From positions 1-62,545 of IMG/VR virus record IMGVR_UViG_3300046694_000164: 62,545 nucleotides of DNA. One strand, 5' to 3'. The notes under the pieces were generated by a model. That model saw only the letters and a program-made list of their open reading frames with translations, ran no database searches and was not told where the DNA came from. The position numbers and the translations under genes were made by a program. Below, in pieces: positions 1 through 62,545 of this stretch. This DNA is from a virus. Position 1 is the first letter of the stretch, and the number at the start of each line of letters is the position of its first letter.

Positions 1-21
1 TGCCCATGCCGCGAGCACCGG
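1..21. repeat. 21-bp terminal direct repeat (left copy)
   Basis: The first 21 bases are identical to bases 62525-62545. Both copies lie inside the 27-bp repeats of one gene. Merging them leaves the reading frame intact (464 bases from the right end plus 262 from position 22 make 242 codons). This is what an assembler produces from a circular or circularly permuted phage genome. Because the overlap is shorter than one 27-bp unit, the true number of units may be collapsed here. Confidence 0.85.
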
Positions 22-283
22 GAATGGTGCCCATGCCGCGAGCACCGGGGACTATGCCCATGCCGCGAGCACCGGGGACTATGCCCTGGCGGCTGCCCTT
101 GGCGCCCAATCCACGGCAAAGGCGGAAGAAGGCGGAGGCATCATCTTGGCCGCCTACGATACGGACGTCTACCCATACAAACTTGTAGCGGTGCGGGCCT
201 CGCTCGTTGGCCAAAACGGCGTCGAGGCTGGTAAATCATATCGACTGACCATCGCTGGCGAGTTCGAGGAAGTCACCGAATAG
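2..283 (+). CDS. DUF7666-like repeat protein, C-terminal part (continues from right end)
   Basis: This is the 3' part of the gene that begins at 62082. The frame starting at base 2 reads 9-residue repeats of the form H-A-A-S-T-G-x-x-A, then a tail that includes EEGGGIILAAYD and ends EFEEVTE before TAG at 281-283. In phage and prophage proteins of this type the tail follows a block of 9-mer repeats that probably stacks as a beta-solenoid. The methionine-initiated frame at 6-188 is a shadow of the repeats. The function is unknown. The split is an artefact of where the circular contig was opened. Confidence 0.7.
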   Translation, partial: AHAASTGNGAHAASTGDYAHAASTGDYALAAALGAQSTAKAEEGGGIILAAYDTDVYPYKLVAVRASLVGQNGVEAGKSYRLTIAGEFEEVTE

Positions 284-364
284 AATTGCCTCTGATGGCT
301 TGGCTGCAACTATGTTGTTTCCGGGCCGCGCTCTAACCATTCACCACTTTAGAGGAGAAGGCCG

Positions 365-631
365 ATGGCCGAACATATGGACGATGGCGGTTATGCGTTC
401 CCGAGGATGAAGGAGGAGTTTTTCTCCCACAGACTCGGAGGCATGTCGCTTCGTGACTACTTCGCCGGGCAGGCAATTGCCAGCATACCGCTTAGGTCTT
501 GGGATCACGTCGGTGGCGATGACCTAGAGCGCATCGATGCATGGGCTAAATGCGCCTATCTGGTCGCCGACGCCATGCTCCTCGCGCGTCAATCCGACAC
601 CACTGTTCCGCAGGGAGGGAAGAGCGAATGA
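365..631 (+). CDS. Small phage protein, GMSLRDYFAGQAI type
   Basis: An 88-residue soluble protein. It contains GGMSLRDYFAGQAI, a short signature I recall from many small phage and prophage proteins of unknown function, followed by a hydrophobic helix (CAYLVADAMLLAR). GAGGAGAAGGCCG directly precedes the ATG and gives a good ribosome-binding site. Its TGA overlaps the ATG of the next gene (ATGA), so the two are probably translationally coupled within the plus-strand operon. No catalytic motif is visible. Confidence 0.7.
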   Translation: MAEHMDDGGYAFPRMKEEFFSHRLGGMSLRDYFAGQAIASIPLRSWDHVGGDDLERIDAWAKCAYLVADAMLLARQSDTTVPQGGKSE

Positions 632-1224
632 ACGTTGAATTGAAGCCCTGCCCGTTCTGCGGGAAAGAACCGAATTTTACCTCGGCCACAGACCTGAAAG
701 ACAACTTTGACCATGGGTTTACTATCTGGTGTGGCGAATGCGGCATCAAAATGGAAGATGAGTACCGTGGCGATGTCGCCGGTCGTTGGAACAGGCGATT
801 TCTGTTTGATTCCTTGGAAGATGAAAAGCAGCGCATTATCGCCGAAGCTGAACGACTGCTCCAGACGGTGGAGCAATTCGAGGTAACGGAGCCTTACGGC
901 TACGTCTTCCAGCACGAAGAAACGGGTCTTAAACAGGTTGTTGAAGTCCAGCAGGTCGAGTGGGGATTCGAAAAGAATAACCCTCGCTGGCAGCGGATAG
1001 GGCCTGTGTATCTCCGACCACAGTCAGCAGCCGTGAGGGATGAGACAACGGCGCCCGTTCATAAAGTCGCTCTGTCGCGAAACCAAGCGGCGGCTCTTTC
1101 AGACTACGTTACCAAGAAATACGGCAATCAATTTGAGCCAGACGATTGGCTGGCGTATTGGACTGATATCAGTTCTTTCATTCTCGGCCAAGTCGAGGCC
1201 TTCCCGCCGGAGGGCTCAGAATGA
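628..1224 (+). CDS. Lar-like zinc-ribbon protein with C-terminal extension
   Basis: 198 residues from the ATG at 628, which overlaps the previous stop; the longer frame from 550 has no support. The N-terminus KPCPFCGKEP with a second pair CGEC and the closing WNRR is the Lar (restriction alleviation) zinc-ribbon pattern. In the Rac prophage, Lar modulates type I restriction and modification. The rest (about residues 80-198) contains EPYGYVFQHEETG and a W-x9-W stretch, typical of small phage early proteins of unknown role. A true Lar function is inferred only. Confidence 0.6.
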   Translation: MNVELKPCPFCGKEPNFTSATDLKDNFDHGFTIWCGECGIKMEDEYRGDVAGRWNRRFLFDSLEDEKQRIIAEAERLLQTVEQFEVTEPYGYVFQHEETGLKQVVEVQQVEWGFEKNNPRWQRIGPVYLRPQSAAVRDETTAPVHKVALSRNQAAALSDYVTKKYGNQFEPDDWLAYWTDISSFILGQVEAFPPEGSE

Positions 1225-1601
1225 TCCGCGCAATCGTATGTGGTGGCCGCGACTACTCCGATAGGAACGCTGTTTTCGCTGCCCTTGATGAGCTTCGCCC
1301 TGATGTAGTCATTCAGGGTGCAGCCAAGGGAGCCGATGCGCTGGCATTTGAATGGTGCCGGGTGCGCCACGTCGAATGCTGGAACATTCCAGCCGACTGG
1401 AAGACGCACGGTAAAGCCGCTGGCCCGATCCGTAACCGCCGCATGATTGAGGAATACCGGGCAAATCTGGTCGTGGCCTTCCCCGGAGGGACTGGCACCG
1501 CTGACATGATCCGGCAGGCCGAGGCGGCGTCAATCAAGGTGCTCCGCTACCCACCGCCCGCAGAGAGGGCCCCAGCCCTCCTCGAAACGAAGGAGGGGTG
1601 A
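1221..1601 (+). CDS. DUF2493 / YspA-type SLOG nucleotide-binding protein
   Basis: 126 residues. It begins IRAIVCGGRDYSD, continues with VIQGAAKGADALAFEW and ends the domain with VVAFPGGTGTADMIRQAEAA. This is the Rossmann-like SLOG fold of the DUF2493 (YpsA/YspA-related) family, in which the GGRDY and PGGTGT loops bind a nucleotide-derived ligand. Such proteins are frequent in phage genomes and related domains sense ligands in anti-phage conflict systems, but no biochemical role is established for this type. The ATG overlaps the previous stop. Confidence 0.8.
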   Translation: MIRAIVCGGRDYSDRNAVFAALDELRPDVVIQGAAKGADALAFEWCRVRHVECWNIPADWKTHGKAAGPIRNRRMIEEYRANLVVAFPGGTGTADMIRQAEAASIKVLRYPPPAERAPALLETKEG

Positions 1602-1603
1602 AG

Positions 1604-2104
1604 ATGGCCGATATCGTGGAACGACTGCGCACAAATCAACCTCTTCCAATCTGCCCGTTTGACCAGAAGTCGCCGGAATATTGGACGACGCCAGACAATG
1701 AGCCATGCAAATTCTGCGGCGGATTGCCAGATGGTCCAGACAAATGCACAGGCGCTGATACGCGAATTCTAGGCGAAGCCGCAGACCTTATCGAATCCAT
1801 CCGCTCCCGAGCCGAGAAGGCGGAAGCGGAACTCCTCACCATGACGAGGAAGTTCAACGGTGCGGTTGGCCTCAAAGAGCAGCAGCGCATGCGGGCCGAA
1901 TACGCAGAAGCCACATGCGAAAAGCTGGCGACGGCGATGGAGCCGTTCGAGAAGATCGCGACGGCGATACTAGCCGAAGCACCTGCCGACGCCGACTATT
2001 TAAGCGTCTTCCTCGATTGCGAGGGTGTATCACACCGCGTCACGATGGATCAGCTTCGGGCTGTATCGTTGGCCGTTGCCTATCGCAAGGAGGCGTCCGA
2101 ATGA
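1604..2104 (+). CDS. Hypothetical protein with zinc-binding CxxC motifs and coiled coil
   Basis: 166 residues. The ATG at 1604 is preferred over the GTG at 1598 because AGGAGG at 1591-1596 is 7 bases upstream of it. The N-terminus MADIVERLR and the segment PCKFCGGLPDGPDKC look like a small zinc site, followed by a heptad-rich helix (SRAEKAEAELLTM) and a mixed alpha/beta tail. Proteins starting 'IVERLR' with a CxFC knot are common small phage proteins without known function. It overlaps the next gene by ATGA. Confidence 0.6.
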   Translation: MADIVERLRTNQPLPICPFDQKSPEYWTTPDNEPCKFCGGLPDGPDKCTGADTRILGEAADLIESIRSRAEKAEAELLTMTRKFNGAVGLKEQQRMRAEYAEATCEKLATAMEPFEKIATAILAEAPADADYLSVFLDCEGVSHRVTMDQLRAVSLAVAYRKEASE

Positions 2105-2511
2105 CTGAGATGATAACCGAAACGGTTCCAGACTCTGATGTGATCGGCGGCAGCAACTGCATCGTCGACCTTATCGCCCATCTCCAGGCAACGCTTGAAA
2201 AGGTTCCCGAAGAATTCCGGAGCGTCGCCACGATCGAGATAGAGGCGTACGACTGGATCGGCTCGCAAGTCACGTATCAGCGACCAATCACAGAAGCAGA
2301 GGTGGTCGCACGCCTTGATAGGATCGAGCGGCAACGCCTGTACGCCGCCAAGTCAGCCGAGAACAGACAGATTGACGCTTGGCTTCGAAACATACGCCTG
2401 AACACCGGAATAATGGACCGCGATGATGCCATGGAGTTCTTGCGCACCAATCCTGACGCCAACCACTACCACCCAGACGTCTTTCGTACCGGCAACCACG
2501 GTCACGCATAA
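2101..2511 (+). CDS. Hypothetical phage protein
   Basis: 136 residues from the ATG at 2101, which overlaps the stop of the upstream gene and follows an AAGGAGG box (2088-2094). The upstream extension to 1915 is a shadow of the previous gene. The protein is acidic and helical (LIAHLQATLEKVPEEF, EVVARLDRIERQRLYAAK) and ends in a histidine-rich tail. I recognise no domain. Confidence 0.55.
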   Translation: MTEMITETVPDSDVIGGSNCIVDLIAHLQATLEKVPEEFRSVATIEIEAYDWIGSQVTYQRPITEAEVVARLDRIERQRLYAAKSAENRQIDAWLRNIRLNTGIMDRDDAMEFLRTNPDANHYHPDVFRTGNHGHA

Positions 2512-2548
2512 CCACCCACCACCCCACCACAGAAGAGGAGACCACGCC

Positions 2549-2812
2549 ATGCAGAAACCCAGAAGAACCGCCCCACCAGCCAAGCCAGCCCCTGCCCCAT
2601 ACACGGGCAGCGGAACGGAAGTCGTCGACGCCCTGACGCCCGACACAGGCATCCCGGCCAGCCGCTTGCTCGCCGTAGCAGCCTGGCATGAGCACGACCG
2701 CTTCGGCCGTGAGCGCACCGAGCGCCGGCACAAGCAGATTGCTGCCAAACTGCGGCAGGTTGCTGAGCAACAGGCCGCAAATGACAATGCAGCGATGCAG
2801 GTGGCGGTATGA
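2549..2812 (+). CDS. Small hypothetical protein with ANDN motif
   Basis: 87 residues from the ATG at 2549, 8 bases after a GAGGAG box. The N-terminal third is proline-rich and basic (KPRRTAPPAKPAPAP). The C-terminal half is a helix (ERTERRHKQIAAKLRQVAEQ) ending in AANDNAA, the tetrapeptide that recurs in many proteins of this genome. The function is unknown. It overlaps the following lipoprotein gene. Confidence 0.55.
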   Translation: MQKPRRTAPPAKPAPAPYTGSGTEVVDALTPDTGIPASRLLAVAAWHEHDRFGRERTERRHKQIAAKLRQVAEQQAANDNAAMQVAV

Positions 2813-2925
2813 CCGCCGTCCGCCTCGTCGTAACTTCCTGGCTCTGGCTGGCGCTCGCGTTGGCCTTGCTCGCTGGTTGCCAGAGCTACCAGCCGCCGGG
2901 CGAAGAGATTTGGAGGGCGTTGTGA
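2809..2925 (+). CDS. Tiny predicted lipoprotein (38 aa)
   Basis: A 38-codon gene. After a short basic N-terminus the protein has a hydrophobic stretch (WLWLALALALLAGC) whose LAGC end is a lipobox for signal peptidase II, leaving a mature peptide of about 15 residues. The ATG overlaps the upstream stop and its own TGA overlaps the GTG of the next gene, so the spacing fits a real operon member. It could be a surface-exclusion or membrane micro-protein, but nothing in the sequence decides this. Confidence 0.55.
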   Translation: MTAVRLVVTSWLWLALALALLAGCQSYQPPGEEIWRAL

Positions 2926-3275
2926 TTGATGTGTTTGTCTTCGGCTCCAACTTGGCAGGTCGCCACGGTGCCGGCGCAGCCAGGTTCGCAGTATTCGAGC
3001 ATGGTGCCGTCTACGGCCAGGGTATCGGCCTACAGGGCAGCTCATATGGGATACCCACTAAAGACGAGCGCATAGAGACATTGCCGCTTGATGTAATCGG
3101 CGGCTTTGTTGCGGACTTCCTGAATTTCGCTCGATCCCGCCAAGATCTTACGTTCTATGTTACGCCGATCGGCTGCGGCCTAGCTGGATATAAGCGTGCG
3201 CAGATCCGTCCAATGTTCGATGGCATGCCTGGCAATTGTCGCTTTGCGGAGACGTGGGAGGATGCCTACATATGA
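2922..3275 (+). CDS. Macro-like 'FGSNLAGRHGAG' phage protein
   Basis: 117 residues from the GTG at 2922 (GTGA overlap with the preceding stop; GGAGGG upstream). The start IDVFVFGSNLAGRHGAGAA, then YGQGIGLQGSSYGIPTKD and IGCGLAGYK, match a compact phage family whose glycine-rich loops resemble macro (ADP-ribose-binding) domains. Family members I recall end in the same NCRFAETW-like segment. Whether it binds or hydrolyses ADP-ribose is unknown; removal of a host ADP-ribosylation defence is only a speculation. Confidence 0.65.
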   Translation: MIDVFVFGSNLAGRHGAGAARFAVFEHGAVYGQGIGLQGSSYGIPTKDERIETLPLDVIGGFVADFLNFARSRQDLTFYVTPIGCGLAGYKRAQIRPMFDGMPGNCRFAETWEDAYI

Positions 3276-3640
3276 CCATCCATCACGACAATGATAACAA
3301 GCCGCCAGAAGCCACGCTCGATGATCTTCTGACGCCCGACGAGATCGCCCGCCGCATCACTGCGTCGAGCGGCGTCAACATGACTGGACGGACGGTGTGG
3401 GAGAAGGCCAGACGAATTGGCGTCTCCAAAAAGATCGGCAGATCGATGCTAATATCTGCTGTCGATATCCCGGCCCTTCTGCAAGAGGAGAAAAAGAGCA
3501 AATGGCCAAAGTCTTCAAGCGAGGAAAGGTCTACCACCATTACTACACCGATGCCCACGGTAAACAGCGGAAGCGAAGCACTGGCCTTACTTCAAAAAAG
3601 CAGGCGCAAGAGGAAGCTGATGCTTTCGTCGCGCGGATAA
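3272..3640 (+). CDS. Excisionase-like helix-turn-helix protein
   Basis: 122 residues. The segment LTPDEIARRITASSG followed by TVWEKARRIGVSKKIGRSMLISAVDIPALL reads as a MerR/excisionase-type winged helix, and the N-terminus carries DNDNKPP. It sits directly before the integrase gene, as excisionase genes often do. Unusually, its last 46 codons overlap the first 139 bases of the integrase gene in another frame. The basic C-terminus (LLQKSRRKRKL) is encoded in the overlap and looks like a genuine DNA-binding tail. Confidence 0.65.
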   Translation: MTIHHDNDNKPPEATLDDLLTPDEIARRITASSGVNMTGRTVWEKARRIGVSKKIGRSMLISAVDIPALLQEEKKSKWPKSSSEERSTTITTPMPTVNSGSEALALLQKSRRKRKLMLSSRG

Positions 3641-4578
3641 AGGTCGGAAACCTCCGCGGCTACGACGCCGAGCTCAAACTCGTCGAGGCGGTCATTTCAT
3701 ACGAGGCGGCCGGGAAGCCGTCTCGCTTTCTGGACAAGATCACCAAGCACTGGGGCAACATCAAAATCCGCACCATCAAGCCTGCGTGGGTGCGAGCGCA
3801 CGCCAAGGATATCTACCCAGACGCGCTGCCATCCACTCTCAACCGGCAAGTCATCACGCCGCTACAAGCCGTCATAAACCACGCCTACCAGTCAGAAGAC
3901 GGCCGGCAGATCAAGATCGAGAAGTTCCCGGTAGATCCCAAAAAGAAATCCGCCGTCGATTCCGAGTGGCACGAAAAATTCGCAGAGCACGCCCTGTCAT
4001 TCGGGATGGCTGCGATGGCGCGCTTTATGTACGAGACAGCAGCCCGCATCAGCGAGGCGTGCCGTGTTGCGCCTGAAGACGTCGATCTGGCCGCGCGCAC
4101 GGTCAATCTCACCAAGACAAAAACGAAGCCTCGCGTCGCCAGGATATCGCAGCCCATGGCCGACATGCTGGCCGAGCTCATGAGCCAGCCGCGTATCATG
4201 AACCGGGCTGACAAGAAGAAGGCTAATGGCGTCTTCGGCTACGCCAGCCGCCACGCCGTCTATAACGGCTGGAAGACGGCATGCAACCGTGCCGGGATTT
4301 CTTACGCGCCTCCTCACTCATCTGGGCGTGTTTCGTTCGCAACGGAACTAGTCGTAAGGAAAGGCATCGATCCTGTCACCGCAGCCAAGTTGGGCGGGTG
4401 GGCAAGCCCGAAAGTGATGATGGATACCTATGCGAAGGCGGACGAGGCGCACGCCATCATTGATGACATCTTTGGCGCACCCACTGAAAACAAAGCACAA
4501 AATAAGCCCAATGTGGCCTCCGAGAATACCAGTCTCGAAAACGTCATTGAAATCAATAAGTTACAGGTAAAAAATTAG
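3502..4578 (+). CDS. int: Tyrosine-family site-specific integrase
   Basis: 358 residues from the ATG at 3502. The start MAKVFKRGKVYHHYY is the expected arm-binding N-terminus, so the longer frame from 3397 is rejected. A core-binding region lies around residues 60-150. The catalytic domain shows ETAARISEACRV (first Arg), PHSSGRVSFATEL (His-x-x-x-Arg box) and KLGGWASPKVMMDTYAKAD with the nucleophilic tyrosine. It would catalyse integration at, and with the upstream excisionase excision from, the attP that begins within 10 bases of its stop codon. Confidence 0.93.
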   Translation: MAKVFKRGKVYHHYYTDAHGKQRKRSTGLTSKKQAQEEADAFVARIKVGNLRGYDAELKLVEAVISYEAAGKPSRFLDKITKHWGNIKIRTIKPAWVRAHAKDIYPDALPSTLNRQVITPLQAVINHAYQSEDGRQIKIEKFPVDPKKKSAVDSEWHEKFAEHALSFGMAAMARFMYETAARISEACRVAPEDVDLAARTVNLTKTKTKPRVARISQPMADMLAELMSQPRIMNRADKKKANGVFGYASRHAVYNGWKTACNRAGISYAPPHSSGRVSFATELVVRKGIDPVTAAKLGGWASPKVMMDTYAKADEAHAIIDDIFGAPTENKAQNKPNVASENTSLENVIEINKLQVKN

Positions 4579-4586
4579 AGGCTCCG

Positions 4587-4628
4587 CCCTTAGCAGGGGA
4601 GCGCCTTCGACCACTCGGCCACCTCTCC
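4587..4628 (-). other. attP: attP core candidate: 5' half of tRNA-Ser(GCU)
   Basis: Read on the minus strand from 4628, the sequence begins GGAGAGGTGGCCGAGTGG, the canonical 5' end of a bacterial tRNA-Ser. It continues through the D arm into CTCCCCTGCTAAGGG, whose anticodon loop CTGCTAA carries GCU. Similarity stops at the end of the anticodon stem, and no variable arm, T arm or 3' end follows. A half tRNA abutting an integrase gene is the classic footprint of an attachment core shared with a host tRNA gene. The exact core limits need the host sequence. Confidence 0.8.
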
Positions 4629-4650
4629 GGTGGGATGGCAGATAAAGAGA

Positions 4651-4677
4651 AAGCCCTTGTCCTGCAAGGGCTTTTTT
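4651..4677 (+). terminator. Rho-independent terminator after int/attP
   Basis: A 9-bp perfect stem (AAGCCCTTG / CAAGGGCTT) with a 5-base loop is followed by a T-rich tail. It would stop rightward transcription from the operon ending in int. It also lies between attP and the phage DNA to its right, which matters for how the reconstituted tRNA would be expressed in a lysogen. Confidence 0.8.
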
Positions 4678-4930
4678 CATTTCTGATGCATTTTTCTGGT
4701 GAGAACGTTCAATACGTGAAAACACGGAACATCCGCGAACATACGAGGAAAAGCGTTTAAAAACAGCCCATATTAAGCACAATGGCGTTTTCCTTCTGTG
4801 CTTATTCTGTTCTATCACCTTTTCCCGCCAAGGCAAAGCGCGCGGCTGACAGCCACTCTTTATATATATGCGCTCGCACAGCACCCATCTGTCCGAAATA
4901 TGACGCTCGCTCATTTATTAGCGATTTCTG

Positions 4931-4949
4931 TTGACTCCCTATAGGTTGA
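4931..4949 (+). promoter_or_regulatory. Operator-A half-site with TTGACT box
   Basis: TTGACT is followed by CCC and TATAGGTTGA. The ten-base site is identical to the one at 61012-61021 and close to those at 60157 and 60172. It suggests that the 60245 repressor also controls transcription towards the gene pair at 5249-5824. No clear -10 box is visible at standard spacing, so the promoter itself is uncertain. Confidence 0.4.
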
Positions 4950-5013
4950 GTATTGCGAGTTACCTCTTTTTAGGTATTAATCAACTCGGGCTTCAACACC
5001 CTGACCTTTACTA

Positions 5014-5032
5014 GGTTCACGTTAAGTGAACC
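5014..5032. promoter_or_regulatory. 7-bp inverted repeat, GGTTCAC-N5-GTGAACC
   Basis: Perfect 7-bp arms around GTTAA. No T-tract follows, so it is more likely a protein-binding site (regulator or integrase-associated) than a terminator. I saw no second copy in the window. Confidence 0.3.
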
Positions 5033-5248
5033 GAAGCCATGCGCAGCTTAGCGGCTGATGCATTCGCTCTGGCTATTGGCTTAGCCGGGAGCAATGCGTC
5101 GTGTGAGCGTGAATGCTTGCTCCCGTGCATACCGGCTTGCCGTTGTGCCTGATGTCCAAGGCTTCGGCCTAAAGGCGCATTGGCTTGTCGTGAAGGCAGG
5201 TGTTGAACTCCCGGCTACGGTGCCGATCGCCGTGTTAGGGGGTGCAGC

Positions 5249-5518
5249 ATGACGCTGGCAGTGCAGACGACGGGGGCAGTCGCAGTAGAAGAGTTGCCCT
5301 GTAGACGACGGCGGGTTTACGTTGCGACGTGGGCCTTCAAAATTGGCCAGGCTGTCCGGTTCGGGGACATGCCGGCGCTGGTCCTCTCCAGAGAGCGCAG
5401 CGCAATGGGATGCGAAATTTACTATGTGTGGATAATGGGGCCCTGCGCAGGCAGGCCGTATCGCTCCATTTTGAGGCAATTTCTAATCCCCATTTCTCAG
5501 AATTGCGCGTTCAAGTAA
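5249..5518 (+). CDS. Small KOW/SH3-like protein, paralogue 1
   Basis: 89 residues. The middle reads WAFKIGQAVRFGDMPALVL-SRER...YYVWIMGP, a pattern of short beta strands (F-x-I-G-x-x-V ... M-P-A-x-V-L) that recurs in the next gene, so the two are tandem paralogues. The pattern resembles small KOW/SH3-like barrels. GGGGTGC precedes the ATG. Binding to nucleic acid or RNA polymerase is only a structural guess. Confidence 0.5.
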   Translation: MTLAVQTTGAVAVEELPCRRRRVYVATWAFKIGQAVRFGDMPALVLSRERSAMGCEIYYVWIMGPCAGRPYRSILRQFLIPISQNCAFK

Positions 5519-5572
5519 GTAGTGCACTATCTGGCTTGGTGCGCATGAGGCGCGCCATAATGGGGATCTGTT

Positions 5573-5824
5573 ATGCGTATCTGGGAATTTGAGATTGGAG
5601 ATTGCGTAGATCACATATCCGGGGGGATGCCTGCTGTTGTGCTGGACAGGGCAATGACGGCATCCGGGAGAGAGAATTACAGTGTGCGACTACTAGACAT
5701 TGGGGACCGCAGACGCGACAGGCTGCTTCGACGAGAGTTCATGACGCGCTCGCGGATCGGGGATAGGCACTGCATCGATTGTCGCTTCCTGAAGGGCGAT
5801 CGGTGCTGTCTGACCGGGGAATAG
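5573..5824 (+). CDS. Small KOW/SH3-like protein, paralogue 2
   Basis: 83 residues. WEFEIGDCVDHISGGMPAVV-LDRA...YSVRLLDIGDRRRDRLLRREFMT aligns well with the upstream protein. The C-terminal part differs: it contains CIDCRFLKGDRCC, four cysteines that could bind zinc or iron. The gene ends just before a terminator-like hairpin shared with the converging minus-strand operon. Probably a diverged duplicate; function unknown. Confidence 0.55.
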   Translation: MRIWEFEIGDCVDHISGGMPAVVLDRAMTASGRENYSVRLLDIGDRRRDRLLRREFMTRSRIGDRHCIDCRFLKGDRCCLTGE

Positions 5825-5825
5825 T

Positions 5826-5850
5826 AAAAAGGGCGGCTTGGGCCGCCCTA
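5826..5850. terminator. Bidirectional-looking terminator between converging genes
   Basis: AGGGCGGC and GCCGCCCT form an 8-bp stem around a four-base loop. On the minus strand the stem is followed by TTTTT, giving a canonical intrinsic terminator for the long leftward operon that ends at 5854. On the plus strand the tail is weaker. Confidence 0.75.
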
Positions 5851-5853
5851 TGA

Positions 5854-6084
5854 TTAGGTGGGGTTGAGGATTGCTTTGAGGACCGTGATGCAGCCAAGTG
5901 CCGCTAGCGGTAAGCCACTGGCCTTACATACCTTGGCCTCCCTGTCTGCCGCATCCGCGCAACGCTGGCGCTCTGCGAGGATGGCTCGGGCGATCGTCAT
6001 TGACCAAGGCTCGCCGCTTTCAAAGTTTTCTCTGACATAGTCTTTCGCGAGTGCAACGCGCACTTCATCAGGAATCTCACCCAT
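5854..6084 (-). CDS. Small helical hypothetical protein
   Basis: 76 residues, the last gene of the leftward accessory operon. The helical segment TIARAILAERQRCADAADREA is a pattern common in phage-encoded small proteins of unknown function; a hydrophobic stretch (GLPLAALGCITVLKAIL) follows. It overlaps the end of the upstream gene by 8 bases. No motif points to a role. Confidence 0.5.
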   Translation of the reverse strand: MGEIPDEVRVALAKDYVRENFESGEPWSMTIARAILAERQRCADAADREAKVCKASGLPLAALGCITVLKAILNPT

Positions 6085-6520
6085 ACCGGCGCAGCGCCTC
6101 CTCTTGGTTATCGTTTGCCGCCACCTTCAGCCGCTCGATCGCTTCTCCAGCCGACGAGCAACGCGGACGATCATCGATCAACTTGCCGCTGGCCGCCGCA
6201 TCAATCAGGATCGCCATGCAGGCCCGAACGTGCGCAAGGTGAGACGCGCCGCTCTCTGGATCTACGTCCTCACCTGAGAACCATTGAAGCAAATGGCGCA
6301 TCGCCGCGCTGTAGTAGGTGGTTGCGTCAACCGGATCATCCTGCCAGTTGAACGCGCCGTATTTTGCCGCGCCGAGCGCCATGACGACGCTCTCCTCGAT
6401 AAGCGCGACAGGCGGGATGAACTGCGCCGACGGCTTGCGAACACCGAAGGCCCGCTTTGGATTGGAGGATGGCATGTCGGTGATATGCATGACGCGGTTG
6501 AACATGCTGCCGTCGGTCAT
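6077..6520 (-). CDS. DUF5664-like dATP/dGTP diphosphohydrolase N-terminal domain protein
   Basis: 147 residues. The core KYGAFNWQDDPVDATTYYSA followed by MRHLLQWFSGEDVDPESG-ASHLAHV corresponds to the phage family described as the N-terminal dATP/dGTP diphosphohydrolase domain, an all-helical MazG-like pyrophosphatase. The E and D residues in EDVDPESG and the H of SHLAH are candidate metal ligands. It would lower or shape a purine dNTP pool in the infected cell. In phages that replace adenine with 2-aminoadenine a relative (MazZ) works with PurZ, but no purZ is present here. The C-terminus holds AANDN. Confidence 0.55.
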   Translation of the reverse strand: MTDGSMFNRVMHITDMPSSNPKRAFGVRKPSAQFIPPVALIEESVVMALGAAKYGAFNWQDDPVDATTYYSAAMRHLLQWFSGEDVDPESGASHLAHVRACMAILIDAAASGKLIDDRPRCSSAGEAIERLKVAANDNQEEALRRYG

Positions 6521-7155
6521 GAAGCCCTCGCAAACATGCCGTGGATTTGCTTTTCTGCCAAGCGGCGAGCTTCAGATGCTTCCTCGATAGTGTCATATGT
6601 TCCGACAGCTATCTCCTTGCCGTTCACCTTAATGCGCGCCTGGAATCTGCCGCGCTTCATTCTAACGCCCTTAATGCCGGTTCTGCTGTCGGATCTGACG
6701 CGCGTATTCATGAGGTTCTGTGATCTTGTGGCTGCCCTCAGATTTATCAGCCTGTTATCGTTGCGCGCGCCGTTGATGTGGTCCACATCATCATCAGGCC
6801 AGTGGCCGTAAACCATCAGCCAAATCAACCTATGGGCCGCATAAAAAAGACCGTCGATCTGAACGCGAATATAGCCATTCGCCTGCACGGCGCCAGCTGG
6901 CGCTCCAGACTTCATCTTGCCACGGTCGATGCGCCACGTAAGTTCGCCTGTAGCCTCGTCATATAAAAGCAACTCGACCGCACGGTCGCGGGTGATTGCC
7001 CTTTCTCCGTTATCATTCGCCACCTTCCCGATTGCCGCGCCGAGCGCGCGCAATTCGGAAGGCACGTTGTCATTTGTCGGTCTGCTATTCGGTACGGCGG
7101 TGAGATCCTCGCCGCAGACGGACCAAGGCGTCCAGTTGTCGGTGTTCGGGGTCAT
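6517..7155 (-). CDS. HNH homing-type endonuclease with AP2 DNA-binding domain
   Basis: 212 residues. The N-terminal region carries two NDN peptides. The middle shows AAHRLIWLMVYGHWPDDDVDHINGARNDNRLINLRAAT, the HNH_3 metal-finger of phage homing endonucleases. The C-terminus (GIKGVRMKRGRFQARIKVNGKEIAVGTYDT) is an AP2 DNA-binding domain. Such genes are mobile and often sit between operon genes; here the gene overlaps both neighbours by four bases, so it is well settled. Confidence 0.85.
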   Translation of the reverse strand: MTPNTDNWTPWSVCGEDLTAVPNSRPTNDNVPSELRALGAAIGKVANDNGERAITRDRAVELLLYDEATGELTWRIDRGKMKSGAPAGAVQANGYIRVQIDGLFYAAHRLIWLMVYGHWPDDDVDHINGARNDNRLINLRAATRSQNLMNTRVRSDSRTGIKGVRMKRGRFQARIKVNGKEIAVGTYDTIEEASEARRLAEKQIHGMFARAS

Positions 7156-7523
7156 ACCCTCTCCTCTTCTTTCTTCTTCACGCGTTTCGGTTCTTCCGGC
7201 GCCGGTGCCAACGGCTGGCCCGGCACGAGCAACGCCCGCAGGCTGCCAATCCTGTCTTTCACCAACGGCCTGAAGCGGTCGGCTTTGAACGGCTGGTCGT
7301 CATATCCCCAGAACGGGCAGATGCCTCGGTCGATGCCATCGACGCGGATTCCCAGATACTCGCCGTCAAGGTAGTGGTTATAGATGCCGACCCATCGGAT
7401 TTTGTAGACTTGGTTCTCGACAAGCTCCGGCGTGATCGTGGTTTTCTGGCTTGGATCGTAGTCGGCTCGAACGCAGACGACTTCCATACCCACGTGGAAT
7501 TGCCATGCACCGTTGGTGGTCAT
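7152..7523 (-). CDS. Phage protein with GMEVVCV...Y-x-I-R motif, unknown
   Basis: 123 residues. The sequence WQFHVGMEVVCVRADYDP, then VYKIRWVGIYNHYLDGEYLGIRVDGI and ADRFRPLVKDRIGSLRALL, is typical of a small phage family that looks like an SH3-like beta barrel with a helical tail. The end is basic and glutamate-rich (PKRVKKKEEERV). It overlaps both neighbours by ATGA. No function is known to me. Confidence 0.55.
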   Translation of the reverse strand: MTTNGAWQFHVGMEVVCVRADYDPSQKTTITPELVENQVYKIRWVGIYNHYLDGEYLGIRVDGIDRGICPFWGYDDQPFKADRFRPLVKDRIGSLRALLVPGQPLAPAPEEPKRVKKKEEERV

Positions 7524-7822
7524 GCTGCCCTCCTCTCAAGTGCCGAACGCAAGCGTATATTCTCCTCCTGCAATTCGTCGATCTTCTGCCTCAGATACGC
7601 TTCGTGGAGGTCGTGGAATGATGTCTTGGTAAATGGCGGCGCCAATTGGACCGGCAACGCGTAGTGGTCTTTTTCAGTCGGTGTATATTTGTCCAAGACG
7701 CGGAACTCGTGGCTTGCCACATACTGCGCATCCCACGTTCCGGCCTTGTCTAGGATGCCGGTGTAGCCATTGCGCTCTGGGCATTCGAAGAGATCGCGCT
7801 TAAGTAGGGCATACTTGGTCAT
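7520..7822 (-). CDS. Hypothetical protein with C-terminal coiled coil
   Basis: 100 residues. The N-terminal two thirds contain a tyrosine-rich beta region (YALLKRDLFECPERNGYTG). The C-terminus YLRQKIDELQEENIRLRSAL is a clear heptad repeat that could mediate dimerisation. It shares stop/start overlaps with both flanking genes. No family recognised. Confidence 0.5.
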   Translation of the reverse strand: MTKYALLKRDLFECPERNGYTGILDKAGTWDAQYVASHEFRVLDKYTPTEKDHYALPVQLAPPFTKTSFHDLHEAYLRQKIDELQEENIRLRSALERRAA

Positions 7823-8028
7823 GCTGCCCTCCTATTCCAAGCGGCTACGGCAGCAGCCCTAGTTTCATGCAGGCATGTCTGCGCGCCGCACTCCGGTGAG
7901 ATGCCGTCGTCGCCCGCATCGCAGCAGATCCAGTCCGTGTTGCTCCATCCTGTATCATCTGGCCTGTGGTAGCTCTTGGCTGCGCTTCCGCAGTGTGGGC
8001 ACGGCAACAGGTCGCTGTCGTCAGCCAT
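7819..8028 (-). CDS. Lar-like zinc-ribbon protein
   Basis: 69 residues. Of two adjacent ATGs (8031 and 8028) the second has the better spacing to AGGAGG. The protein reads DLLPCPHCGSAAKSYHR, then WICCDAG, ECGAQTC and finishes AAVAAWNRRAA, the pattern of the Lar restriction-alleviation family: a CxxC zinc ribbon followed by the conserved A-W-N-x-R end. It is the second such protein in the genome. An anti-restriction role is inferred from the family. Confidence 0.65.
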   Translation of the reverse strand: MADDSDLLPCPHCGSAAKSYHRPDDTGWSNTDWICCDAGDDGISPECGAQTCLHETRAAAVAAWNRRAA

Positions 8029-8812
8029 CATGCGGCCTCCTGCTTCCACCAGTAAGCGCATCAAAAGTTGCGAGGAATTCCACCTCGGCCTGCTTCGGAG
8101 ACCAGCAACGGATACGCACGCCAAGCGGGTCATTATAACGAGACTGCCACGCCATCGGCGCGAGGTTGGCGGCGATCTCGTCCGCAATGATGCGGGTATC
8201 AGCTTCGTGCACTCCCCACGGCAGGCATGACGGCAGGCCAAAGCGCGGCGCTACTGCCTTCCGATAGATGTTATCTTCCGTCTCTCCGATGATTGGCGCC
8301 CTGCCTTTCACTGGCCGCCCCACGTCACCGAAGCCAGAAAGGCTTTCGGGCGCGTCGTGCAGTAGCCCGGCCAGCGCGGTCTGTGTGTCGTAGCGAGCCG
8401 CTAGGTATCGCGCGATCAGCGTGCAATGTTCGGCCACTGAGTAGTGTCGCTCCACTGCACCAGAGTAGCGGCAGATGTTCGCCAGACCATGCGCAACGCT
8501 CTCGATGAACACGTCTTCCGGTCTCGGATCGAACGGAAAGAACTTGCGGGCCGGGTAGATCTGGATGAACGGGCCGCGGCCTTGCAGACCGGAAATGCTG
8601 GCCGCATTGGGATTGTGGCGAGTGAGGCCGATATACTGGCCGCGTTTGAAGGGATTGTCTTTAGGGATGCTGTTGGCTGGCACTGCGCACCACCCAACCA
8701 ACTCATTATCATTCGCCGCGACAGGCGGCACGACTGGCTGCGCGCCGTAGCCTTCGACCATGAGCGTGTCGTCGGCGTTATAAGGTTCTGGCTGGAGACT
8801 TATAACCGACAT
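8021..8812 (-). CDS. HD-domain phosphohydrolase (YfbR-like nucleotidase type)
   Basis: 263 residues from the ATG at 8812 (GGAGG upstream), not from 8956. The HD signature is clear: HYSVAEHCTLIARYL (first His), ALAGLLHDAPESL (HD pair) and VHEADTRIIADEIAANL (last Asp). The preceding FFPFDPRPEDVFIESVAHGL is shared with phage 5'-nucleotidase-like HD proteins. It probably removes phosphate from deoxynucleoside monophosphates. With the DUF5664 protein it suggests nucleotide-pool editing. AANDN occurs near residue 33. Confidence 0.75.
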   Translation of the reverse strand: MSVISLQPEPYNADDTLMVEGYGAQPVVPPVAANDNELVGWCAVPANSIPKDNPFKRGQYIGLTRHNPNAASISGLQGRGPFIQIYPARKFFPFDPRPEDVFIESVAHGLANICRYSGAVERHYSVAEHCTLIARYLAARYDTQTALAGLLHDAPESLSGFGDVGRPVKGRAPIIGETEDNIYRKAVAPRFGLPSCLPWGVHEADTRIIADEIAANLAPMAWQSRYNDPLGVRIRCWSPKQAEVEFLATFDALTGGSRRPHDG

Positions 8813-8985
8813 CACGCGGCCTCCCTTTCTTCCCAGAAACGGCAGTGCTCCGCACCGACGCCCACTTCCCTCTCTGGATATCCGTCTCTGACCAGCGTAT
8901 CTTCCAGCGTTTCGCCCTCGTGCGGCTTGTACGGTTTGGGAAAGCCGTAGCGCCAACCGCTCGGCGGATCGTAGATTGTCGTCAT
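8812..8985 (-). CDS. Small hypothetical protein, 'IYDPPSGWRYGFPKPY' type
   Basis: 57 residues from the ATG at 8985, 4 bases after a GAGGAGA box. The sequence IYDPPSGWRYGFPKPYKP followed by ETLEDTLVRDGYP is a short conserved phage pattern without known function. Its stop shares one base with the start of the HD gene (TGATG). The region 8986-9040 upstream is a repetitive GGTGGTG-rich spacer with no gene. Confidence 0.6.
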   Translation of the reverse strand: MTTIYDPPSGWRYGFPKPYKPHEGETLEDTLVRDGYPEREVGVGAEHCRFWEEREAA

Positions 8986-9040
8986 TCTCAGTCTCCTCTG
9001 TGGTGGTGATGCCGCCGGTGGTGTCGGCGGTGGTGGTGAG

Positions 9041-9565
9041 TTAGGCAAGCGCAGTGCGACGCCGGTATGCGATAAAGCCAAATGCCAAAATGCTCATCCA
9101 AAGCTTCCCGACGATCTGACCTTCGATGAAGGCTAGAGATCCAAATGCGAGAAACAGGAACACAGCGCTGTCGATGACTGCTCCCGCCGCCCCGCTTGCG
9201 AGAACCGCAAGCCCTAGACGGCGCTCTCGCAAAGGCGCGTAGACTGCCAAGTCGGCCAACTCGGCAAGAAGGAAAGCCGCCACAGAGGCGAGCACCAGCG
9301 CCGGTGGCGCAACTAGCCACGCCAGAGCGCCGCCGATCACGATGGCTAACAGCGCCGCGCGTATCCCGCCCGCCTCGTGGACCATGTCGCGCAGCACCAT
9401 GGCAAGACCGACAAGTAGGACGCCAGACGGTGCGGTGAGGCCGAAGCCGACTGGCATGACGCACGGACCCGCAGCAAGGCAGGCTGTTCCGACATTGCCA
9501 ATCATCCAGTTTGCGGCGGGAACAGTGGCGGCAAAAGCCGCCACCAATAGAGCCAGCTTACGCAT
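9041..9565 (-). CDS. VUT/YhhQ-family membrane transporter (queuosine-precursor type)
   Basis: 174 residues with about five membrane helices. The pattern APSGVLLVGLAMVLRDMVHE, then FLLAELADLAVYAPLRER and GAAGAVIDSAVFLFLAFG, fits the vitamin/queuosine precursor transporter family (YhhQ/QPTR), whose members import preQ0 or preQ1 across the inner membrane. The conserved RDMVHE, ELADLAVY and DS-FLF positions are present. It lies one small gene away from the DpdA-like gene, so a role in supplying a 7-deazaguanine base for DNA modification is the natural reading; import of another heterocycle is possible. Confidence 0.75.
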   Translation of the reverse strand: MRKLALLVAAFAATVPAANWMIGNVGTACLAAGPCVMPVGFGLTAPSGVLLVGLAMVLRDMVHEAGGIRAALLAIVIGGALAWLVAPPALVLASVAAFLLAELADLAVYAPLRERRLGLAVLASGAAGAVIDSAVFLFLAFGSLAFIEGQIVGKLWMSILAFGFIAYRRRTALA

Positions 9566-9803
9566 AGCGATGCTGAGCCGGCGCGTTGGCGGGATCCGCG
9601 AGGTGCTTGCGCAGATCGGCAGCTAGCACCGGATTGGCTGCTTCCTTAAGATCGGCGTAAACGCCGAGTGCTTGGACGGCCTCTGGGTCGCTGCCATCAA
9701 AGGCCATAACCATGTATCGACGATCGGCAGAAATAGGCTTACCGTCGGTTCGTTCGATGATGAAGCGCGGCTCGTAGCCGCCAATATTAGCACGCGATGT
9801 CAT
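9558..9803 (-). CDS. Small hypothetical protein between transporter and DpdA-like gene
   Basis: 81 residues: PRFIIERTDGKPISADRRYMVMAFDGSDPEAVQALGVYADL, a conserved phage pattern resembling a single beta-hairpin-helix domain. It overlaps the end of the DpdA-like gene by 17 bases and the transporter start by 8, so the three are co-translated. Function unknown; its place between two likely modification genes makes an accessory role possible. Confidence 0.55.
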   Translation of the reverse strand: MTSRANIGGYEPRFIIERTDGKPISADRRYMVMAFDGSDPEAVQALGVYADLKEAANPVLAADLRKHLADPANAPAQHRYA

Positions 9804-10533
9804 GAAATAGGTCTCCTATGTTGTCGTTTGCCGGTTTCATTACCCACCGAGGCGGGCACTGTATGGCGTCGATCCGCCGAGCCATTCTTTCAGGGCATAC
9901 CTCGCTGCCCTTGTTCTTGAAATTTCTTGCAACGTTGGTGCTATCTGCGCTGGCGAACGGCCAGACGTCTCCGCACACGGCTAAGCCGCGAAGCATGTGG
10001 ATCCAAGGCAGATGGCCGAAATGGCGGATGAGCGCGTTGAAAGCTTCATCTACCCTTCTGGCCCACTTTTCGGAACCGACCTGCCAGTACGCACCGGCAG
10101 AGCCAAAACAGATTTTTCCAAAGCCCAACTCGACCAGGGCGATAAGATGCTCGATCGGCTCGTCGAGATGCCACACAACTGCCGCCACCTCCTTTCGGAA
10201 TGGCCACTGCTTTATGAGCGCGAGATTATCCTCGACGCCACCGCCGATGACGTCAGGAACGACGGCCCAGTGTGGATGCCCTAACTTAGGCTCAACCCAA
10301 GCATAGAACTTGGACCAATTAGTCTGAGCCTCTGCCTTCAACCCATTGGCTATCCGCGCCAAGCGACGCTTATAGAAAACGTACTCGCCATTATCCCACG
10401 CGATTGACTGCCCGTTAAGCAGGCACCACTCCGCATCGCCAGGATTCGCGAAAGAGACGCAGAAGTTCTTTCCGGCCATCTTCATCATTTCGGAGCGCGG
10501 CGTGAGCGGCGTTCCGTGGTAATGGATGGTCAT
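9787..10533 (-). CDS. dpdA: DpdA-like DNA guanine transglycosylase (TGT fold)
   Basis: 248 residues. Conserved segments in order: IHYHGTPLTP, FCVSFANPGD, SIAWDNGEYVFY (aligning with the substrate-binding Asp-Gly loop of tRNA-guanine transglycosylases), WAVVPDVIGGGVEDN, VWHLDEPIEHLIALVELGF, ICFGSAGAYW, PWIHMLRGLAV and FASADSTNVARN, whose Asp is the candidate nucleophile. This is the pattern of phage TGT paralogues (DpdA) that exchange guanine in DNA for a 7-deazaguanine such as preQ0. No queC/D/E or folE genes are seen, so precursor would come from the host or via the nearby transporter. The assignment is by motif memory. The C-terminus contains PANDN. Confidence 0.65.
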   Translation of the reverse strand: MTIHYHGTPLTPRSEMMKMAGKNFCVSFANPGDAEWCLLNGQSIAWDNGEYVFYKRRLARIANGLKAEAQTNWSKFYAWVEPKLGHPHWAVVPDVIGGGVEDNLALIKQWPFRKEVAAVVWHLDEPIEHLIALVELGFGKICFGSAGAYWQVGSEKWARRVDEAFNALIRHFGHLPWIHMLRGLAVCGDVWPFASADSTNVARNFKNKGSEVCPERMARRIDAIQCPPRWVMKPANDNIGDLFHDIAC

Positions 10534-10763
10534 GGTCTTCTCGTTTCTATTTCGACGCCCTGATGTGTCGCGATGATGACCTGTACGCCGCCCAACGCTG
10601 ATAACCTATCGGCCAAATCCTCCTGATGTGACGGGCCTGCGTCGCAGATGGCGCGAATCTTCTCGGCAAGTATTTTCCCCGGCGACGTTATCGTCAGGTC
10701 ATAAGTGACCGTCGTTTCGTCCGTTGGACAAACGCAGTTGAAGCGGTAGCGGTAGATGTTCAC
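10530..10763 (-). CDS. Small hypothetical protein
   Basis: 77 residues: IYRYRFNCVCPTDETTVTY, DLTITSPGKILAEKIRAIC and a short beta tail. The N-C-x-C-P segment and alternating hydrophobics suggest a small alpha/beta fold. It overlaps both neighbours by ATGA, consistent with the tight operon. No family function known to me. Confidence 0.5.
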   Translation of the reverse strand: MNIYRYRFNCVCPTDETTVTYDLTITSPGKILAEKIRAICDAGPSHQEDLADRLSALGGVQVIIATHQGVEIETRRP

Positions 10764-10942
10764 GCCGCCCTCCTCTGCTTTACGGTCTCGCCCAGCTTGA
10801 CGAAACCGATCGGCTGCTGCTGTGGTTTGTACGGGATTGGGGCTCCGTCAGGGCCTAGAATGCGGGAGACTTTCGGCTCCCATATGTCGCTCACGACGCG
10901 GGATGGTGATGACCATGCATCCGGGTTGTACCAGTCGCTCAC
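10760..10942 (-). CDS. Small hypothetical protein
   Basis: 60 residues, tryptophan-rich at the start (DWYNPDAWSS, DIWEPK) with IPYKPQQQPIGFVKLGETV at the end. GAGGAGGGCGGCGTG precedes the ATG. Similar short 'IGFxL' proteins occur in phages, but no role is known. Confidence 0.45.
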   Translation of the reverse strand: MSDWYNPDAWSSPSRVVSDIWEPKVSRILGPDGAPIPYKPQQQPIGFVKLGETVKQRRAA

Positions 10943-11598
10943 GCCGCCCTCCTCACTGGTTCGTTGTCATTCGCTGCGGCGGGCGGCTTCGGGTTGGAGT
11001 GGTGAACTCTGCCCGTCAACCACCCCCAATTCTTGCCCTTTGCTATGTCCGTAATCGTGCATCTGTGAACTCCGTATAGGTCAGCCAAATCTTGATGTGA
11101 CGACCCAGATGAGAGTAGGCGATCGATCTCGAAGACTTCGGGCTCCTTAAGTTTGTGAGTGCCGCACCTCTCGCCGCGGTTGTCAGTTCCATGGTCGACA
11201 CGATCCCAGTTGTTCTCCTTGGGGGTGGCCCACCTTAGATGGCGAGGACTGACGCACCCACGCTTCCCGTTCCCGCAAGCGTGGGCCGCCTCTGCCCGTT
11301 CGAACGGTGGATGGCCGTTTACGAGCTCACACATAACGCGATGAGCCTTTCGCGTCTTGCCCTCGTACTGGAGTTGCCCGTAGCCATGGGAATCGTCTCC
11401 GAATGGCCATTTAATGCACTCGTCAGTGTCGACTTCGACATGGTTGAAAAGCCATTCAACGACTTCGCCTCTCCTAGTCTGCAAGTATTCACCTCCAGCT
11501 AGAGGGTCGCCATGCTTGATCAGTCGCTGATAGTGAACATTGCAGAAGCCACGAGCCTCATGCTTTCGACCGCATCCGCTAATTTCGCACGTCCTCAA
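10939..11598 (-). CDS. HNH endonuclease with N-terminal zinc finger and C-terminal HTH
   Basis: 219 residues from the TTG at 11598, which overlaps the preceding stop (TTGA) and lies 7 bases after GGAGGA; a TTG at 11613 is less likely. An N-terminal Cys/His knot (CEISGCGRKHEARGFCNVHYQR) is followed by the HNH core (KAHRVMCELVNGHPP, HACGNGKRGCVSPRHLRWAT) and a helix-turn-helix (SSHQDLADLYGVHRCTITDIAKG). The tail reads AAANDNEPVRR. It is a probable homing endonuclease inserted in the accessory operon. Confidence 0.8.
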   Translation of the reverse strand: MRTCEISGCGRKHEARGFCNVHYQRLIKHGDPLAGGEYLQTRRGEVVEWLFNHVEVDTDECIKWPFGDDSHGYGQLQYEGKTRKAHRVMCELVNGHPPFERAEAAHACGNGKRGCVSPRHLRWATPKENNWDRVDHGTDNRGERCGTHKLKEPEVFEIDRLLSSGSSHQDLADLYGVHRCTITDIAKGKNWGWLTGRVHHSNPKPPAAANDNEPVRRAA

Positions 11599-12860
11599 GC
11601 TGCTATCCTCCAATCCACATTATCATTTGCCGCCTGCCTGGCTGTGCCCATGACACGAGCCGCCGACAGGATGACTCGGCCGTCCTCGCCGAAATTCTTG
11701 TGGTAGGTGATGACCTTTGCGGATCTGCCCGACAGCCAGTTTGAGCCGTAAGCATCCGGCGCCGCGAGCGTTTCGTGCTGCTCGACCTTCATCAAATCCG
11801 TCGTCTTGAGCTCGTCGGAATGCTTATGGCCAGTGTGGGCGTAGCTCAGGCTCGTGCGGCCATAGACCTTGCGGAACTTCCCGACGAGAATGGAATCGAC
11901 GTTCTTGACGCCGCGACGATGGCCGTGATGATAGAAGAGAGACACGTCACCGTGCTCGATCACGGAATAGGTGCCTGGATTGGTATCAACCCTGATCCTT
12001 GGCTCTTCGTCATAAAACGCAGCCATCATCTCCCGAAGCCAGACCTCGCCAGCCGGGTCGTGGTTGGCGTCGCACATGATCACGTCGACTTCCTCGTGCT
12101 TCTCGAGCAACATGCGAATGACCTTCCGCACGATGCGGATGGCGGCGCGAACCATCTTGGGGTAGCGCGAATCGCTGTCCAACAGGTGGCCGTGCTCGGG
12201 CGTTACGCTCTTGAACGAGTCGTAGTGAAGGAAGTCTCCAAGCTGCGCGAATACGGCGCGCTTTGCCGGTGGCGATTGGGCGATTGCCGATGCAAACCAA
12301 TCAATGATCAGCTGCTCGCCGATCCGTAAGTCATAATCGCCGCCGCGCGTTTCCTCATTCCATGCCAGCGCTCCGAGGTGATGGTCGGTGATGGTGTACT
12401 GGTTTAGCAGATCGTCGATCGTATGCGACGGCGCGGCCACCGGCTCAGCGCGCGGGATCTCCTCCTTGAAGGCCTCGACGGCCGCCCGCATGGCGGCAAG
12501 CTGTTGCTCAGAATCGGCTGTAGTCTTGATCCACTTGGCGACCTCCCTACCCTGCCCGTCAACCAGGGCGGAAACACCCTTTATGATCTGCCCAGCGGGT
12601 AGCGCGAACACTTCGCCCGGCGCCTTCGTCTGCTTCACCCACGAGCCGTCCTCGGCCTTACTAGCGACGCTCTTGATAGCGAACCCCGGAAGAACTGGCT
12701 TCGTGCCAAGCATGCCGCGCTCAGCGGCGACCCTGAGACGAGACTGAAAAGTAGTGCGCGACAGATGCAGCAAAGTAGCGGCGGACGTCTGTGAGCCCGT
12801 GGACGTGAAGGCGTCGGCCGCCTGTCTGGCGAGTTCGTCGCTTAGGGGTGGTGTAGGCAT
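11595..12860 (-). CDS. HTH domain plus calcineurin-like metallophosphoesterase
   Basis: 421 residues from the ATG at 12860 (GGAGGCGGT upstream). Residues 1-55 form a helix-turn-helix (QTSAATLLHLSRTTFQSRL). After a linker comes a binuclear metallophosphoesterase: ITDHHLGALAWNEE (D/H), GDFLHYDS, MCDANHDPAG (N-H-D), YHHGHRRG and AHTGHKHSDEL (final G-H-x-H). Phages carry many such HTH-phosphoesterase fusions of unknown substrate; DNA ends or cyclic nucleotides are options. The C-terminus is RQAANDNVDWRIAA. Confidence 0.8.
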   Translation of the reverse strand: MPTPPLSDELARQAADAFTSTGSQTSAATLLHLSRTTFQSRLRVAAERGMLGTKPVLPGFAIKSVASKAEDGSWVKQTKAPGEVFALPAGQIIKGVSALVDGQGREVAKWIKTTADSEQQLAAMRAAVEAFKEEIPRAEPVAAPSHTIDDLLNQYTITDHHLGALAWNEETRGGDYDLRIGEQLIIDWFASAIAQSPPAKRAVFAQLGDFLHYDSFKSVTPEHGHLLDSDSRYPKMVRAAIRIVRKVIRMLLEKHEEVDVIMCDANHDPAGEVWLREMMAAFYDEEPRIRVDTNPGTYSVIEHGDVSLFYHHGHRRGVKNVDSILVGKFRKVYGRTSLSYAHTGHKHSDELKTTDLMKVEQHETLAAPDAYGSNWLSGRSAKVITYHKNFGEDGRVILSAARVMGTARQAANDNVDWRIAA

Positions 12861-12913
12861 ACCGCCTCCGATGTTTGGGAAAAGTCTGGCCGCATTCGCG
12901 CGGCCGCAAGTGG

Positions 12914-13048
12914 TCAAAGCATGTCGCGCTTGACGATCTCTTTGCCGAGAAGTTCGCCGAGGTAGAACGGCCATCCCATCGATATCCAGAATTTGCCGGT
13001 CGCCGAGCAGAAGCCAGCCGCGACAAAAAAATAGATCGTCGCAGCCAT
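12914..13048 (-). CDS. Small one-helix membrane protein (44 aa)
   Basis: 44 codons. The ATG shares one base with the stop of the protease gene (TGATG). The sequence begins AATIYFFVAAGFCSATGKFW, a membrane segment, and continues ISMGWPFYLGELLGKEIVK. Its coupling to the periplasmic protease gene suggests it acts in the same membrane context, for example as anchor or partner. I recall similar short 'IYF...GxFWI...PYYLGEL' peptides in rhizobial phages, but no function. Confidence 0.6.
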   Translation of the reverse strand: MAATIYFFVAAGFCSATGKFWISMGWPFYLGELLGKEIVKRDML

Positions 13049-13704
13049 CAAACCCTCGCCATCAGATCACACACCGCCTGCGAGGGAACAATTGTCCCGT
13101 AACCCGTAAGCGTAGAAACCGGGCCGAACGGCGTCTGGATTGGCGCGCTAATGACGCCCACGGTAATCCCCACCAGTGCCCCCCCCTCGTCAAAGACGGG
13201 TCCGCCGGACTGGCCCATAACGGTCGTGAGGTCCGTGACCAGAATAGCTTTCCATGGCCCGAGCTTGCGGACCTCGCCAGAGATGCGACCGTAGGACGAG
13301 ACAAACTCGAGACTGAGTGGGTTTCCGATCGCTCGGATATCCTCGCCGACATGGGCGTAGCGGCAAGCCAGCGTGGCTGCACCGATACCAGTTCCGTCAG
13401 TGCGGAGGAGCGCGATATCATACTCTTTGTTGAGCCAGAGCACCTCGGCGGGATGAAACTTGCCGCCCGCTGTCTTAAGTTGGATGGTCTTCGCGCCGTC
13501 GGCAACATGGCCGGCCGTAATCACATAGCCGTCGCCGATGTGGACGCCGGAGCCGTGGCCTCGATCAGTGTCGACATAGACGACGGAAGCGTCGGTGACA
13601 GCGGGCGCCGGAGGTGGCGCACTGGGTGTCGCGATGGCAACTCCGCCGAAAATAACGACGGTAAGCGCAAGCAATGCGATCGCGGCCCATCTATAATATC
13701 TCAT
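13048..13704 (-). CDS. Membrane-anchored trypsin-like serine protease
   Basis: 218 residues. An N-terminal signal/anchor (IALLALTVVIFGGVAIA) is followed by a periplasmic protease domain with the full triad: His in GYVITAGHVADG, Asp in YDIALLRTDG, Ser in MGQSGGPVFDEGG. There is no PDZ domain, unlike DegP/DegQ. It is the first gene after the operator-promoter at 13791-13813 and so heads the leftward operon. A role in processing an envelope protein, or in superinfection exclusion, is possible. Confidence 0.85.
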   Translation of the reverse strand: MRYYRWAAIALLALTVVIFGGVAIATPSAPPPAPAVTDASVVYVDTDRGHGSGVHIGDGYVITAGHVADGAKTIQLKTAGGKFHPAEVLWLNKEYDIALLRTDGTGIGAATLACRYAHVGEDIRAIGNPLSLEFVSSYGRISGEVRKLGPWKAILVTDLTTVMGQSGGPVFDEGGALVGITVGVISAPIQTPFGPVSTLTGYGTIVPSQAVCDLMARV

Positions 13705-13790
13705 CTTGTCTCCTCTGCTGTGGTGAGTGCGAGGACGACCGTTGGTAGCGGTCGCAGCTTGCTAGTTGGTGGCTAGCATCCGTGACCTTG

Positions 13791-13813
13791 ATGTAAACTT
13801 ACAAATTTGTCAA
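13791..13813 (-). promoter_or_regulatory. Operator-B promoter element, copy 1
   Basis: On the minus strand this reads TTGACAAATTTGTAA followed by GTTTACAT. The TTGACA box is embedded in the palindrome ACAAATTTGT (13801-13810). The same 23-base block occurs at 39203-39225 and 49129-49151. It lies about 90 bases upstream of the protease start and probably drives the leftward operon 13704-5854. A standard -10 box is not clear. Confidence 0.65.
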
Positions 13814-13831
13814 GGAAATGTGTGGACGGCG

Positions 13832-14173
13832 TTAGTTAAGCGTTGGTAAATGGCCTCGCCTGCCCTTACGTGGCCGGCGCTCTGGGCGCTGTTGAATATA
13901 CTCTTCCCGAACCATCAGCATCTCTGCTGCGATCGCTGCGGCGACAAAGGCGGCGCGAGCTTGCTCCGGATCGCGAACGCCTTCCATAGCCTCGAGGCAC
14001 ATCACTTGAGCAACGACCCACTCCTTGCCGCGGTTGTCTTCGGGCCAGCGGTAGAGCAAGCTGTGGGCAAGATCCGCAAGCGTAACGTGCCGCCGCATAG
14101 TGATACCGTTGCCGCGCTCGACGGCGACGAGGAGATCGCGGATAGGTGTTGTTTCGGCGGTATTTTCTGGCAT
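13832..14173 (-). CDS. Helical hypothetical protein
   Basis: 113 residues, almost all alpha-helical: IRDLLVAVERGNG, LADLAHSLLYRW, ARAAFVAAAIAAEMLMVREEYI, with a basic C-terminus (RPERRPRKGRRG). GGAGGTGACTG precedes the ATG. It sits alone between the lysis cassette's terminator and the operator-controlled accessory operon. No domain recognised. Confidence 0.5.
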   Translation of the reverse strand: MPENTAETTPIRDLLVAVERGNGITMRRHVTLADLAHSLLYRWPEDNRGKEWVVAQVMCLEAMEGVRDPEQARAAFVAAAIAAEMLMVREEYIQQRPERRPRKGRRGHLPTLN

Positions 14174-14229
14174 CAGTCACCTCCGGACGAATCACGTGAG
14201 TGCTTGGCGGTGGAGAGTCAAGAGGCTAA

Positions 14230-14243
14230 TTAGAAATTTCTAA
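14230..14243. promoter_or_regulatory. Perfect 14-bp palindrome TTAGAAATTTCTAA
   Basis: A perfect palindrome about 56 bases upstream of the gene at 13832-14173 (minus). It resembles operator B (ACAAATTTGT) in its central AAATTT but differs in the arms. It may be a regulator site or a weak variant operator; no second copy was seen. Confidence 0.3.
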
Positions 14244-14250
14244 AAAACAA

Positions 14251-14285
14251 AAATAGCCCCGCCACCGGTTAGGGCAGCAGGGCTT
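14251..14285 (-). terminator. Terminator after lysis cassette
   Basis: On the minus strand AGCCCTGC and GCGGGGCT form the base of a GC-rich stem, followed by TATTTTTGTTTTTT. It lies 28 bases after the stop of the coiled-coil membrane protein gene and should end leftward transcription of the lysis genes. Confidence 0.75.
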
Positions 14286-14312
14286 GGTCCGAAGATTGTA
14301 TATAATTACTGG

Positions 14313-14618
14313 TCAGCTGCGCGTCGTGCGGCTCGTGGTGCGCTCGAAAGCCCGATCGAGCCTTTCGTGGACGCTGTCGATGCGATTGCCCACACCTTCG
14401 ATCGCCCGCATGATTTGGGCGGTCTGCTCCTGCATCCCCGCCTTTGTTACGAACGTCTCGGCAGCGTGCAGTTTGTGAGCCGCAAGATCAGCAGCTACTT
14501 TTTCCGCCTTGTCTTCGGCAACCTTTACCTTGCCTTCCACACGCGCCCACACGCGCCAGCCTGCACCGGAAAGCATGATAAAGAAGCCGATTACGGCCAT
14601 TAGCTCCGCTCCGGTCAT
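14313..14618 (-). CDS. Membrane protein with one TM helix and coiled coil (holin-associated?)
   Basis: 101 residues. One N-terminal membrane helix (LMAVIGFFIMLSGAGWRVW) is followed by a long charged coiled coil (VKVAEDKAEKVAADLAAHKL, GVGNRIDSVHERLDRAF). This is the architecture of small XhlA-like or antiholin-like proteins in lysis cassettes. It overlaps the Rz1-like gene by four bases and is the last gene before the terminator. The lysis role is from position only. Confidence 0.55.
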   Translation of the reverse strand: MTGAELMAVIGFFIMLSGAGWRVWARVEGKVKVAEDKAEKVAADLAAHKLHAAETFVTKAGMQEQTAQIMRAIEGVGNRIDSVHERLDRAFERTTSRTTRS

Positions 14619-14935
14619 TTTTGCCTCACGGTCTGCTTTGGAACGGCCGTCAAGCGTCCGTCCCTGTCTAGGATAAAGTCAACCAAGGCAAGATTCCTGC
14701 GGTAGCACATGATTAGAGATGAGCGGTCAGTAATCCATAGTTTCTCAAGCCGTTCTTGTGCGAGCGGCCCGTCGCCGAGATCTACCGGAAGATTGCATTT
14801 CTTGAGGAGTTCGTCGGACGGCATGGCGATCCGTGGCGGGATCGCCGGCGTGACCTTAATGGACTTCGTTAATGCGGCGCACGCTGGGAGCACCGAGCAC
14901 AGGCTTGCGAGCATCAGGATCTTTAGCAGCTTCAC
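14615..14935 (-). CDS. Rz1-like o-spanin lipoprotein
   Basis: 106 residues. The signal peptide ends in a lipobox (CSVLPACAAL), so the mature protein would be an outer-membrane lipoprotein. The mature part has the Rz1-like pattern: proline-rich start, LLKKCNLPVDLGDGPL, then RLEKLWITDRSSLIMCYRRN. Its first 80 bases lie inside the Rz-like gene in another frame, the usual nested or overlapping arrangement of Rz/Rz1. With the i-spanin it would fuse inner and outer membranes in the last step of lysis. Confidence 0.8.
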   Translation of the reverse strand: MKLLKILMLASLCSVLPACAALTKSIKVTPAIPPRIAMPSDELLKKCNLPVDLGDGPLAQERLEKLWITDRSSLIMCYRRNLALVDFILDRDGRLTAVPKQTVRQK

Positions 14936-15227
14936 CGGCCAGCTCCTTTATTCGGGTTTCAAGTTGGGAGTTGGCAGCCTGCATCTCTGCAATCGCGATG
15001 GCCTCGCGCGCTTTGGCCGCATTGTTGGCTGCGTCCTGCCGCTCGATCTCTGCGATCTCTGCGGCCTTGTAGTCGCCAACGATCTTGTCGATGCGCGCCT
15101 GATAAGCCACAGCAGCCCGCTGGTAACCTTTGTGGTCGACGTAGGCATACGCACCAAACAGGAGGAGGATCGCGGCCAGTGAACCAACCGTCCAACGGCC
15201 GACAGGGCTTAGAAGGAAAGCGATCAT
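14856..15227 (-). CDS. Rz-like i-spanin
   Basis: 123 residues. An N-terminal signal anchor (WTVGSLAAILLLFGAYAYV) precedes a long periplasmic coiled coil (EIAEIERQDAANNAAKAREA, ANSQLETRIKELAGEA). This topology, the position directly after the holin and endolysin, and the overlap with the lipoprotein gene identify it as the inner-membrane spanin subunit. Confidence 0.8.
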   Translation of the reverse strand: MIAFLLSPVGRWTVGSLAAILLLFGAYAYVDHKGYQRAAVAYQARIDKIVGDYKAAEIAEIERQDAANNAAKAREAIAIAEMQAANSQLETRIKELAGEAAKDPDARKPVLGAPSVRRINEVH

Positions 15228-15439
15228 TTTGACCCCGTAGCCAGCTGCTTGGCGTACTGCTCAGCCGTCATCATCCAAGCCTTCACGAAGAGGCCGATGA
15301 GATTAAGCGCGCCGACAATCTTCAGTGCTTGGACTGGCGTGAAGAACACGAGCCAGTCGAAGCCGATAAGCAGCGCGACAAGCGCCGACACAAAAGCCGC
15401 CGCGTAGTTCAATGCGTTGGTTATTTTGGTGGAGTTCAT
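15224..15439 (-). CDS. Holin (two predicted TM helices)
   Basis: 71 residues from the ATG at 15439, overlapping the endolysin stop; the TTG at 15457 is rejected. Two hydrophobic segments (AAAFVSALVALLIGFDWLVF and ALKIVGALNLIGLFVKAWM) and a short polar tail fit a class II holin or pinholin. It is next to a SAR endolysin, a pairing typical for pinholins that depolarise the membrane and release the enzyme. Confidence 0.7.
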   Translation of the reverse strand: MNSTKITNALNYAAAFVSALVALLIGFDWLVFFTPVQALKIVGALNLIGLFVKAWMMTAEQYAKQLATGSK

Positions 15440-15915
15440 GCGACCCCCTGTAGGCAAAGCTTCAATTCAGCCTGCCGCCGGTTGACGAGCCCCTGCACTA
15501 CCCGGCCACCTGCCTTGTTGAATGCGGTCATGGCATGGCAGCTTTCTTTCAGCCGGTTCTCGCGTGCTAGCCGCGCGAACGTCGACTTGCAGGCTGCGCC
15601 GACGCCGACGTTGTAGGTCACAGAGATAGCGGCAGCCTGCCACTCAACCGGCTTGCGGTCGAAGTCGGCGATGCACTCGGTCAGTGGCACGTAGTAGTCG
15701 TCCATGACGCGCGTCAGAAGCTTCTCGTCGCACTCGGCCTTGGAGAACTTCATGCCCTTGCGGATGCCGAGCGTCTCGCCGTAGCAGGCCGTCCACACGC
15801 CGACGATATCGGGATAGGCGGTCAGCGACAGCCCCTCCCAAGGCTTGATCAGCGAGCCGATCGAAAGCGCGACGGCCGCAATAGCTGCGACCGCCTTCTT
15901 ATTCAGTTTTGGCAT
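15436..15915 (-). CDS. SAR endolysin, GH24 lysozyme
   Basis: 159 residues from the ATG at 15915. The N-terminus KAVAAIAAVALSIGSLI is a weakly hydrophobic signal-arrest-release segment. The catalytic E-8-D-5-T triad is visible in KPWEGLSLTAYPDIVGVWTACYG. AISVTYNVGVGAACKSTFARL and NRRQAELKLC complete the T4/P22-type lysozyme fold. It cleaves peptidoglycan glycan strands after release from the membrane. The frame extending to 15966 has no support. Confidence 0.9.
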   Translation of the reverse strand: MPKLNKKAVAAIAAVALSIGSLIKPWEGLSLTAYPDIVGVWTACYGETLGIRKGMKFSKAECDEKLLTRVMDDYYVPLTECIADFDRKPVEWQAAAISVTYNVGVGAACKSTFARLARENRLKESCHAMTAFNKAGGRVVQGLVNRRQAELKLCLQGVA

Positions 15916-16111
15916 TCTCGCCTCCGGAGGGTTGCGCCAAGAGACGTGCCGCCCACGCGCCGCCAAGCAGCGCCAGCGTCAACCACCATGGCAGGTAGTC
16001 GGACACGACCGGGACCGTGTTGAGGATGATGTCGGCCAGTGCCGCGAGCTCGAGCAGCCGCAGCGACCAAGCGCGCCGAAGCACCCGGCGAACGTCGGGG
16101 ATGAGTTTCAT
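15899..16111 (-). CDS. DUF7940-like small membrane protein
   Basis: 70 residues with two hydrophobic helices (LELAALADIILNTVPVV, LPWWLTLALLGGAWAARLL) after KLIPDVRRVLRRAWSLRL. The pattern resembles the DUF7940 family next to phage endolysins, thought to be holin-related. Its end overlaps the endolysin start by 17 bases. It could be the holin or antiholin partner of the 71-residue protein. Confidence 0.6.
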   Translation of the reverse strand: MKLIPDVRRVLRRAWSLRLLELAALADIILNTVPVVSDYLPWWLTLALLGGAWAARLLAQPSGGENAKTE

Positions 16112-16129
16112 GGGGGTGTCCTGATATGA

Positions 16130-16153
16130 AAAAGGCCCGCCGAAGCGAGCCTT
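16130..16153 (-). terminator. Terminator on minus strand
   Basis: On the minus strand AAGGCTCGC / GCGGGCCTT pair (one G-T wobble) around TTCG, followed by TTTTCAT. It follows the small membrane-protein gene at 16188-16295 and precedes the lysis genes, so lysis transcription probably depends on read-through or a local promoter. Confidence 0.65.
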
Positions 16154-16187
16154 GATGGTGGTAATTAGTTATTGAAGCGCGATTAGA

Positions 16188-16295
16188 TCACAACGTCCCG
16201 ATCGGCCCCGCGTACGGGATATAGATCTGTCCCGCGAAGAAAGCCGCCACCAACGCTGCAGCTACCAGAAAAAGCACTACCCTGCCGCCGCTCAT
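16188..16295 (-). CDS. Small membrane protein (35 aa)
   Basis: 35 residues from the ATG at 16295: SGGRVVLFLVAAALVAAFF then AGQIYIPYAGPIGTL. One membrane helix and a short periplasmic tail. AGGGGAT precedes the ATG. It is divergent from the glycosyltransferase-like gene. Function unknown. Confidence 0.45.
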   Translation of the reverse strand: MSGGRVVLFLVAAALVAAFFAGQIYIPYAGPIGTL

Positions 16296-16403
16296 GATAT
16301 CCCCTGCCAAAAACGTTGATACACTCTTAACGATACAGCCGTCGCCTTGCAAGATTACCCCTCCCGCCATAATAGGGCGATGAACAACGGAATATCTGGG
16401 CAC

Positions 16404-17984
16404 ATGAAAGATCAGCGCTTTAGGACGTTTACGATCCTCGTCGCAATCGTTGTGGTATTTGCCGCACTCAATATCGGGCTAGCGTTCAACGTTGGGGCCC
16501 TTTCTGTTCCAACCATTTACGATGATAACGGCTATCTTCTAGACGCCTACCAGCGCGTCGCCTTCGATGGCGTTAGATCGGTCAGCGACATTTTCCGCTC
16601 GTTCCTATCAAAGCCACCTCGTGCGCCTGTCGAAACGCTGTCGACCATGGCCGGATTCTATCTCTTCGGGCCGCACAACTACGGCGCCTACATCATGAAC
16701 GTATGGGGGCTTCTGGCTTTTGCGACCGGCATCTACGTGATTTGCCGTCGGAGGATAGGAAGCCGCTTCGCGCTGTTGATGGTAGTTGCTTTGATGTTCG
16801 TCCCGGCTACGGGAGCGATCATGACCGAACTACGGCCTGACATGATAGCGGCCGCCCTTTTCGCATTCTCCGGATATTGGCTGATCACATTCGGATACGA
16901 CAAGTTGCCTGTTTCGAGATCACTGCTTCTCGGTGCATTCGTCGCCTTCAGCATGATTGTTAAGCTCAGCGCCGCAATCATCACCATCCCGATGCTTGGT
17001 TTCGCCTGGGGGCTGGGAATGATCAGACGCATACCGGAGCGGCGATTTGTTGAAGCCATGCCTGCTGCTGCCGTGGTCGCCGGGACAGTATTGATTCTAT
17101 TGACGCCCATCGTCTATGTTTGGGGATACGGCACCTACGAGTATATCAAGGCTGCTGTCTTCACTCAAAGCGACATCTGGAACACTCCAGGATCTTGGCT
17201 TCTCCACTTAGCGTTCAATTCATTCGGGTATGGCGGGCGGAACGCCCTCGGCATTTTCCTCTACGTCGGCATTATCGCAATCGGTGCGGATATCGTCTCA
17301 ATCTCGCTGCGGAAGGCGAGAGGCGTAGAAGACTTGCAGACCGCCGCCTATTACCTGTGGTGCGCAGTCATCTATATCGGGACCGCAATTAGCCAGGTGA
17401 AAAACCTGTATCAGGGCTCGTTCTTTTATTTCCCGTTCATTGTCGCAACTGTCGTTGCAATCTCTCGGGGTCTGGGAACATCTAACCGAGCAGTATCGCA
17501 CATCGCCACCGCTGCTGTCGCGCTTTACGCTATAGCCTTCATGCCTCCCAGCAACAGCTATCAAGACGGGCGCTACCGTCCCGAGACGCAGGAAATGCTG
17601 AACCAGATCAGCTCGCTCGTGTCTCGCAACGTGGGGAGAATTCCCGCTTGCGGAAATGCCATGCCCCTGTTCACCGCCGCCAATTCCTACCCAATCACAC
17701 CTGAAGCCGTTGCGCTCGATGTGGGGCAGAAGGAACGGAAACGGATCGAGATTGCATTCACCTACGCCGAGCGGTCGATCGACCAGGTGGCCGACATCAT
17801 GGGCCGATCGAACTTCGTTCTGTTCCCCAACGAGGCCGGATTGAAGGAGGCTGTGATCCAGCGTCTACCCGGCGTGGGCTTCCTAGATGAAATGAAGGCA
17901 AGGCTTGAAAAAGATCCAAAATGGTCGGAGCATCGGATCGATGTGACCGATGCTCCGACGCTGTTCATTCGCACTGGGTGCTAG
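16404..17984 (+). CDS. Polytopic membrane glycosyltransferase-like protein (Gtr/GT39 type)
   Basis: 527 residues from the ATG at 16404; an in-frame ATG at 16380 is an alternative. About eleven membrane helices, starting RTFTILVAIVVVFAALNIGL. The first outside loop has TIYDDNGYLLDAYQR, an acidic pair like the catalytic D/E of GT39/GT83 and phage GtrC proteins. The C-terminus (about residues 400-527) is a soluble periplasmic domain. It is the only plus-strand gene inside about 50 kb of minus-strand genes and sits beside the tail spike. The natural reading is a lysogenic-conversion gene that alters the surface polysaccharide. No gtrA or gtrB neighbour is present. Confidence 0.6.
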   Translation: MKDQRFRTFTILVAIVVVFAALNIGLAFNVGALSVPTIYDDNGYLLDAYQRVAFDGVRSVSDIFRSFLSKPPRAPVETLSTMAGFYLFGPHNYGAYIMNVWGLLAFATGIYVICRRRIGSRFALLMVVALMFVPATGAIMTELRPDMIAAALFAFSGYWLITFGYDKLPVSRSLLLGAFVAFSMIVKLSAAIITIPMLGFAWGLGMIRRIPERRFVEAMPAAAVVAGTVLILLTPIVYVWGYGTYEYIKAAVFTQSDIWNTPGSWLLHLAFNSFGYGGRNALGIFLYVGIIAIGADIVSISLRKARGVEDLQTAAYYLWCAVIYIGTAISQVKNLYQGSFFYFPFIVATVVAISRGLGTSNRAVSHIATAAVALYAIAFMPPSNSYQDGRYRPETQEMLNQISSLVSRNVGRIPACGNAMPLFTAANSYPITPEAVALDVGQKERKRIEIAFTYAERSIDQVADIMGRSNFVLFPNEAGLKEAVIQRLPGVGFLDEMKARLEKDPKWSEHRIDVTDAPTLFIRTGC

Positions 17985-17985
17985 A

Positions 17986-19281
17986 TTACGGCAGGCAATT
18001 GACCACCTTGATGCCGGCACCCGAAGACCCGTTCAAAAGCGTGCCGGTGATGTTGCCGCGCAAATCGGCCTCACTGACAATGATGTTATCAGCACCCGCC
18101 GCTATCTGGATACCGTACGACTGGAACCCCGTGGACGAATAGTTGCCGTCCCCGCCGTACTTGCCACCGTTGAAGAATATCCCGCCCGTGTTTGCCACGG
18201 CGATGTTAACGCCAGGGTTAAGGCCGCTTCCGGCCATCGAGTTACCCGCGACAAAGCAGTTGTCGAAGCGTATTTGTTGTGCTGACGTGGCGTTAATCAG
18301 GACGCCGTGCTGGCGGTGTCCCATGATGACGCAGCTGTCGAAATATACGCACCGAGCATCGCCAGAGATAACAACGCCATAGGTGGCAACGGCAATCCCC
18401 TTGATCGAGCAAGTATCAAAGTGGATCTCGCCCATAATCGACCCGGCGTCGGCACCTTGAATGAGGATATTGTAGGTTCCCTGCCCCTCGTCAAACATGA
18501 CGGTGTCGAACCACACGAGAGAAATTGAATGCGTCCCGTGGTTGATCATGAGATTTGCAAGCCCGCAGGATGCAATATGACCACCGTTAAACCACAGCCC
18601 GTCGCCCGACGTTATGACAATACCGTAGTCGGTCGAAATCTGAGCGGTGTTGCCACGCAGGTTAATGTTGTTGAAGAACACATCGCCGCAAGACGGATGG
18701 CTGTATCCGTCATTTTCAGACATCGAGAGATATTTGCGGCTTGTCTTCGTGCCGCCGAAGTTGTTGGTGAAGACGAGATACCAGTCGCTAATGTGCGCCG
18801 CCGTGAGCGCCTTACAGGTCATGCCGATGAAGCCTTGCAGCATGAAAATTCCGCTACACTGGACGCGAGTAGCGCCATCGAACACGATGTGTGAGCCGGA
18901 TGTGGTCAACCCCCCCGACTCGAAGCCGATATCGATCACTCCGAGATTGGAGAGCGGCGCGCCGGTACCGGAATTCCCGGTAAAGGTCACGGTATTGCCG
19001 TAATCACCCGTGCGGTAAATTGTTGACAGATACATGCCGTCACCAACAAGGTACACATTGCTGGTCGTGATCGCGATAGTGCTGGAAACAAGATACCTCC
19101 CCTTCGGGAAGTACACACGCCCACCGCCTGCAGCCACACAAGCGGCTAGCGCTGCATTGATCGCTGTCGTGTCATCGGCAACCCCGTTTCCAAGTGCACC
19201 GTAATCCTTGACGTTGAAGTACACGGCAGACGAGCCGCCGCCCTGGACCTCGAGCATGAATGGCGAAACTTTTGTCAACAT
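17986..19281 (-). CDS. Tail spike with pectate-lyase-3-type beta-helix
   Basis: 431 residues. After a short head-binding N-terminus, FNVKDYGALGNGVADDTTAI followed by NAALAACVAAGGGRVYFPKG is the start signature of the pectate lyase superfamily 3 / GH28-like right-handed beta-helix. Repeated 'VYFDSC', 'IRFDNC', 'IFFNGG' turns continue to the end. Such proteins bind and often depolymerise capsular or O-antigen polysaccharide. It lies after the tail-fibre gene, and its neighbour on the other strand may modify the same receptor. Catalytic residues cannot be assigned by eye. Confidence 0.85.
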   Translation of the reverse strand: MLTKVSPFMLEVQGGGSSAVYFNVKDYGALGNGVADDTTAINAALAACVAAGGGRVYFPKGRYLVSSTIAITTSNVYLVGDGMYLSTIYRTGDYGNTVTFTGNSGTGAPLSNLGVIDIGFESGGLTTSGSHIVFDGATRVQCSGIFMLQGFIGMTCKALTAAHISDWYLVFTNNFGGTKTSRKYLSMSENDGYSHPSCGDVFFNNINLRGNTAQISTDYGIVITSGDGLWFNGGHIASCGLANLMINHGTHSISLVWFDTVMFDEGQGTYNILIQGADAGSIMGEIHFDTCSIKGIAVATYGVVISGDARCVYFDSCVIMGHRQHGVLINATSAQQIRFDNCFVAGNSMAGSGLNPGVNIAVANTGGIFFNGGKYGGDGNYSSTGFQSYGIQIAAGADNIIVSEADLRGNITGTLLNGSSGAGIKVVNCLP

Positions 19282-19284
19282 GCT

Positions 19285-20796
19285 TTAAGCCTTTATTTCT
19301 TCAATGATGAGGCGCGTTGCGGCGGAGCCGCCATAGAGACGAGTGCCGCCGCTCGGATTGCCGTTCACATAAAGTGTTTGGGATCCAGTCTGGACGCCGA
19401 CGCGCAGCGATATCGTTTGGGGCGAGATGCTTCCGGGGGCGTACTCGACCTCACCGCAAAAGTTCTGGAAATAGTTGCTAACCGGCGTGACAAACCCGCC
19501 CGCATGAATCGCGTTCGCATTTCCGTTGAATACTGCATGCGCGCAGGCAAAGACGCCATTGCCTCCCATGAACCCGCTATATCGAATGCGCAGCTTGTTC
19601 GCGGTCGACTTCGGCGTGATCGACACCGATATGATCTGTGTGCCTTCCGTGATTTGCGGAATAGTGTCGTCAAGCGGTATGATTGCGGTGATGGCGGTCG
19701 CGGCAGCGTAGCTGCCAACAACACTATCAACCACGCTACCGGCCGGGGAAAACAGGTCGCGCAATTCTGCGGCCGAGATTTCTTCCATGTCGCCAGCGCC
19801 TGCCGACTTTCGTCCGCTGAGGCGTAGTGTAGCGCTGATGTTCTGCATCTTCGCATATGTCACCGCGTCGTCGGCCAACTTCGGTGTCGTTACGCTCCCA
19901 TCGGCGGGGGTGTTGACGTTGACCGCATTGCCGATCCGCACCTCGAACTTGATCCCAGTAGGCACGTTGATGCGGATGTAGTAGTTGCCGCCAGACGAGA
20001 CTAGCGAATACGCGCTATCGGTGATCAGCTGAGCGACACCGCCAACGACCGGGAACATGTTGTTCACAGATCCGGGGTTTATCGGCAAAAGGTAATCGGC
20101 CGAAGCGCCAGAGCCGGTAAACGGTCCAGCCACAAACCAGTTATTGCGGATGAAATCGGCATAGGCCGAGGCTGCTGCTGCCGCCGCCTCTGCCGCAGCC
20201 AAGATGGCAGCGCTAGCCTGATCGCTCACGAGTCGGAAGGTCGACCCGGAGACGATTCCCATAATGATCATGCCAGAGACGAGACCGCCCGCCGACAAGT
20301 CCGCCCCGCCATTGGTCTTGATCGTGAGCGGAGTTTCGCCATTGAACGATACTGTGACTGGGCTACCGGTGTTCGCCTCGGATACCGCAAGCCAAACGAG
20401 CGCCGAGCCAGAGACGGGAAGATTGGTTGTGGCTTGAATGGCATCTGGGGCGCCGGCGCCAACGTCTGATGCAATGATAAATGAGTACGGGAGGTCAGCA
20501 ATCCGCACCCAAGACCCGGCACCAGATGCGCCGATCTTTCGATAGATACCGTTGTTAGCGGCCGTCGAGTCCGATACGACCCAAGCCATTGCGTTATTTG
20601 CCGGCGATAGATCAGAGTTTATTGCCGCCAGCGAGGGATAGACAGATCCACCGGCTGACGTGAAGGCGGTTATTGTCGCCTCGAGCCAAGCGCCCCAAGA
20701 GCGGGCCTCAGACTTCTTGACCTTCTTGGCGCCGGACGATGGGACGCCAGAGGTGTTGTAGTCATCGAAGACCACAGCGGCGGTAGGTGCCGGCAT
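19285..20796 (-). CDS. Tail fibre protein
   Basis: 503 residues from the ATG at 20796, with GGAG 8 bases upstream; the ATG at 20808 lies within that ribosome-binding site. The first part has PAPTAAVVFDDYNTSGVPSSG and the fibre pattern of alternating small and hydrophobic residues; a coiled coil (ASAAILAAAEAAAAAASAYA) follows. A central linker has DGSVTTPKLADDAVTYAKM, a typical trimeric fibre shaft repeat. The C-terminal third is a beta-rich receptor domain. The trimeric state is inferred. Confidence 0.8.
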   Translation of the reverse strand: MPAPTAAVVFDDYNTSGVPSSGAKKVKKSEARSWGAWLEATITAFTSAGGSVYPSLAAINSDLSPANNAMAWVVSDSTAANNGIYRKIGASGAGSWVRIADLPYSFIIASDVGAGAPDAIQATTNLPVSGSALVWLAVSEANTGSPVTVSFNGETPLTIKTNGGADLSAGGLVSGMIIMGIVSGSTFRLVSDQASAAILAAAEAAAAAASAYADFIRNNWFVAGPFTGSGASADYLLPINPGSVNNMFPVVGGVAQLITDSAYSLVSSGGNYYIRINVPTGIKFEVRIGNAVNVNTPADGSVTTPKLADDAVTYAKMQNISATLRLSGRKSAGAGDMEEISAAELRDLFSPAGSVVDSVVGSYAAATAITAIIPLDDTIPQITEGTQIISVSITPKSTANKLRIRYSGFMGGNGVFACAHAVFNGNANAIHAGGFVTPVSNYFQNFCGEVEYAPGSISPQTISLRVGVQTGSQTLYVNGNPSGGTRLYGGSAATRLIIEEIKA

Positions 20797-20816
20797 ACAA
20801 TTCTCCATAAAGAAAT

Positions 20817-20833
20817 GGCCGCACGAGGCGGCC
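20817..20833 (-). other. GC hairpin upstream of tail-fibre gene
   Basis: On the minus strand GGCCGC-CTCGT-GCGGCC is followed by ATTTCTTTA and then the GGAG ribosome-binding site of the tail-fibre gene. Nearly the same hairpin recurs at 39235-39254. Similar hairpins precede the tail-tube, decoration and capsid genes. It could be a leaky terminator, an mRNA 5'-end stabiliser or a processing site. Confidence 0.45.
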
Positions 20834-20857
20834 TAAGGGAGTCGATGTTTTTGGGGA

Positions 20858-22897
20858 TCAGGTGACGACGAATGAACCCGTCGCGACCGCCGAAGCCGGC
20901 ACGCCAGAGGCATTGATCGCTTCGATAAACCCGTACTTGGTGCCGGCCGTCAGACCGGTGACGACACGACCGTCGGCAATGTTCGGCGGCCCATACTCGG
21001 TGGCAACCAGCGTCGACCCGCTGAAGCTGTTCGTCGTGTTGATGTAGATCCGAACGCCGGAATAGTTGGCGCTGTTTGGCGCTGTCCAACTGAAGCTGCC
21101 CTGCCCTGCACCGCCCGTTACGCCTGCGCCAGTGACCTGACCTGGCGGCGTGGGATCGGCAACGGCCGTCCGCAACTCATATGCTGTGAACGGCGAGCTA
21201 GCGCCTGCCGACCACGCACGAAGCCGGAACTGATACTGCGCGCCGTCCGCCAGATAGCCGGATCGGACTTGATCGACGCCGGGTTGCGATACTGAACTTT
21301 GCGGTCCAGTTGATCCAGATGTCTTTTCCCACTCGAGTTCATAAGTCAGGCTATCTGAAACATGATCCCAACTTGCGAGTGCATAGGCAGCCGTTGCGCC
21401 GCCAGACACTACTTCGGTCTGGATAACGACATCGAAGTTGACGGGGACCGGCACGCCCGTACGCGGGACGATAACAACAGAAGCACCGGGTTCGCCCTCC
21501 TCCGTCGCCGCGTTGAATGCGTACAGGTCGGTCGGCACCACGATCCCGCTGAAACTGACAGTCATGTCGCTAAGCGATATGGTCACTTTCGATGTGATCT
21601 CGACCACAGCGTCAGAAAGCTTCGGCGCGTACTGAACGCGGACAAATCGATGGTATGAAATATCGGCGCTTGGATCGTAGTGAGCGGTAATCGACACCTT
21701 CGCCCCATTTCTCCTGATGTAGGCTAGCTTCTGAAGCCGCTGAATGTGGTTATGCGACTGCACCGCCACGTTCTCGACGGTCATTGTCCGCTCTGTGTCC
21801 TCGCCGATATACGGGTTGCCGTATATTGCAGCGTCGTTGGTGTTGTAGAGGTCAGACGGATCGGTAAATCTGCCGCGCACCGCCAAGACCGTCGTCGATG
21901 GATCAACGTTGGCATTCAGACCGAACGAGATGATATTGTCGCGCGTCAGCGTGATAGTCGGAGCAACGTATTCGCCGGCGTGCACGCCAATCTTGCCGTC
22001 GGATCTCTCGTAGACGACGAGCTCAGCGGCCTGATCCATGGTCCGGCCAACTTCGATCGGATCGCTGTCAGCCCGGAACCACATGCCGCCGTGGTAGCGG
22101 CTTTCGTTCGCGCCAGATCTATTGACCACCGTCTGGTCGCAGACGTTCGCTGCATTGATCCAGTCTGGCGGATGCATGTCGTCGAGCGACATCTTGCCGC
22201 CATATGGGCTCGTCAGGTGCCAAAGGCGCATCATCGCGATGTTGCTCGAAAAGTCGGTGACACCATTGCGCGGGTCATAAAGAAGCATGCCGTTGATGAC
22301 GGCTGAATGCTCCGGCATCTGGTTCGGATATACCTTAAGGTAGTCCTCAGATGGAGCGGTTGCGCATGCCATCATGATGGACGCGATTCCATCGCCTCGG
22401 TGAGCCGCAGACCAGATCGTTGGGAATGTTCCTACGACCTGAGAGTACGCAGTCTCCAGCGTCGCGCCATTTCTGGTCTCCAACCTCACATAGCCACCCG
22501 CAAAATGCGCTGGTGTCGCTACATTCCCGGCGCCATCTAGCGTCACCGCCTCATCGTGCAGGTAGTGTTGCACAAAGCTATGAACCCGATGACCAGCCGT
22601 GGTTATGATGTGAAATGCGACGCCGTCCTTTTCCTCGAGAAAGACGTAGTCGCCGGCCTTCTTTACCGTGCCAAGGATAATTGGCAACGATGGCACCGAC
22701 TGCTTCAGATTGTAGGTGCCGTCTTCCGGCTTGGGAACCGCCGGCTTTGGCGTGAGGGCCTTGGAAAGAAGGGTGGCGCCGGCAAGCAGACCGCCGTAGC
22801 TCAGCGCCAGTGTGCCGAGATAGAGGGCGTTAGCCGCAGCGACAGTAGTCGCGTACGAGGACACGATCAACGCGCCCAAGCTAATAATGTCTGGCAT
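20858..22897 (-). CDS. Tail tip / host-specificity protein (J-like) with FnIII modules
   Basis: 679 residues. A hydrophobic N-terminus (ALYLGTLALSYGGLLAGATL) leads into SVPSLPIILGTVKKAGDYVF and ITTAGHRVHSFVQHYLHDEAV, the start of many tail-tip attachment proteins. The middle (about residues 130-480) is hub-like. The last 200 residues contain two fibronectin type III-like repeats (ASWDHVSDSLTYELEWEKT; SFSWTAPNSANYSGVRIYIN). It follows the NlpC/P60-like gene as in lambda-like tail operons and would form the tail-tip hub carrying fibre and spike. Confidence 0.8.
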   Translation of the reverse strand: MPDIISLGALIVSSYATTVAAANALYLGTLALSYGGLLAGATLLSKALTPKPAVPKPEDGTYNLKQSVPSLPIILGTVKKAGDYVFLEEKDGVAFHIITTAGHRVHSFVQHYLHDEAVTLDGAGNVATPAHFAGGYVRLETRNGATLETAYSQVVGTFPTIWSAAHRGDGIASIMMACATAPSEDYLKVYPNQMPEHSAVINGMLLYDPRNGVTDFSSNIAMMRLWHLTSPYGGKMSLDDMHPPDWINAANVCDQTVVNRSGANESRYHGGMWFRADSDPIEVGRTMDQAAELVVYERSDGKIGVHAGEYVAPTITLTRDNIISFGLNANVDPSTTVLAVRGRFTDPSDLYNTNDAAIYGNPYIGEDTERTMTVENVAVQSHNHIQRLQKLAYIRRNGAKVSITAHYDPSADISYHRFVRVQYAPKLSDAVVEITSKVTISLSDMTVSFSGIVVPTDLYAFNAATEEGEPGASVVIVPRTGVPVPVNFDVVIQTEVVSGGATAAYALASWDHVSDSLTYELEWEKTSGSTGPQSSVSQPGVDQVRSGYLADGAQYQFRLRAWSAGASSPFTAYELRTAVADPTPPGQVTGAGVTGGAGQGSFSWTAPNSANYSGVRIYINTTNSFSGSTLVATEYGPPNIADGRVVTGLTAGTKYGFIEAINASGVPASAVATGSFVVT

Positions 22898-22901
22898 ATT
22901 T

Positions 22902-23309
22902 TTAGATTTCCCAAACAGCTAGGGGCTTGGCGGAAAGCGGGCCGACGCCGGCGCGGGAGCGCACCAACCAGTGAGTGCCGTCGAAGATGGCGCCCCACTG
23001 GCGGGAGATGTTTGTCGGGCTACCAATGACGCCAATTGCGCCGACATGTGGCGAGGCAAGTGGTTGACCGTTGATGTTGGCGACGCAGCCCGCCACCACG
23101 GGGGCAACGCCACCAGCTTCGCGGATGATCGACTCAAACCCTGCCTCGTCCGAATAGGTGCCGCGCAAGTGCGCGGCCGGGTCCGGATGGCCAAGCCACA
23201 TCGCCCAGTCTGCGAGGAAGAGGCAGCAATCAACGGTGCCGGGGTCCCACGGCCGCGCTTGTTGTGCATCCAGAAACAAGGCCAGCCGATCCGCTACCAG
23301 TTCGGCCAT
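22902..23309 (-). CDS. DUF6950/NlpC-P60-like tail assembly protein
   Basis: 135 residues. RPWDPGTVDCCLFLADWAMW carries the Cys expected of NlpC/P60-like or DUF6950 tail proteins, with VGAIGVIGSP and SRQWGAIFDGTHWLVRSR following. In lambda-type tails the equivalent protein sits between tip-assembly proteins and J. The full Cys-His-His triad of active NlpC/P60 peptidases is not clear, so it may be structural. Confidence 0.7.
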   Translation of the reverse strand: MAELVADRLALFLDAQQARPWDPGTVDCCLFLADWAMWLGHPDPAAHLRGTYSDEAGFESIIREAGGVAPVVAGCVANINGQPLASPHVGAIGVIGSPTNISRQWGAIFDGTHWLVRSRAGVGPLSAKPLAVWEI

Positions 23310-23860
23310 CTGATCGTTCGATCCTTCAGGCCAGGAATGCGCTCGCAGAATTTGTCATCAGGAGCGGATGGATTAATGATCTTCGCCCGAGCGCGCTGGT
23401 CGACGTCGGAAAGCACCGCGCCATTGGTCACATTGCGTAGCGTAAAGCGGTTGGCGACATCGACCTGAATAGTGGAATTGATAACGTCGCCAGCCGCTTG
23501 GTCGACGAAGTTCAAATTCGACACAGTGCCGGTAAACTTAACGATCGGATCGCCGACAGGCTGCTCGAAGTCATCGCACTTCTGCAACAGGATGCGGAAG
23601 TGAGAGCCGACGATATTGCCAGCTTGATAATCAACCCAGACGGCGTCACTTGTCGCCCCATCAACTCCGGACAGCACCAACGAGAGCGTGAAGGCTTCGG
23701 CGTTGATGGCTGCCTCGATCTGGGCAAGTGCGTCCTCAGTGAGAACGCATGCGCGGTAGATCTCGCCGTCATCTCCAACAAACGGGCCACCTGACCCGTC
23801 CCAAAAGCGAAGTGTGCCAGATGGAAGCTCCACCTGGCAAAGAACACGAAGACTTGCCAC
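23294..23860 (-). CDS. Minor tail protein (tip hub type)
   Basis: 188 residues from the GTG at 23860 (GGAG 7 bases upstream); the TTG at 23872 is less likely. Beta-rich with LPSGTLRFWDGSGGPFVGDDGE and IVGSHFRILLQKCDDFEQ. The pattern 'rfwdG.G.....g..Y' resembles DUF1833/DUF2163-type tail-tip proteins found between tape measure and hub in siphophages. It overlaps the next gene by 16 bases. Confidence 0.55.
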   Translation of the reverse strand: MASLRVLCQVELPSGTLRFWDGSGGPFVGDDGEIYRACVLTEDALAQIEAAINAEAFTLSLVLSGVDGATSDAVWVDYQAGNIVGSHFRILLQKCDDFEQPVGDPIVKFTGTVSNLNFVDQAAGDVINSTIQVDVANRFTLRNVTNGAVLSDVDQRARAKIINPSAPDDKFCERIPGLKDRTIRWPNW

Positions 23861-23894
23861 GAGGCACTCCAATCAAAGGGGGCGGTCAGTCCGG

Positions 23895-24605
23895 CTAAAC
23901 CAGCGAGTTCCAGTAGTCCGTCGCCTCGATGAAGCTGACGTTGGGCTTGACGCCCTTGGTTATCGCATCCTGCGAAATATCCATTCCGCGGTCGTCGGCG
24001 AGATGGCAAAGGCAGGTTGGCCGATCGAACTCGAGCGAGGCGCCAGACGGGATGAGCTCGCGAACCGAAGGCGAGATCAAGACTGTCCAGATGTCGCCGT
24101 CCGTCTCGAGCACCGGCCCCGTTTCGTAGAGCGCGTGGTTGTATGAAAACCGTACGCCGACGAGGTCCGCCGCGGCCTTGATGATACGAAGGCGGATGGA
24201 CGTTGAGCCGATCGGCGTGTTGCCGTCGGTCACAACCGAAATCGCGCCCTGCTCGTATGAGCTGTCGTCATCGAAGAATGAATCGTCGCTGTGCGGCAGA
24301 TCAACGGCAGGCTCGAATCTTCCCGAGACGTACGGCGCCGACAGCCCAGACGGAACGCGCACAGCGATCAAACCGGAGCGGCCACCAAGCTTCTGCCTGA
24401 TGGCCTGCCACGTGCGCCACTGATCGCGATAGCGGTTCTGAATCGCGATGCTAGCGTAATCAATCGCCCAATAGCCAAGATCCGTGCGCGTAACCGGCTC
24501 GACGCCGCCAAGCGACTTGCCGCCCGAGCGAGTGAACGGAACAACGTTCGCCTGCACCTGCCGAGGCGTGAGAAGGCAAAACGGCCATTCTATAATCGTT
24601 GCCAT
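23895..24605 (-). CDS. Distal tail / minor tail protein
   Basis: 236 residues directly after the tape-measure gene. WPFCLLTPRQVQANVVPFTR, then LGYWAIDYASIAIQNRYRDQWRTWQAIR, are shared with phage minor tail proteins found at this place. The rest is beta-rich. Position and size fit a distal-tail-like adaptor joining the tube to the tip complex. No enzymatic motif. Confidence 0.6.
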   Translation of the reverse strand: MATIIEWPFCLLTPRQVQANVVPFTRSGGKSLGGVEPVTRTDLGYWAIDYASIAIQNRYRDQWRTWQAIRQKLGGRSGLIAVRVPSGLSAPYVSGRFEPAVDLPHSDDSFFDDDSSYEQGAISVVTDGNTPIGSTSIRLRIIKAAADLVGVRFSYNHALYETGPVLETDGDIWTVLISPSVRELIPSGASLEFDRPTCLCHLADDRGMDISQDAITKGVKPNVSFIEATDYWNSLV

Positions 24606-24614
24606 TTCGCCTCC

Positions 24615-27221
24615 TTACGAATTGCGGTAGTCGCCGCCGGCCGTGTTGTTCTGGTATTTCGCCATCGTCGGAACGACCTGCTGAGTGGCCGCGCTCACTA
24701 TGCGAGGGCTGGCCTCGGTCACGGTCTGTTGGCTCACTGTTTTGACGAACGGCATCAGATTGCCGCTTCCGTCGACATCGACGCCGACGGTTACGTGGAC
24801 GCCAGACTGGCCACCCATCTTAGTGCCGCGCGGGAGGACAACCTCGCCTCGTTGCAGGATGGCCGGAACTTCGCCGGGCTGGAGGCCAGCGACGCCGCCT
24901 TTGTGGTAGCGCTTGGCACCACCGAAGACCGACGGAGAAACCGATCGCCCATGTCCGTAGCCGTCAGAACCAGCGACGCCGCCGCTATGCAGAATGCCTG
25001 GAATAAGCATGCCGCCCAGCAGACCGCCTGCACCTCCGCCGCCGCCACCGAACAGCCCGCCGAGGAGGCCGCCGCCTCCACCTGTGCCAAAGACGGCGTT
25101 CAGGCCGACATCGATAAGCTTGTCGACGACCTTATCCAAGGCGCCAGCCAATGCTTCCGCCGCTGACTTGCCGCTGCGTAGATCTGAGATGAACCCACCC
25201 ACGACATCGCGGCCGAGATCGCGAAACTCTTCAGCCGACTTGCGCAGTCGCTCTTGAGAAACCTTAAGTCCCTCGCTCGCCGACGATGCCTTGGCGTAGT
25301 TCGTGGCTAATGCATCAATGCTGGCCGCAAGCTCAGGCGTAACTGTCACGCCAGCCTTCTGGGCTTCAGACAGCAACTGCTGCTGAATCTTAGCCTTTTC
25401 GACTGCGAAGCCGTAGTCTGTGATGAGCGGGTTTAGCTTCGCCTGGGCAGCATATTCCGCATTGAGCACATCGATGCGCTTCTGGATCTCGGCGACGTCG
25501 CCCTGAAAGATCTGGTCTGGCGTCTTCTTGTTGCTTGAAACGATGCCGGCATCCGACAGCGAAATGCCCGTGCCGGAAAGGTAAGTCTGCGCTTCTTCCT
25601 TGCGCCTACCAGGGTTAGAGGTGAGCGCCGCAATAGCCTTCGCGACCTTCTCCGGCCCGCCGCCATCTTGGATCGCCTTTACGATCGAGTCCGGCAGAGA
25701 GCCATAGTTGTAGGCAATCGACGTCAGCGCGGCCTGCTGGCCGTCGGAGAGGCTCTTCCAAGTCTCAATGCCGATGGCCTTCTGGATGCCGTCCTGGAAC
25801 TCCATGATGCGGCGCGATAGGTCTCGCTGCGCCTCGTCGAGCGTGACGACGGTGTCCTTGGTGACCTTCTCAATCACGCCATTGGCGCGCGTCGCGGTGT
25901 CACTGCCGAAGCCGACACGAAACGCATTCGTGTCCCATTTGGCATTGGTGATGAAGCCCTCAAAAGAGCGTATCAGCTTGGCAGCGGCAGACTTTCCGAC
26001 TTCGTCAAGTTGCGACTCGTTGAAGTCGAAATTGCTTGCCTCCATGCTGTTCATGAATTTGCCGCCGCCGGAATAGAGAGGCGATAGGCGGCCAAGTGGA
26101 CCGGATTTGTTAATCTGATCCTGCAGACCATTCAGGTTCTTGGCGTATTCACCGACCTGTTCGAGCGCCTTCCCCATCGCGGGTATAAGCTCAGTTTTGA
26201 TCTTGTTGGCTACGTCGCTTATCGCGCTGCCGCCATTCGCGCCAAGACCGATCGCCGAGGCAGTCAGTGCAGCGAACGCGTCCTTGGCCTGCTGGCCAGT
26301 TAGGTAGACGTCCTTAAGGCGCTTTTGGGTTCCCTCAATCGCTTCCTGAAGCGGAATGGATTCCTGCGCAGACAGGCGAACCTGCTTGGCGAGTTCCCGA
26401 ATATTGTCGGGAATGCCAGTCATGCCCTCGATTTTTGCCATTTCGAGCGAGAAGCCGCGGAAGTCCGGGACATCCTGCTGAAGCAGCGAGAGCGCGTGCT
26501 GGAAGTCCAGAACGGTCTGCGTAGCGCCACCGAACTCGCTTACCGGAACACTGAGAATGTCCGACGATAGATCCTTACCAGCCGCCTGAATGGCCTTCTG
26601 CAGACTGCCAAACTCGTCGCGAAGCTTTTGCAGCTCGATCTTTTTGACTGAATCCGAGTAGTCTTCAGCACCCTTCTTGGCGATGCCCCAGGCATCGTCG
26701 AAGGACTTGATAAGCTCTGCGTGGGCCTTAAGGATCTTCTCTGCGTCCGGAACATCGGACTTGAGCGTCGTGATGTACTGAACCGCCGCACCGGCCAAGC
26801 CGATAAGGGCATAGGAAGCGAGAGAAACAGGGTTGACCACCTGAGCAAGCGCGCCGCCAAGCGTCTTGACCGCGCCTACGATACCACCGCCCGCTCCGTT
26901 GAAAACCTGCGCTACCTGGCTGCCTTGCTGCACCATGATGGTGAATGGCGACGTGCCGCTGGCAAGACCCATGGCAATATCGTTCAACTGGAACGACAGA
27001 TTGGAAACAGCCGCAGACTGCCTGCCAAGCGACTGGACAACCCTCTTGCCGCCGCTGTCAAAGCTGCCAGCAACATTGTCATTGGCCTTCTTGAACTTGT
27101 TCTCGATGCCACCGGCGGTATCGCCGGCGGTTTTCGCGATCGCAGCAAGTTGCTTTTCGAACTTCTTCGTTGTCGCCTCAATAGAGACAAGCAGGCGAGC
27201 GGTATCGTCACCAGAGGCCAT
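24615..27221 (-). CDS. Tail tape-measure protein with embedded lysozyme-like domain
   Basis: 868 residues. N-terminal coiled coil (LLVSIEATTKKFEKQLAAIA) with KKANDNVAGSF. A hydrophobic stretch around residues 90-150 precedes long helices. Near the middle a GH24-like muramidase domain is visible (IRSFEGFITNAKWD, FRVGFGSDT, LSDGQQAALTSIAYNYG). The C-terminal part is glycine-rich (GTGGGGGLLGGLFGGGGGG) and ends in a basic region. At about 0.15 nm per residue it predicts a tail near 130 nm. The lysozyme domain probably opens the cell wall during DNA entry. Confidence 0.88.
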   Translation of the reverse strand: MASGDDTARLLVSIEATTKKFEKQLAAIAKTAGDTAGGIENKFKKANDNVAGSFDSGGKRVVQSLGRQSAAVSNLSFQLNDIAMGLASGTSPFTIMVQQGSQVAQVFNGAGGGIVGAVKTLGGALAQVVNPVSLASYALIGLAGAAVQYITTLKSDVPDAEKILKAHAELIKSFDDAWGIAKKGAEDYSDSVKKIELQKLRDEFGSLQKAIQAAGKDLSSDILSVPVSEFGGATQTVLDFQHALSLLQQDVPDFRGFSLEMAKIEGMTGIPDNIRELAKQVRLSAQESIPLQEAIEGTQKRLKDVYLTGQQAKDAFAALTASAIGLGANGGSAISDVANKIKTELIPAMGKALEQVGEYAKNLNGLQDQINKSGPLGRLSPLYSGGGKFMNSMEASNFDFNESQLDEVGKSAAAKLIRSFEGFITNAKWDTNAFRVGFGSDTATRANGVIEKVTKDTVVTLDEAQRDLSRRIMEFQDGIQKAIGIETWKSLSDGQQAALTSIAYNYGSLPDSIVKAIQDGGGPEKVAKAIAALTSNPGRRKEEAQTYLSGTGISLSDAGIVSSNKKTPDQIFQGDVAEIQKRIDVLNAEYAAQAKLNPLITDYGFAVEKAKIQQQLLSEAQKAGVTVTPELAASIDALATNYAKASSASEGLKVSQERLRKSAEEFRDLGRDVVGGFISDLRSGKSAAEALAGALDKVVDKLIDVGLNAVFGTGGGGGLLGGLFGGGGGGAGGLLGGMLIPGILHSGGVAGSDGYGHGRSVSPSVFGGAKRYHKGGVAGLQPGEVPAILQRGEVVLPRGTKMGGQSGVHVTVGVDVDGSGNLMPFVKTVSQQTVTEASPRIVSAATQQVVPTMAKYQNNTAGGDYRNS

Positions 27222-27476
27222 TTAGAAACCCTCAATCCCAAGATCCGCAGCGATGTCATCAGTCATGGCGGGCGGCGCTTCTTCTTCGCTTGCGTGGGCT
27301 TTGCGATAGCCTTCCATGCAGCACGCGAATTCCCAGAGCGTCATGTCGTCGATGTCGCGGGGAGAATAGCCGACGACGGCGCCTGCGCCGTAGTAAGACG
27401 ACCAGCGAGTCTTACCGTTCGGAAGCGGGTCTAGTTGCTTTCCGCCGCTATCCCCGCTTCTGGCTCCCCCGGCTGA
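27222..27476 (-). CDS. Second tail-assembly-chaperone frame, probably reached by -1 frameshift
   Basis: An open frame of 84 codons that has no ATG, GTG or TTG until the ATG at 27344. The upstream part still reads as protein (WSSYYGAGAVVGYSPRDIDD, then MTLWEFACCMEGYRKAHAS). It lies in the -1 frame relative to the end of the preceding gene, overlaps it by 46 bases and stops next to the tape-measure start. This is the G/GT arrangement of siphophage tail chaperones. A G-run at 27466-27470 lies in the overlap, but no canonical heptamer is evident. If not frameshifted, a 40-residue protein from 27344 remains. Confidence 0.5.
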   Translation of the reverse strand, partial: SAGGARSGDSGGKQLDPLPNGKTRWSSYYGAGAVVGYSPRDIDDMTLWEFACCMEGYRKAHASEEEAPPAMTDDIAADLGIEGF

Positions 27477-27784
27477 TCATCCGTTTCCCACATAATAAAG
27501 CGTCTGATGATTTCTGCCGCAGTAACTGCAAGCGCATAAGGGCTCGCAACGTCAAGAGCGGCCTCAACCGCTTTTTGCGCGTCGCGCTCCTGCATCCCAC
27601 CACCAACAAGGCCGAGCCTGATTGGCCCGACCACGTCGTCGATCTTCCATTGAGAAGACAAAAGCCGCATCATGACCACGGCGCACCCGGCGTCGCTGCG
27701 CTGCTCGATCGCACGCAATTCGCCGATGCCCAGGCGGAAAGAATGCTCTCCGCCTGGCCAAACGATCTCCTCAGAGCCACGCAT
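27431..27784 (-). CDS. Tail assembly chaperone, GTA gp10-like
   Basis: 117 residues. FRLGIGELRAIEQRSDAGCAV, VVMMRLLSSQWKIDDVVGPI and RLGLVGGGMQERDAQKAVEAAL are the marks of the gene-transfer-agent-like tail chaperone family found in alphaproteobacteria. It would coat the tape-measure protein before tube assembly. Its start overlaps the stop of the tail-tube gene and it is followed by the frame described at 27222-27476. Confidence 0.75.
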   Translation of the reverse strand: MRGSEEIVWPGGEHSFRLGIGELRAIEQRSDAGCAVVMMRLLSSQWKIDDVVGPIRLGLVGGGMQERDAQKAVEAALDVASPYALAVTAAEIIRRFIMWETDDQPGEPEAGIAAESN

Positions 27785-28230
27785 TAGGCTTTTGCCGTCC
27801 GCGTCGGGATGCCGTCGAACTGAACTTCGATTTCAGCCGTCACCTTCGTGCCGCGTTCGGCCTGGTTCGAGATCGAGACGAGGTAGGCATTGCCGGTCTC
27901 GTATTCGGTGTCGCCGATGGCAGCATTTACGTGCTGGACGCGAACACTCTTCGTGGCGCCGGAGTACCACCAATCCAGCATGGTCTCATGCGACTGAGCG
28001 GCCCAAACACCAGATCCAGAGATCGTCACCTCCTGAGACTGTACGGCGCGCTCGACTGCGGCCGGCAGGGACTCGTCATCGCAATCCGGAACTTCGGACG
28101 TAGACATGTTGCTCTGGCGATTAATGCCACGCGAAGTCAGGCCGCAGAGGCGAGAGTAGACGCCAGAACCAGCGGTCGTCTCAACTTCTAGGACAAGTTG
28201 ATGAAAGTTGGCGGTCGTAGCCCTTGTCAT
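27784..28230 (-). CDS. Major tail tube protein
   Basis: 148 residues from the ATG at 28230 (GGAG 6 bases before); the TTG at 28242 is not preferred. FHQLVLEVETTAGSGVYSRL, GLTSRGINRQSNMSTSEVPD and VTISGSGVWAAQSHETMLDW are typical of phage tail tube proteins of the TP901/GTA-like type. A terminator-like hairpin stands just upstream. Confidence 0.8.
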   Translation of the reverse strand: MTRATTANFHQLVLEVETTAGSGVYSRLCGLTSRGINRQSNMSTSEVPDCDDESLPAAVERAVQSQEVTISGSGVWAAQSHETMLDWWYSGATKSVRVQHVNAAIGDTEYETGNAYLVSISNQAERGTKVTAEIEVQFDGIPTRTAKA

Positions 28231-28243
28231 TGATTTCTCCAAT

Positions 28244-28267
28244 AAAAAAGCCGCTCAATGGCGGCCG
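28244..28267 (-). terminator. Intrinsic-terminator-like hairpin before tail-tube gene
   Basis: On the minus strand GCCGC-CATTGA-GCGGC is followed by TTTTTTATT and then the ribosome-binding site of the tail-tube gene. It is the best intrinsic terminator inside the structural operon and would separate head/connector transcription from tail transcription unless antiterminated. It may instead protect a processed 5' end. Confidence 0.6.
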
Positions 28268-28280
28268 GTATGGTGGCGGG

Positions 28281-28484
28281 CTAAACGCCCTCTTTCTCGG
28301 AACTCCGCCTCTTTGGCGGCTTTACCTTAGTCGCTCGGCCGATTGACACGGCGTATTCGACGAAGTCATGCGGGAAACCCTGCGCTTCCGGCTTCGGCTT
28401 TGCGTTGAAGCTAAATTTGCTCTTTGGGCGGGACCAGTTCACTTCTCGAATGACAACCATCCACGCCATATTTGCCCCGATCAT
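28281..28484 (-). CDS. Small basic hypothetical protein
   Basis: 67 residues from the ATG at 28484 (ATGA overlap with the preceding gene); an ATG at 28469 is an alternative. IREVNWSRPKSKFSFNAKPK, then PHDFVEYAVSIGRATKV and a lysine/arginine-rich end. It sits between the tail terminator and tail tube genes. Likely a small structural or accessory protein; no family known to me. Confidence 0.5.
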   Translation of the reverse strand: MIGANMAWMVVIREVNWSRPKSKFSFNAKPKPEAQGFPHDFVEYAVSIGRATKVKPPKRRSSEKEGV

Positions 28485-28894
28485 GGCTCCGGCTCTTCTA
28501 TGCTGGCCGTTACAGATGCGACGCCGTGGGTGGTGAGCCCATCGGAGTCCGTAAATACACGCCTGAAATCAACGCGGATCTCGGCGAGTGCGTTGTCTGT
28601 CATCGCCAGTTCCTGCTCATGAAGCGTGCGATAGATCAGATCAACAATCGTCTTGGCTTCCACCTGGCCGACGGCTTTCGACCACACGTCCAACTGGAAT
28701 GAGTGGACCCCTGAAGTCACGCAATCTGCGCTGTCGTCGACAATGTCGGATGGCCCGAAGCTTATGTAGGCGTTTTTGGCGCCATAAGGCGAAGTCGGCA
28801 CCCTATCGTACACGCCGCCAACAACGGCCATGATGGCTGCGTTTGCTCGCAACGTGTCGTATAGAAGCTTCTGAAGTTCGATTGATGGACCCAT
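28481..28894 (-). CDS. DUF3168 tail terminator/completion protein
   Basis: 137 residues. IELQKLLYDTLRANAAIMAV, GVYDRVPTSPYGAKNAYISF and HSFQLDVWSKAVGQVEAKTI are the pattern of DUF3168, the siphophage tail terminator (gpU-like) that caps the tube. Located between the gp10-like and tail tube genes, as usual. Confidence 0.85.
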   Translation of the reverse strand: MGPSIELQKLLYDTLRANAAIMAVVGGVYDRVPTSPYGAKNAYISFGPSDIVDDSADCVTSGVHSFQLDVWSKAVGQVEAKTIVDLIYRTLHEQELAMTDNALAEIRVDFRRVFTDSDGLTTHGVASVTASIEEPEP

Positions 28895-28895
28895 G

Positions 28896-29387
28896 CTAAC
28901 CAGCCTCCGCTTCCGTCACCGGCCCAACGAACTTGATGGCCTTCTTCATATCGCGCGAAATTCGCGATTTGATGCGCTTTCGAAGCGAACGGTACGAAGG
29001 AAAGAAAAACGGATGCGCTGGACTGCCTGGATGGGCATCTGCCGTCCCTGCGAAGCTCTTATTTCCTCCACCTGCCGCCACATTGTGCGGCGCGGTACCA
29101 AATTCCACAAAAGCAGCGTAAAACGCTTTCTCATTGCCGGCGTAGACGGTGATCTTCAATCCCCGCTCATCCGGATCGCTCTGCGCTAGGACTTTCGAGC
29201 CAGCGGGAGCATTGCCCCACGTCCAACCAATGCTGTCGCGAAGGTCTCCGTCATCCACCGGACAAAGTCGCTTCATCATGGCTACAAGTTCGTCTGCGCC
29301 CTTTTCCATGGCCGCGCGCGCCGACGCCTCAACCCTTTTCGGCAAGGCGGCGATGGTTTTCTTAAGCTCGCCGACACCTTTGACCAT
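28896..29387 (-). CDS. HK97 gp10-like neck/tail-completion protein
   Basis: 163 residues. VKGVGELKKTIAALPKRVEA, AAMEKGADELVAMMKRLCPV, DDGDLRDSIGWTWG and FYAAFVEFGTAP are the marks of the HK97 gp10 family. A polar insertion and a C-terminal FFFPSYRSLRKRIKSRI follow. It joins connector to tail. Confidence 0.85.
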   Translation of the reverse strand: MVKGVGELKKTIAALPKRVEASARAAMEKGADELVAMMKRLCPVDDGDLRDSIGWTWGNAPAGSKVLAQSDPDERGLKITVYAGNEKAFYAAFVEFGTAPHNVAAGGGNKSFAGTADAHPGSPAHPFFFPSYRSLRKRIKSRISRDMKKAIKFVGPVTEAEAG

Positions 29388-29731
29388 CAGATTGTCACGC
29401 CGCTTTCACACAGAAAATCGATGTAGGCGCGGCCAACGTCGTGCGTAACGTCGCGGATGGCATATTGCCTTCCGGTTCGGATATCCGTCAGCCGCCAATC
29501 GGACGTCACCCCACGAGTGGCCACACTTGACCGAACCCGCACGACGACAGGGTGCCTATTCTCAAGGCGTGCGGCGATTACTGTCTCGCCGCCGCGGAGA
29601 TTGGTGTATGCGCCGGCAGTTTGAAACTGCTCAACCCAACCGGCGACGGGATTCCCGAAGCCGTCATCTTGCTCACCTCGAACGGCAAAGGAGACGCGTT
29701 CTTGAAGTGATCCCGCACCTCCCTTTGGCAT
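29387..29731 (-). CDS. Head-tail joining (head closure) protein
   Basis: 114 residues from the ATG at 29731; the extension to 29842 is out of context. LQERVSFAVRGEQDDGFGNP, VAGWVEQFQTAGAYTNLRGG and WRLTDIRTGRQYAIRDVTHD are typical of phage head-tail adaptor proteins (SPP1 gp16-like). It overlaps its neighbours by single-base stop/start junctions. Confidence 0.8.
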   Translation of the reverse strand: MPKGGAGSLQERVSFAVRGEQDDGFGNPVAGWVEQFQTAGAYTNLRGGETVIAARLENRHPVVVRVRSSVATRGVTSDWRLTDIRTGRQYAIRDVTHDVGRAYIDFLCESGVTI

Positions 29732-30156
29732 TAAGCGCTCGCTACGCCAGAATACTGCGGATCGACATTCAGGACGCTGGTGGATGCCGCGAGGCCCATC
29801 AGCGTGAAATAGTCTCCACCAGAAATGTCTGCGACCGGGCACAGCTTCCCTGGGGTGTCAGAAAGATAGTATGCGGTTCCGGCCGTCAGCACGGCGCCGA
29901 CCGTCACCGGGCCACCCACGAGAACAACGACCGGCTGATTTGCAGCGGCGCCATTCAGCGCAACGCCGATATTTGCCGTCTGGCCGCGCGCTTCGGCGGA
30001 TGCCGCGTCGCTGTCAGCAAGCTGCCACTTGCCCGTGGTGGCTGTGTCTAGATAGACGATATCGCCTGCTGCGATTGCTGCGCCTGCGATGCCAGTCTTG
30101 GTTTGCGCGCCGTTGCCGGCAACGACCGCGCTGGCCGTAATTACGATATCCGTCAT
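29731..30156 (-). CDS. Putative head decoration/spike-like structural protein
   Basis: 141 residues, alanine- and glycine-rich and all-beta by pattern (VITASAVVAGNGAQTKTGIA, AAIAAGDIVYLDTATTGKWQ, PVVVLVGGPVTVGAVLTAGT). Similar sequences occur among phage decoration or capsid-associated proteins (DUF2190-like) near connector genes. A GC hairpin precedes it. The exact role is uncertain. Confidence 0.5.
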   Translation of the reverse strand: MTDIVITASAVVAGNGAQTKTGIAGAAIAAGDIVYLDTATTGKWQLADSDAASAEARGQTANIGVALNGAAANQPVVVLVGGPVTVGAVLTAGTAYYLSDTPGKLCPVADISGGDYFTLMGLAASTSVLNVDPQYSGVASA

Positions 30157-30267
30157 AATGGTTCCTTAGCGGCTCAGCCGCGCCTGAAAATGGAATGGCC
30201 GCTATTGGCGGCCCTTAGCTTGACCGTGCGTGAGCAGTCCACCTGAAATTGACATGTGGGGTGTCCT

Positions 30268-30810
30268 CTAGCCGCGCCTGTAGTTGGAAAGCAGCGCATC
30301 GAACGCGCTCCAGTCTTCCTCTGCGGAATTCTCGCGCGTCTCGTAGGCGCCAGCGATGTACAGCAAGATTGCGCGCTTCACGGCAGCCGGCGCATCCTCG
30401 TAGCCAGCAACCGCTGTCACAGTGATGCGAGAACCAGCCCGGATGACAGGCCACTGCTTGCCGTATGCGAGCACGATTGATGGCTCCAGGCCATCTAGCC
30501 GCGCCTCGTAAACATCCACCGCAACGGTCTGGCCGACGCCAGCAGTGTCGATATAGGCGATGCCAGTAACGCTCATCAGCGGCGCCACAGGCAGGCGCGC
30601 CAGATCGGCCCAGCAATCGCACTTCAGTTCGACCGTCTGCTCGGCAAACAGCACATTGCAATATTTCTCGACGTGATCTCGAGCCGACGCCAGCATCAAC
30701 TCGATGTCTGTGTCGTCGTCGGTGAAGTCGATGCGCAGGCGGCGCTTCGCTTCCTCAAGCGTTACCGGCTCCGTCGACGCCGGGTCCGTCACTTTCGCTG
30801 GATACCACAT
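30268..30810 (-). CDS. Head-tail connector (gp6-like)
   Basis: 180 residues. PVTLEEAKRRLRIDFTDDDT, DIELMLASARDHVEKYCNVL and GYEDAPAAVKRAILLYIAGA are the hallmark of the gp6/phiE125 gp8-like connector family, an all-helical ring protein under the portal. The hairpin GGCCGC-TATTG-GCGGCC lies in the 110-base gap after it, where I see no gene. Confidence 0.88.
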   Translation of the reverse strand: MWYPAKVTDPASTEPVTLEEAKRRLRIDFTDDDTDIELMLASARDHVEKYCNVLFAEQTVELKCDCWADLARLPVAPLMSVTGIAYIDTAGVGQTVAVDVYEARLDGLEPSIVLAYGKQWPVIRAGSRITVTAVAGYEDAPAAVKRAILLYIAGAYETRENSAEEDWSAFDALLSNYRRG

Positions 30811-31003
30811 CGGCCTTCACCCTTTTGGAACGGCGCTCGGAAACAGGCGTCGCATCCGCGCGCTCAATCTTCTGTTCCGCTACGGGAACGGCGTACCCCG
30901 CAGAGATAAGGCGCAAAGCCTCACCCTGCGGGAAGTCGCGCTCATGACCGGGTGCGAGCGAATACTCGTTCCCGGAAAGGCCGACCAACATGCGGATAAG
31001 CAT
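30755..31003 (-). CDS. Small phage protein, 'RMLVGLSGNEYSLAPG' type
   Basis: 82 residues. MLIRMLVGLSGNEYSLAPGH followed by LRLISAGYAVPVAEQKIE is a frequent small protein found next to capsid genes in alphaproteobacterial phages; the C-terminus is basic then acidic. Its last 56 bases overlap the connector gene. A head-completion or scaffold role is possible but unproven. Confidence 0.65.
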   Translation of the reverse strand: MLIRMLVGLSGNEYSLAPGHERDFPQGEALRLISAGYAVPVAEQKIERADATPVSERRSKRVKADVVSSESDGPGVDGAGNA

Positions 31004-31230
31004 TACGGGGCGATAATACCGGCGCCACGAAGCGCCGCGAGAACAAGGTTAAGCGCCGTTCCGGCTGCCGTTCCGTCGGCCGCTGGCGTAATGTTGGCAA
31101 TCGCGGCGGCCTGCGTGCCGCTGTTCGGGAGGATTTTGCCGCCAGTAAGAACCTGAATGGCGCCACCAGATTCCACGACAAGTGTGTCGCCACCAAGTGC
31201 ATTGTGCACCTTAGAGCTAAAATCAGACAT
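31003..31230 (-). CDS. Small capsid-associated protein
   Basis: 75 residues: DTLVVESGGAIQVLTGGKIL, then AIANITPAADGTAAGTALNL and a short hydrophobic helix. The beta-repeat start resembles head-fibre-like or decoration proteins. It lies between the capsid and connector genes. Function by position only. Confidence 0.5.
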   Translation of the reverse strand: MSDFSSKVHNALGGDTLVVESGGAIQVLTGGKILPNSGTQAAAIANITPAADGTAAGTALNLVLAALRGAGIIAP

Positions 31231-31282
31231 TGTGTTTCCTTTCTATGGGAATTGGCGGCCATTTGCGACCGCCATGGTCCGA

Positions 31283-32569
31283 TTAAGCCTGAATGAGGTG
31301 CTTGATGGCTGCGGTGTCGCCGAGTTCGCCGTCCAGATAGATCAGGCCAGCGATACCGAGGTCAGGCCAGTAGGATTCGCGCTTGACGCCAATCATAGGC
31401 GAACCGACCTTGCGGACGTAGTACTTGCCGAAGTCACCGAACAGCATGGTCTTGTTACCGGTAGCGAGGTTCGCCATGGCCTGGTTGATGCTGTAACGAT
31501 AGCCGAGGATGTTGCCAGGCACGCCGCTCTGTACGTCACCCATCGTCCAGATATATCGGCCGTCCCCGTCCTTCAGCTTGCGGAGAGCGGCCAGCGTCAG
31601 GTCATTGAACATAAAGCGAACCTTGGGAGATGCGCGATATGCCGGGTCGACGGAGTGAACCAGATCGATGATTTCGTCGTAGGTAACGGCAGCTACGGCT
31701 GCGGCAGTCTTGCCGAGCGTCGAAGCGGTAACAACACCATTGGGATCACCAGTGCCGTCGCCGGTCGTCAGTTCGACGTTGGCGCGGCGGCCAAGACGTT
31801 CGCCAAGAAGCTGGCCAAGCAGACTTTCCATATTGAAGATGGAGTCGCGTGCGAGTTCGAGCGAGAACTTAACCCACTGCGTATCGTAGCCGTAGGACTC
31901 AAGAGACTTCTGACCGAACACAGCATCCTTGCTGTTGTCGTCAGTCAGAGCCGTACCTTCTGCGTGCTGAACAACTGCAGTTGCTGTGTCGTTGACGGTC
32001 GGGATCTTGATCGTCACGCCTGTAGCTGTCGAAATAGTCGTGCAGATGTCTTCGTCGTACATCGGACCCCAAGCCTTCATGGACTTGACGAGGATGTTGG
32101 CGAGCTCGACTGGAACGGTGTAGCCGCCTGCAGTCGTGGAAGTGCCCTGCGTGGAAACCTGAACGCGCTTTTCTGCGTCAGGAACAATGCCTGCCTTCAG
32201 AACGGCGCGCTCTTCGCCAGACAGTTCGTCAAGCGACGCGCCTGATGCTAGGTACTTGTAGAATACCGAGCGGTACTCAAGCGCAGCACCATCGTCCTGG
32301 CCGCGGGCTTCGTCAGCCGATGCTGAACCAGGACGCTTCTTGGCGCGCTCTTCAGCGGCCCGGTCTTCGAAGCGCTTTTCAATGTCAGCAAGCTTCTGCT
32401 CGCGCGCGATCAGCTTCTCGACCTTGTCGAAGTCGGCCATGATGGTGTCGTGACGAGCGTCGAGCTCGGCAGAGCGCGCATCGTCGGTGTTCTTCTTGAT
32501 TTCGTCCAGCGCTTCGCGCGCCTGGGCTACGAGAGAGCCGCGCTTCTCGTTCAGGTCTTTCAAAGACAT
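31283..32569 (-). CDS. Major capsid protein, HK97 fold
   Basis: 428 residues from the ATG at 32569. The first 110 or so residues are a charged coiled coil (LVAQAREALDEIKKN, KVEKLIAREQKLADIEKRF), the delta/scaffold domain removed by the prohead protease. The rest has QGTSTTAGGYTVPVELANIL, FSLELARDSIFNMESLLGQL, GDGTGDPNGVV, FMFNDLTLAALRKLKD and ILGYRYSINQAMAN, all typical of HK97-family capsids. Confidence 0.93.
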   Translation of the reverse strand: MSLKDLNEKRGSLVAQAREALDEIKKNTDDARSAELDARHDTIMADFDKVEKLIAREQKLADIEKRFEDRAAEERAKKRPGSASADEARGQDDGAALEYRSVFYKYLASGASLDELSGEERAVLKAGIVPDAEKRVQVSTQGTSTTAGGYTVPVELANILVKSMKAWGPMYDEDICTTISTATGVTIKIPTVNDTATAVVQHAEGTALTDDNSKDAVFGQKSLESYGYDTQWVKFSLELARDSIFNMESLLGQLLGERLGRRANVELTTGDGTGDPNGVVTASTLGKTAAAVAAVTYDEIIDLVHSVDPAYRASPKVRFMFNDLTLAALRKLKDGDGRYIWTMGDVQSGVPGNILGYRYSINQAMANLATGNKTMLFGDFGKYYVRKVGSPMIGVKRESYWPDLGIAGLIYLDGELGDTAAIKHLIQA

Positions 32570-32657
32570 GGTATACCTTTCGGGTAATGAAAATGGCGCC
32601 ACCCGGCGCCGACAAGGTTAAACGGCGGGATTGCCGCCCTCCGGCCGGGCCGGGTCT

Positions 32658-33284
32658 TTACGAAGCCTCCGGCCGGATGCCTCGAATTCGCTGTTCTGTG
32701 GTTGCGCGCTTCTCGGCCAATCGGCGTTCGGCCGCTGCCCTGTTCTCTTTCCTGCGGCGCTCTTCTTCCTTGGCGGCCTCAGCCTCTGCTCGGATCACCT
32801 CTAGCGACCGAAGTCCGACGGAGGTGTCAGGATATGCCGGGAACGTAACGATTGAGATCTCGCTGATCTCTACCTTCTCCAACGTCCGGCCCGGAGGCTC
32901 GGTCGTGTCGTCCCACGTCTGCTTGAGTGCCCTGAAGCCGAATGAGCAGCCGCTAATATCTCGCCGCTCAACCAGTTTTGCGACGTCGCGCCCGATCGTG
33001 GTGTCGGGTAGATCGACTTCGAATCTGAGCCCGACGTCGTCCTCCCACAGCCGAAGAGTGCCACTTGCCGTTCGCCCGAGCACGTTGTCGTTCTGATGGT
33101 TGAAGAGGCACCGCACATCGCCCTTGATCGTCTCACTAAACGCGCCGGGCGCGATCTGCTCAACGAAGTAATCGGCAATGCCAGTAGGGGTATTGAACTT
33201 GGCCGCATATCCGGTGAGCGTCTTTGCGCCGTCATCGGCGCGAAGCTCAATCTGTTGCGCCAGGCGCTTTTCGAGTTCACTCAT
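32658..33284 (-). CDS. HK97 family prohead protease
   Basis: 208 residues. LTGYAAKFNTPTGIADYFVE, IAPGAFSETIKGDVRCLFNH (catalytic His region), LGRTASGTLRLWEDDVGLRF and ISGCSFGFRAL (Ser region), then EISIVTFPAYPDT. It would cleave the capsid delta domain. The C-terminus is a charged helix rich in E, R and A. Confidence 0.92.
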   Translation of the reverse strand: MSELEKRLAQQIELRADDGAKTLTGYAAKFNTPTGIADYFVEQIAPGAFSETIKGDVRCLFNHQNDNVLGRTASGTLRLWEDDVGLRFEVDLPDTTIGRDVAKLVERRDISGCSFGFRALKQTWDDTTEPPGRTLEKVEISEISIVTFPAYPDTSVGLRSLEVIRAEAEAAKEEERRRKENRAAAERRLAEKRATTEQRIRGIRPEAS

Positions 33285-34546
33285 CCGGCGTCAGCCTCAT
33301 CGTCTGGTTTGTTGTCATTGGCTGGCGGCTCTGGCGCGCCGACCTTGTTCTGTTGGCCGTAAGTCGCAGTGCCTAGCGGCGCCGTCGCACCCTGTAGGAA
33401 CAAGTCGTCGCCGTGCGGCATGGCCGGTCGATTATCGAGAGCTCTTGCCTCATTAGGCGTCAGCAGCGCGTTCTGCACGGCCTTCGCCATACCATCCATG
33501 CGGGAGACGAAATCGCCTCGCATGATCGAATCAAGGTTGTGCTCTACGTAGCGTGAGCCGCCATTGCGTCCGAAGAACTTAAGGTTCAACTCGTCCTCGA
33601 GCGCCTTTGTCCACTGCCCGATTAAATGCTGAACCAACAGCAAGTTTTGCTGTTCGGTGTTCGCCATCGTTCCGTGGGTCAAGTCCTGCAGAAACACAGG
33701 CGGCAATTGGAACGCCCTAGCAATCTCCTCGACCTGAAATCGTCGAGCATCGACCATTTGACCCTTAGCGGGGTCAATTCCGACTGGCTTTAGATCGTTG
33801 CCTGGCGGAATTGGGAAAATCTGGCTGCTATTCGATTTGGCGGACTCGATTGCGCGTTTGATGTCTTCATGAGCTCGCTTGAGAGCATCTGCCCCTTGCG
33901 GCAATGGTCCGACGAGCGCCAGTGGCGGGACACCACCCCCAGCGAAGAAGTTTGAGCCATAATCATTCATGGCCAGCGCCAACTGAATGGCTTTGGATGC
34001 CTTATTGATCGGGCCGTAGTGGCGCAAGCCGCACGAATGTAGCATGAAGGCGATGTCGACCACGTCAGTCGCGTCGTATTCCTTATCCTCAAACGTGTAT
34101 GAAACACGGTGGCCGACGCGCTTAATTGTGGTCTTCGAGGGGTCCATAGGCCAAAGCGAGTCGATGCCTTGTGGCGTGCGCTCGATATATGCCAAGCCAC
34201 GACCGCCAGTAAAAACCTGCTGCCAGAAATACTGCCAGAACTTGAACGAGCCCATCAGATCGTTTGGCGCACCGTTGACAACAGCCTCCAGCCGCCCGCC
34301 GATCCGTTTAGCGCCTTCCTTGGTGTCACGATAGGCGTGCCGCGGTACGGCAGCCAAGGTGCGAGACAGGAAAGCAACGGCCGCCATAACGGCAGGCACA
34401 TCCAGAGCGCTGTCGATCGTGACATGCGGAAGGTTTGCCTGCTTTATGCCGAAAAACGACAGAAAGTTAGGATCGCCGACCGATATCGTCTGGGTTTCGA
34501 CTATTGCTCGCGTTTCTAACGCGTTTTTTGCCTTGAAAGGCCACAT
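33281..34546 (-). CDS. Portal protein, HK97 family
   Basis: 421 residues. DSALDVPAVMAAVAFLSRTL, DLMGSFKFWQYFWQQVFTGG, DVVDIAFMLHSCGLRHYGPI and IARAFQLPPVFLQDLTHGTM match the HK97-type portal. GLLTPNEAR-like NALLTPNEARALDNRPAMPH follows near the C-terminus, which ends with PPANDNKPDDEADAG. It forms the dodecameric DNA entry ring; the gene overlaps the protease start by four bases. Confidence 0.93.
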   Translation of the reverse strand: MWPFKAKNALETRAIVETQTISVGDPNFLSFFGIKQANLPHVTIDSALDVPAVMAAVAFLSRTLAAVPRHAYRDTKEGAKRIGGRLEAVVNGAPNDLMGSFKFWQYFWQQVFTGGRGLAYIERTPQGIDSLWPMDPSKTTIKRVGHRVSYTFEDKEYDATDVVDIAFMLHSCGLRHYGPINKASKAIQLALAMNDYGSNFFAGGGVPPLALVGPLPQGADALKRAHEDIKRAIESAKSNSSQIFPIPPGNDLKPVGIDPAKGQMVDARRFQVEEIARAFQLPPVFLQDLTHGTMANTEQQNLLLVQHLIGQWTKALEDELNLKFFGRNGGSRYVEHNLDSIMRGDFVSRMDGMAKAVQNALLTPNEARALDNRPAMPHGDDLFLQGATAPLGTATYGQQNKVGAPEPPANDNKPDDEADAG

Positions 34547-36223
34547 TTAAAACGCTCCTAGAGACGCCAGACTGAATGATGGGTCATCCCACGGGGATGT
34601 TTCTGGCAATGGATTTTCGAACAGGTCGCGCGCCTTCAGACCAAGGGCCATCGCACAGGCCACGGCTCCGTCGATGCGGAACCTTGTTGCCGACTTATCC
34701 AGTTTTCTGTTGCCGGCTGCGTCTGGCACTACGATCGCGTTAGCGAAACAGAAGCCAAGCACAGGGTTTCCATCATGTTTAAACCGGCGCTGGATTACGC
34801 TCTCCTCGAGAGCATCAACGGCCGGACCCATGCTGACAAACCCTTGACCCCAATCGACCATGCGAATGGCGCCGTCCCGCTTGTTTTTCTCATCCTTGTA
34901 AGCTTCAATGCCGATCCGATCGAACTCGACAAGAAGATTGTCGATGCGCGATCTGTCGTAAGCTATCCCGACAATCTCGTAGTCTTGCGAGATTCTGGCG
35001 ATCGTCTGAGCCACATAGCCAAAGTCGATGACTTTTCCGGGCGCCGCATCAAGCCACCCCAACTGCGCCATCGTCGGATAATCGAAATGGTCGCGCTTGT
35101 AGTGATCGTACAGGTAGTCTTTGGGTTTCCAGTTCCACGCCTTGACGCGGTCCTCGCCAGCTTCTGCAGACACGGCAACCAGCGAAGTCAAGTCGACCTT
35201 TGCCGACAAGTCCAACCCGAGGTAAATCCGTTCGCCCTTGCACAGGACGCCCGTCTTCGAGGTTTTTTGTCCTTCATCAGTCGTCTCGCACGCTCTCCAC
35301 TCGGATCTAGGGACGAGTGGAGACGTCTGATCGACACGCTGGTTGAGGTATAGATTCCGAAACGATGATTCGCGTGACGGCATGCGCACCGCTTCCTCCG
35401 CGAGCGCCCTAATGTCATCGGTCTTGCGGAAGTCGCCTAGCGCTGGATTGGCGGCGCCCCACGCATCCTCGTCCATCAGGTCATCAACATCTTCGCCGGC
35501 CGTGTAGAGGTGGACCGCGATCTTCGGTGAATTCGCCCGGAGACCGTCGTCAATCAACTGCGACAACGGGTGCTCTGGATCTGGAGACTGTGTGGAAATA
35601 ACGAACCCAAGAGGCTCGTTCCGCGCACCTTGCGATGTATTCAGAACGTCGTAAAGTTCATGGTCGCGCGCCTGTGCCAACTCGTCATAAATCCAGACGG
35701 ACGGGTTCAGGCCGTGTTTTGTTCCAGCCTCAGCGGATAGCGCGCGATAGAAGCTACCGTTACTTTTGCAAAGAATTGTCTTTGTCGACGGCACAACCGT
35801 CAGCGGACATTCGCCATCTGGGCCGAATTCAGGCTCCGCCTCAACCATCTGCCTGGCGAACTTGAAGACCTGACCGGCCTGCTCTCTGTCGGTCGCGGCC
35901 GAGTAAATCTCGCCGTTTATCTCCGATGCTGGTCCGCACAGGTGAGCGATAACCAAAGCTGCAATTAGCGCAGTTTTCCCGTTTTTGCGGGCAACAGACA
36001 AGATGGCGCGACGAACGCGTCGGCGACCGTCGGACAGAGGAGCGTACACGTCAAACACAAACTGCTTCTGCCATTCACGCAGCTTTATCGGCTCACCTTG
36101 GCCTTCGCCACTGGGAACCCTAAGAAGTTCGATGAAGTTAATTACAGCCTGCGCGCGAGCCAGGCCATCTTCCGTGACGCCTTCGCCACGGGTGGCCCAT
36201 TCCGGGCGCTGTGCAGGCTTCAT
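34547..36223 (-). CDS. terL: Terminase large subunit
   Basis: 558 residues. ATPase domain with Walker A SVARKNGKTALIAAL, Walker B SVWIYDELAQARD, coupling motif ISTQSPDPEHP. Nuclease domain with LGLDLSAKVDLTSL (first Asp), GIAYDRSRIDNLL and the late Asp in DKSATRFRIDGAVACAMAL. It belongs to the HK97/P27-associated terminases, which usually make 3' cohesive ends. Confidence 0.94.
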   Translation of the reverse strand: MKPAQRPEWATRGEGVTEDGLARAQAVINFIELLRVPSGEGQGEPIKLREWQKQFVFDVYAPLSDGRRRVRRAILSVARKNGKTALIAALVIAHLCGPASEINGEIYSAATDREQAGQVFKFARQMVEAEPEFGPDGECPLTVVPSTKTILCKSNGSFYRALSAEAGTKHGLNPSVWIYDELAQARDHELYDVLNTSQGARNEPLGFVISTQSPDPEHPLSQLIDDGLRANSPKIAVHLYTAGEDVDDLMDEDAWGAANPALGDFRKTDDIRALAEEAVRMPSRESSFRNLYLNQRVDQTSPLVPRSEWRACETTDEGQKTSKTGVLCKGERIYLGLDLSAKVDLTSLVAVSAEAGEDRVKAWNWKPKDYLYDHYKRDHFDYPTMAQLGWLDAAPGKVIDFGYVAQTIARISQDYEIVGIAYDRSRIDNLLVEFDRIGIEAYKDEKNKRDGAIRMVDWGQGFVSMGPAVDALEESVIQRRFKHDGNPVLGFCFANAIVVPDAAGNRKLDKSATRFRIDGAVACAMALGLKARDLFENPLPETSPWDDPSFSLASLGAF

Positions 36224-36687
36224 TTTCCACCATTTGATCCAATCAATCCAGCAAACTTGGATTTTGGTTTATCCTTGCGCGGAGCCAGCCCGGCTCGCGC
36301 CTTCGGATCCAGGCCAAGCCTATCGCCCATCGCCATCATGAGTCGTGCCGCGTCGCTGCGAATTGCGAACCACGGGTTTTTTACCAGTCCACCCTTAGAA
36401 CCAGCGACTAGTGGAGGCTCCGCTTTCAGAGCCTCGGTCGCCCTGCGATGATCTGCCCACGCAACCGCATAGATCGCGATACCGCCGGCATCGGTTGACG
36501 CGTAAGTTTCCGGCGGCATAGCCGAGACAATCATCTCAAAGCATTCGCGAGCATCTCCCTCAAGGTAGTTGGGGATATACACGTCACCGACGGGTCGTAA
36601 TGATTCCGGCCGCTTCTTACGCTTGCCGGGATTGCCCTTCAGCGCCTGCATTTCCGGCGTTTCGGGGCGCGGTCCTCGTGCGCCCAT
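36220..36687 (-). CDS. terS: Terminase small subunit, P27 family
   Basis: 155 residues. GARGPRPETPEMQALKGNPG with KRKKRPESLRPVG is the P27 N-terminus; AREC-FEMIVSAM and KNPWFAIRSDAARLMMAMGD-RLGLDP complete the fold. It recognises the packaging site and loads TerL. Its end overlaps terL by four bases. Confidence 0.92.
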   Translation of the reverse strand: MGARGPRPETPEMQALKGNPGKRKKRPESLRPVGDVYIPNYLEGDARECFEMIVSAMPPETYASTDAGGIAIYAVAWADHRRATEALKAEPPLVAGSKGGLVKNPWFAIRSDAARLMMAMGDRLGLDPKARAGLAPRKDKPKSKFAGLIGSNGGK

Positions 36688-36797
36688 ATTCTAATTCACC
36701 TTATTGGAACCACATTTGAAAACCTGCGGCGTCACGCGTTGTGCTCCCACGCCGGTCCCTACCGGGCGATATCGATCGTTCGGGAGTCACCCCCTCC

Positions 36798-37151
36798 CTA
36801 TAGGGGCCACCCATCGGGGCCGAAGTGGATCGTCTTCTGTCCAAGGTCTTCACGTTGACCTCTCGAAGCGTGACATGGCTTGCAGGTTGATAGGAATGGT
36901 CCGGTAAAGAACCTGTCGATGTTGCCTTTGTGACCACCATCAGCATGGTGAACCTCTGTCGCCTCAGTGACTTCGTCTAGCTCCAAACACCATTCGCATA
37001 ATGGCTGCATGCTCAACTGGTAGCGCCTGATGGCGCGCCACTGTGATGTCTTATAGAGGCGCCTGTATTCAAGCGCCTCATGAGAGCGGCTATCGTTTCT
37101 CATCAAGCGGACATCACACATAAGAACTGGAGCTTTGCGCCATGGCGGCAT
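36798..37151 (-). CDS. HNH endonuclease (packaging-associated type)
   Basis: 117 residues, start uncertain (ATGs at 37151, 37121 and 37103, none with a strong ribosome-binding site). YRRLYKTSQWRAIRRYQLSM, PLCEWCLELDEVTEATEVHH and STCKPCHASRGQREDLG give the zinc-binding CxxC pairs and HH of the HNH nuclease that stands before terS in HK97-like phages and supports cos cleavage. It is probably part of the packaging machinery. Confidence 0.82.
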   Translation of the reverse strand: MPPWRKAPVLMCDVRLMRNDSRSHEALEYRRLYKTSQWRAIRRYQLSMQPLCEWCLELDEVTEATEVHHADGGHKGNIDRFFTGPFLSTCKPCHASRGQREDLGQKTIHFGPDGWPL

Positions 37152-37464
37152 ATGAAAGCAAAAGCGGCAGGGAGCACCGTTAGATACTCAACCTGCCGCA
37201 CGATCACCGCGTCGCGGAGGAGGCGCGCTGCGGTAATGGGAGCGAAGATGGCAACCGTTGCTCTGTAGAGCACTGCCGTTGTTGGCCCATCCTCGGCGAC
37301 GACAGGAGTTACAATTTCCTGCCTCGCGGATAGTTACGCCCACCTCAGAGGCTGCACCCAACTGCAGCATGTGCGAGCGTCCGTCGCATAGCGTACGGAA
37401 CAGTGTGGGATGCGCCTGTGCACAACCCTTCACTGTACTAGTGGTGAGATGTAGGAAACGGACA
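37152..37464. other. 313-base gap without a convincing gene
   Basis: Both strands have frames of 70-100 codons here, but none has a good ribosome-binding site or protein-like composition. The gap separates the operator-B-controlled nuclease genes from the packaging and structural operon, so it is the natural place for a late promoter or a packaging signal. I could not pick out either. Confidence 0.35.
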
Positions 37465-38598
37465 TTAGGCCGTTCTCTTGAGTGAAGACGCCATATTATC
37501 GTTTGCTGCAATCAACACGCGCTTGCCTGCCTTGCGCGAATATTCCCCAGAGAAACCAGCCGATGCGCCGATGTCCGCCATATTCTCCGCAGTGGTTGCG
37601 GCCTCCAGAACATCGATATCTTTGCGTGTCATCGATGCCATGGCTTCCATCCAGCCCTCGCGCTCAATCATCTTTGAGTGCATATCCTGCCAGGCCATAG
37701 AGCCTCCGCCGGCACAGGTGGTCTTACGCATCCCAAGAAACAGGTCGGCTAGTATTTGTGTGCCTCGAGGCAGCCCATCGGGTAGCCTTTTCACGTCAGG
37801 CATGTTGGGCGTATTGGCTATTGCTTTTGCAAGCTCTGCCTTAGCCTCTTCCTTTGTGATCGGTTCGCCACGCTTCTTCTTTCGTCGGCACGGCAAATAC
37901 TGGAAACTGGCATCCTCGCCCATCAGCGCTTTTGCAAAGAAACCGTTTGTTCCTACGTGCTGTACTGTCGGGCCTGTTGGTCGCGTTGACTTATCCTTGG
38001 TGTTCAGCATCGCACCTCGCGGCAGCGTGACATTCCCCTCAATCACCTTGCCGTCAATTCCGGACATGTGGCAACGTTCCGTCTGCGAACCGTCGCTAAA
38101 CTGCAGTCTGCCAATACGGACAATGCCACCGTTCGCAATCTCAAAGTCTCCAGATACCGGCCAGGCGTGCTGCTCGCGTCCTTTGCGCTTCTTCTTGAAC
38201 TTCCCGTCCTTCAGGATTTGCGGGTCGTAATGGTAGACGAATTGCACATCGACCATGGAGCGCTCGATCGCCTCCATAGAGGGCATGATCTCGACGCGCG
38301 TCTCCTGCGCGAATCCCTCCATGGGTGGGTTGTTGTCGTTCGCTGGTTCAATCCGCCAATTCGAGCCGATTGGCGCAGGGTCTGACACATCACCATTCAG
38401 CAACGGCTGGTCTGTTGTTTCCTTGATGCCAACTGGCCTGTTCATCCAGGCAAGCAGGCCGCTGGCGAGCGTCCCAGAAATTCCATCGTGCCTCGGTGTC
38501 TCCGTCGACCATATGCGTGGAAATATCTGGCTATCGTGCTTTGGCGCCGTATTGCGCCAAGCTTCTACATCAGCGCGGTGCTGCTCTGGCGTCCTCAT
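37465..38598 (-). CDS. Unknown 377-residue phage protein
   Basis: No family recognised. The N-terminal 95 residues look disordered and contain EPANDNNPPMEGF. A central beta-rich part has VVYHYDPQ-like and RIGRLQFSDGSQTERCHMSG segments. A basic stretch (CRRKKKRGEPITKEEAKAEL) precedes a helical end (MARKD-like TRKDIDVLEAATTAENMADI) finishing VLIAANDNMASSLKRTA. It overlaps the GIY-YIG gene start by four bases and is downstream of operator-B copy 2. It could be a regulator or DNA-binding protein. Confidence 0.55.
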   Translation of the reverse strand: MRTPEQHRADVEAWRNTAPKHDSQIFPRIWSTETPRHDGISGTLASGLLAWMNRPVGIKETTDQPLLNGDVSDPAPIGSNWRIEPANDNNPPMEGFAQETRVEIMPSMEAIERSMVDVQFVYHYDPQILKDGKFKKKRKGREQHAWPVSGDFEIANGGIVRIGRLQFSDGSQTERCHMSGIDGKVIEGNVTLPRGAMLNTKDKSTRPTGPTVQHVGTNGFFAKALMGEDASFQYLPCRRKKKRGEPITKEEAKAELAKAIANTPNMPDVKRLPDGLPRGTQILADLFLGMRKTTCAGGGSMAWQDMHSKMIEREGWMEAMASMTRKDIDVLEAATTAENMADIGASAGFSGEYSRKAGKRVLIAANDNMASSLKRTA

Positions 38599-39155
38599 TC
38601 TGTTCGCTCCTTGATGATTGGCGTAAAGGCGACGTATCCGTCTGCGTTATCAACTGCGGCAGCCTCAATGACTTTATAGGCTTCATACGGGCTACACCGA
38701 AACCATTCGCCTTGCAGCCTCTTGAATGCGCGACTGGCGCCTATATGAGATGCCGACTCAACGCTTTCCGTGGTGCTAATCTCGAAAAAGAAGAACGCCC
38801 TGTGGATGAATAGCTTGTTAGGATTGCCGGTCTGAAGAGTAGCCAGCCTAAGCTGCGGGCTAGTTGCTTTTCCGATCTTCACTTCTGTTCCGGTGAAATC
38901 GGAAATGACGTAAACAAACGCTCCGCCTATTACCGGGCGAAGTTCTTTCGCCAATCTATTAAGGGGTGTCTCGCCGAATGGATGCCGGACGGATCCGCCA
39001 AGGCCAACACCATCTATATTCCCAGCGCCAACAATCCTGATCGTTCTTCTTGCTTCGGCCCTACGATTGATTATCCAGTCGTAGCCCTTCTCATCCCACA
39101 CGGAACCAGAGAATACTTTAGGCACTTGCTTCGACAGCGATGACGGTTCCGGCAT
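38595..39155 (-). CDS. GIY-YIG / T5orf172 (MUG113) domain nuclease-like protein
   Basis: 186 residues. The central FVYVISDFTGTEVKIGKATS followed by PQLRLATLQTGNPNKLFIHR is the T5orf172/MUG113 branch of GIY-YIG domains. The N-terminal 80 residues are an extra domain (DWIINRRAEARRTIRI). The first gene after operator-B copy 2, 48 bases upstream. It may act as a DNA-binding or nicking protein. Confidence 0.7.
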   Translation of the reverse strand: MPEPSSLSKQVPKVFSGSVWDEKGYDWIINRRAEARRTIRIVGAGNIDGVGLGGSVRHPFGETPLNRLAKELRPVIGGAFVYVISDFTGTEVKIGKATSPQLRLATLQTGNPNKLFIHRAFFFFEISTTESVESASHIGASRAFKRLQGEWFRCSPYEAYKVIEAAAVDNADGYVAFTPIIKERTE

Positions 39156-39202
39156 GATCCCCTCAAGGTGTGGTGGTGATTTGGTTTGGTGAACACAAGA
39201 TG

Positions 39203-39225
39203 ATGTAAACTTACAAATTTGTCAA
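39203..39225 (-). promoter_or_regulatory. Operator-B promoter element, copy 2
   Basis: Identical in 23 bases to the elements at 13791 and 49129: on the minus strand TTGACAAATTTGTAA then GTTTACAT. The palindrome ACAAATTTGT is at 39213-39222. It precedes the GIY-YIG gene by 48 bases. A strong hairpin (GGCCGC-N5-GCGGCC with GACAA/TTGTC flanks) stands immediately upstream at about 39229-39258. Confidence 0.65.
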
Positions 39226-39275
39226 TAACGACAATGGCCGCACGAGGCGGCCCTTGTCACGAAACTAGGTAAAAT

Positions 39276-39506
39276 TCAAACAGCCGTGCCGCAAGCCTTC
39301 TTGGTTGCCTGCTGCACCGTGCGCACGTAAACCCGCAGCCCATTCTGAAGGTCGGCGGAGACATGTGAGCGCTCTGCGTCGTCAAGAGCCTGCCATGCAT
39401 ACGCCTCAATGAAGCGAGACAGGCGGCAGTCCGACGAGACGACGGCTTGGGCGTTTGCGGATGAGATGGTGGCGGCCAATGCCGCGGCGATAATAACTGC
39501 TTTCAT
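39276..39506 (-). CDS. Small secreted protein
   Basis: 76 residues with a clean Sec signal peptide (KAVIIAAALAATISSANAQA) and a mature part of 56 residues with two cysteines (SSDCRLSRFIEAYAW; KKACGTAV), likely one disulphide in the periplasm. It is transcribed from the operator-B promoter 36 bases upstream. A periplasmic protein expressed under repressor control could be an envelope-directed early factor; no family known. Confidence 0.6.
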   Translation of the reverse strand: MKAVIIAAALAATISSANAQAVVSSDCRLSRFIEAYAWQALDDAERSHVSADLQNGLRVYVRTVQQATKKACGTAV

Positions 39507-39541
39507 GTTCGGCCTCCTCTGTGTGGCTGTGTGGTGGACTG

Positions 39542-39570
39542 AATCTAGGTGCGTTTTACAAATTTGTCAA
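39542..39570 (-). promoter_or_regulatory. Operator-B promoter, copy 3 (-35/-10 visible)
   Basis: On the minus strand TTGACA (39570-39565), a 17-base spacer and TAGATT (39547-39542). The -35 box is part of the palindrome ACAAATTTGT (39558-39567). It is the clearest sigma-70-type promoter of the operator-B set and directs the small secreted-protein gene. Confidence 0.7.
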
Positions 39571-40079
39571 GGCAACCACGAGCGAACCAACTCCACCGTC
39601 CGCTCGGCAGCCTCTTCCTCGGTCGCAACCTTCAGCGTGACGACCGGATGCCCGAGAGCGGCGAGCAGCGGATGCCGGATTTTCTGGCTGGCCGTTAGCG
39701 AGCCTTCCGCGTTCTTGTACTCAATGAGGCGCAGCACGCCGTTGGGGAGGTAGACGCGCAGATCTGGATCGCCGGCCGCAATGCCTGTCGCCTGGGCCTT
39801 CACGGCGGCACGCTTGCTGCGGTAGTCTCCGTTCATGTCTCCGGCGATGGTGAAGCTTGGCAGGCCGCGTGCAGTGTTCGCTGCAACCTTATCGGCGGTA
39901 GCCGCATATTCCGGCATGGCCTTCAAGGCGCGAACGGCCGCCGCCTGCAACAGCCATTCCTCGACCGGTGCAGCCTTCACGGTGATCTTGCCGTCGGTGC
40001 TAGTGATCAAGCGAACCTTAGCGCCATTGAGGCGCGTAGTCTGAACTGTCCGGCGCTTGGCGGTGGTGGTACGGGCCAT
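39567..40079 (-). CDS. VRR-NUC domain nuclease
   Basis: 170 residues from the ATG at 40079 (GGAGACC upstream). The C-terminal half has GDPDLRVYLPNGVLRLIEYK, then SLTASQKIRHPLLAALGHPV, the PD-(D/E)xK core of VRR-NUC nucleases: D of GDPD, E and K of IEYK. The N-terminus is basic (ARTTTAKRRTVQTTRLNG). Located beside the candidate origin, it may resolve or nick replication or recombination intermediates. Confidence 0.78.
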   Translation of the reverse strand: MARTTTAKRRTVQTTRLNGAKVRLITSTDGKITVKAAPVEEWLLQAAAVRALKAMPEYAATADKVAANTARGLPSFTIAGDMNGDYRSKRAAVKAQATGIAAGDPDLRVYLPNGVLRLIEYKNAEGSLTASQKIRHPLLAALGHPVVTLKVATEEEAAERTVELVRSWLP

Positions 40080-40117
40080 GGTGGTCTCCTGTGTGGTGGG
40101 TGGTTGGTTGGTTGGTG

Positions 40118-40351
40118 AATTGGGGGCGGAGGCGGACTCGCGTGATATACCCCAAAAATACGTTACACTATTACATAAATCCACTTAGAAAGATATCTTC
40201 CTCCTTTTCCTCCCCCAATTCACTATATATATGATATTATTATATAATTTAGTAATAATTGGGGGCGGAAACATTTCCGCCTTTTCCGCCCCCAATTAGC
40301 GTTTTTTGCCGAATTGGGGGCGGAAGCTTCCGCCCTTTTCCGCCCCCAATT
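40118..40351. other. Candidate replication origin: six AATTGGGGGCGGA iterons and AT-rich block
   Basis: The 13-mer AATTGGGGGCGGA occurs at 40118-40130, 40257-40269 and 40312-40324. Its reverse complement lies at 40285-40297 and 40339-40351, with a one-mismatch copy at 40208-40220. The copies form three convergent pairs. Between the first and second pair is an AT-only block (40222-40260, TATATATATGATATTATTAT and more). Iterons plus an unwinding-like region next to the primase-helicase gene are the layout of a phage origin. The rightmost pair could also act as terminator of the primase gene. Confidence 0.6.
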
Positions 40352-40353
40352 CA

Positions 40354-42714
40354 TTAAGCATCTTCTAATATTCTAGGTGCATTTCGGTCGCTCCATAGTC
40401 GCTTTACCTGCCGACCGTTGGCTGTCTTCACGATGCCCTCAACGACGTTCCCGGCTTCCACTAGCTGCTCGATGATGTCGTGCATGCGACGTCGATCCAT
40501 AACGCCGTTGAGCGAACGCGCCACCTGGTTTGCAACCGTGCCGACGCCACCAGCGCGATTTATGATGGATCTGACACGCTTGTATTCAGCCTGGCGATCG
40601 TTGTCCGCCATACGCTCCTCGGCCTGCTCTATGAGCATAGTAGATGACCTCATGGCCACCTCTGCAGCCCATTGCATTATGCCTTCGGTGATTACCGGCC
40701 TCTCCGGATCCGCGCCGGCTGCAACAATCAATGCAAGGCGCATGCTGTTCTCCGCAACACGCGCATATATCGGCTCAAGATCCTTCGATCCAACATCCAT
40801 TGTCTTGAACATTCGGTCTACAAGCATGTCAAAAACACGCTTAGCTCCATCTCCCCATGTTGCCTTTATTGTCTTGCAACTGGTTGTTCCGTTCGACGTC
40901 ATGCCATTAAGTTTTACACCGAACTTATGGACCACAAAGTCCTGGATTGCCTCTACCAATTGCGCTGGCGGATTATCCACGTTGCATGGCGGATCGCGAG
41001 GGGGTGGCCGCTGTGTGCCCGCGTCTAACATGATGAAGCGTGGAAGAAAGCCGTCTGCAACGCTGCCGCTGGCCAGCGCCTTCCAGAATGCGTCCGGTGT
41101 CGATGTGCCATAGATGCAGACATTCGGGTTGTGGATCGGCTCGGCAAGATTCTGCGCGTAGTCTGCGCCCATGAAGATAGACGCTGCCGTTCCGGTCATC
41201 TCGAGCAAGTCTTCCGCGATTTCCTTCTCATGGTTGCCAGACTTTGGCGATGTAACCTTACGCATAAATCCGCCGAACTCGTCGATCATGTAGACAAGCG
41301 ACGGGTTCTGCTTGACGCGGTTTCGCAGGGCAGAAGATGACGATATTTTGTTACCGCCAAAGAATTTTGCGAGAGTGCCGCTTGCGCTGGCTAGCGATTT
41401 AATCGCCGCTCGCGGGTGCTCCTTGCCGAAGCCGGATGCCGCCAATCCCACCACATAAACGTTGGATCTAAGTTTCGTCGGTCCTTCATATCTCCGCCCA
41501 GCAAGCGCGCCGACATAAGATAGAGCTGCCCCAAGATTTAGTGTCGGAGACGGATTGCGTGCCGTTCTGTTGATCCAATTCACGATATCTCCGACCAGGC
41601 CTGGGACTTCGCACAGATGCGGCGGCAGCCCGTCTCCGGGCACGACGACTGGCAGTTCCTCGTAGTCTTCAGTATCGCCTGTGTCGACTTCTTCTACAGG
41701 TGTCGGATCGACCAGTTCAGCCTCATCGACTAATACCTGCCCTTGCTTCGCATATCCATTGCGGATCACGCTGGCGAAGTCGATATCAGGAAGCCACGGA
41801 TCTACGTAATCAAGCTTGTTCTTCAGCCACGCTAAAGCATCCATGTCGGACATGCCGCGGGCCTTCATGACGACATCGATAGGAGTTAGGCCCATGTCCT
41901 GCGCCATGTCCCTGATGCCGTCCTGATGGAACGACACGTTGAATCCGTCACCACCTCGCCAGACGGCCGCGCCTCTGTATGTTCCGCCTGGCGATCGCTT
42001 GGCAAGTGGAATGCCGAGGTCCGGAACCCACATGTCGAGATTGGCAAGCGCAAGATCCTTGATCTCGCGCCACACACTATCTCCGGCCTCGACGCCAATG
42101 AAGTCTCGCTTTACCTCCTCCTCGGTGAAGCCAAACGGCTCAAGCGCCGCCGCTATTAGATCCGCAACATTATTAGGCAACTCAGGAAGGTCGCGGGGCT
42201 CAAGATCGGCTAGGGAATCATCGTCTATCCATACATATGGCTGCTCTGTTTCTGGGTGGATCGTGGGCGGCAGCACAGTCTGCCTGCCCTTGGCAAGAAG
42301 ATCAACAGCCCGAACAGCTTTTGCGTGGCTGCTTGGTTTGATGTTGAATGGCCTCGATACGATATCGGGCGATCCTCGATAGAAAACTGAAAAGCCCTTT
42401 GCTCCCCGCTTGCGCACGCTGGACGCCGGGAGCGCCGCCATAACAGCGTCGATCAATGCTTGGTCATCAGAGTCGATGTCAACGACTTTGATGGTGTCGT
42501 CGAGGACAATGCACACGCCAGAATCTGGCCATTTTGCCCAAATCGGAACCTCGTATTTCGTCGGTAGCCGATCGCCGAACCTTTGCCAGTCGTTTTCTCC
42601 ATACCATACCTTGCTGACGTATTGTCCTGGACGCTTCGATCCGGGGAGAACAGGAATTGCAGAATAGCCCATATCAACAAGGCGTTGGGCAACCTGTGCG
42701 TAGGGGCTATTCAT
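40354..42714 (-). CDS. Primase-polymerase / DUF3987 helicase fusion
   Basis: 786 residues. The N-terminal 230 residues are a Prim-Pol domain: IKVVDIDSDDQALIDAV (catalytic D-x-D) and RAVDLLAKGRQTVLPPTIHP. The C-terminal half is a DUF3987-type ATPase with Walker A VGLAASGFGKEHPRA and Walker B VYMIDEFGGFM, and a winged-helix end. Fusions of this kind act as replicative primase-helicase in phages and plasmids. The gene ends 2 bases from the iteron block. Confidence 0.85.
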   Translation of the reverse strand: MNSPYAQVAQRLVDMGYSAIPVLPGSKRPGQYVSKVWYGENDWQRFGDRLPTKYEVPIWAKWPDSGVCIVLDDTIKVVDIDSDDQALIDAVMAALPASSVRKRGAKGFSVFYRGSPDIVSRPFNIKPSSHAKAVRAVDLLAKGRQTVLPPTIHPETEQPYVWIDDDSLADLEPRDLPELPNNVADLIAAALEPFGFTEEEVKRDFIGVEAGDSVWREIKDLALANLDMWVPDLGIPLAKRSPGGTYRGAAVWRGGDGFNVSFHQDGIRDMAQDMGLTPIDVVMKARGMSDMDALAWLKNKLDYVDPWLPDIDFASVIRNGYAKQGQVLVDEAELVDPTPVEEVDTGDTEDYEELPVVVPGDGLPPHLCEVPGLVGDIVNWINRTARNPSPTLNLGAALSYVGALAGRRYEGPTKLRSNVYVVGLAASGFGKEHPRAAIKSLASASGTLAKFFGGNKISSSSALRNRVKQNPSLVYMIDEFGGFMRKVTSPKSGNHEKEIAEDLLEMTGTAASIFMGADYAQNLAEPIHNPNVCIYGTSTPDAFWKALASGSVADGFLPRFIMLDAGTQRPPPRDPPCNVDNPPAQLVEAIQDFVVHKFGVKLNGMTSNGTTSCKTIKATWGDGAKRVFDMLVDRMFKTMDVGSKDLEPIYARVAENSMRLALIVAAGADPERPVITEGIMQWAAEVAMRSSTMLIEQAEERMADNDRQAEYKRVRSIINRAGGVGTVANQVARSLNGVMDRRRMHDIIEQLVEAGNVVEGIVKTANGRQVKRLWSDRNAPRILEDA

Positions 42715-43454
42715 GCTGCACTCCTCCGGTTGGCACCGTTCTCTATAAGCTTACGTGCCAAGTCTTTCATTTGCTCGTCGGTAGGATACGGGCCGTGGTA
42801 ATTGTACCTTTCACTGGCTCTACCCATTCTCGGCCTATCAATGCGCACGGCATCACCATCCACCGGTGGCTTCCACTGGACAATGTTGCAGGCTTCGCGC
42901 CACACGTCCTGTGGTGTCGTGTCACTGATGCGTGACAGGTGGTGATCTCCGTCGTGCTCGCCTCCGATACGGTATTGGTAGCTGCCGCATCTTGCTGCAT
43001 AATCTAGGCGGTTGAGACGACCGAAAAATAGATCTGCGACATCGTGATGGCCCATCATTTTCTCCAAAGCCATGACGCCGAGTGACCACGAACCTTCGTT
43101 CTCAAATGGTCCGTTGCCGATGACGATAATCTCGTACTGCGGCGGCGGAGAGAGTGGCCCTGACGGCTTATTCTCACAGACTGCTGAGGCAGTCTTGAAT
43201 GCCTTCGCCGCTTGCGCCTTGGCCTGGGTCATGGCGCCTGTTTCTGTTTGAGCAAAATTAATCGGCTTAACCTCTACCAGAGTCTTGATCTTTCCTTTCA
43301 ACATGAAATCTGGCGCCCACCCATCTAAGTCGAATGGTTCGTAATCCCATCCCCACCCGCACAAATCGAAAAAAGCAGCCCACTTCGCTTCAAGGCGCGA
43401 CCGGAACTGCACACCAGCGTAGATGGTCGGGATTGCTTTGATATCGTAGCTCAT
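42711..43454 (-). CDS. PD-(D/E)xK restriction-endonuclease-like phage nuclease
   Basis: 247 residues. AGVQFRSRLEAKWAAFFDLC, then WDYEPFDLDGWAPDFMLKGK and KTLVEVKPINFAQTETG: the E, D and E-x-K of a PD-(D/E)xK core. A longer helical and beta tail follows. The ATG overlaps the stop of the frame at 43451-44449, which supports expression of that frame. Role in DNA processing likely but unspecified. Confidence 0.65.
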   Translation of the reverse strand: MSYDIKAIPTIYAGVQFRSRLEAKWAAFFDLCGWGWDYEPFDLDGWAPDFMLKGKIKTLVEVKPINFAQTETGAMTQAKAQAAKAFKTASAVCENKPSGPLSPPPQYEIIVIGNGPFENEGSWSLGVMALEKMMGHHDVADLFFGRLNRLDYAARCGSYQYRIGGEHDGDHHLSRISDTTPQDVWREACNIVQWKPPVDGDAVRIDRPRMGRASERYNYHGPYPTDEQMKDLARKLIENGANRRSAA

Positions 43455-44449
43455 GCTGCTTCCTTGGTGTCACCGAGCGGTGAATTGTCGTTGGCGGCGG
43501 GCATCGATGTACGCTTCGATGAAGCCGATCGCCTGTTCGGCATTGATTGCATTGCCATAACCGCGCAATCGTCCCACTCTGGCGGGAGCCCCATGAGCCA
43601 GCGGGAATGTGCCGGGTTCAACTGGCCTCCACTTTTCATCCCGGCAGAAGAGCCAGTCAGGATCTCCCCAGAGGCCGTTAGTCGGGCTGGGCCCGCTATT
43701 GCTGCGAAATCCTGAAGTCGCTGCTGGTTCTTGCTTCCGTCCTCCCGGTACATCACTACCGGACGCGCGGATCGATCGTTGTTGCAACTCGTTGTCGGCC
43801 AGCCCGAAACTGACGCCGCGTCCGCTAGGTTGAGACCGAATCCCTTCTCCTGTCGCCTCTCTGGAGTTTCGCCTTTGCCATGATTTGTCACCGTGCAGGT
43901 CGGCCAACCCGACAACATCTGGTGCGCAAACTCGCTCAGCGGCTTGCCTCGCGGATGCGCTGCCCGCTTCCTGTAGTGCTCCTTCGACGCCGAATTGCTC
44001 CTGAAGTCGCGAGCAGCAGGCGTCGGCCTGGCCGACGCCTCGTTCTCCAATCCAATAAAGCCGTTGCCGGATGTGGGGCGCACCGAAGCCCGCAGCGCAG
44101 GTATCAACCGCCCCGAAGGCGTATCCCGTAGCTTCCATGTCAGCTTGTACAAGGTCGAGCCAAGCAAGGCCGTCTTTGCTCGCAACCTGTTCGCCAAGGA
44201 CGACTGCAGGCTGGCACTGCTCGATGAGATAGTGGAAGTGCGGCCAGAGGTGCCGCTCGTCATCAAACCCTGCTCCTTTGCCTGCCGCGCTGAAAGGCTG
44301 GCAAGGGCATGATCCTGTCCATATGGCCGCGTCGTCCGCCCATCCGGTTCGGCGGAGTGCGTAGCTCCAAACGCCGATCCCGGCGAAGAAGTGGCATTGG
44401 TTGAATCCTCTGAGGTCTTCAGGTCGAATATCGATAATTGAGCGTTCAT
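43451..44449 (-). CDS. Overprinted ORF within the C5-methyltransferase gene
   Basis: 332 residues in a different frame over 980 bases of the methyltransferase gene. Signs that it is translated: GGAGAGGTGG immediately before its ATG, a stop that overlaps the start of the next gene (ATGA), no internal stop over 1 kb, and a C-terminus SMPAANDNSPLGDTKEAA with the peptide typical of this genome. The sequence is serine- and arginine-rich (TSTISSSSASLQSSLANRLR) with blocks GPARLTASGEILTGSSAGMK and LNPAHSRWLMGLPPEWDDCA that I recall from other phage genomes. Function unknown. Confidence 0.6.
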   Translation of the reverse strand: MNAQLSIFDLKTSEDSTNATSSPGSAFGATHSAEPDGRTTRPYGQDHALASLSARQAKEQGLMTSGTSGRTSTISSSSASLQSSLANRLRAKTALLGSTLYKLTWKLRDTPSGRLIPALRASVRPTSGNGFIGLENEASARPTPAARDFRSNSASKEHYRKRAAHPRGKPLSEFAHQMLSGWPTCTVTNHGKGETPERRQEKGFGLNLADAASVSGWPTTSCNNDRSARPVVMYREDGSKNQQRLQDFAAIAGPARLTASGEILTGSSAGMKSGGQLNPAHSRWLMGLPPEWDDCAVMAMQSMPNRRSASSKRTSMPAANDNSPLGDTKEAA

Positions 44450-44540
44450 CCACCTCTCCAGGGGCTATGTGGCCCTCCTTGATTAGTTCTCGCAGCCAAG
44501 CTGCAGCGAATGGGTTGATCTCGTTGTAGTAGGCGCTCAA
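43470..44540 (-). CDS. DNA (cytosine-5) methyltransferase
   Basis: 356 residues from the TTG at 44540 (TTGA overlap with the previous stop). Motifs: FNQCHFFAGIGVWSYALRRT (motif I), WTGSCPCQPFSAAGKGAGFD (motif IV with catalytic Cys), VVLGEQVASKDG (motif VI, E-x-V), FGAPHIRQRLYWIGER (motif VIII) and GYGNAINAEQAIGFIEAYID (motif X). The region between VIII and X is the target-recognition domain and coincides with the overprinted frame. It would protect phage DNA from restriction. Confidence 0.88.
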   Translation of the reverse strand: MSAYYNEINPFAAAWLRELIKEGHIAPGEVDERSIIDIRPEDLRGFNQCHFFAGIGVWSYALRRTGWADDAAIWTGSCPCQPFSAAGKGAGFDDERHLWPHFHYLIEQCQPAVVLGEQVASKDGLAWLDLVQADMEATGYAFGAVDTCAAGFGAPHIRQRLYWIGERGVGQADACCSRLQEQFGVEGALQEAGSASARQAAERVCAPDVVGLADLHGDKSWQRRNSREATGEGIRSQPSGRGVSFGLADNELQQRSIRASGSDVPGGRKQEPAATSGFRSNSGPSPTNGLWGDPDWLFCRDEKWRPVEPGTFPLAHGAPARVGRLRGYGNAINAEQAIGFIEAYIDARRQRQFTAR

Positions 44541-44917
44541 AACGGCGCCTCGCGCAAAGCCTCCCGCACACCCTGAGCACAGCCTTCCCATGCTGCGCGC
44601 ACCAGCATTAACTGCATGAGCTCGTCATAGTGTGCTAGCTCGGTCACGCCACCATTGGCGGCGATCCACTCGCCGACGGCCTCGACGCCCTTCTCGAGCG
44701 CCTTCACTTCGTACAAGCTAATTCTGTCCAACTTCGTGAGGTCTCCTGTTGCGACGATACATGGCTTGCAGAGAAATCCTGGATCCTTTGAGCCCGGCGT
44801 GCTGCGGCCGAGTCCTATCGCGTACATCCCGCAAACTTTACAGACGGTGGGGTTGTGGTTTTCGTCAACCGTCGGTGTGAACGGCAGTATCGGGCGGCCG
44901 GTTGGGAGTTTGGTCAT
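44537..44917 (-). CDS. DUF6511-like zinc-finger phage protein
   Basis: 126 residues. VCKVCGMYAIGLGR and GFLCKPCIVATGDL form a four-cysteine zinc site; LYEVKALEKGVEAVGEWIAA followed by GGVTELAHYDELMQLMLVRA completes a pattern I associate with DUF6511 proteins next to phage methyltransferases. It overlaps both neighbouring methyltransferase genes, so it may act with them. Confidence 0.6.
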   Translation of the reverse strand: MTKLPTGRPILPFTPTVDENHNPTVCKVCGMYAIGLGRSTPGSKDPGFLCKPCIVATGDLTKLDRISLYEVKALEKGVEAVGEWIAANGGVTELAHYDELMQLMLVRAAWEGCAQGVREALREAPF

Positions 44918-45741
44918 GCTGCCACCGCGGAGGGGGTGGCTTGGGTGGGGGTGTTGTCGTTGTCACCGACTGGTGACGCGTCGAACATGCTAACCGGCTT
45001 CACCTTCTTCGGCCGGTCAACAAACATGTCACCCTGCGCATAAGCTTTCGCTATGCGGTCGCAAGCCACGTCGAAATACTTCGGATCCAGCTCAATGCCG
45101 ATAAACTTCCGGCCCATCTTGGCACACGCAACGCCAGTCGTGCCACTGCCCATGAAAGGATCTAGGATTGTCTGGCCGGGGTTGGTAAAGTCCTGCAGAA
45201 GCTCTCGCATCAGCGGGATGGGCTTTTCTGTGGGGTGACGGCCATCGCGGTCGCGCTGGTTGGTGAGGTGGGTATAGACGCCACGCTTGCCGCCTGCGTT
45301 CCATTTGGCGTGGCCGGTGCCATTCCATGCGGTGACGAAGCACTCCGCGCCCTGCCCCGGTCCCTGCCCGTTTAACTGCGGTGTCGCGTCAGGCTTAACC
45401 CACAGGCAGCCGCGCTTGTACTTCATTGGTGAGGCATTGATTGCTTCTGCCCAATATGCGACGCCTTCAATGGTGCAGAACGCGATAAACCAGCCGGTGC
45501 AGACGCGGTGGGCAGCATCTACAACTGACTGGCGGATGGTGTCGATAGAAGAGAAATCCAAGCCTTTTAGGTCTGGACCCTTATCTGCGCGGACCCGTCC
45601 GCGCAGACTATTCTTCGACGCATGCAAACTTTCTTCATAAGGCGGGTCGCTTATGACGTGATCGACAGCCTCCAACGAAGCCATAACCTCGAGGCAATCC
45701 GCATTATACAGCGTCGCATCGCCGATGCGCTCTACTCTCAT
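44914..45741 (-). CDS. DNA N6-adenine/N4-cytosine methyltransferase
   Basis: 275 residues from the ATG at 45741 (AGGAG 7 bases upstream). Catalytic motif DHVISDPPYEESLH (DPPY), target loop, HPTEKPIPLMRELLQDFTNP, and the SAM-binding motif ILDPFMGSGTTGVACAKMGR with FIGIELDPKYF. The order IV-then-I makes it a beta-class enzyme, shorter than the cell-cycle methylase CcrM and without its C-terminal domain. The C-terminus has GDNDNTPTQATPSAVAA. Confidence 0.88.
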   Translation of the reverse strand: MRVERIGDATLYNADCLEVMASLEAVDHVISDPPYEESLHASKNSLRGRVRADKGPDLKGLDFSSIDTIRQSVVDAAHRVCTGWFIAFCTIEGVAYWAEAINASPMKYKRGCLWVKPDATPQLNGQGPGQGAECFVTAWNGTGHAKWNAGGKRGVYTHLTNQRDRDGRHPTEKPIPLMRELLQDFTNPGQTILDPFMGSGTTGVACAKMGRKFIGIELDPKYFDVACDRIAKAYAQGDMFVDRPKKVKPVSMFDASPVGDNDNTPTQATPSAVAA

Positions 45742-45982
45742 TCTATATCTCCTCATGGTGACGTGTGGTGGTGGCCGTCTTGGGCTGGTTGACACCGATC
45801 GGGAACATTTGACGCTGGTGAGGCGCTTTTTGGTGTTTTGTTCCCGAACGGGTGCGTGGGTGGCCGGTAACTATCGCGCATCTCACATGCGCGATAGTTC
45901 GTTGTCGTCGTGGTGGCGCGTCTTATTGGTTAGATATGACGCGTGAAGGTTACGGGGGGGGTGGTGGGGCGTTATCTGACGA
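45742..45982. other. Structured gap with 12-bp perfect stem-loop
   Basis: No gene is seen. The gap holds a perfect 12-bp stem AACTATCGCGCA/TGCGCGATAGTT at 45869-45899 with a 7-base loop, and a second inverted repeat CGGGAACA...TGTTCCCG with a loop of about 32 bases at roughly 45808-45855. GCGTC/GACGC flank a third weak pair. No T-tract follows on either strand, so a regulatory RNA structure or protein site is more likely than a terminator. Confidence 0.45.
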
Positions 45983-46549
45983 TTAGGCTACATCATCTAA
46001 GTACGTAGCGTGGCGCGCAAACTCTCCGTGTATGTCGTTTGCCGCAGCCTCCCTTACCTTGCTGGCCGCCTCTGGGGTTGCAAAGTAGCCAAGATGAATT
46101 TGCTTCCCTTTTATCTTCACCTTGGCTGCCCATTTCTGGTTAAATTTATGCCAATGAACGCCCTTGAAACCGCTGGTGTTGTTTTCTTGCAATCCCTTGT
46201 TCATGCAGTTTTCGGACCATGTAGCCGGACGTAGATTCGCCTCTCGATTATTCGTCTTGTCTAGGTTTATGTGGTCTATCGCAGGAGGCACGTCGTCCAT
46301 ATCAATGCCATGTATCATAGCCCATATGACGCGATGCATTTTATACTTCTTGCCGCGCAATTGAACAGTCATGTAACCGCTGTTCATGCCTCCTTTTACT
46401 GGCTTTCCTGCGTCCCTGGCTTTCGACATCAACCAAGATTCCTCAGTTGAAAAGTGTCTTCTGGGCCTATGCCTCCAGATTAATATGCCGTTTTCTGCGT
46501 CGTGATCAAAGCACTCACGCAGATAATGAATTGTCGGTTTATCGCTCAT
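45983..46549 (-). CDS. HNH homing-type endonuclease with AP2 domain
   Basis: 188 residues. TVQLRGKKYKMHRVIWAMIH, then PPAIDHINLDKTNNREANLR is the HNH core; SGFKGVHWHKFNQKWAAKVK with IHLGYFATPEAA is the AP2 domain. It is a second, diverged copy of the type found at 6517-7155. The gene is visibly richer in A and T than its neighbours, which fits a recent arrival. Confidence 0.85.
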   Translation of the reverse strand: MSDKPTIHYLRECFDHDAENGILIWRHRPRRHFSTEESWLMSKARDAGKPVKGGMNSGYMTVQLRGKKYKMHRVIWAMIHGIDMDDVPPAIDHINLDKTNNREANLRPATWSENCMNKGLQENNTSGFKGVHWHKFNQKWAAKVKIKGKQIHLGYFATPEAASKVREAAANDIHGEFARHATYLDDVA

Positions 46550-47274
46550 GATGCGCTTTTCACCTCAACCACATTAAACCCCGGAATCGTCCGCACACCG
46601 AAACGAACATCTGCGGCCGCAAGCTCGCGCACCATGTCTTCGAAAGATGACTTGTGTGTCTTCCAATAATGGTCCAACGCCTCGTCGATATTCACAAGGT
46701 CAGCCCGGTAGCTGGTACGCAACCCAGTCCCAACCGTCGCCGCCCTCCAACTACGGCTGGCAGTTTTCTCAAGCTTTTTAGCATCCAGAAGCAACTCTTC
46801 CGCGTCCGCCCTTGCCGCGAGGTTGCCGCTCGACTGCCGTATCGCCTCCTGTGCGGCAAGGGTAGCGGCTTCTGCCTCGGCGGCTATGCGGGTGGCTTCT
46901 ACTTGGGCTGCTGCGGTTTTTGCGGCGCGCCACGGCGTGAGCAACGCACCAAGGGCGGACTTGGCTAGATCGACCTTGCCTTTTTTGGGTTGGATATATG
47001 GATTGAACCGTGCCTGCACTGCGGCCACAGCCTCATCCAGCGGTTTCTTTTCCTCGACGCGCAACTCGTCGGCCTGCTTGCCGAGCGCATGAAGTTTGTC
47101 GTGCAGTTCGGTCATGGCGTCGGCGATCGGCTGCGATGAGATAGGCTCGCCGTCGGCAAAATTGGTTGCTTCTGCGAAAAGATCGTCGATCTGTTCGAAG
47201 ATGGCGAGGTAGGCGGGTTCTGGTGGGGCGTTATGGCCTAGGCCGGCTATGGCTGTGGGGTCGAAGGTGCTCAT
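46546..47274 (-). CDS. Coiled-coil phage protein, 'AGLGHNAPPEP' type
   Basis: 242 residues from the ATG at 47274. TFDPTAIAGLGHNAPPEPAY is a start I recall from many alphaproteobacterial phage proteins. The body is a long coiled coil (KTAAAQVEATRIAAEAEAAT, ARADAEELLLDAKKLEKTAS) and the end is beta-rich (VRFGVRTIPGFNVVEVKSAS). It lies in the replication-recombination block; a structural or DNA-associated role is likely but unknown. Confidence 0.6.
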   Translation of the reverse strand: MSTFDPTAIAGLGHNAPPEPAYLAIFEQIDDLFAEATNFADGEPISSQPIADAMTELHDKLHALGKQADELRVEEKKPLDEAVAAVQARFNPYIQPKKGKVDLAKSALGALLTPWRAAKTAAAQVEATRIAAEAEAATLAAQEAIRQSSGNLAARADAEELLLDAKKLEKTASRSWRAATVGTGLRTSYRADLVNIDEALDHYWKTHKSSFEDMVRELAAADVRFGVRTIPGFNVVEVKSAS

Positions 47275-47891
47275 GCTGTCACCACGCGGTAGGCGATGAT
47301 GCAGTCGCGAAGAGGCCTGTCGTGGTCCCATGACCAGAAGCGCGCAGGCGCGGGTTCGCCATCTGGATCAAAACCCGCCTTGATCTGGACTATTGCATCC
47401 TCGTCGACCGGGCAATCGCCACCCGTCCACTCAATCCAGCCGTTCGCCGATTCTTTTGCTGCTTCCTCTGCCGCAACAATATCAGCGTTGGTGGCCATGT
47501 TCTCAGGATGGAAGCTGGCGACGAAACTTGGATAATAATCATCCGATCTGTCAGTTCCAACCTCAAGAACAACCTTTCCTGTGACTGCGTCAACCAACTC
47601 CAGAACGTCGTCGACGTCACCGTATTCGTTCGCGTCTCGGTGCTTGCCGATCACGTCGATGGGCGGAAACACGTTCTCCATGTTTGCGTCATTGGAGATT
47701 GTCAGCGTGCGCATGCTGCTGCGATAGCCGTCTGACGGGTCTTCGATCGCGATGTAGACGACACCGTCGAGCCGGAAGCGACAAACAGACGAGTCTTCGT
47801 ACCCGTCTCCGTAGGCTTCCTTTATTTTCTCGTTGTCGAAGTCGACGGCGTCCAATCTTCTGGCGCCGAGCAGGTCGGTAAGTTTCGTCAT
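47271..47891 (-). CDS. Hypothetical protein with 'GGDCPVDEDAIVQIK' end domain
   Basis: 206 residues, acidic. The first 130 residues have an alpha/beta pattern (SSVCRFRLDGVVYIAIEDPS). The C-terminal 60 residues, WIEWTGGDCPVDEDAIVQIK then RFWSWDHDRPLRDCIIAYRV, form a small domain common in phage hypothetical proteins. Start and stop overlap the neighbours. No known function. Confidence 0.5.
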   Translation of the reverse strand: MTKLTDLLGARRLDAVDFDNEKIKEAYGDGYEDSSVCRFRLDGVVYIAIEDPSDGYRSSMRTLTISNDANMENVFPPIDVIGKHRDANEYGDVDDVLELVDAVTGKVVLEVGTDRSDDYYPSFVASFHPENMATNADIVAAEEAAKESANGWIEWTGGDCPVDEDAIVQIKAGFDPDGEPAPARFWSWDHDRPLRDCIIAYRVVTA

Positions 47892-47936
47892 CTCAATCTC
47901 CTCTTGTGGTGCATTCGCGCTTGGTAGGCGCTGTGG

Positions 47937-48521
47937 TTATGTGGCGCGACGTGCGCCTTGACTTGGTGCCTTCGGCCTGTTCAGCGCCAGCACAGTATTT
48001 GTCTCGGTCAGCCTGACAAGCAGTCTTCTGGTTGCCGCCGTGGCTTTGACGCCACGGTGAAAATCGAAACTGGTAAAGGTCGTGATTGCGTTCGGCGCGC
48101 ATGTATCTATCCGAACGTCGATCGGGATCTGTCGCAGGATGGCTGGCATATCGACCACCTCGCCGACGTCGCACACTACAGGCTCGGCGATAAACTCGGT
48201 CAGAGGCCCGTTCATGACGAACAGGTGATGATGGTCTGGCTCGAATCCATCTTTCGGGAACGCGCCATCCAAATGCCAGCCTGGAATGCATGAGAAGATA
48301 TCAGGCGTTAGATCCTGCACCTTCACGTCAATCAACACCCGCTTGAAACGCCCGGTAAGCGGCGTAGCTTCAATAACCTTGCGCACAAGATCGCTCGTGC
48401 GCTGGTAGACGAATTCGACGTCGGCATATTTCCAGTCGTCGGCAGGCCAGTCACCAACCTCGGGGATGAACCCGAGATTGGTTGTGAAAGGCTTCCTACT
48501 GTTGAAGGTCACCGTCTTCAT
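47937..48521 (-). CDS. Putative Fe(II)/2-oxoglutarate oxygenase-like protein
   Basis: 194 residues. CIPGWHLDGAFPKDG carries an H-x-D, FTSFDFHRGVKAT a distal His about 70 residues later, and RRLLVRLTETN an Arg, the order of metal and 2-oxoglutarate ligands in double-stranded beta-helix oxygenases. PDHHHLFVMNGPLTEFI adds more histidines. The assignment is by motif spacing only. If correct, a base-modifying role (for example on methylcytosine) is one option because a C5-methyltransferase is encoded nearby. A plain cupin or structural protein is the alternative. Confidence 0.4.
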   Translation of the reverse strand: MKTVTFNSRKPFTTNLGFIPEVGDWPADDWKYADVEFVYQRTSDLVRKVIEATPLTGRFKRVLIDVKVQDLTPDIFSCIPGWHLDGAFPKDGFEPDHHHLFVMNGPLTEFIAEPVVCDVGEVVDMPAILRQIPIDVRIDTCAPNAITTFTSFDFHRGVKATAATRRLLVRLTETNTVLALNRPKAPSQGARRAT

Positions 48522-48528
48522 GTGGTGA

Positions 48529-49089
48529 TCAGTAGCCGCAGTCGTATTCGCCGGTATTAACCTCGAACTTGCCGTCCTTCAGGACGTAGGTGACGAAGTA
48601 GTTAGTGTCGTTCTCTTCTTCGGCCGTGTCGAAAATGACAGCCGTTAGAGCCTTCATGATGTCTGCGGACGGTTCGGCGTAAACGTGGCCGTGCTCACGG
48701 CAAAGGGCGATGTTGTCAGCGAGGGCGGTCGCATCGACGACATGGCTGCGGGTCTCGCGGTTCCACGTCTGCTCCTGCTTGATACCTTCGGCCAGTTCTT
48801 CGGGAAGTTCAAAGCCGAGATCGCCTTCGTCAAGCTCTTCTTCCTTCGCCGATTTGATGTTGACGAACATATCGGCGGAGTGTTCGCACGGCTCGCCGTC
48901 ATTGAAGCCGGGTGTCGATCCGCGTACGACGATGAGGGATACTTCGCCAGATGCGGCAAGCGCAGCAAGGAATGGCTCGATGGCCGCTTTGCGGGCCGTC
49001 TTAGCTTCTTCCTGCAGACGAGCGATGTTTTCATTGATGCCGATGATACCGGCAAGGCTGGATTGAACGACAGAATTCAGTTGGGTCAT
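48529..49089 (-). CDS. Hypothetical phage protein, 'STPGFNDGEPCEH' type
   Basis: 186 residues from the ATG at 49089, the second of two adjacent ATGs and the better placed after GAGGAG. SGEVSLIVVRGSTPGFNDGE with PCEHSADMFVNIK is a pattern I recall from several phage families. An N-terminal helix (IARLQEEAKTARKAAIEPFL) precedes it. It is the first gene after operator-B copy 4. Function unknown. Confidence 0.55.
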   Translation of the reverse strand: MTQLNSVVQSSLAGIIGINENIARLQEEAKTARKAAIEPFLAALAASGEVSLIVVRGSTPGFNDGEPCEHSADMFVNIKSAKEEELDEGDLGFELPEELAEGIKQEQTWNRETRSHVVDATALADNIALCREHGHVYAEPSADIMKALTAVIFDTAEEENDTNYFVTYVLKDGKFEVNTGEYDCGY

Positions 49090-49128
49090 CATAGTCTCCT
49101 CTTGTGGTGGTTTGGTAGTGTCACCTTT

Positions 49129-49151
49129 ATGTAAACTTACAAATTTGTCAA
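49129..49151 (-). promoter_or_regulatory. Operator-B promoter element, copy 4
   Basis: The third copy of the identical 23-base block: on the minus strand TTGACAAATTTGTAA then GTTTACAT; palindrome at 49139-49148. It stands 40 bases upstream of the 48529-49089 gene and 3 bases after the stop of the helicase gene, so it can restart transcription for the modification and replication genes to its left. Confidence 0.65.
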
Positions 49152-49153
49152 CG

Positions 49154-50905
49154 TCAAAAAGGTATGTCGTCGTCAATGTCGCTCCACCGCCCGCCGTTAT
49201 CATTGGCCGCAACCGGCACGTTGTCGTTGGCAGGACCGACGCGGTGCGCCATGACATCGGGATATTTCGGGTTCTTGGCATAATCCAACTGGATTTCTGC
49301 CGTCGACAAAACCTCATGCTGGCGCTCTAAAAATTCGATGACACTTTTCGGAAATGGCCGAGCGCCGCCGTGCGCCAGCCACCATCGATCCGCCTTCGTC
49401 TTTGCAAATCCGGTATGAGCGCAGCAAAGCCACTCGTTCACCGACTTAAGCCCGACAAGATACGTGCACTTGACAGAATCAGGCTTCCCTTCCTTCCCAG
49501 GATGATGCCGAAACGTCCTGCTATTCACTGGATACCAAGGCTTTTCTGTCGAGATGACGGGAGCGTCCGCGGCGCGCGCCGTAAGTTTCTCTTCCTCGTT
49601 TGGCGGGAAGATGTAGCCACATTTGGTGCATGTCATGACCGAGATTAGCAGGATTTCATCGCAGCCAAACTTGCCATTGATGTCTGCCTTGTCGGTCGGG
49701 CAAATCTTCTGAGGAGGCGTGCCATCACCAGAGCCGGGAGCCTTCGGTCGGATAAGATCGATTGGTCCGAATCTCGATAAATTGTTCCCATGGTCGAGCA
49801 CCAACCCGTCCGTCTTACCAGCAAACAAGCGTGTAACGCGGCCGATAATCTGAACAATAAGGCCGGGGCTTTTCGTGCTTCGATAGATGGAAATCATGTC
49901 GACGAAAGGAAAATTAGCCCCAGTTGTCAACATATTGACACTGACCAAAGCCCAGACGCGGCCAGCCCAGAAATCGGCGATGATCTTCGCATGTTCGCCT
50001 GGGTTCTTGCTGGTCAGGAGTTCGCACGTCTTGCCGTTCCTGCGGACTTCTCGGCATACCTTCTCCGCGTTCTCCTGGCTGACACAAAAGAACATGGCGG
50101 CCCGTCGATTGCCGCCTTTCGCGATGTCTTCAGCAACGCCATCGACAATAATCTTGTCGGCAGCATTCGACACTTCGCCTGGCACAAACTCGCCGCCACG
50201 TGTGTGCATGCCTTTGAGGTCGATGACTGAACTGACGTTCTTGGTCGAGATCGGCGACAAGTATCCTTGTTCGATCAGGTCAGGCAGGAAGGCCTCATAG
50301 ACGACATCATCGAACAGCTTGAACTTGGCAGGCTTAGCGACACCAGCCTCGGCGAGCGCTGCCCGCGTGGCTTCGTCCATATCGCTACCATCATCGATGT
50401 CATCGGTTAGACGGCCTGAATCAGTTCGATAATCCGTTGCGGTTGTGCCCGCAGTACGGCTTTCTGGGTTTATCTCGCGTACCTTTTTGAAGAACTTGCC
50501 GTAAAGCGTGTCGGAGTTTCGGCTGATCGCGTGCGCCTCATCGACCAGAATAAGGTCGATCGGGCCAAGTTCTTCGACTTTGTTCCAAACGGATTGAATG
50601 CCACAGAACAGCACTTGCGCATGAGCATCGCGCCGCCCTAGACCGGCAGAGTAAATTCCTGCAGGAGCAAACGGAAACAAGCCAATGAATTCTTTGAAGT
50701 TTTGAGAAACCAGAGTTTTGCTATGCGTAATGTTGAGGATACGCATATCTGGGTAGTCGGCCAGCAGCTCTTCAATAATCTTGGCAATAACCAGAGCTTT
50801 GCCGGCGCCGGTCGGAAGCACGATAAGACCGTTGCCGCCGCCTTCGGCCCAATATTTATAGAGACTGTCGATTGCCTCGCGTTGATAATCCCTAAGCTGG
50901 AGCAT
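49154..50905 (-). CDS. SF2 DEAH-box helicase
   Basis: 583 residues from the ATG at 50905 (GGGAGG upstream). Motifs: LQLRDYQREAIDSLYKYW, Walker A LPTGAGKALVIAKII, DEAH box LILVDEAHAIS, GTTATDY (motif III), and VQIIGRVTRLFAGKTDG (motif VI). A Cys pair CTKCGYIFPPNEE lies near residue 420. In the Walker A loop the usual Ser/Thr after Lys is Ala (GAGKA). Two ANDN peptides stand at the C-terminus before DIDDDIPF. Likely role in replication or recombination unwinding. Confidence 0.85.
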   Translation of the reverse strand: MLQLRDYQREAIDSLYKYWAEGGGNGLIVLPTGAGKALVIAKIIEELLADYPDMRILNITHSKTLVSQNFKEFIGLFPFAPAGIYSAGLGRRDAHAQVLFCGIQSVWNKVEELGPIDLILVDEAHAISRNSDTLYGKFFKKVREINPESRTAGTTATDYRTDSGRLTDDIDDGSDMDEATRAALAEAGVAKPAKFKLFDDVVYEAFLPDLIEQGYLSPISTKNVSSVIDLKGMHTRGGEFVPGEVSNAADKIIVDGVAEDIAKGGNRRAAMFFCVSQENAEKVCREVRRNGKTCELLTSKNPGEHAKIIADFWAGRVWALVSVNMLTTGANFPFVDMISIYRSTKSPGLIVQIIGRVTRLFAGKTDGLVLDHGNNLSRFGPIDLIRPKAPGSGDGTPPQKICPTDKADINGKFGCDEILLISVMTCTKCGYIFPPNEEEKLTARAADAPVISTEKPWYPVNSRTFRHHPGKEGKPDSVKCTYLVGLKSVNEWLCCAHTGFAKTKADRWWLAHGGARPFPKSVIEFLERQHEVLSTAEIQLDYAKNPKYPDVMAHRVGPANDNVPVAANDNGGRWSDIDDDIPF

Positions 50906-51287
50906 GGGCAACCTCCCGCAACAACCGATTATCATTCTCATGCCGCAAGCGCTGCGGCTTGCCAGCCTCATACCAAAACACCACGCGCGGCGGCTCGTGG
51001 TAGCAAGCAATCACCAATGGATCCGCATAGGTGTACCTGCGCTTAGCCTTGCGCAGCGTCGCGCCGCTATCCATGGCCGTATCGACAATAAGCAGCCGCC
51101 CAAGGTGCGATGGGCACTTGGAGCCAAACGGTATGAACGGGATGCCAAGCAGATGACTGGCATACACGGCAGCCACGGCGCCAGATCGGCCGGGACCGGT
51201 AACACTACCGATTTCGATGTCGTCAGTATCGGCGGAAAGCACTCTGGAAATGCGGCCATAGAATTCTGTTTCGGTTATGATGCGCAT
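50892..51287 (-). CDS. Phosphoribosyltransferase-like protein
   Basis: 131 residues from the ATG at 51287. GSVTGPGRSGAVAAVYASHL and the PRPP-binding loop RLLIVDTAMDSGATLRKAKR identify a type I phosphoribosyltransferase fold. The substrate is not evident; purine or orotate salvage are possible. It overlaps the helicase gene by 14 bases. ENDN occurs near the C-terminus. Confidence 0.75.
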   Translation of the reverse strand: MRIITETEFYGRISRVLSADTDDIEIGSVTGPGRSGAVAAVYASHLLGIPFIPFGSKCPSHLGRLLIVDTAMDSGATLRKAKRRYTYADPLVIACYHEPPRVVFWYEAGKPQRLRHENDNRLLREVAHAPA

Positions 51288-51808
51288 CACGCCGCCTCCC
51301 CATAAATCCCCACCAGACGCACACGCTCTCGCGCCGCAAGCTGCCGCACACGCTCTCTGGAAATCCCCATATCGATGGCCACGTCCTGCAACTCGTCACC
51401 CATCGCGAGACGCATCAGCGCGTCACTGTCGCGGGTGCCTGACAGGCGCGAAAGAACCTCGGAGAGTTCTGCATAGGAGTGTTGCGACGGATCGATCGCA
51501 ACGTGCTTGGTGTGTTCGATGCCCGTGGCGTCTATCGTGACGTGTACGGCCGCCCGCTTCTTCCGGCTGGCGGCGTGTTTGCGCTCGCTGACGACATTCC
51601 TGCAAAGCTGGATAAGCCACGTTCCGAACTTGTAACTTTGGTTGTATCGGTCCCATTTTCTTAGGGCGAGGAGGTATATCTCCTGCACAAGCTCATCGGC
51701 GTTGCCATTTGGGTATGCTCGGTTGGCCATCTTCTCGATGAATGGCGTGTACGCGAGCAGCTGTGCATCGTACCAGGCCGGCCGGTTATCGTTTGCTGCT
51801 TCGATCAT
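51287..51808 (-). CDS. Sigma-70-family-like factor (ECF type)
   Basis: 173 residues beginning IEAANDNRPAWYDAQLLAYT. Region 2: NADELVQEIYLLALRKWDRY followed by KFGTWLIQLCRNVVSERKHA. Region 4-like: VLSRLSGTRDSDALMRLAMG, DELQDVAIDMGISRERVRQL, a helix-turn-helix. A phage-encoded sigma-like factor would redirect host RNA polymerase to phage (probably late) promoters. It follows directly a second, frameshifted sigma-like gene. Confidence 0.75.
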   Translation of the reverse strand: MIEAANDNRPAWYDAQLLAYTPFIEKMANRAYPNGNADELVQEIYLLALRKWDRYNQSYKFGTWLIQLCRNVVSERKHAASRKKRAAVHVTIDATGIEHTKHVAIDPSQHSYAELSEVLSRLSGTRDSDALMRLAMGDELQDVAIDMGISRERVRQLAARERVRLVGIYGEAA

Positions 51809-52274
51809 GCTGCCATCCTTTCGATCAACTTCTTGCGTGCGTATTGCTTACGGAACCGGAGACGCTCGTAGACGGTGCGCCCTAGGCTGACCGGGATCAC
51901 TTCACCCATCGCCTCGTCGACCACCATCTGGCCGTGGCGCATGGTTGCCAGTTCCTCCAATGCCTCAAGCAGTACGACCCGGTGCTCCTGGTTCGGCTCC
52001 AACGGAACCGAAAACGCGGCGCATTCCGGCACCACGACGCCGGTGCGCATTTCCGCGTTTCGCATCCGCTTGTAGTTGCTGGACGCAGCATCACGATCTG
52101 CGCCCAGGTCTTGAACGTCTCCATTCGGCACTGGTGGGCCTTCTCGAGCATCATTGTCACGGTGTTTTGTAGAAGCTCTTCGGCCATGCCGTGAACCATG
52201 CGCTGCGCTCTTCGGCGCAGCTGCGGTAGGTAGGCGACAAGCGCTTCGTCAAAGCCGGGTGGTCGGTCGGTCAC
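51805..52274 (-). pseudogene. Second sigma-like factor, split by a -1 frame change
   Basis: The first frame, from the GTG at 52274, reads PPGFDEALVAYLPQLRRRAQ, AEELLQNTVTMMLEKAH and FKTWAQIVML, aligning with region 2 of the neighbouring sigma-like protein. It then degenerates. In the -1 frame the sequence continues ASSNYKRMRNAEMRTG, then LLEALEELATMRHGQMVVDE and ERLRFRKQYARKKLIER, a region-4-like end. The switch point is near 52095. It may be a real mutation, a sequencing error or a programmed shift. The second frame alone (51805-52131) has an ATG at 52131. Confidence 0.6.
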
Positions 52275-52297
52275 GGTGTTCTCCTCTTGTTGTGGTG

Positions 52298-53245
52298 TTA
52301 GGCGTTGGTTGCGCCGTCTACGTAAATGCGGCCTGATTTCAGCCGGTAAGTCACGGTCTCGGCGTCCTCGTCCACGTCCGTTTGCTCACCGGGAATCAGG
52401 CTCGGCAAAAACAGATGAGCGGGGCAGCCGGCGCGCTGCTCCTCGAGGCCCAGAGGCTTACTGAATCGGCTGCAAGACCACGATCCGCCTTGCTCCGGTG
52501 ACGAATACAGGCACGTCCTGCAGTTGGTTCTGGGCCACGCATCTTCGTGGCAGATGCCGCGGTGTTTGCACCACCCGCAGGCAAACGCCATCTTGGCGGT
52601 CGGATCCTCATGCAGCTTAGGCGGCGGCTCATTGGCGGCAACGATTCGCTCAGCCTTCGCCAGCAAACGCGCGCAGTATTCCAGATCATAGTGAACGCGC
52701 TCCGCGTAGAGCTCGTCATTATCTTTGCAGACAGCCAAATAGATCGCCCTGTCACGCCCGCGAGCGTGCATGTAGATCTGCATCTGCCCGAAGTGCAGTT
52801 CCTTCGCCTTGCGCACGCCGTCCTTCTTGAGCGCCGTAAAGCTCTTCAGGTTGTGCGACTTTATTTCGCCGACATGCCAGGTCTTTGGCGCTTCCGGCAG
52901 GCCAAGGATCTCCGAATCGAGATAGCCACCGACGTGCCCGCCGGCTAGCTCAACGCGGATCTGCCGGCCGTTTTCGTCTCGGTCGACAACTTCGCAGCCA
53001 ATCATGCGGAGGTTTTCTATCCAGCGGTCTTCCTCGACATTTCCCGTTTCGAAGATGCGCAACGTGCGGCCGGGAATGTGCTCGTGCGGCGTAGTCCAGC
53101 GGAAGTCGTACCAGAGCTTCCGGCTGCATTCTTCGGCAAGTTGCGAGGCGGGAATCGTCTTCCCGTCTCGCTGTTCGTTGCGGTCCTCGTATGCCTTGTA
53201 GATGGCCGCAACGGTGCTGGCCTGCGGCTTAGGGATTGGCGCCAT
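52298..53245 (-). CDS. PD-(D/E)xK exonuclease (Cas4/RecB-like) with Cys cluster
   Basis: 315 residues. QLAEECSRKLWYDFRW at the start, GGHVGGYLDSEILGL (catalytic Asp), TWHVGEIKSHNLKSF (E-x-K) and GQMQIYMHARGRDRAIYLAV (QxxxY motif). Near the C-terminus FACGWCKHRGICHED and TNCRTCLYSSPE offer cysteines for an Fe-S or zinc cluster, as in Cas4/AddB-like nucleases. With the Sak4-like ATPase and DUF669 protein it forms a recombination set. Confidence 0.8.
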   Translation of the reverse strand: MAPIPKPQASTVAAIYKAYEDRNEQRDGKTIPASQLAEECSRKLWYDFRWTTPHEHIPGRTLRIFETGNVEEDRWIENLRMIGCEVVDRDENGRQIRVELAGGHVGGYLDSEILGLPEAPKTWHVGEIKSHNLKSFTALKKDGVRKAKELHFGQMQIYMHARGRDRAIYLAVCKDNDELYAERVHYDLEYCARLLAKAERIVAANEPPPKLHEDPTAKMAFACGWCKHRGICHEDAWPRTNCRTCLYSSPEQGGSWSCSRFSKPLGLEEQRAGCPAHLFLPSLIPGEQTDVDEDAETVTYRLKSGRIYVDGATNA

Positions 53246-53526
53246 TATGACGCCACCTTGAATGCCATCGCGAATTTATACGCCTCCTCGCAGGCGGCCT
53301 TGTTCTTCCATGTCGGGAAGAACTCACGCTCAAGTTCGGCTATGCCATCTTCGATCCTGCCGGTGCGAATGAGTACAATTGCCCGCTTGACGACATCGCG
53401 CGGGGTTCCGGAATGGCCGATTTTCTCGGCCATATCCAAAATCTCTTCATCCGTCAGCGCCTCGACAATCTCATCCATGTCGACATCAACGCTGACGGAA
53501 ATGCTACTTCGGACGCGTCTCGCCAT
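53245..53526 (-). CDS. Small acidic hypothetical protein
   Basis: 93 residues. SVDVDMDEIVEALTDEEILD is strongly acidic, then KIGHSGTPRDVVKRAIVLIR and ELEREFFPTWKNKAACEEAY. Sits between the sliding clamp and exonuclease genes, sharing an ATGG-type junction with the latter. It might be a clamp- or nuclease-associated protein; no family recognised. Confidence 0.5.
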   Translation of the reverse strand: MARRVRSSISVSVDVDMDEIVEALTDEEILDMAEKIGHSGTPRDVVKRAIVLIRTGRIEDGIAELEREFFPTWKNKAACEEAYKFAMAFKVAS

Positions 53527-53531
53527 CTCGC

Positions 53532-54587
53532 CTAGATCCTCATCGGCATGAGCACGAGCGTCAGCTCGCGGAAACCGTTGGATGTGAGCACGCCAGGCGA
53601 GCCAGGCTCAGACAGCGCCACAACAACAGGGCCAGAGGGAAACACGCCGAAGACTTCGCTGACGTATTTGCTGTTGAAGCCGATATCGATCGGCTCGGCA
53701 TCGTATTCGGCCTCGACTTCATCGCTGGCCGATGTATCCGCGTTGTTGACGGACAGCGCGATGCCACCTGGCGCAATCGACAGGCGAACCGCCTTGCCCC
53801 TTTCGGAAGAGACGGTAGACACACGGTCGGCAGCCTTCATGAATGCATCACGATCGACCGTCACGAGTTTGTCGTTGGCCTGCGGGATGACGCGCTGATA
53901 ATCGGGGAACGTCCCATCGACCAGCTTGCTCGTCAGGACAAAATCGCCCGCCACAATGCGGATCTTAGCGTCGGATACCGACAAGGAAACCGTGCCTTTG
54001 GGGACGATACTGACGGTCTTGCGCGGGACGATAACGGCCGGGAAGTCTGGAACCAAGGGGCCAACATGCCGAGATAGGCGGTGTCCATCCGTGGCAACAG
54101 CAACGATATTCCCGGCCAGCGGATGGATGAAGATGCCGTTTAGATAGTAGCGCACTTCCTCGCTGGACATGGCAAACGCCACCGGCGCAAACATCGCGGC
54201 GATATCGATGTCGAATGTGGCTGTATACTGGCCCGACTTCATGTCAGGGAAGTCGGCAGCAGGAAGCGTGCTCAGCTTGAAGCGGCTCCGGCCCGACGTG
54301 ACGAGTAGCTGTCCGCCGTCCTCGGACAGAGTTACGTCTCCGCCAGTCTTCTTTGCGATGTCGGACAGCAGCTTAGCGTCAACGCAAAGGTTTCCCGACT
54401 GCTCGACATCGGCAGGAGCGGAATCGACAGCTTCAATGTCAAGGTCGGTGCCGGTGACAGTCAGCTTACCGTCCGTAGCCGTGAGCAGAAAGCTCGACAG
54501 AATTGGAATAGTCGTTCTTGCCTCGACGACACGGCCGACGTTGGTCAGCACGCGCGCGAGGTCTTGGCGGGCTATTGTTAGCTTCAC
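53532..54587 (-). CDS. dnaN: DNA polymerase III beta subunit (sliding clamp)
   Basis: 351 residues. KLTIARQDLARVLTNVGRVV-EARTTIPILSSFLL, then LLSDIAKKTGGDVTLS and ALADFPDM-like TLPAADFPDMKSG, VATDGHRLSRHVGPL and LVLMPMRI at the very end: the three-domain DnaN fold with the conserved C-terminal P-M-R. No polymerase gene is seen in the window, so the clamp probably loads host Pol III, or competes with the host clamp. Confidence 0.92.
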   Translation of the reverse strand: MKLTIARQDLARVLTNVGRVVEARTTIPILSSFLLTATDGKLTVTGTDLDIEAVDSAPADVEQSGNLCVDAKLLSDIAKKTGGDVTLSEDGGQLLVTSGRSRFKLSTLPAADFPDMKSGQYTATFDIDIAAMFAPVAFAMSSEEVRYYLNGIFIHPLAGNIVAVATDGHRLSRHVGPLVPDFPAVIVPRKTVSIVPKGTVSLSVSDAKIRIVAGDFVLTSKLVDGTFPDYQRVIPQANDKLVTVDRDAFMKAADRVSTVSSERGKAVRLSIAPGGIALSVNNADTSASDEVEAEYDAEPIDIGFNSKYVSEVFGVFPSGPVVVALSEPGSPGVLTSNGFRELTLVLMPMRI

Positions 54588-54649
54588 GCTGGTGGTCTCC
54601 TCTGTGTGGTGAATGGCGGGCCGCTGGTGACGACCCGCCTAGTTGGCTG

Positions 54650-55207
54650 TTACTTCTTGCCCCACGGGCGGCTGCCCGTGGGCTTTGCAGCGGCGGCCTG
54701 GGACTGAGCAGGTGCGCGGGATGCCGGACGGTTGTCGTTAGCTGCGGCTGGAGCCTTGGCCGGCTGGTTAGCATCGATCGCAGGCTCCGGAATGTCGCCT
54801 TCGTCTTCGTAGTGATAGCGCTTGATTTCAGCACGGGCTGCGTAACCGTTCTGCGCCTTGCCGAGCCCCACCTTGGCCGTGAAGCCGTGGAAATGAAGCT
54901 CTTCGGAGTCGCTCACCTCGCTGAGGCCGATCGCGCGGCACAAAGAGGCAAACTGCTTTTGTCCGATTTCTTGCGCAGTCGGATTGGCGTTTTCCAGATT
55001 GTATGTCGTGAAAAGCTTCCGCCCCTTGTACTGCTCCGGCTCGATCACAACCATCGTTGTCTTGAGGATGGTACCGTTACCCGCCTTCGTCGGCCCTACG
55101 TCTGAGGCTTCTATTTCCAAGCGATAGATGCCGTTCGGCAGCTCTTCGTAGTCGCGCTGCTCGGTGTCGTGTTCTTGCGCATTAAATCTCTGGCCTAGCT
55201 GTGCCAT
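54650..55207 (-). CDS. DUF669-like ssDNA-binding protein
   Basis: 185 residues. EELPNGIYRLEIEASDVGPT, GNGTILKTTMVVIEPEQYKG and RKLFTTYNLENANPTAQEIG, then LCRAIGLSEV are the DUF669 pattern, an OB-like phage ssDNA-binding protein often paired with Sak4/RecA-like ATPases. The C-terminal 50 residues are low-complexity (ANQPAKAPAAANDNRPASRA) and basic at the end. Confidence 0.85.
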   Translation of the reverse strand: MAQLGQRFNAQEHDTEQRDYEELPNGIYRLEIEASDVGPTKAGNGTILKTTMVVIEPEQYKGRKLFTTYNLENANPTAQEIGQKQFASLCRAIGLSEVSDSEELHFHGFTAKVGLGKAQNGYAARAEIKRYHYEDEGDIPEPAIDANQPAKAPAAANDNRPASRAPAQSQAAAAKPTGSRPWGKK

Positions 55208-55236
55208 TCGTTAGTCTCCTTCTCTGTGGTGGTTGG

Positions 55237-56061
55237 TTAGGCTGCTTCTGCTTGGTTGGCAGAGGCGTTGTCATTTGCTGCCGACGGAAAGAACTTGGCC
55301 AGCTCTTGGTAGCCCTCGCCCTTCTTGTACTTGATGCTGTCCGGCATGCTGAACCGGTTTTTGGCGACGAAGCCCGCTTTCTCGCTCAGATGGATGTTTC
55401 GCTCATTGCCGCCCTCGGCGTGAGTGACTGTCTTCTTGTTGCCGACGTCTGCCTTGACCAGAGAAACGCGATAGTTGACGAAGGCGACAACGTCCGCCTT
55501 TTCGCGCACCAAAGCTGCGGCTCGTTTATTCAATTTGATTTCGTACCGCGAATATGGGTCAGAAATCGGCGAGTTGAACTGCACGATGCCGGGGTGCGCA
55601 AGCTGGACGACCGTAATGCCAACGTCGGCAAGGTCGCTCAGCGCATCGAGGTATTCTCCCCACTCGACATCAGCCTCGCGGAAGCCGCGACCGAATCCGG
55701 CCGGGGAGCCTTGGCTATTGTCGTCGATGGAGACCGCTCCGATGCGGGCGCAAGTGCGAGCCCAGATGAGCGGCTCGATGCCGTCAAGTGAATCGACGAT
55801 GAGCGTCTTGAAGTCGTGCTCAGTCGTCAGCAGTTCGCCAACCACGCCCCAAAGATCATCCATGGATGCGATCGTGCCGGGAGTTGCCAGGTCGATATCG
55901 GCCGGCGCTCGCTCGCCAGCGGTTGGCAGATACAGCGGAGACGGGAATTCGGCGGCAAGGGAAGTCTTGCCGACACCGTCAACGCCATAGATAACGAGCA
56001 GCGGGGGTCTTTCCTGCGCCTGCTTTTTCGTTGATTTCAAACTTCCAAGCGAAATTGCCAT
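55237..56061 (-). CDS. Sak4-like RecA-fold ATPase
   Basis: 274 residues from the ATG at 56061 (AGGAGG upstream). Walker A LVIYGVDGVGKTSLAAEFPS, Walker B KTLIVDSLDGIEPLIWARTC, then VVQLAHPGIVQFNSPISDPY. These fit the Sak4 family of phage RecA-like ATPases, which act with a phage SSB in single-strand annealing. The C-terminus has SAANDNASANQAEAA. Confidence 0.82.
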   Translation of the reverse strand: MAISLGSLKSTKKQAQERPPLLVIYGVDGVGKTSLAAEFPSPLYLPTAGERAPADIDLATPGTIASMDDLWGVVGELLTTEHDFKTLIVDSLDGIEPLIWARTCARIGAVSIDDNSQGSPAGFGRGFREADVEWGEYLDALSDLADVGITVVQLAHPGIVQFNSPISDPYSRYEIKLNKRAAALVREKADVVAFVNYRVSLVKADVGNKKTVTHAEGGNERNIHLSEKAGFVAKNRFSMPDSIKYKKGEGYQELAKFFPSAANDNASANQAEAA

Positions 56062-56069
56062 AGTTCCTC

Positions 56070-56186
56070 CTAGTGAAAATAGAGAACGGCGGAAACCAAA
56101 GCCGCCGCGATGATTGCCGGCCACCAGCTATGCGGGTTGGGCGGCCACATGCCGGTGTCGGCCGGCCGTTTACTGCCGGTAGTCAT
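56070..56186 (-). CDS. Small membrane protein (38 aa)
   Basis: 38 codons from an ATG inside the end of the upstream membrane-protein gene. TTGSKRPADTGMWPPNPHS is polar, then WWPAIIAAALVSAVLYFH is a C-terminal membrane helix. It stops 9 bases before the ATG of the Sak4-like gene. Short and without homologues known to me; an ATG at 56145 would give the 26-residue helix-only form. Confidence 0.4.
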   Translation of the reverse strand: MTTGSKRPADTGMWPPNPHSWWPAIIAAALVSAVLYFH

Positions 56187-56433
56187 TGAGGCGATCCGCC
56201 AGCTTGCCGCCGTAGCGGACTGCTCCGACAACAACGGCGATGGCTAGTGCGGCCATCGCCACCGACGGCAGGTAGACGATGACGCCGACGCCCACTGCCG
56301 CTGACAGGCCGGCGATTGCGGCACGCTTAAAAACGGGTGCCTTGAAGCGCGTCGGTGTGATCGGCTGCACGGTGGCGTCGATAGGCGTGTAGTCCAGCGG
56401 CGTTCTGGTGAGTGGTGGGTCTTTCCAGTTCAT
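56170..56433 (-). CDS. Two-helix membrane protein
   Basis: 87 residues from the ATG at 56433, 6 bases after AAGGAGG. The N-terminal half is polar and proline-rich (NWKDPPLTRTPLDYTPIDAT). Two hydrophobic helices follow (AAIAGLSAAVGVGVIVYL, SVAMAALAIAVVVGAVRYGG). The upstream small gene reads in frame into it because of a frame change (see 56430-56613). Function unknown. Confidence 0.5.
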   Translation of the reverse strand: MNWKDPPLTRTPLDYTPIDATVQPITPTRFKAPVFKRAAIAGLSAAVGVGVIVYLPSVAMAALAIAVVVGAVRYGGKLADRLNDYRQ

Positions 56434-56613
56434 GCTGCCTCCTTCATTTCTGTGGTGGTGTCGATGATGGTGTAGATGTCGACGTGAGCCTTGGCGCATC
56501 GCTTGTTCCAGCGCCGTGAAGGCGTCGCGGTACTCTTCCGTCCCTTCGCTGGCCGCATCGAAACGGGCCGCTGCATCGACGAGATACTTCGGTAGATCGG
56601 GTGTTGGGGTCAT
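56430..56613 (-). pseudogene. Small gene with apparent +1 frame change
   Basis: From the ATG at 56613 the protein begins TPTPDLPKYLVDAAARFDAA, EGTEEYRDAFTALEQ. In that frame it then turns into a histidine-rich stretch and runs without stop into the next gene. In the +1 frame, skipping one base near 56500, it continues RCAKAHVDIYTIIDTTTEMK-EAA and stops at 56430-56432 in an ATGA overlap, exactly as expected for this operon. The annotated 147-residue fusion is therefore probably an artefact of a deletion or sequencing error. Confidence 0.5.
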
Positions 56614-56924
56614 TCTGCTGCGGCCAGCACTTGCGCCTCCAAGTAACAGCGTCGGGCAGCGGAGTGCATGTGCGTGTACGGTCGGCTTTCGCTAACCTTG
56701 GCGTTGGCGAGTTCGCGAGCCTCGCGCTCCAGCTGCCCGCGCGTCTTGCCGGTTGTGCCGCGCGTTGCCGGCTCTTTGGCTGGCGTGCGAAAGCCCTTCC
56801 CGCCGGCAATGCGTTCCATCACGGTCAGTCGGCGGACGAAGTGGCCTTCGTCGGTAGACGGCATACCAAGCTTGAAGTCGTTGGCGTGGTAGTCAGCGGC
56901 GAGTTTGTCGAAGATATTAGACAT
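56610..56924 (-). CDS. Basic hypothetical protein
   Basis: 104 residues from the ATG at 56924. SNIFDKLAADYHANDFKLGM, GHFVRRLTVMERIAGGKGFR and a C-terminal helix (GQLEREARELANAKVSESR, RRCYLEAQVLAAAE). Strongly charged, possibly nucleic-acid-binding. It overlaps the next small gene by four bases. No family recognised. Confidence 0.5.
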   Translation of the reverse strand: MSNIFDKLAADYHANDFKLGMPSTDEGHFVRRLTVMERIAGGKGFRTPAKEPATRGTTGKTRGQLEREARELANAKVSESRPYTHMHSAARRCYLEAQVLAAAE

Positions 56925-56989
56925 AAGTCTCCTCTCGCCGTGCGGTTGGTCGCCGCACGGCTTGCTGGTGTGGTGGTTGGTGGCGTTGG

Positions 56990-58105
56990 TTAGGCGGCGC
57001 GCATTACCCAGTCTTCGACCGCGGTTTTTGCCGTCGCCAGATGCAGCCCAGTTGCTTGCCGCAACAGGCGGATTGCATCGATTTTCCTGCCGTCCATGGC
57101 AAGCCGTTGCCATTCGTGCTCATAAGCTGGCTTGTCGACCTTGGTAGAGCCGGAGAGCACGTACACGCCGAATTCCTGGCCCTTGTGGATGCCAGCGAGG
57201 CGAGCAGCTTCTTTGCCAGCTGCCGCTTCTGTGGCGTGGACGTAGGGCCGCGTGGCTGGCTTCGGCTGGCCGTTCTCGATGATGGCGACGATGGCGGTAG
57301 GTGCCGGCTGGGCGACTGTGAACTCACTGGAAAAGAAGCGCAGCCCTTCATCGAAGCCCTTGCACCACAAGTCAGCGTGGCCGTCGTCATCAATCTCGAC
57401 GATGTGCGTGATAGTGCCTACCGGGATCTGCGGGTAGTCCGTATGCGTGACGAGAACACGATCACCAACCTTGAACTTGGCCGGCGCCGCGTTGTCGTTG
57501 CTAGCCGCAACCGCAACCGCTGGTTCGTGGACCCATTCGGCGATGAGGTCGTGTTCCGATTTGAGTTCGGTCGTCCAATAGTGACCTCCTGCCGTGTACC
57601 ACAGCGTGCAGTCTTCAGCCTCACAACGAGCACCTAACGGATACTGATCGTCATGTTCGTCAATGCGAATCGGCCCGACCTTGCGACCGTCTCGCGTGCG
57701 ATAGTATTTTCCGGCTTCGATGGTGAAGGCTACCGGCTGCGCTTGCGCGGCAACTGGCATCGGCTTAAGGTCGGAAAGACTGTAGAACTCGCGGCAGGTA
57801 TTGTTGCGATAGTAAGCGAAAGCGCGATCTTTCGGCTCGACTTCCAGCAGCCAATAATCATCGCCGACATCAACGACAACGCCCTCACCCTCCACTGTAT
57901 GGTCATCGTACCGCACACGATCGCCGACTTTCGGCTGCCACTTTGTCTCGACTAGTTCGAAGCCTGCCTTGCGGGAACGCAGGTCTCCATCATTGTCGTT
58001 GAAGATGGCGAACTCTCCGTCCCTATTCAGGGTGAAAACGGCACCAACATTGAAGCCGGCACCGGCGAGCGTCATCCTGATCTGCTGTACTTTTTTGTAG
58101 CCCAT
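56990..58105 (-). CDS. Multi-barrel protein with ribosomal L7/L12 C-terminal-like end
   Basis: 371 residues from the ATG at 58105 (GGAGCTGCGTG upstream). At least three short KOW/SH3-like units are visible: KVGDRVRYDDHTVEGEGVVV, KYYRTRDGRKVGPIRIDEHD, and KVGDRVLVTHTDYPQIPVGT. The last 35 residues, RKIDAIRLLRQATGLHLATA followed by KTAVEDWV, resemble the C-terminal domain of ribosomal protein L7/L12. ASNDNAAPAK occurs in the middle. Such a fusion could bind translation factors or RNA polymerase; this is inference from sequence likeness. Confidence 0.55.
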   Translation of the reverse strand: MGYKKVQQIRMTLAGAGFNVGAVFTLNRDGEFAIFNDNDGDLRSRKAGFELVETKWQPKVGDRVRYDDHTVEGEGVVVDVGDDYWLLEVEPKDRAFAYYRNNTCREFYSLSDLKPMPVAAQAQPVAFTIEAGKYYRTRDGRKVGPIRIDEHDDQYPLGARCEAEDCTLWYTAGGHYWTTELKSEHDLIAEWVHEPAVAVAASNDNAAPAKFKVGDRVLVTHTDYPQIPVGTITHIVEIDDDGHADLWCKGFDEGLRFFSSEFTVAQPAPTAIVAIIENGQPKPATRPYVHATEAAAGKEAARLAGIHKGQEFGVYVLSGSTKVDKPAYEHEWQRLAMDGRKIDAIRLLRQATGLHLATAKTAVEDWVMRAA

Positions 58106-58404
58106 CACGCAGCTCCTTCCGTCTTGCTGTCCGGCACCAAACGAGCGCCCTTGGTGAAGTCGACCTTGATGACATTGTCGCTGGCGGTCGGCTGGTCCGC
58201 GACCTGTGGCGGATAGGCTTCCGGATCGTGCTCGATCTCGATTGCGTGCCACCAGATGGTGCTTGCGCCGTCCGCAAGCCGAACTAGATATTCAGCGCCC
58301 CACTCGCGCTGGCCGATAATCTGGCCGGTGAGGTTCGGGTTTTGCCTCGATCTGACGAGGTCGCCAAAATCGAAGTAATCGCATTCGCAGGTTGGCTCGC
58401 TCAT
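58105..58404 (-). CDS. Hypothetical protein with KOW-like start
   Basis: 99 residues. FDFGDLVRSRQNPNLTGQII, then GQREWGAEYLVRLADGASTI and WWHAIEIEHDP form an SH3/KOW-like barrel similar in style to units of the next protein. Overlaps both neighbours. It may be part of the same early regulatory module. Confidence 0.5.
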   Translation of the reverse strand: MSEPTCECDYFDFGDLVRSRQNPNLTGQIIGQREWGAEYLVRLADGASTIWWHAIEIEHDPEAYPPQVADQPTASDNVIKVDFTKGARLVPDSKTEGAA

Positions 58405-58706
58405 GCCGCCACCTTCTCGGTAGGCTGCGTCGCCGATCTTGCCAGCGAAACCGGCATCAGGCCGGACGTCGTCGAGCAGCCGCCGTTGTGCGGCATCATC
58501 TTCGTGATGCGGTCTGGGTGATTGTCGTTGGCGGCGACCAACTGGCTGGGCGGCGTGAGGCGCACGAAACGTTTGCCGCTAATATTGTAGTACGCCGTCA
58601 TAGTGCTGACGCCGAACTTATCGGCGATGTCTCGGAATGCCATGCCCGAGAGGCGCAGAGAGCGCATCTCTTGAAGCATGGAAGCAGTGATGACTTTTGG
58701 TCTCAT
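58401..58706 (-). CDS. Helix-turn-helix protein opposite repressor B (Cro position)
   Basis: 101 residues. VITASMLQEMRSLRLSGMAF, RDIADKFGVSTMTAYYNISG is a helix-turn-helix of the type in small phage regulators. The rest is disordered, with VAANDNHPDRI and a serine-rich end. It is the first leftward gene from the divergent operator-B region, the place of a Cro-like or early activator protein. Confidence 0.65.
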   Translation of the reverse strand: MRPKVITASMLQEMRSLRLSGMAFRDIADKFGVSTMTAYYNISGKRFVRLTPPSQLVAANDNHPDRITKMMPHNGGCSTTSGLMPVSLARSATQPTEKVAA

Positions 58707-58762
58707 TTGGTCTCCTCATGTGGTTGGTGTGGGCTGAGCGCCGTTGGTGCGGCGATCACGGA

Positions 58763-58826
58763 TATTGACAAATTTGTAATTCGTCGGAAGATAATGTACA
58801 CAAACCCTTTGCTCAACAAATTTGTC
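58763..58826. promoter_or_regulatory. Divergent switch B: two ACAAATTTGT operators and face-to-face promoters
   Basis: Operators at 58768-58777 and 58816-58825. Rightward promoter: TTGACA at 58765-58770 with AAGATAAT about 17-19 bases downstream, reading into the repressor-B gene. Leftward promoter (minus strand): TTGTTG inside the right operator, 17-base spacer, CATTAT, reading to the HTH gene at 58706. Each -35 box lies in an operator, so repressor B can shut off both. Confidence 0.7.
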
Positions 58827-58836
58827 AGGTGAGAAA

Positions 58837-59451
58837 TTGGCTTCCGGAAAATCTAGATTCGCTCAGATGCTTATCAACGAGCAAACCCGTCAGGGGCTGA
58901 CCGATCGCGAGGTGTCCGCCAAGTTCGATTGGCTGCAGCAGACGTTCAGCAGGTGGAAGATGGGCAGCCTGCCGCGTCCTCACATGTTCGCGTCGATCGC
59001 CAACTTTCTTCAGATAAGCACCGACATGGTGGCCGAGCTGATCGACGAGGCGACCACGTCGACCGGCAACACGAAGCTGCCGGCGGGGCTGAAAACAGCA
59101 AGCGTCTACGGTCGCGTGACGGATCGCAAAGAAGGCAAGTACGTGTTCGAGCCTTTCAATATGGGCCGAAAGCGCATCCCAGAGGGGCGCTATGCTGTGT
59201 TGGTGGATACCAAAGTAATGGAGCCCGCGTTGCTCGTGGGCACGAAGGCGTGGGCGGATCCCGGCGTCTGGCCGCAGGCTGGCAACGAGGTGATGGTGCA
59301 CGCCAAGGGCGGCGTTGCCTGGATCGGCAAGCTGGTCAGCCTGGCCGACGGCGAAGCGGTGATTTCGCAGTATGCCAGGAGCGGCAACCTTACGGTCAGG
59401 AACGTCGAAGCAATACATGTGATCGTCCTTTCCGAAAGAGTTGCCGGTTAG
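58837..59451 (+). CDS. CI-type repressor B, apparently lacking the S24 serine
   Basis: 204 residues from the TTG at 58837, four bases after AGGTGAG; a TTG at 58822 overlaps the operator. N-terminal helix-turn-helix: LINEQTRQGLTDREVSAKFD, WLQQTFSRWKMGSLP. The C-terminal domain has the S24/LexA layout (IPEGRYAVLVDTKVMEPALL ... GGVAWIGKLVS), but where self-cleaving relatives have G-x-SM-x-P it has K-VMEP, so the nucleophilic Ser is Val; the Lys is kept. It probably binds ACAAATTTGT operators and cannot self-cleave. Confidence 0.75.
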   Translation: MASGKSRFAQMLINEQTRQGLTDREVSAKFDWLQQTFSRWKMGSLPRPHMFASIANFLQISTDMVAELIDEATTSTGNTKLPAGLKTASVYGRVTDRKEGKYVFEPFNMGRKRIPEGRYAVLVDTKVMEPALLVGTKAWADPGVWPQAGNEVMVHAKGGVAWIGKLVSLADGEAVISQYARSGNLTVRNVEAIHVIVLSERVAG

Positions 59452-59473
59452 TGGGGGCTGTCAAGTAGGTTCT

Positions 59474-59485
59474 TGACAAATTTGT
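59474..59485 (+). promoter_or_regulatory. Operator-B promoter, copy 7
   Basis: TTGACA at 59474-59479 is embedded in the palindrome ACAAATTTGT at 59476-59485. Downstream sequence (GGAATGTGCGGTAAAC...) offers GTAAAC or TAAACA as a weak -10 at 17-18 bases. It would transcribe rightward into the non-coding stretch, so its product would be an RNA or a leader rather than a protein. Confidence 0.5.
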
Positions 59486-59509
59486 GGAATGTGCGGTAAA
59501 CATTCCATG

Positions 59510-59660
59510 CCGTTGTGGTGACGGTATCGAAATCCGGAGTTTACGGCGGGCCACAAGCCAGTCTCCTCCTCCGAGAAAGTAGGAACCATTTTCCCTGAAC
59601 CGCTAAGCGAGTGGTGTCGACCTAACGGTCGGTTCGGGGAGTTTGGTTTTCTTCTTATTG
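59510..59660 (+). ncRNA. Candidate small RNA between the two repressor genes
   Basis: Downstream of operator-B copy 7 the sequence has no reading frame of note but can fold. CCTGAACCG at 59594-59602 pairs with CGGTTCGGG at 59630-59638, enclosing a shorter stem (CGACC/GGTCG), and the paired region is followed by GTTTGGTTTTCTTCTT. This looks like a short RNA with a terminator-like 3' end. The 5' end is only estimated. A leader or a terminator alone is the alternative. Confidence 0.35.
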
Positions 59661-59679
59661 GCAATTTGCAACGCGAAAA

Positions 59680-59717
59680 AGCGCCTGCCGGCGGGTAGCC
59701 AGCGGCGCTGCTTTTAT
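59680..59717 (+). terminator. Terminator-like hairpin
   Basis: AGCGCC at 59680-59685 pairs with GGCGCT at 59704-59709 across an 18-base GC-rich loop that can pair further, followed by GCTTTTAT. It would stop transcripts from repressor B or from the promoter at 59474. Confidence 0.5.
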
Positions 59718-59782
59718 GTCGTGATTTTCATGTGGTTTCTCATGATGCCCCTCGCTTGAATGGTAGTTCCTATAAAAAGGAA

Positions 59783-59806
59783 AAGCCGCCCGGAGGCGGC
59801 TTCTTG
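59783..59806 (+). terminator. Intrinsic terminator
   Basis: AAGCCGCC / GGCGGCTT form an 8-bp stem around CGGA, flanked by A-rich sequence on the left and TTCTTGCTC on the right. It can work in both directions and separates the repressor-B transcript from the converging minus-strand small gene. Confidence 0.65.
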
Positions 59807-59825
59807 CTCATCACGTCAAACGGCG

Positions 59826-60033
59826 TCATGCGGTTTGATCTAAGGAGCCGCCGCCCCTACGCAATACATTAGGGCGGGCCTCTCTGGCATTGATGACGTC
59901 TTCTGCCGCCATCATTGCCAGTATCATTTCTTCTTATGCCCTGATCAGACGCCATGATGGCGTCGTATCTTCTTGTTACTTTGTCTGCCCTGCTTCGAAA
60001 TCTTCTTGGTGCAATATTATCTTTATCGCTCAT
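59826..60033 (-). CDS. Small leftward gene opposite repressor A, frame uncertain
   Basis: From the ATG at 60033 (GAGGAAGG upstream) 54 codons read SDKDNIAPRRFRSRADKVTR, RYDAIMASDQGIRRN, then a low-complexity end to 59869. In the +1 frame from 59927 the sequence continues more plausibly as ILAMMAAEDVINAREARPNV-LRRGGGSLDQTA to a TGA at 59826. Either two tiny genes or one gene with a frame change near 59927. It lies in the Cro position of switch A. Confidence 0.35.
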
Positions 60034-60145
60034 GTCTTTTGCCTTCCTCTCGTTAGTGCCCAAAAGGCGGGCCTTGTATTTTGTTTTGGGTTAGGCAGTC
60101 CTCCAACCGGCCCGCGCTTTATTCTGCGTCTTGTGTGCCGTTTGT

Positions 60146-60200
60146 GTGATTATTGGTATAGGTTATCGGTTTATAGGTCAACAGCTTTTTATTGCAATCA
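60146..60200. promoter_or_regulatory. Divergent switch A: TATAGGTTAT-type operators
   Basis: TATAGGTTAT at 60157-60166 and TATAGGTCAA at 60172-60181. On the minus strand TTGACC (60181-60176), 17 bases, TACCAATAAT makes a leftward promoter covered by both sites. To the right TTGCAA at 60193 may be part of the rightward promoter for the repressor-A gene. The sites match those at 61012 and 61035, so repressor A probably binds here. Confidence 0.6.
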
Positions 60201-60244
60201 TACACATAATCTGATAACTGATTGAAAAAATAAGGGATAAATCT

Positions 60245-60997
60245 ATGAGTGCTCTTTCTGATTTCCTCACCGCACGGGCAGCGGCGCTTGGAATCACGCA
60301 AACCGATCTGGCGCTTAAGGTCGGCATGTCGCAGCCCAGTATCAGTGATTTGTTCGCCGGCATGGTCTCGTCCCCCAGGAAGTGGCGCGAGATCGCGCGC
60401 GAGCTGCAGATCCCGGAAAAACAGATGCGCGAACTGATGAACGACGCCGGCCGAGATGGCGGCAAGTCGACGCGTCTGCCGCGTAGTGTTTCGCGAATGA
60501 CACCGGAAGACATAGTCCGTCTGTCCGAGCAAGAAAACAACCATGAGCCGAACGCGCGGATCGATCAGTCCATTCCCATCCCGTTTAACGTGAAGCCTGG
60601 CCGGATGATCCCTGTTTTGGGCGAAGCTGTGGGCGGTGTCGACGGCGAGTATGAATTCAACGGCTCGGTGCTCGACTACGTCGCCTGCCCCCCGTCTCTG
60701 GCGAACGTGCCGAATGCATACGGCGTTTATGTCGACGGCGAGTCCATGTCTCCGCGCTATCGACCAGGCGAGACTGTCTATGTACACCCCGGCAAGCCGG
60801 CTCGTCGAGGAGACGACGTAATCGTGCAGATCGCAGCATCTGAGGACGGCCGCCCGCCTCATGGTTTCATCAAAGAATTCGTCGGATGGGCCGGAGATGA
60901 GCTTGTGCTTCGCCAATATAATCCCGAATCAAAAATCAAGTTTGAGCGCGGCAAAGTGGTTTCGGTTCATCCAATAGTACTAGCCGGGAAATATTGA
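60245..60997 (+). CDS. CI-type repressor A with self-cleavage (S24) domain
   Basis: 250 residues. N-terminal helix-turn-helix: AAALGITQTDLALKVGMSQP, SISDLFAGMVSSPRKWREIA. Linker 80-110. C-terminal S24 peptidase: PVLGEAVGGVDGEYEF (A/G-rich cleavage region upstream), NAYGVYVDGESMSPRYRPGE (nucleophile Ser) and HGFIKEFVGWAGDELVL (general base Lys). It should be inactivated by RecA-stimulated self-cleavage in the SOS response and so controls induction, acting at the TATAGGTT sites on both sides of the gene. Confidence 0.85.
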   Translation: MSALSDFLTARAAALGITQTDLALKVGMSQPSISDLFAGMVSSPRKWREIARELQIPEKQMRELMNDAGRDGGKSTRLPRSVSRMTPEDIVRLSEQENNHEPNARIDQSIPIPFNVKPGRMIPVLGEAVGGVDGEYEFNGSVLDYVACPPSLANVPNAYGVYVDGESMSPRYRPGETVYVHPGKPARRGDDVIVQIAASEDGRPPHGFIKEFVGWAGDELVLRQYNPESKIKFERGKVVSVHPIVLAGKY

Positions 60998-61002
60998 TTG
61001 AC

Positions 61003-61046
61003 TATGTGTTTTATAGGTTGACTCCTAAAAACACATAACCTATAAC
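61003..61046 (+). promoter_or_regulatory. Rightward early promoter with operator-A pair
   Basis: TTGACT (61018-61023), 17-base spacer, TATAAC (61041-61046): the best promoter in the window. The half-sites TATAGGTTGA (61012-61021) and, inverted, ATAACCTATA (61035-61044) cover both boxes, and ATGTGTTTT/AAAACACAT adds an outer inverted repeat. It drives the operon 61099 to 4578 across the circular junction, ending with xis and int. Confidence 0.75.
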
Positions 61047-61098
61047 TCTCCTCACCGCCACACCTAACCAGGCGGAACACCACCAGAGGAGACCGACA

Positions 61099-61290
61099 AT
61101 GCTCGGCAGAAGATACACAGAAGAAGATTATGCGCCTGCAATGATCGCGGGTAGTGCAGAGCCTTTCCGCAAGCCAGATCACCGTGCCAAGAAGCATCCG
61201 CGCCCGCGCAATGTAGATTGCCGCGGTCGTTTTGCGTTGCGCCACCAGAAGCCTGGACGTGTGCTGGCTGAGTTGGAGGTGGGGGAATGA
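61099..61290 (+). CDS. Small basic hypothetical protein
   Basis: 63 residues, the first gene of the rightward operon. GAGGAGACCGACA precedes the ATG. GRRYTEEDYAPAMIAGSAEP, then a basic, histidine-containing stretch (FRKPDHRAKKHPRPRN). Possibly nucleic-acid-binding. Overlaps the next gene by four bases. Confidence 0.5.
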   Translation: MLGRRYTEEDYAPAMIAGSAEPFRKPDHRAKKHPRPRNVDCRGRFALRHQKPGRVLAELEVGE

Positions 61291-61550
61291 GTGCGGTCCT
61301 GCAGCATTCCCGTTGTGACGATGGCGTGGTAATGATCCATGACGAAGGAGATGTTTTCGCCTTCATCGACAGCAACAAGGCATCGCCATTCGACGAAGAG
61401 TTGGCCGTGCGCTTCTGCGTTTCCTTCAACGCGTATGCCGATTTGGTGGCCGGTCTTCGAGCCGCAGAGATAGCGCTGCGCGAAGAAGGATTCGAGGACG
61501 ACGCTGACAACGCCGCGCTCATCCTTGCCAAGCACGGAGGCGGACAATGA
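61287..61550 (+). CDS. Small acidic hypothetical protein
   Basis: 87 residues. DDGVVMIHDEGDVFAFIDSN, FDEELAVRFCVSFNAYADLV and a helical end (LRAAEIALREEGFEDDADNA). Mixed alpha/beta, no motif recognised. ATG overlaps the upstream stop; stop overlaps the next ATG. Confidence 0.5.
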   Translation: MSAVLQHSRCDDGVVMIHDEGDVFAFIDSNKASPFDEELAVRFCVSFNAYADLVAGLRAAEIALREEGFEDDADNAALILAKHGGGQ

Positions 61551-61768
61551 CCAACATCGACATCGACGTCAGCAAGCTCAAAGAGCCAGTGCTAGCCGAC
61601 GATTACCCGGTCTATGCCGACTTCATGTATGTCGCCGACGGCAAGGTTGTCTTGAGCGACTATCACGGGATCACCGTGCGCGAATTCAAGTTCCGCCTTG
61701 GCGCCAAGGAGATTCGCCGCTGCGATATCTATGGCCGCTCTGATCAGTATTTCGGGAGGGCGGCGTGA
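61547..61768 (+). CDS. Small hypothetical protein
   Basis: 73 residues. TNIDIDVSKLKEPVLADDYP, VYADFMYVADGKVVLSDYHG and ITVREFKFRLGAKEIRRCDI, a compact beta-rich unit. Part of the same overlapped gene series. No known family. Confidence 0.5.
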   Translation: MTNIDIDVSKLKEPVLADDYPVYADFMYVADGKVVLSDYHGITVREFKFRLGAKEIRRCDIYGRSDQYFGRAA

Positions 61769-62055
61769 CCCACGCACTCCGCAAATTAAGCCGCACCATC
61801 AAGATCGCCGCCACCATGGCTCTCGCCAGAACCTTTGGCACGTACGAGCATTCGGGATGGAACGGCGAGTTCGATTATTGCCGGTACACGTGGCGCGGCA
61901 AGTCGTGGGTTATCCCACAGGGCCGGTGTCACCATGACCACCCGCTCTTTCATCCAAGACCTGATCGCAGCATGCGCTGCCGGCTCCTTCGTTGCGGCGG
62001 TATCGATTTGGCTGCCGTATCTCGCTTCGACAACCCACTAGTCACCCACCAATAA
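61765..62055 (+). CDS. Small hypothetical protein (partly overlaps a membrane micro-protein)
   Basis: 96 residues from the GTG at 61765 (GTGA overlap). The first 60 residues look like protein (RTIKIAATMALARTFGTYEH, SGWNGEFDYCRYTWRGKSWV). The last 35 are arginine/cysteine-rich and coincide with another frame (61934-62041), so the true end of the functional domain may be earlier than the stop. Confidence 0.45.
   Translation: MTHALRKLSRTIKIAATMALARTFGTYEHSGWNGEFDYCRYTWRGKSWVIPQGRCHHDHPLFHPRPDRSMRCRLLRCGGIDLAAVSRFDNPLVTHQ
61934..62041 (+). CDS. Membrane micro-protein (35 aa)
   Basis: 35 residues: TTRSFIQDLIAACAAGSFVA then AVSIWLPYLASTTH, a single membrane helix, entirely inside the previous gene in a different frame. 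Its composition is more protein-like than the frame it overlaps. The ribosome-binding site (GGCCGGTGTC) is poor. Small helices of this kind are common at this place in phage early operons. Confidence 0.4.
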   Translation: MTTRSFIQDLIAACAAGSFVAAVSIWLPYLASTTH

Positions 62056-62081
62056 CCACTAAAATTGAGGAGACAGACATC

Positions 62082-62545
62082 ATGGCAAAGAGAGCCACCA
62101 AGACTGCTGCCGTGCATACCGAAGTGCAGACGGAAGAAGCCGCGAAGCCGGTAGAGCTTGCGACATACAAGGGCTTTGGCGCTGACTGGCAGTGCCGTGG
62201 CTTTCAATACGCGATCGGCGAAACATACAAAACAGAACGTCGCGTCGTCCGGTGCGGCGAAGGAGCGTTCCACTCCGTTTTGATGCCGCTTGACGCATGG
62301 AGCTACTACGGCCCAGCAAATAGCAAGTTTGCACTCACAAAGGTTGGCGGCAGCATCGTCGATGACCCAGATGGTGACAGCAAAATCGCATCTGCAGAAA
62401 TCACCATCAGTGCCGAATTGAAGCTTCCAGAATTCATTCGCAAGGCAGTCGCATGGATCGTCGACGCAGCAAAGGAGCGTGTCACAACCGGCTACCGTGC
62501 CCATGCCGCGAGCACCGGCTACCGTGCCCATGCCGCGAGCACCGG
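62082..62545 (+). CDS. DUF7666-like repeat protein, N-terminal part (continues at left end)
   Basis: Starts at the ATG at 62082 after TTGAGGAGACAGACATC. The first 154 codons read KRATKTAAVHTEVQTEE, TYKGFGADWQCRGFQYAIGE, VVRCGEGAFHSVLMPLDAWS, YYGPANSKFALTKVGGSIVD and IASAEITISAELKLPEFIRK, the pattern of the DUF7666 domain in phage proteins. Then 9-residue repeats (G-Y-R-A-H-A-A-S-T) begin and run off the window, continuing at 22-283. The joined protein is 241 residues with at least five repeat units. Role unknown. Confidence 0.75.
   Translation, partial: MAKRATKTAAVHTEVQTEEAAKPVELATYKGFGADWQCRGFQYAIGETYKTERRVVRCGEGAFHSVLMPLDAWSYYGPANSKFALTKVGGSIVDDPDGDSKIASAEITISAELKLPEFIRKAVAWIVDAAKERVTTGYRAHAASTGYRAHAAST
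62525..62545. repeat. 21-bp terminal direct repeat (right copy)
   Basis: Identical to bases 1-21. See the left copy. Both fall inside the 27-bp coding repeats of the DUF7666-like gene, so the join point is within a tandem array. Confidence 0.85.

What the first reader, a model, noticed from the sequence alone, without database searches (positions are those of the whole stretch)
9041..10533. DpdA-like transglycosylase beside a YhhQ-like transporter: probable 7-deazaguanine DNA modification
Seen: a 248-aa protein with TGT-like loops (WDNGEYVF, VVPDVIGGG, ASADSTNVARN), a small linking gene and a five-helix VUT/YhhQ protein, all overlapping. Known: DpdA-type TGT paralogues insert preQ0-type bases into phage DNA, and YhhQ imports preQ0/preQ1. 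Inferred: this phage replaces part of its guanine and takes the precursor from the host, since no queC/D/E or folE genes are present. The 81-aa protein between them could be a new accessory factor.
Basis: partly seen in the sequence, partly recalled or inferred. Interest (0 to 1): 0.8.

Follow-up and report, generated by a model that had tools for sequence, protein, structure and literature searches.

The report
Phage guanine-swapping DNA modification cassette
A soil phage carries a compact four-gene operon that probably imports a guanine look-alike, swaps it into the phage's own DNA and then chemically finishes it there, which would hide the DNA from bacterial defences without the phage making the precursor itself.

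Summary
The 248-aa protein (9787-10533, -) falls in the same PHROG as the experimentally tested DpdA enzymes of phages 9g and CAjan, and keeps the TGT-type aspartates (D47, D94, D197) in all 73 relatives aligned. The 174-aa protein is a Vut_1/YhhQ transporter. The 62.5-kb record has no detectable QueC/D/E/F or FolE.

The missed gene is p77 (10530-10763, -). Its model (pLDDT 96) has the T-fold, and its profile finds one solved protein, archaeosine synthase QueF-Like (E 5e-6), with the catalytic Cys and two Glu aligned. I predict that preQ0 is taken up, inserted by DpdA, then converted in the DNA, most likely to deoxyarchaeosine, otherwise dPreQ1.

The linkage is real. YhhQ lies beside this DpdA in 51 of 59 non-redundant viral clusters. 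Loci chosen only for p77 carry DpdA in 20 of 20; loci chosen only for YhhQ carry DpdA or a TGT-motif gene in 54 of 55. The 81-aa gene is also cassette-linked, function unknown.

DpdA modification is known, and YhhQ in such phages has been reported. The compact cassette and miniature QueF-Like family look new. No chemistry has been shown.

The parts
10530..10763 (-). p77: miniature QueF-Like (T-fold) protein, 77 aa, GTG start; predicted to convert preQ0 (most likely already in DNA) to archaeosine.
   Evidence: AF2 pLDDT 96, strand-strand-helix-helix-strand-strand; Foldseek best hit 5jyx/5k0p QueF-Like E 1.1e-4; VIA Z 11.3, rmsd 1.6 A over 77 aa; profile hmmsearch against all PDB sequences: only 5jyx/5k0p significant, E 4.9e-6, with C12-P13 on C21-P22, E34 on E46, E48 on E63; phrog_37496, unknown function; Shine-Dalgarno-like AGGAGG upstream
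9787..10533 (-). DpdA-type DNA guanine transglycosylase, compact, 248 aa; overlaps p77 by 4 bp
   Evidence: phrog_887 E 4.4e-34, the same PHROG as DpdA of 9g and CAjan; invariant D47, D94, H179, D197 in 73 relatives; AF2 pLDDT 93; VIA Z 13.9-14.0 to TGTs and 13.0 to the DNA preQ0 insertase 7ui4; no CxCxxC zinc motif in 73 of 73
9558..9803 (-). acc81: 81-aa cassette protein of unknown function; overlaps dpdA by 17 bp and yhhQ by 8 bp
   Evidence: weak phrog_9572 match, E 2e-8; homologues beside dpdA in Pam5, X2_30, DMCA, A. pusense and Devosia prophages; loci chosen on acc81 alone carry DpdA in 12 of 13 clusters, the 13th a TGT-motif gene
9041..9565 (-). YhhQ/QPTR-type (Vut_1) transporter, 174 aa; predicted preQ0/preQ1 importer
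   Evidence: PF02592 E 1.5e-11, above cut-off; phrog_4899 E 1.5e-38, the same PHROG as CAjan's putative preQ0 transporter; TIGR00697 only below cut-off; close homologues beside QueC in hosts

Best explanation
This is a four-gene 7-deazaguanine DNA-modification cassette of a temperate phage, probably of a rhizobial host. In outline: the YhhQ-type protein brings preQ0 (or preQ1) into the cell to add to the host's own supply; DpdA swaps guanines in phage DNA for preQ0 by TGT chemistry, with two catalytic aspartates; p77, a miniature QueF-Like enzyme, attacks the nitrile of the inserted preQ0 with Cys12, and ammonia converts it to archaeosine, giving deoxyarchaeosine in phage DNA; the altered guanines block host restriction enzymes. 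Shown here: homologies, fold predictions, conserved catalytic residues, and gene linkage across many phages. Inferred: substrates, direction of transport, order of steps, product, and protection. The role of the 81-aa protein is unknown.
For: DpdA: same PHROG as 9g and CAjan DpdA, catalytic residues invariant in 73 sequences, fold matches include TGTs and the DNA preQ0 insertase 7ui4. CAjan lacking dpdA loses its dPreQ0 (PMC6884629). YhhQ. p77 as QueF-Like; the QueF NADPH motif is absent in 24 of 24. Linkage in both directions: YhhQ beside DpdA in 51/59 viral clusters; p77 to DpdA 20/20, acc81 to DpdA 12/13, YhhQ to DpdA 46/55, with 8 of the 9 exceptions near a TGT-motif gene instead. YhhQ state changes at least 14 times and p77 at least 17 times on the DpdA tree, so linkage is repeatedly rebuilt or kept. 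preQ0 genes sit in the same slot in relatives: QueC (L075, L077, L078), QueE (L045, L046), a QueD-like gene in phage DMCA. In phage phiLM21 the same YhhQ overlaps a Pfam DpdA gene. The same Vut_1 type lies beside QueC in host operons and in a Devosia island with a TGT-like gene and DndB-like genes. No QueC/D/E/F or FolE in the window.
Against: No chemistry was measured on this or any close relative. Two DpdA-only phages tested before were unmodified (Orion) or barely modified (7-11) (PMC6884629). Proteins called QueF-Like in phages Dp-1 and HVTV-1 gave dPreQ1, not dG+ (same paper). The QueF-Like general acid D28 (C+7) is a valine in window p77 and is Asp in only 5 of 24 members; most have Asp at C+3. 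Foldseek alone finds no significant TGT match for DpdA (best E 0.012 to other TIM barrels), and VIA ties TGTs with PdxJ at Z about 14. Hosts mostly have QueC, and often their own Vut_1, so the need for a phage transporter is not explained.
Confidence: 0.72

Rival explanations
1. Same cassette, different product: p77 acts as a reductase or on free base, so the DNA carries dPreQ1 rather than dG+, or p77 is inactive and the DNA carries dPreQ0.
For: Phage proteins predicted as QueF-Like gave dPreQ1 in Dp-1 and HVTV-1 (PMC6884629); D28 is not conserved in window p77; most cassettes lack p77, so DpdA and YhhQ must give some product without it.
Against: The QueF NADPH motif is absent in 24 of 24 p77 proteins; the only significant sequence match among solved structures is the archaeosine synthase, not QueF, and QueF scores lower in structure (Z 8.2 against 11.3).
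Confidence: 0.3
2. The transglycosylase and p77 modify tRNA (host or phage), not DNA, to favour phage translation.
For: The PHROG label is 'queuine tRNA-ribosyltransferase'; archaeal QueF-Like acts on preQ0-tRNA (PMC5485725).
Against: The closest characterised proteins are phage DNA enzymes in the same PHROG; the TGT zinc motif is absent in 73 of 73; VIA also matches the DNA preQ0 insertase 7ui4.
Confidence: 0.1
3. YhhQ is a passenger or mis-assigned: a different small-molecule transporter, or an exporter that clears preQ0, carried with dpdA by descent.
For: TIGR00697 matches only below its cut-off and the Pfam match covers about half the profile; many hosts already have Vut_1.
Against: Two divergent Vut_1 types (about 30% identical) are recruited on either side of dpdA; the linkage recurs with other TGT-type families and is rebuilt many times on the tree; the same type lies beside QueC in hosts.
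Confidence: 0.12
4. No modification is made in the natural host: the cassette is silent in the prophage or starved of precursor.
For: Orion has dpdA but no modification, and 7-11 almost none (PMC6884629).
Against: Orion's host lacks preQ0 synthesis (same paper), whereas likely hosts here have QueC (28 of 29); catalytic residues are kept across the family.
Confidence: 0.12

Closest known systems
DpdA (DpdA1) of Escherichia phages CAjan and 9g
   Same: Same PHROG (887); catalytic motifs and the His at 9g position 196 (H179 here) conserved; CAjan also encodes a phrog_4899 transporter
   Different: About 60-70 aa shorter; no FolE/QueD/QueE/QueC beside it; sits in a four-gene cassette with p77 and acc81
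Archaeosine synthase QueF-Like of Pyrobaculum calidifontis (5jyx, 5k0p)
   Same: T-fold over all 77 residues, catalytic Cys-Pro and two Glu aligned; QueF NADPH motif absent
   Different: 77 aa against 109; general acid D28 not conserved in the window; phage-borne and paired with DpdA; activity untested
YhhQ / QPTR (COG1738, PF02592) preQ0/preQ1 transporters
   Same: Vut_1 domain above Pfam cut-off
   Different: 174 aa, matches the second half of the profile best; below the TIGR00697 cut-off
Group 3 DpdA-only phages of Hutinet et al. 2019 (PMC6884629)
   Same: DpdA without phage-encoded preQ0 synthesis
   Different: That paper saw no correlation of YhhQ with any group; here YhhQ is tightly linked to one compact DpdA subfamily, and a QueF-Like protein is added
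Sphingomonas phage vB_StuS_MMDA13 (PMC7472734)
   Same: DpdA with a QueF-Like homologue; preQ0 transporters drawn in its cluster figure of related phages
   Different: Has the full FolE/QueD/QueC/QueE pathway
Bacterial dpd islands (TGT-like DpdA with DndB-like DpdB)
   Same: A Devosia island pairs a TGT-like gene with QueC and the same Vut_1 type
   Different: Multi-gene restriction-modification system with a 429-aa TGT-like protein

Membership tests
Phage DpdA (DpdA1-type transglycosylase) | Sequence family membership with tested DpdA proteins | tested here: met
   phrog_887 E 4.4e-34; 9g and CAjan DpdA in the same PHROG; core profile finds both at E about 2e-6 to 3e-6
Phage DpdA (DpdA1-type transglycosylase) | TGT catalytic aspartates and the conserved His (9g H196) | tested here: met
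   D47, D94, D197 and H179 invariant in 73 sequences; H179 aligns with the 9g His
Phage DpdA (DpdA1-type transglycosylase) | TGT-like TIM-barrel fold | tested here: inconclusive
   pLDDT 93; VIA Z 14.0 TGT and 13.0 DpdA 7ui4, tied with other TIM barrels; Foldseek not significant
Phage DpdA (DpdA1-type transglycosylase) | Inserts a 7-deazaguanine into DNA | not testable with these tools
   Needs biochemistry
Pfam PF23859 DpdA / PF01702 TGT | Match to the Pfam model | tested here: not met
   No Pfam match at E up to 1; phage X3_2's phrog_887 DpdA also lacks the match, so the window protein is filed under phrog_887 and not under these Pfam families
QueF-Like archaeosine synthase | T-fold | tested here: met
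QueF-Like archaeosine synthase | Thioimide-forming Cys | tested here: met
   C12 invariant in 24 and aligned to C21
QueF-Like archaeosine synthase | General acid Asp at Cys+7 (D28) | tested here: not met
   Val in the window; Asp in 5 of 24 members; Asp at Cys+3 in 18 of 24. p77 is therefore called a QueF-Like relative, not a proven synthase
QueF-Like archaeosine synthase | Lacks the QueF NADPH motif | tested here: met
   0 of 24 have it
YhhQ/QPTR transporter | PF02592 above gathering score | tested here: met
   45.3 bits against 27.2
YhhQ/QPTR transporter | NCBIfam TIGR00697 equivalog cut-off | tested here: not met
   39.0 bits against 50.95; so it is called YhhQ-type, not a proven queuosine-precursor transporter
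YhhQ/QPTR transporter | Transports preQ0/preQ1 | not testable with these tools
   Needs complementation assay

The most novel reading that the evidence does not exclude
A widespread, mobile 'import, insert and amidate' cassette lets many phages make deoxyarchaeosine DNA with four small genes and no precursor synthesis. It includes an unusually small QueF-Like enzyme acting on DNA and a new accessory protein family, and several divergent TGT-type enzymes pair with the same transporter.
Probability: 0.4. Interest if true: 0.8.

Novelty: new variant of a known kind. Interest (0 to 1): 0.62.

Why it matters
Phages with a DpdA but no precursor genes were the largest and least predictable group in the 2019 survey (PMC6884629). 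This cassette gives such phages a concrete, testable product and precursor route. It also adds a likely new miniature QueF-Like family, without a named function in Pfam or PHROGs, that would act on DNA. And it shows that the transporter is not random baggage but tightly tied to DNA transglycosylases in phages and, in one case, in a bacterial dpd island.

Tried and rejected
p77 as a QueD relative: considered because phage DMCA has a QueD-like gene in the same slot, but structure and profile point to QueF-Like. acc81 as a sulfatase-modifying-factor domain (the phrog_9572 label): only a weak match to a short part, not adopted. YhhQ as a patch for hosts lacking precursor or transporter: not supported, since QueC is in 28/29 host genomes and hosts of YhhQ-bearing prophages mostly have their own Vut_1. 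Single-sequence PDB search with DpdA found nothing useful; the profile search also found no TGT. The phrog_15826 proteins beside YhhQ have TGT-like motifs, but no library match supports the fold. Genome-file download was not available. Papers by Cui et al. 2023 (NAR) and de Crecy-Lagard et al. 2024 (MMBR) are not held, so prior description there cannot be excluded.

Full report
WHAT WAS CHECKED. The window is a whole IMG/VR virus record of 62,545 bp. The three reported ORFs are present on the minus strand at the stated places, and they overlap. Integrase, HTH and S24-peptidase matches among its proteins indicate a temperate phage. Pfam scans of 48 window proteins plus the 8 of the cassette region found no QueC, QueD, QueE, QueF or FolE. 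Profiles of phage QueC, QueE, QueD and FolE found nothing in any of the six frames. The record may be incomplete.

THE TRANSGLYCOSYLASE. The 248-aa protein matches phrog_887 at E 4.4e-34. DpdA of phages 9g and CAjan match the same PHROG. Deleting dpdA from CAjan abolishes its dPreQ0 (PMC6884629). An alignment of 73 relatives keeps D47, D94, H179 and D197 invariant. From knowledge of TGT these correspond to the two catalytic aspartates (D47, D197), a base-recognition aspartate (D94), and the DpdA1 histidine that DpdA2 lacks (H179). The TGT zinc motif CxCxxC is absent in all 73. The AlphaFold2 model is confident (pLDDT 93). Its fold comparison includes TGTs (Z about 14) and the DNA preQ0 insertase 7ui4 (Z 13.0), but tied with other TIM barrels, and Foldseek alone is not significant. 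Family membership therefore rests mainly on sequence.

THE TRANSPORTER. The 174-aa protein is PF02592 above cut-off and phrog_4899, the PHROG of CAjan's putative preQ0 transporter. It misses the TIGR00697 cut-off. Its transport substrate is inferred.

THE MISSED GENE. Directly upstream, overlapping dpdA by 4 bp, lies p77 (10530-10763). Its model has pLDDT 96 and the order strand-strand-helix-helix-strand-strand. The best structural match is archaeosine synthase QueF-Like: Foldseek E 1.1e-4, VIA Z 11.3, rmsd 1.6 A over all 77 residues. GTP cyclohydrolase I (Z about 10), dihydroneopterin aldolase (about 9) and QueF (8.2) follow. A profile of 24 p77 sequences, searched against all solved sequences, finds only QueF-Like (E 4.9e-6; next 0.77). 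The invariant C12-P13 falls on C21-P22, and E34 and E48 on E46 and E63. Cys21 is the conserved nucleophile implicated in the thioimide with preQ0 (PMC5485725). The QueF NADPH motif is absent in 24 of 24. The general acid at Cys+7 is kept in only 5 of 24, while 18 of 24 have Asp at Cys+3. I read p77 as a QueF-Like relative, most likely an amidating enzyme. A reductase outcome (dPreQ1), as found for Dp-1 and HVTV-1, is not excluded.

LINKAGE. Relatives were chosen on DpdA similarity alone. In 59 non-redundant viral clusters, YhhQ lies within 1.5 kb on the same strand in 51 and p77 in 14. In 58 clusters from bacterial genomes the numbers are 14 and 6. The reverse test chose loci on one accessory at a time: p77 loci had DpdA within 2 kb in 20 of 20 clusters, acc81 loci in 12 of 13, YhhQ loci in 46 of 55. 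Eight of the nine YhhQ exceptions have, directly upstream or about 400 bp upstream, a roughly 200-aa gene with TGT-like motifs (DNGG, PDVV, GADSCDGT) of phrog_15826 in the three scanned; the ninth is cut by the contig end. In phage phiLM21 the same YhhQ overlaps a Pfam DpdA gene (PF23859, E 2.4e-43). Shuffled ORFs gave no hits at these thresholds. On a DpdA tree of 79 rows the YhhQ state changes at least 14 times and the p77 state at least 17 times. Repeated re-linking in different orders argues for shared function rather than simple descent. In relatives, preQ0 genes occupy the same slot: QueC (L075, L077, L078), QueE (L045, L046) and a QueD-like gene in Caulobacter phage DMCA.

THE 81-aa GENE. 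Close homologues lie beside dpdA in Pam5, X2_30, DMCA and the Agrobacterium pusense and Devosia prophages. One more is in Rhizobium phage X3_2, which has the full FolE/QueD/QueC/QueE set with a DpdA and a phrog_4899 transporter elsewhere. Distant relatives occur in mycobacterial prophages without a dpdA annotated nearby. It is cassette-linked; its function is unknown.

HOSTS. Prophages with the same gene order as the window (dpdA-acc81-yhhQ) are in Agrobacterium pusense and Devosia. Of 29 host genomes, 28 have QueC and all have TGT, so precursor is usually available. Seventeen have Vut_1, including most hosts of YhhQ-bearing prophages. The phage transporter therefore probably adds to supply rather than replacing a missing function. 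The same Vut_1 type overlaps or adjoins QueC in several hosts, including a QueE-QueD-QueC-Vut_1 run and a Devosia island with a TGT-like gene and two DndB-like genes.

MECHANISM AND LIMITS. Proposed: import of preQ0; insertion in DNA by DpdA; conversion to archaeosine by p77; protection against restriction. Homology, fold and linkage are shown. Substrates, order, product and benefit are inferred. The 2019 survey (PMC6884629) described DpdA-only phages and noted YhhQ in some phages without correlation; MMDA13 combined DpdA and QueF-Like with full synthesis (PMC7472734). The tight YhhQ linkage, the miniature QueF-Like family and the four-gene cassette were not found in the literature I could read, but two key papers were not available. 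Verdict: a real and probably functional new variant of a known kind.

Noticed in passing
L284:2394-2990, L287:2415-3008, L339:1958-2587, L340:2354-2953: A roughly 200-aa family (phrog_15826, unknown function) with TGT-like motifs (DNGG, PDVV, CQDG, GADSCDGT) replaces DpdA beside YhhQ; a possible further class of minimal transglycosylase. The fold is untested.
   Followed up: partly
L003:5701-6099; also L027, L028, L034, L065: A nucleoside 2-deoxyribosyltransferase-like gene (PF05014, above cut-off in L003) sits between dpdA and yhhQ in several relatives.
   Followed up: partly
L172:4441-9269: Devosia island with a TGT-like gene, two DndB-like genes, QueC and a phage-type Vut_1 transporter: a likely bacterial dpd island with its own preQ0 transporter.
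   Followed up: partly
window 6077-6520 and 8021-8812 (-): A dATP/dGTP diphosphohydrolase-type protein (likely carrier of the PF18909 match) and an HD protein labelled deoxyribonucleoside 5'-monophosphate phosphatase (phrog_318) lie near the cassette; they may adjust purine deoxynucleotide pools.
   Followed up: no
window 628-1224 (+) and 44914-45741 (-): A restriction-alleviation (Lar-type) protein, and a gene that is the likely carrier of the DNA methylase match (PF01555): further possible anti-restriction functions in the same phage.
   Followed up: no
L132:4001-4363: In Ensifer aridi the dpdA gene reads only 120 aa in one frame before a stop, although similarity continues; it may be a broken copy or an assembly error, with yhhQ open downstream.
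   Followed up: no
window ends, about 1-60 and 62497-62545: Short repeats (ATGCCGCGAGCACCGG-like) recur at both ends of the record; the ends may be repetitive or the assembly incomplete.
   Followed up: no

Follow-up and report, generated by a model that had tools for sequence, protein, structure and literature searches.

Palindromes and promoters in the window

The DNA analyzed here, a stretch of 62,545 nucleotides referred to below as the window, is that of a 16-3-like temperate rhizobial phage. It carries a gene for a cro-like HTH protein (58401-58706, minus strand; homologue of 16-3 p072), which opens the leftward early block, followed by repB (58837-59451, plus strand), encoding a 204-aa repressor homologous to 16-3 p070, a proposed structured RNA of ~150 nt (59506-59655, plus strand), and a homologue of repressor C (60245-60997, plus strand), the classical immunity repressor, which has an HTH and an S24 peptidase domain and different operators. 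A motif scan of the window recovered the seven exact copies of the 10-letter palindrome ACAAATTTGT that the sequence-only reading had located, and all seven are intergenic or at a gene end, as had been claimed. Dinucleotide shuffles of the window contained a mean of 0.04 copies and a maximum of 1, and the reversed-pattern control gave 0 copies in the window. A single additional copy with one mismatch was found in the window (ACAAACTTGT, position 177).

Four of the palindromes lie at leftward promoters. Operator 1 (13801-13810, minus strand) precedes the block of the trypsin-like protease gene (13048-13704, minus strand) and occupies the same place in most full-length relatives; its leftward promoter has a -35 TTGACA at 13808-13813, a spacer of 17 bp and CAAGGT in the -10 position (13785-13790). 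Operator 2 (39213-39222, minus strand) lies before the T5orf172/MUG113 domain nuclease gene (38595-39155, minus strand) and the terminase/portal block, with a -35 element at 39220-39225 and a -10 position at 39197-39202. Operator 3 (39558-39567, minus strand) touches the stop of the VRR-NUC nuclease gene and precedes a small gene (39276-39506, minus strand), with a -35 element at 39565-39570 and a -10 element, TAGATT, at 39542-39547. Operator 4 (49139-49148, minus strand), which was found in 18 of 18 genomes, is abutted by the stop codon (49154) of the Superfamily II helicase gene (49154-51010, minus strand) and lies before the start (49092) of the next gene (48529-49092, minus strand); its -35 element is at 49146-49151 and its -10 position at 49123-49128. 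An identical 23-base block, ATGTAAACTTACAAATTTGTCAA, is present at 13801, 39213 and 49139, in agreement with the earlier observation. Three promoters in the window have poor -10 hexamers (CAAGGT, CATCTT and AAAGGT), which leaves room for the involvement of an activator or of a phage sigma factor.

The remaining three palindromes are close to repB. Operator 5 (58768-58777, plus strand) is in the intergenic region between repB and the cro-like gene, with a -35 element at 58765-58770 pointing to repB, while operator 6 (58816-58825, no strand assigned) is just upstream of the repB start, lacks a TTG flank and reads CTGACA leftward, the one exception to the TTGACA overlap seen at six of the seven palindromes. 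Operators 5 and 6 had been described as flanking the repB start, which proved incorrect, as both are upstream of it (58837). Operator 7 (59476-59485, plus strand) lies downstream of the RepB stop (59451), closing the gene, and belongs to a rightward promoter (-35 at 59473-59478; -10 GTAAAC/TAAACA at about 59496-59502) predicted to drive the structured RNA. The proposed operon layout, in which the repressor would silence four leftward operons in addition to its own divergent promoters, agrees with the position of four sites on leftward-block promoters and two upstream of repB, but not with operator 7, whose predicted product is neither RepB nor any other protein.

Altogether, 113 sites were identified across 18 genomes, nearly all of them exact, with one recurrent variant (GCAAATTTGT) at one homologous place. 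A TTG flank is present on at least one side of 105 of the 113 sites, and nAnnnT follows at exactly 17 bp at 55% of sites, compared with no more than 24% at other spacings from 12 to 25. In these TTGACA-17-nAnnnT promoters, ACAAATTTGT extends over the spacer and the 3' half of the -35 element. With few exceptions, the 18 genomes have their sites at five shared loci, which are the two sides of repB and the positions after the helicase gene, after the VRR-NUC nuclease gene and before the trypsin-like protease gene. A scan of related phages, which had been proposed as a check, found four to nine copies at these conserved loci in 14 of the 14 RepB-encoding records first tested, in which the reversed-pattern control gave 0; phage 16-3, one of the 14, has seven. 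RepB was encoded in nine of nine records with at least four sites and in none of 39 records with three sites or fewer. Identical operators are therefore found at promoters of different transcription units and are kept in relatives, as is expected of a regulon, and the promoter-locked sites and the synteny in 18 genomes support the distributed repressor regulon suggested by the sequence-only reading.

That reading had also likened the sites to the scattered operators of some actinophages. The likeness holds at the level of concept, as in cluster A mycobacteriophages such as L5 one repressor likewise acts on many identical sites over the phage genome. The more than 20 operators/stoperators of L5 are asymmetric 13-mers to which a monomer binds; they also occur in short gaps between genes, where they stop elongation (PMC9283540). 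In a co-directional genome, single sites scattered over short intergenic gaps, such as the one immediately behind the helicase stop, would fit a repressor that halts elongating polymerase between operons in this manner. However, the sites described here are perfect palindromes rather than asymmetric, orientation-dependent elements, they are few (four to nine) and mostly at the starts of blocks, and their fixed 17-bp distance to the -10 signal across genomes speaks against stoperators. We rejected this explanation on the basis of that spacing and regard it as highly improbable.

RepB as candidate reader of the palindrome

RepB combines an N-terminal HTH of the XRE/434 type, with an invariant QQT[FY]SxWK helix, and a C-terminal domain of the S24/LexA type. 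Its AlphaFold model (pLDDT 84.7) has a LexA/lambda-type fold, the best PDB matches being a lambda-186 hybrid repressor, LexA and lambda CI, and the N-terminal domain resembles the 434 repressor (1pra). RepB therefore has the N-terminal HTH and the C-terminal LexA/CI-like fold of S24/LexA-CI type repressors, and it shares with phage 434 repressor, lambda CI and LexA the fold of the N-domain, a 434-like QQ recognition helix and the type of C-domain. Unlike these proteins, it lacks the Ser/Lys catalytic dyad for self-cleavage, which is absent in the aligned RepBs (Ser replaced by Val/Ile, Lys by Gly) while both residues are kept in C repressors, and its presumed sites are scattered, with one palindrome per promoter. 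The ACAA half-sites in ACAAATTTGT are just 2 bp apart, also unlike those systems and a spacing that would be unusual for a dimer of the 434 type. Because the dyad is missing, RepB was not classified as a cleavable S24 repressor. RepB appears to be non-cleavable, and release of the regulon is therefore probably not brought about by direct RecA-stimulated cleavage.

The recognition helix is invariant across genomes in RepB, variable in the cro-like protein and hypervariable in repressor C. RepBs with an altered helix, QQAFNTWL, were found in four genomes (G087, G099, G102 and L156), each of which has zero or one ACAAATTTGT; the promoters of this group carry instead ACAAAATTGT/ACAATTTTGT or TGACAAA-N8-TTTGTCA. 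This covariation of helix and operator concerns one clade of four genomes, in which other proteins may differ as well.

A different factor might read the palindrome, for example repressor C or the cro-like protein, or else a phage sigma factor that would recognize TTGACAAATTTGT as its promoter element. The cro-like gene adjoins two sites and is present in 18 of 18 genomes, a weak sigma-factor match was found in the early block (51897-52274), sigma-70-like genes occur in 16-3-like phages, and the poor -10 elements of three window promoters would fit such a factor. The site is invariant, yet the HTH of the cro-like protein varies strongly and that of C is hypervariable, which disfavors both proteins, and TTGACA-17-nAnnnT is an ordinary sigma-70 layout that does not require AATTTGT in the spacer. 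Moreover, the clade whose sites are altered is exactly the one with the altered RepB helix.

Repressor C and its operators OL and OR in phage 16-3 are otherwise similar, belonging to the same phage group, with ACAA/TTGT half-sites over promoters and conserved gene neighbors. Its operators have the different spacings ACAA-N4-TTGT and ACAA-N6-TTGT and occur at two places only, flanking c, whereas the palindromes described here are ACAA-AT-TTGT, are found at four to nine places and accompany RepB (p070), which is annotated without a function in 16-3. No ACAA-N4-TTGT is present in the window, and ACAA-N6-TTGT occurs only at 50257 and 55047, compared with the 2-bp spacer of the palindrome. We consider reading by another factor improbable. 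RepB is the best candidate for the protein that binds the palindrome, and a RepB regulon is well supported by the synteny in 18 genomes, the invariant helix, the joint change of helix and operator and the co-occurrence of RepB with the sites, the last established in independent contig sets.

A predicted structured RNA complementary to phage leaders

The structured RNA (59506-59655) comprises a P1 hairpin with a UGUGGUG loop, a P2 element with an exposed GUCUCCUC, a P3a hairpin with a GUGGUG loop and a P3 terminator stem with a T-run. All four helices outscored arm-swapped controls (0 of 2000). The arm-swap test was used because the P2 and P3 arms misalign in the MAFFT alignment, for which reason RNAalifold returned P1 and P3a only. 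The P3a loop has a moderate predicted unpaired probability of 0.56. The RNA was present at 31 of 31 RepB loci searched. In a second set of contigs, selected independently, it accompanied RepB in 23 of 25 cases, and in the other two RepB lies at the edge of the contig. A counterpart in phage 16-3 is predicted at 37024-36880. A second copy indicated in one genome (G005, L111:7605-7719, E 7e-5) was rejected, since it is the antisense of a leader. An Rfam 15 search of the window gave no match above the gathering threshold, the only match being a chance one to a microRNA below threshold, and nothing relevant on an sRNA of phage 16-3 or relatives was found in the literature searched, which excluded most subscription journals and key 16-3 papers.

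The invariant unpaired segments of the RNA, namely the GUGGUG loops and GUCUCC, are the reverse complements of the most enriched hexamers before annotated starts: those of the loop and P2 hexamers ranked 1, 2, 4 and 6 among all enriched hexamers. The combined leader signature, CACCAC...GAGGAGAC, had 151 matches in 12 genomes compared with 1.2 expected, and in four host genomes it was located mainly inside prophage regions. In the window, the motif is found in about 14 leaders. These include the leaders of the first genes after operators 1 to 4, that is, the trypsin-like protease gene (CACCACAGCAGAGGAGACAAGATG), the T5orf172/MUG113 gene (CACCACCACA), the small gene (CACCACA and GAGGAGGC) and the gene at 48529-49092 (CACCACAAGAGGAGACTATG), as well as those of a DNA polymerase III beta homologue (53532-54587, minus strand; CACCAC and GAGGAGAC), away from any operator, and of an N6/N4 DNA methyltransferase (44914-45741, minus strand; CACCACCACA and GAGGAGAT). 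The motifs are nearly invariant in leaders and RNA, and the intermolecular pairs therefore show no compensatory changes.

CACCAC, located beside the ribosome-binding site, could itself be a translation enhancer, and the signature might consist of an enhancer and a Shine-Dalgarno sequence only, with a coincidental complementarity to an unrelated RNA. CA-rich motifs upstream of the Shine-Dalgarno sequence can raise translation, as in targets of GcvB; this sRNA pairs just upstream of that sequence, with stretches in which translation-enhancing ACA motifs occur (PMC3879156). Because the enhancer in GcvB targets is itself the sRNA target, one idea does not preclude the other. Against coincidence, the hexamers that rank highest in leaders correspond exactly to the segments of the RNA that are invariant and unpaired, while the reverse complements of its other invariant segments are not top-ranked, and the RNA and the signature co-occur across phage groups, including those with a differently arranged RNA. 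Coincidence is very unlikely. An exact 16-mer, TGTGGTGACCGTTGAT, was used to probe for further cases of this second layout; besides the two known contigs it detected 12 that had neither an RNA context nor the leader signature and therefore served as negative controls.

Alternatively, the RNA might be a cis-acting leader or attenuator of C, or a protein decoy, with the leader complementarity reflecting a shared protein-binding signal rather than pairing. It lies between repB and C, is directed at C, and its repeated identical loops resemble the layout of CsrB-type protein-titrating RNAs. However, a strong stem and T-run end it ~590 nt before C, and it is separated from C by two opposite-strand genes in RHph_X2_25 and by more than 3 kb in G008. 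A decoy would be expected to copy the leader motif, whereas the RNA carries its complement, and phages with the leader signature but without RepB have a differently laid out RNA in the control region with the same three anti-leader elements. We regard a cis-acting or decoy role as unlikely. The predicted promoter, conserved structure, intrinsic terminator and accessible seed complementary to leaders are those of a trans-acting sRNA, and the structured RNA is likely a phage sRNA that pairs with many phage ribosome-binding regions.

Several known RNAs resemble it in part. The c4 antisense RNA of P1/P7 has complementary stretches, probably in loops, that pair around a ribosome-binding site (PMC12197685), but it has one target (ant), compared with ~14 motif-bearing leaders in the window and a predicted repressor-controlled promoter for the RNA described here. 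NfeR1 (alpha-r14) has repeated hairpins with one invariant anti-Shine-Dalgarno motif and variable stems (PMC10746234); both it and GcvB are host-encoded, have host targets and differ from the phage RNA in sequence and structure. VpdS of phage VP882, an Hfq-dependent RNA of ~50 nt, acts in trans on phage and host mRNAs, as is proposed here, but a genome-wide leader signature is not described for it (PMC12197685).

A proposed circuit and its significance

We propose, with fairly good confidence, a model in which a RepB operator regulon includes a RepB-controlled structured RNA that pairs with phage leaders. Sites, promoter geometry, synteny, covariation, co-occurrence and complementarity were computed, and from these we infer that RepB binds and represses, that the RNA is transcribed and pairs with leaders, and in which direction it acts. 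A RepB dimer of the lambda/LexA type, with a 434-like helix and an S24-type domain without the cleavage dyad, would bind ACAAATTTGT and would block RNA polymerase, because, in these promoters of the sigma-70 type, the palindrome takes up the spacer together with the latter half of the -35 element. RepB would thereby hold silent, or set the timing of, the genes that open the cro-like/replication, post-helicase, pre-terminase and protease blocks. Its own divergent promoter region would also be under its control, as would a single non-coding gene, from which the terminated, structured RNA of 59506-59655 would arise. The two GUGGUG loops and GUCUCC of this RNA are complementary to the leaders of many phage genes, the first genes of the regulon among them, and the RNA would most likely pair with them in trans and repress translation, activation being less likely.

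For temperate rhizobial phages at large, we lean towards a phage-wide translational circuit in which two GUGGUG kissing loops and the GUCUCC anti-Shine-Dalgarno segment would meet the leader signature, often placed after a CCACCA-loop hairpin and present on at least a tenth of phage genes. RepB would switch both the sRNA and the first of its target mRNAs, and phages without RepB would use the signature with the other RNA layout.

Phage 16-3 has been under study since the 1960s, and its known immunity functions are C and immX. The RepB regulon would add a second repressor regulon, with operators that are invariant across phages of quite different C repressors, and thus a level of control that does not take part in the diversification of immunity. 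The structured phage RNA is previously undescribed, and its complementarity is to a leader signature found on many phage genes; if the model is true, a phage would use one repressor-controlled sRNA to regulate its own translation genome-wide. Phage 16-3 and its laboratory host S. meliloti 41 allow a direct test of the circuit.

Proposed operator sites and promoter geometry

A motif scan confirmed seven exact copies of the palindrome ACAAATTTGT in the window, at 13801, 39213, 39558, 49139, 58768, 58816 and 59476 (0.04 expected, at most one in 100 shuffles), together with the overlap of TTGACA at six of the seven and the 23-base block common to three, all of which the sequence-only reading had reported. 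Its placement of two sites flanking the start of repB (58837-59451, plus strand) had to be corrected: 58768 and 58816 are both upstream, and 59476 lies past the opposite end of the gene. Only one additional copy with a single mismatch was present in the window, and the motif is thus either exact or absent.

All 14 RepB-encoding records first tested contained four to nine exact copies, and the reversed pattern was absent from these records. Including the variants GCAAATTTGT and ACAAATTTGC, 113 sites were located in 18 genomes, some represented by partial records and a few longer ones lacking one or another site or gene. Despite low DNA identity, the genomes share site places downstream of repB, in the repB-cro interval, directly after the helicase, before a trypsin-like protease, and between a VRR-NUC nuclease and the terminase that follows it. 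In an IMG/VR set retrieved by one 16-base pattern, RepB was encoded by 9/9 records with at least four sites and by 0/39 with fewer.

TTG is found on at least one side of the palindrome, giving TTGACAAATTTGT, at 105 of the 113 sites. When sites were aligned on TTGACAAATTTGT, the clearest further signal was an A and a T resembling those of a -10 element, placed exactly 17 bp downstream of TTGACA; nAnnnT at this spacing was present in 55% of 89 unique sequences, and in at most 24% at every other spacing from 12 to 25. With this layout the palindrome covers the 3' half of the -35 element and the start of the spacer, and a dimer bound there would exclude RNA polymerase; three of the -10 elements in the window are weak, which qualifies the promoter reading. 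The proposed regulon resembles other multi-site phage repressor systems but falls outside the definition of stoperators, and its likeness to the scattered operators of actinophages is conceptual. The sites also differ from the C operators of phage 16-3.

Leftward from the gene for a cro-like HTH protein (58401-58706, minus strand) lie replication, packaging and tail genes, with an integrase at the far end; an ORF with a DUF982 domain (13832-14173, minus strand) is located just upstream of the first operator. The C-terminal motif of the cro-like protein, AANDN...MxPHNGGCSTxSGxxPVSLxR, is far more conserved than its own HTH, which accounts for a 61-base DNA stretch that keeps 87-95% identity between phages that have otherwise diverged. 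In G008 (L117, 30558-31287) and G009 (L132, 24170-24533), the terminase block is preceded by an array of three to four closely placed operator promoters. Phage AP-16-3 (OP484857, L143) has two extra operator promoters, at 7960 and 12743, inside the tail/structural cluster and adjoining genes that 16-3 lacks, which suggests that operators travel with inserted genes.

RepB as the candidate reader of the palindrome

RepB is 57-77% identical to its homologues in related phages, including p070 of 16-3. The recognition helix of its HTH, QQT[FY]SxWK, is invariant in 18/18 genomes, down to 49% overall identity; in the same phages, repressor C (60245-60997, plus strand, in the window) has a hypervariable helix and the cro-like protein a variable one. 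The RepB helix begins with QQ, as does that of the 434 repressor, which reads ACAA. An AlphaFold model of RepB is similar to lambda/186 repressors and to LexA, and its N-domain to the 434 repressor.

Thirteen RepB loci came from GTDB genomes, and exact sites flank repB at nine of them. At L151 and L153 the upstream site is exact and the downstream one reads ACAAATTTGC; at L160, two exact upstream sites are combined with ACAAAATTGT downstream. The only locus without any exact site, L156, encodes the helix QQAFNTWL and carries ACAATTTTGT. The same helix is encoded by G087, G099 and G102, the only RepB-encoding contigs of an independent set with 0 or 1 exact sites, which carry ACAAAATTGT and/or TGACAAA-N8-TTTGTCA at TTGACA-17-TAnnnT promoters. 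This coupled change of helix and operator is the best evidence for RepB as the reader of the palindrome, with the reservation that the altered-helix RepBs form one clade and may represent a single event seen repeatedly.

An alignment with C repressors places Val or Ile at the nucleophilic Ser position of RepB and Gly at the catalytic Lys position. RepB probably cannot be cleaved, in which case the regulon would have to be released by some other means, such as a halt in RepB synthesis or the action of an antirepressor.

A proposed structured RNA and a complementary leader signature

The predicted promoter at 59476 is directed right, away from repB, and is directly followed by a conserved sequence (59506-59655, plus strand), a proposed small RNA that matched no Rfam family. 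A covariance model built from 20 sequences found it at 31/31 RepB loci searched. From an independently chosen set of 25 RepB contigs it was recovered in 23, and in the remaining two RepB lies at the contig edge. In phage 16-3 the RNA gene is likewise unannotated (DQ500118 36880-37024, minus strand). The predicted elements are P1, a hairpin with a UGUGGUG loop; P2, a stem around an exposed GUCUCCUC; P3a, a hairpin CGG-GUGGUG-CCG, also occurring with CGA/UCG, CAG/CUG or CAC/GUG; and P3, a long stem with a T-run behind it in most genomes, resembling an intrinsic terminator. When 5' and 3' arms from different genomes were combined, all four helices became weaker, and 0/2000 permutations reached the true pairing. 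RNAalifold independently recovered P1 and P3a, with six of eight pairs changed at both positions in at least one sequence. Predicted unpaired probabilities were 0.70 for the P1 loop, 0.75 for the P2 segment and 0.56 for the P3a loop, compared with 0.09 for the P1 stem and 0.37 overall. The RNA could be regarded as a leader of the C gene, which is unlikely because other genes or kilobases intervene in RHph_X2_25 and G008.

The first genes after the operators carry leaders of the form CACCACA-AGAGGAGAC-ATG. The pattern CACCAC-N0-10-GAGGRGR had 151 matches in 12 genomes, where base shuffling predicts 1.2; of these matches, 41 follow an operator promoter within 160 nt and the remainder are mostly before other phage genes. 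Fourteen window genes carry this signature, including those for DNA polymerase III beta, a DNA methyltransferase and the trypsin-like protease (examples at 53532-54587, 44914-45741 and 13048-13704). Four host genomes of 5-6.7 Mb had only 6-12 matches each, mostly on the prophage-holding contig. A hairpin with a CCACCA loop often precedes CACCAC...GAGGAGAC leaders, a signature almost confined to these phages and prophages.

In an unbiased test, all hexamers were ranked by enrichment upstream of 284 annotated starts of 16-3, TM3_3_14B and NV1.1.1. GGAGAC, AGGAGA, CACCAC and ACCACA, which are exact reverse complements of the P2 segment and the loops, ranked 1, 2, 4 and 6; complements of other invariant RNA segments (UAGUACG, UAUGGAA) were not enriched upstream of these starts.

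The proposed circuit and phages lacking RepB

Four signature-rich contigs (G067, G084, G086 and G088) lack RepB, ACAAATTTGT and the RNA as modelled. Inspection guided by weak matches identified in their control regions a differently ordered candidate RNA, made up of GUCUCCUC, then a UGUGGUG-loop hairpin, a CGG-GUGGUG-CCG hairpin (CGA/UCG in G086) and a terminator, at L288 ~2582, L292 ~37930-38040, L297 ~67060-67160 and L300 ~58380-58470, respectively. Chance matches to a 16-mer of this RNA had no leader signature. A third layout, recognized in the same way, was present in two ~36-kb contigs without RepB (G062, L287; G095, L286), which have one signature match only. The leader signature and the predicted anti-leader RNA thus co-occur even under a different transcriptional regulator.

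Most likely, RepB would occlude the promoter at the head of each gene block and that of the RNA gene. At low RepB levels, signature-bearing mRNAs and an RNA predicted to pair with their ribosome-binding sites would be produced at the same time, giving an incoherent feed-forward circuit to limit or time translation. If this proposal holds, the RNA would work like c4 of P1, GcvB or NfeR1, but its sequence matches none of these, and its targets would be numerous genes of the phage that encodes it.
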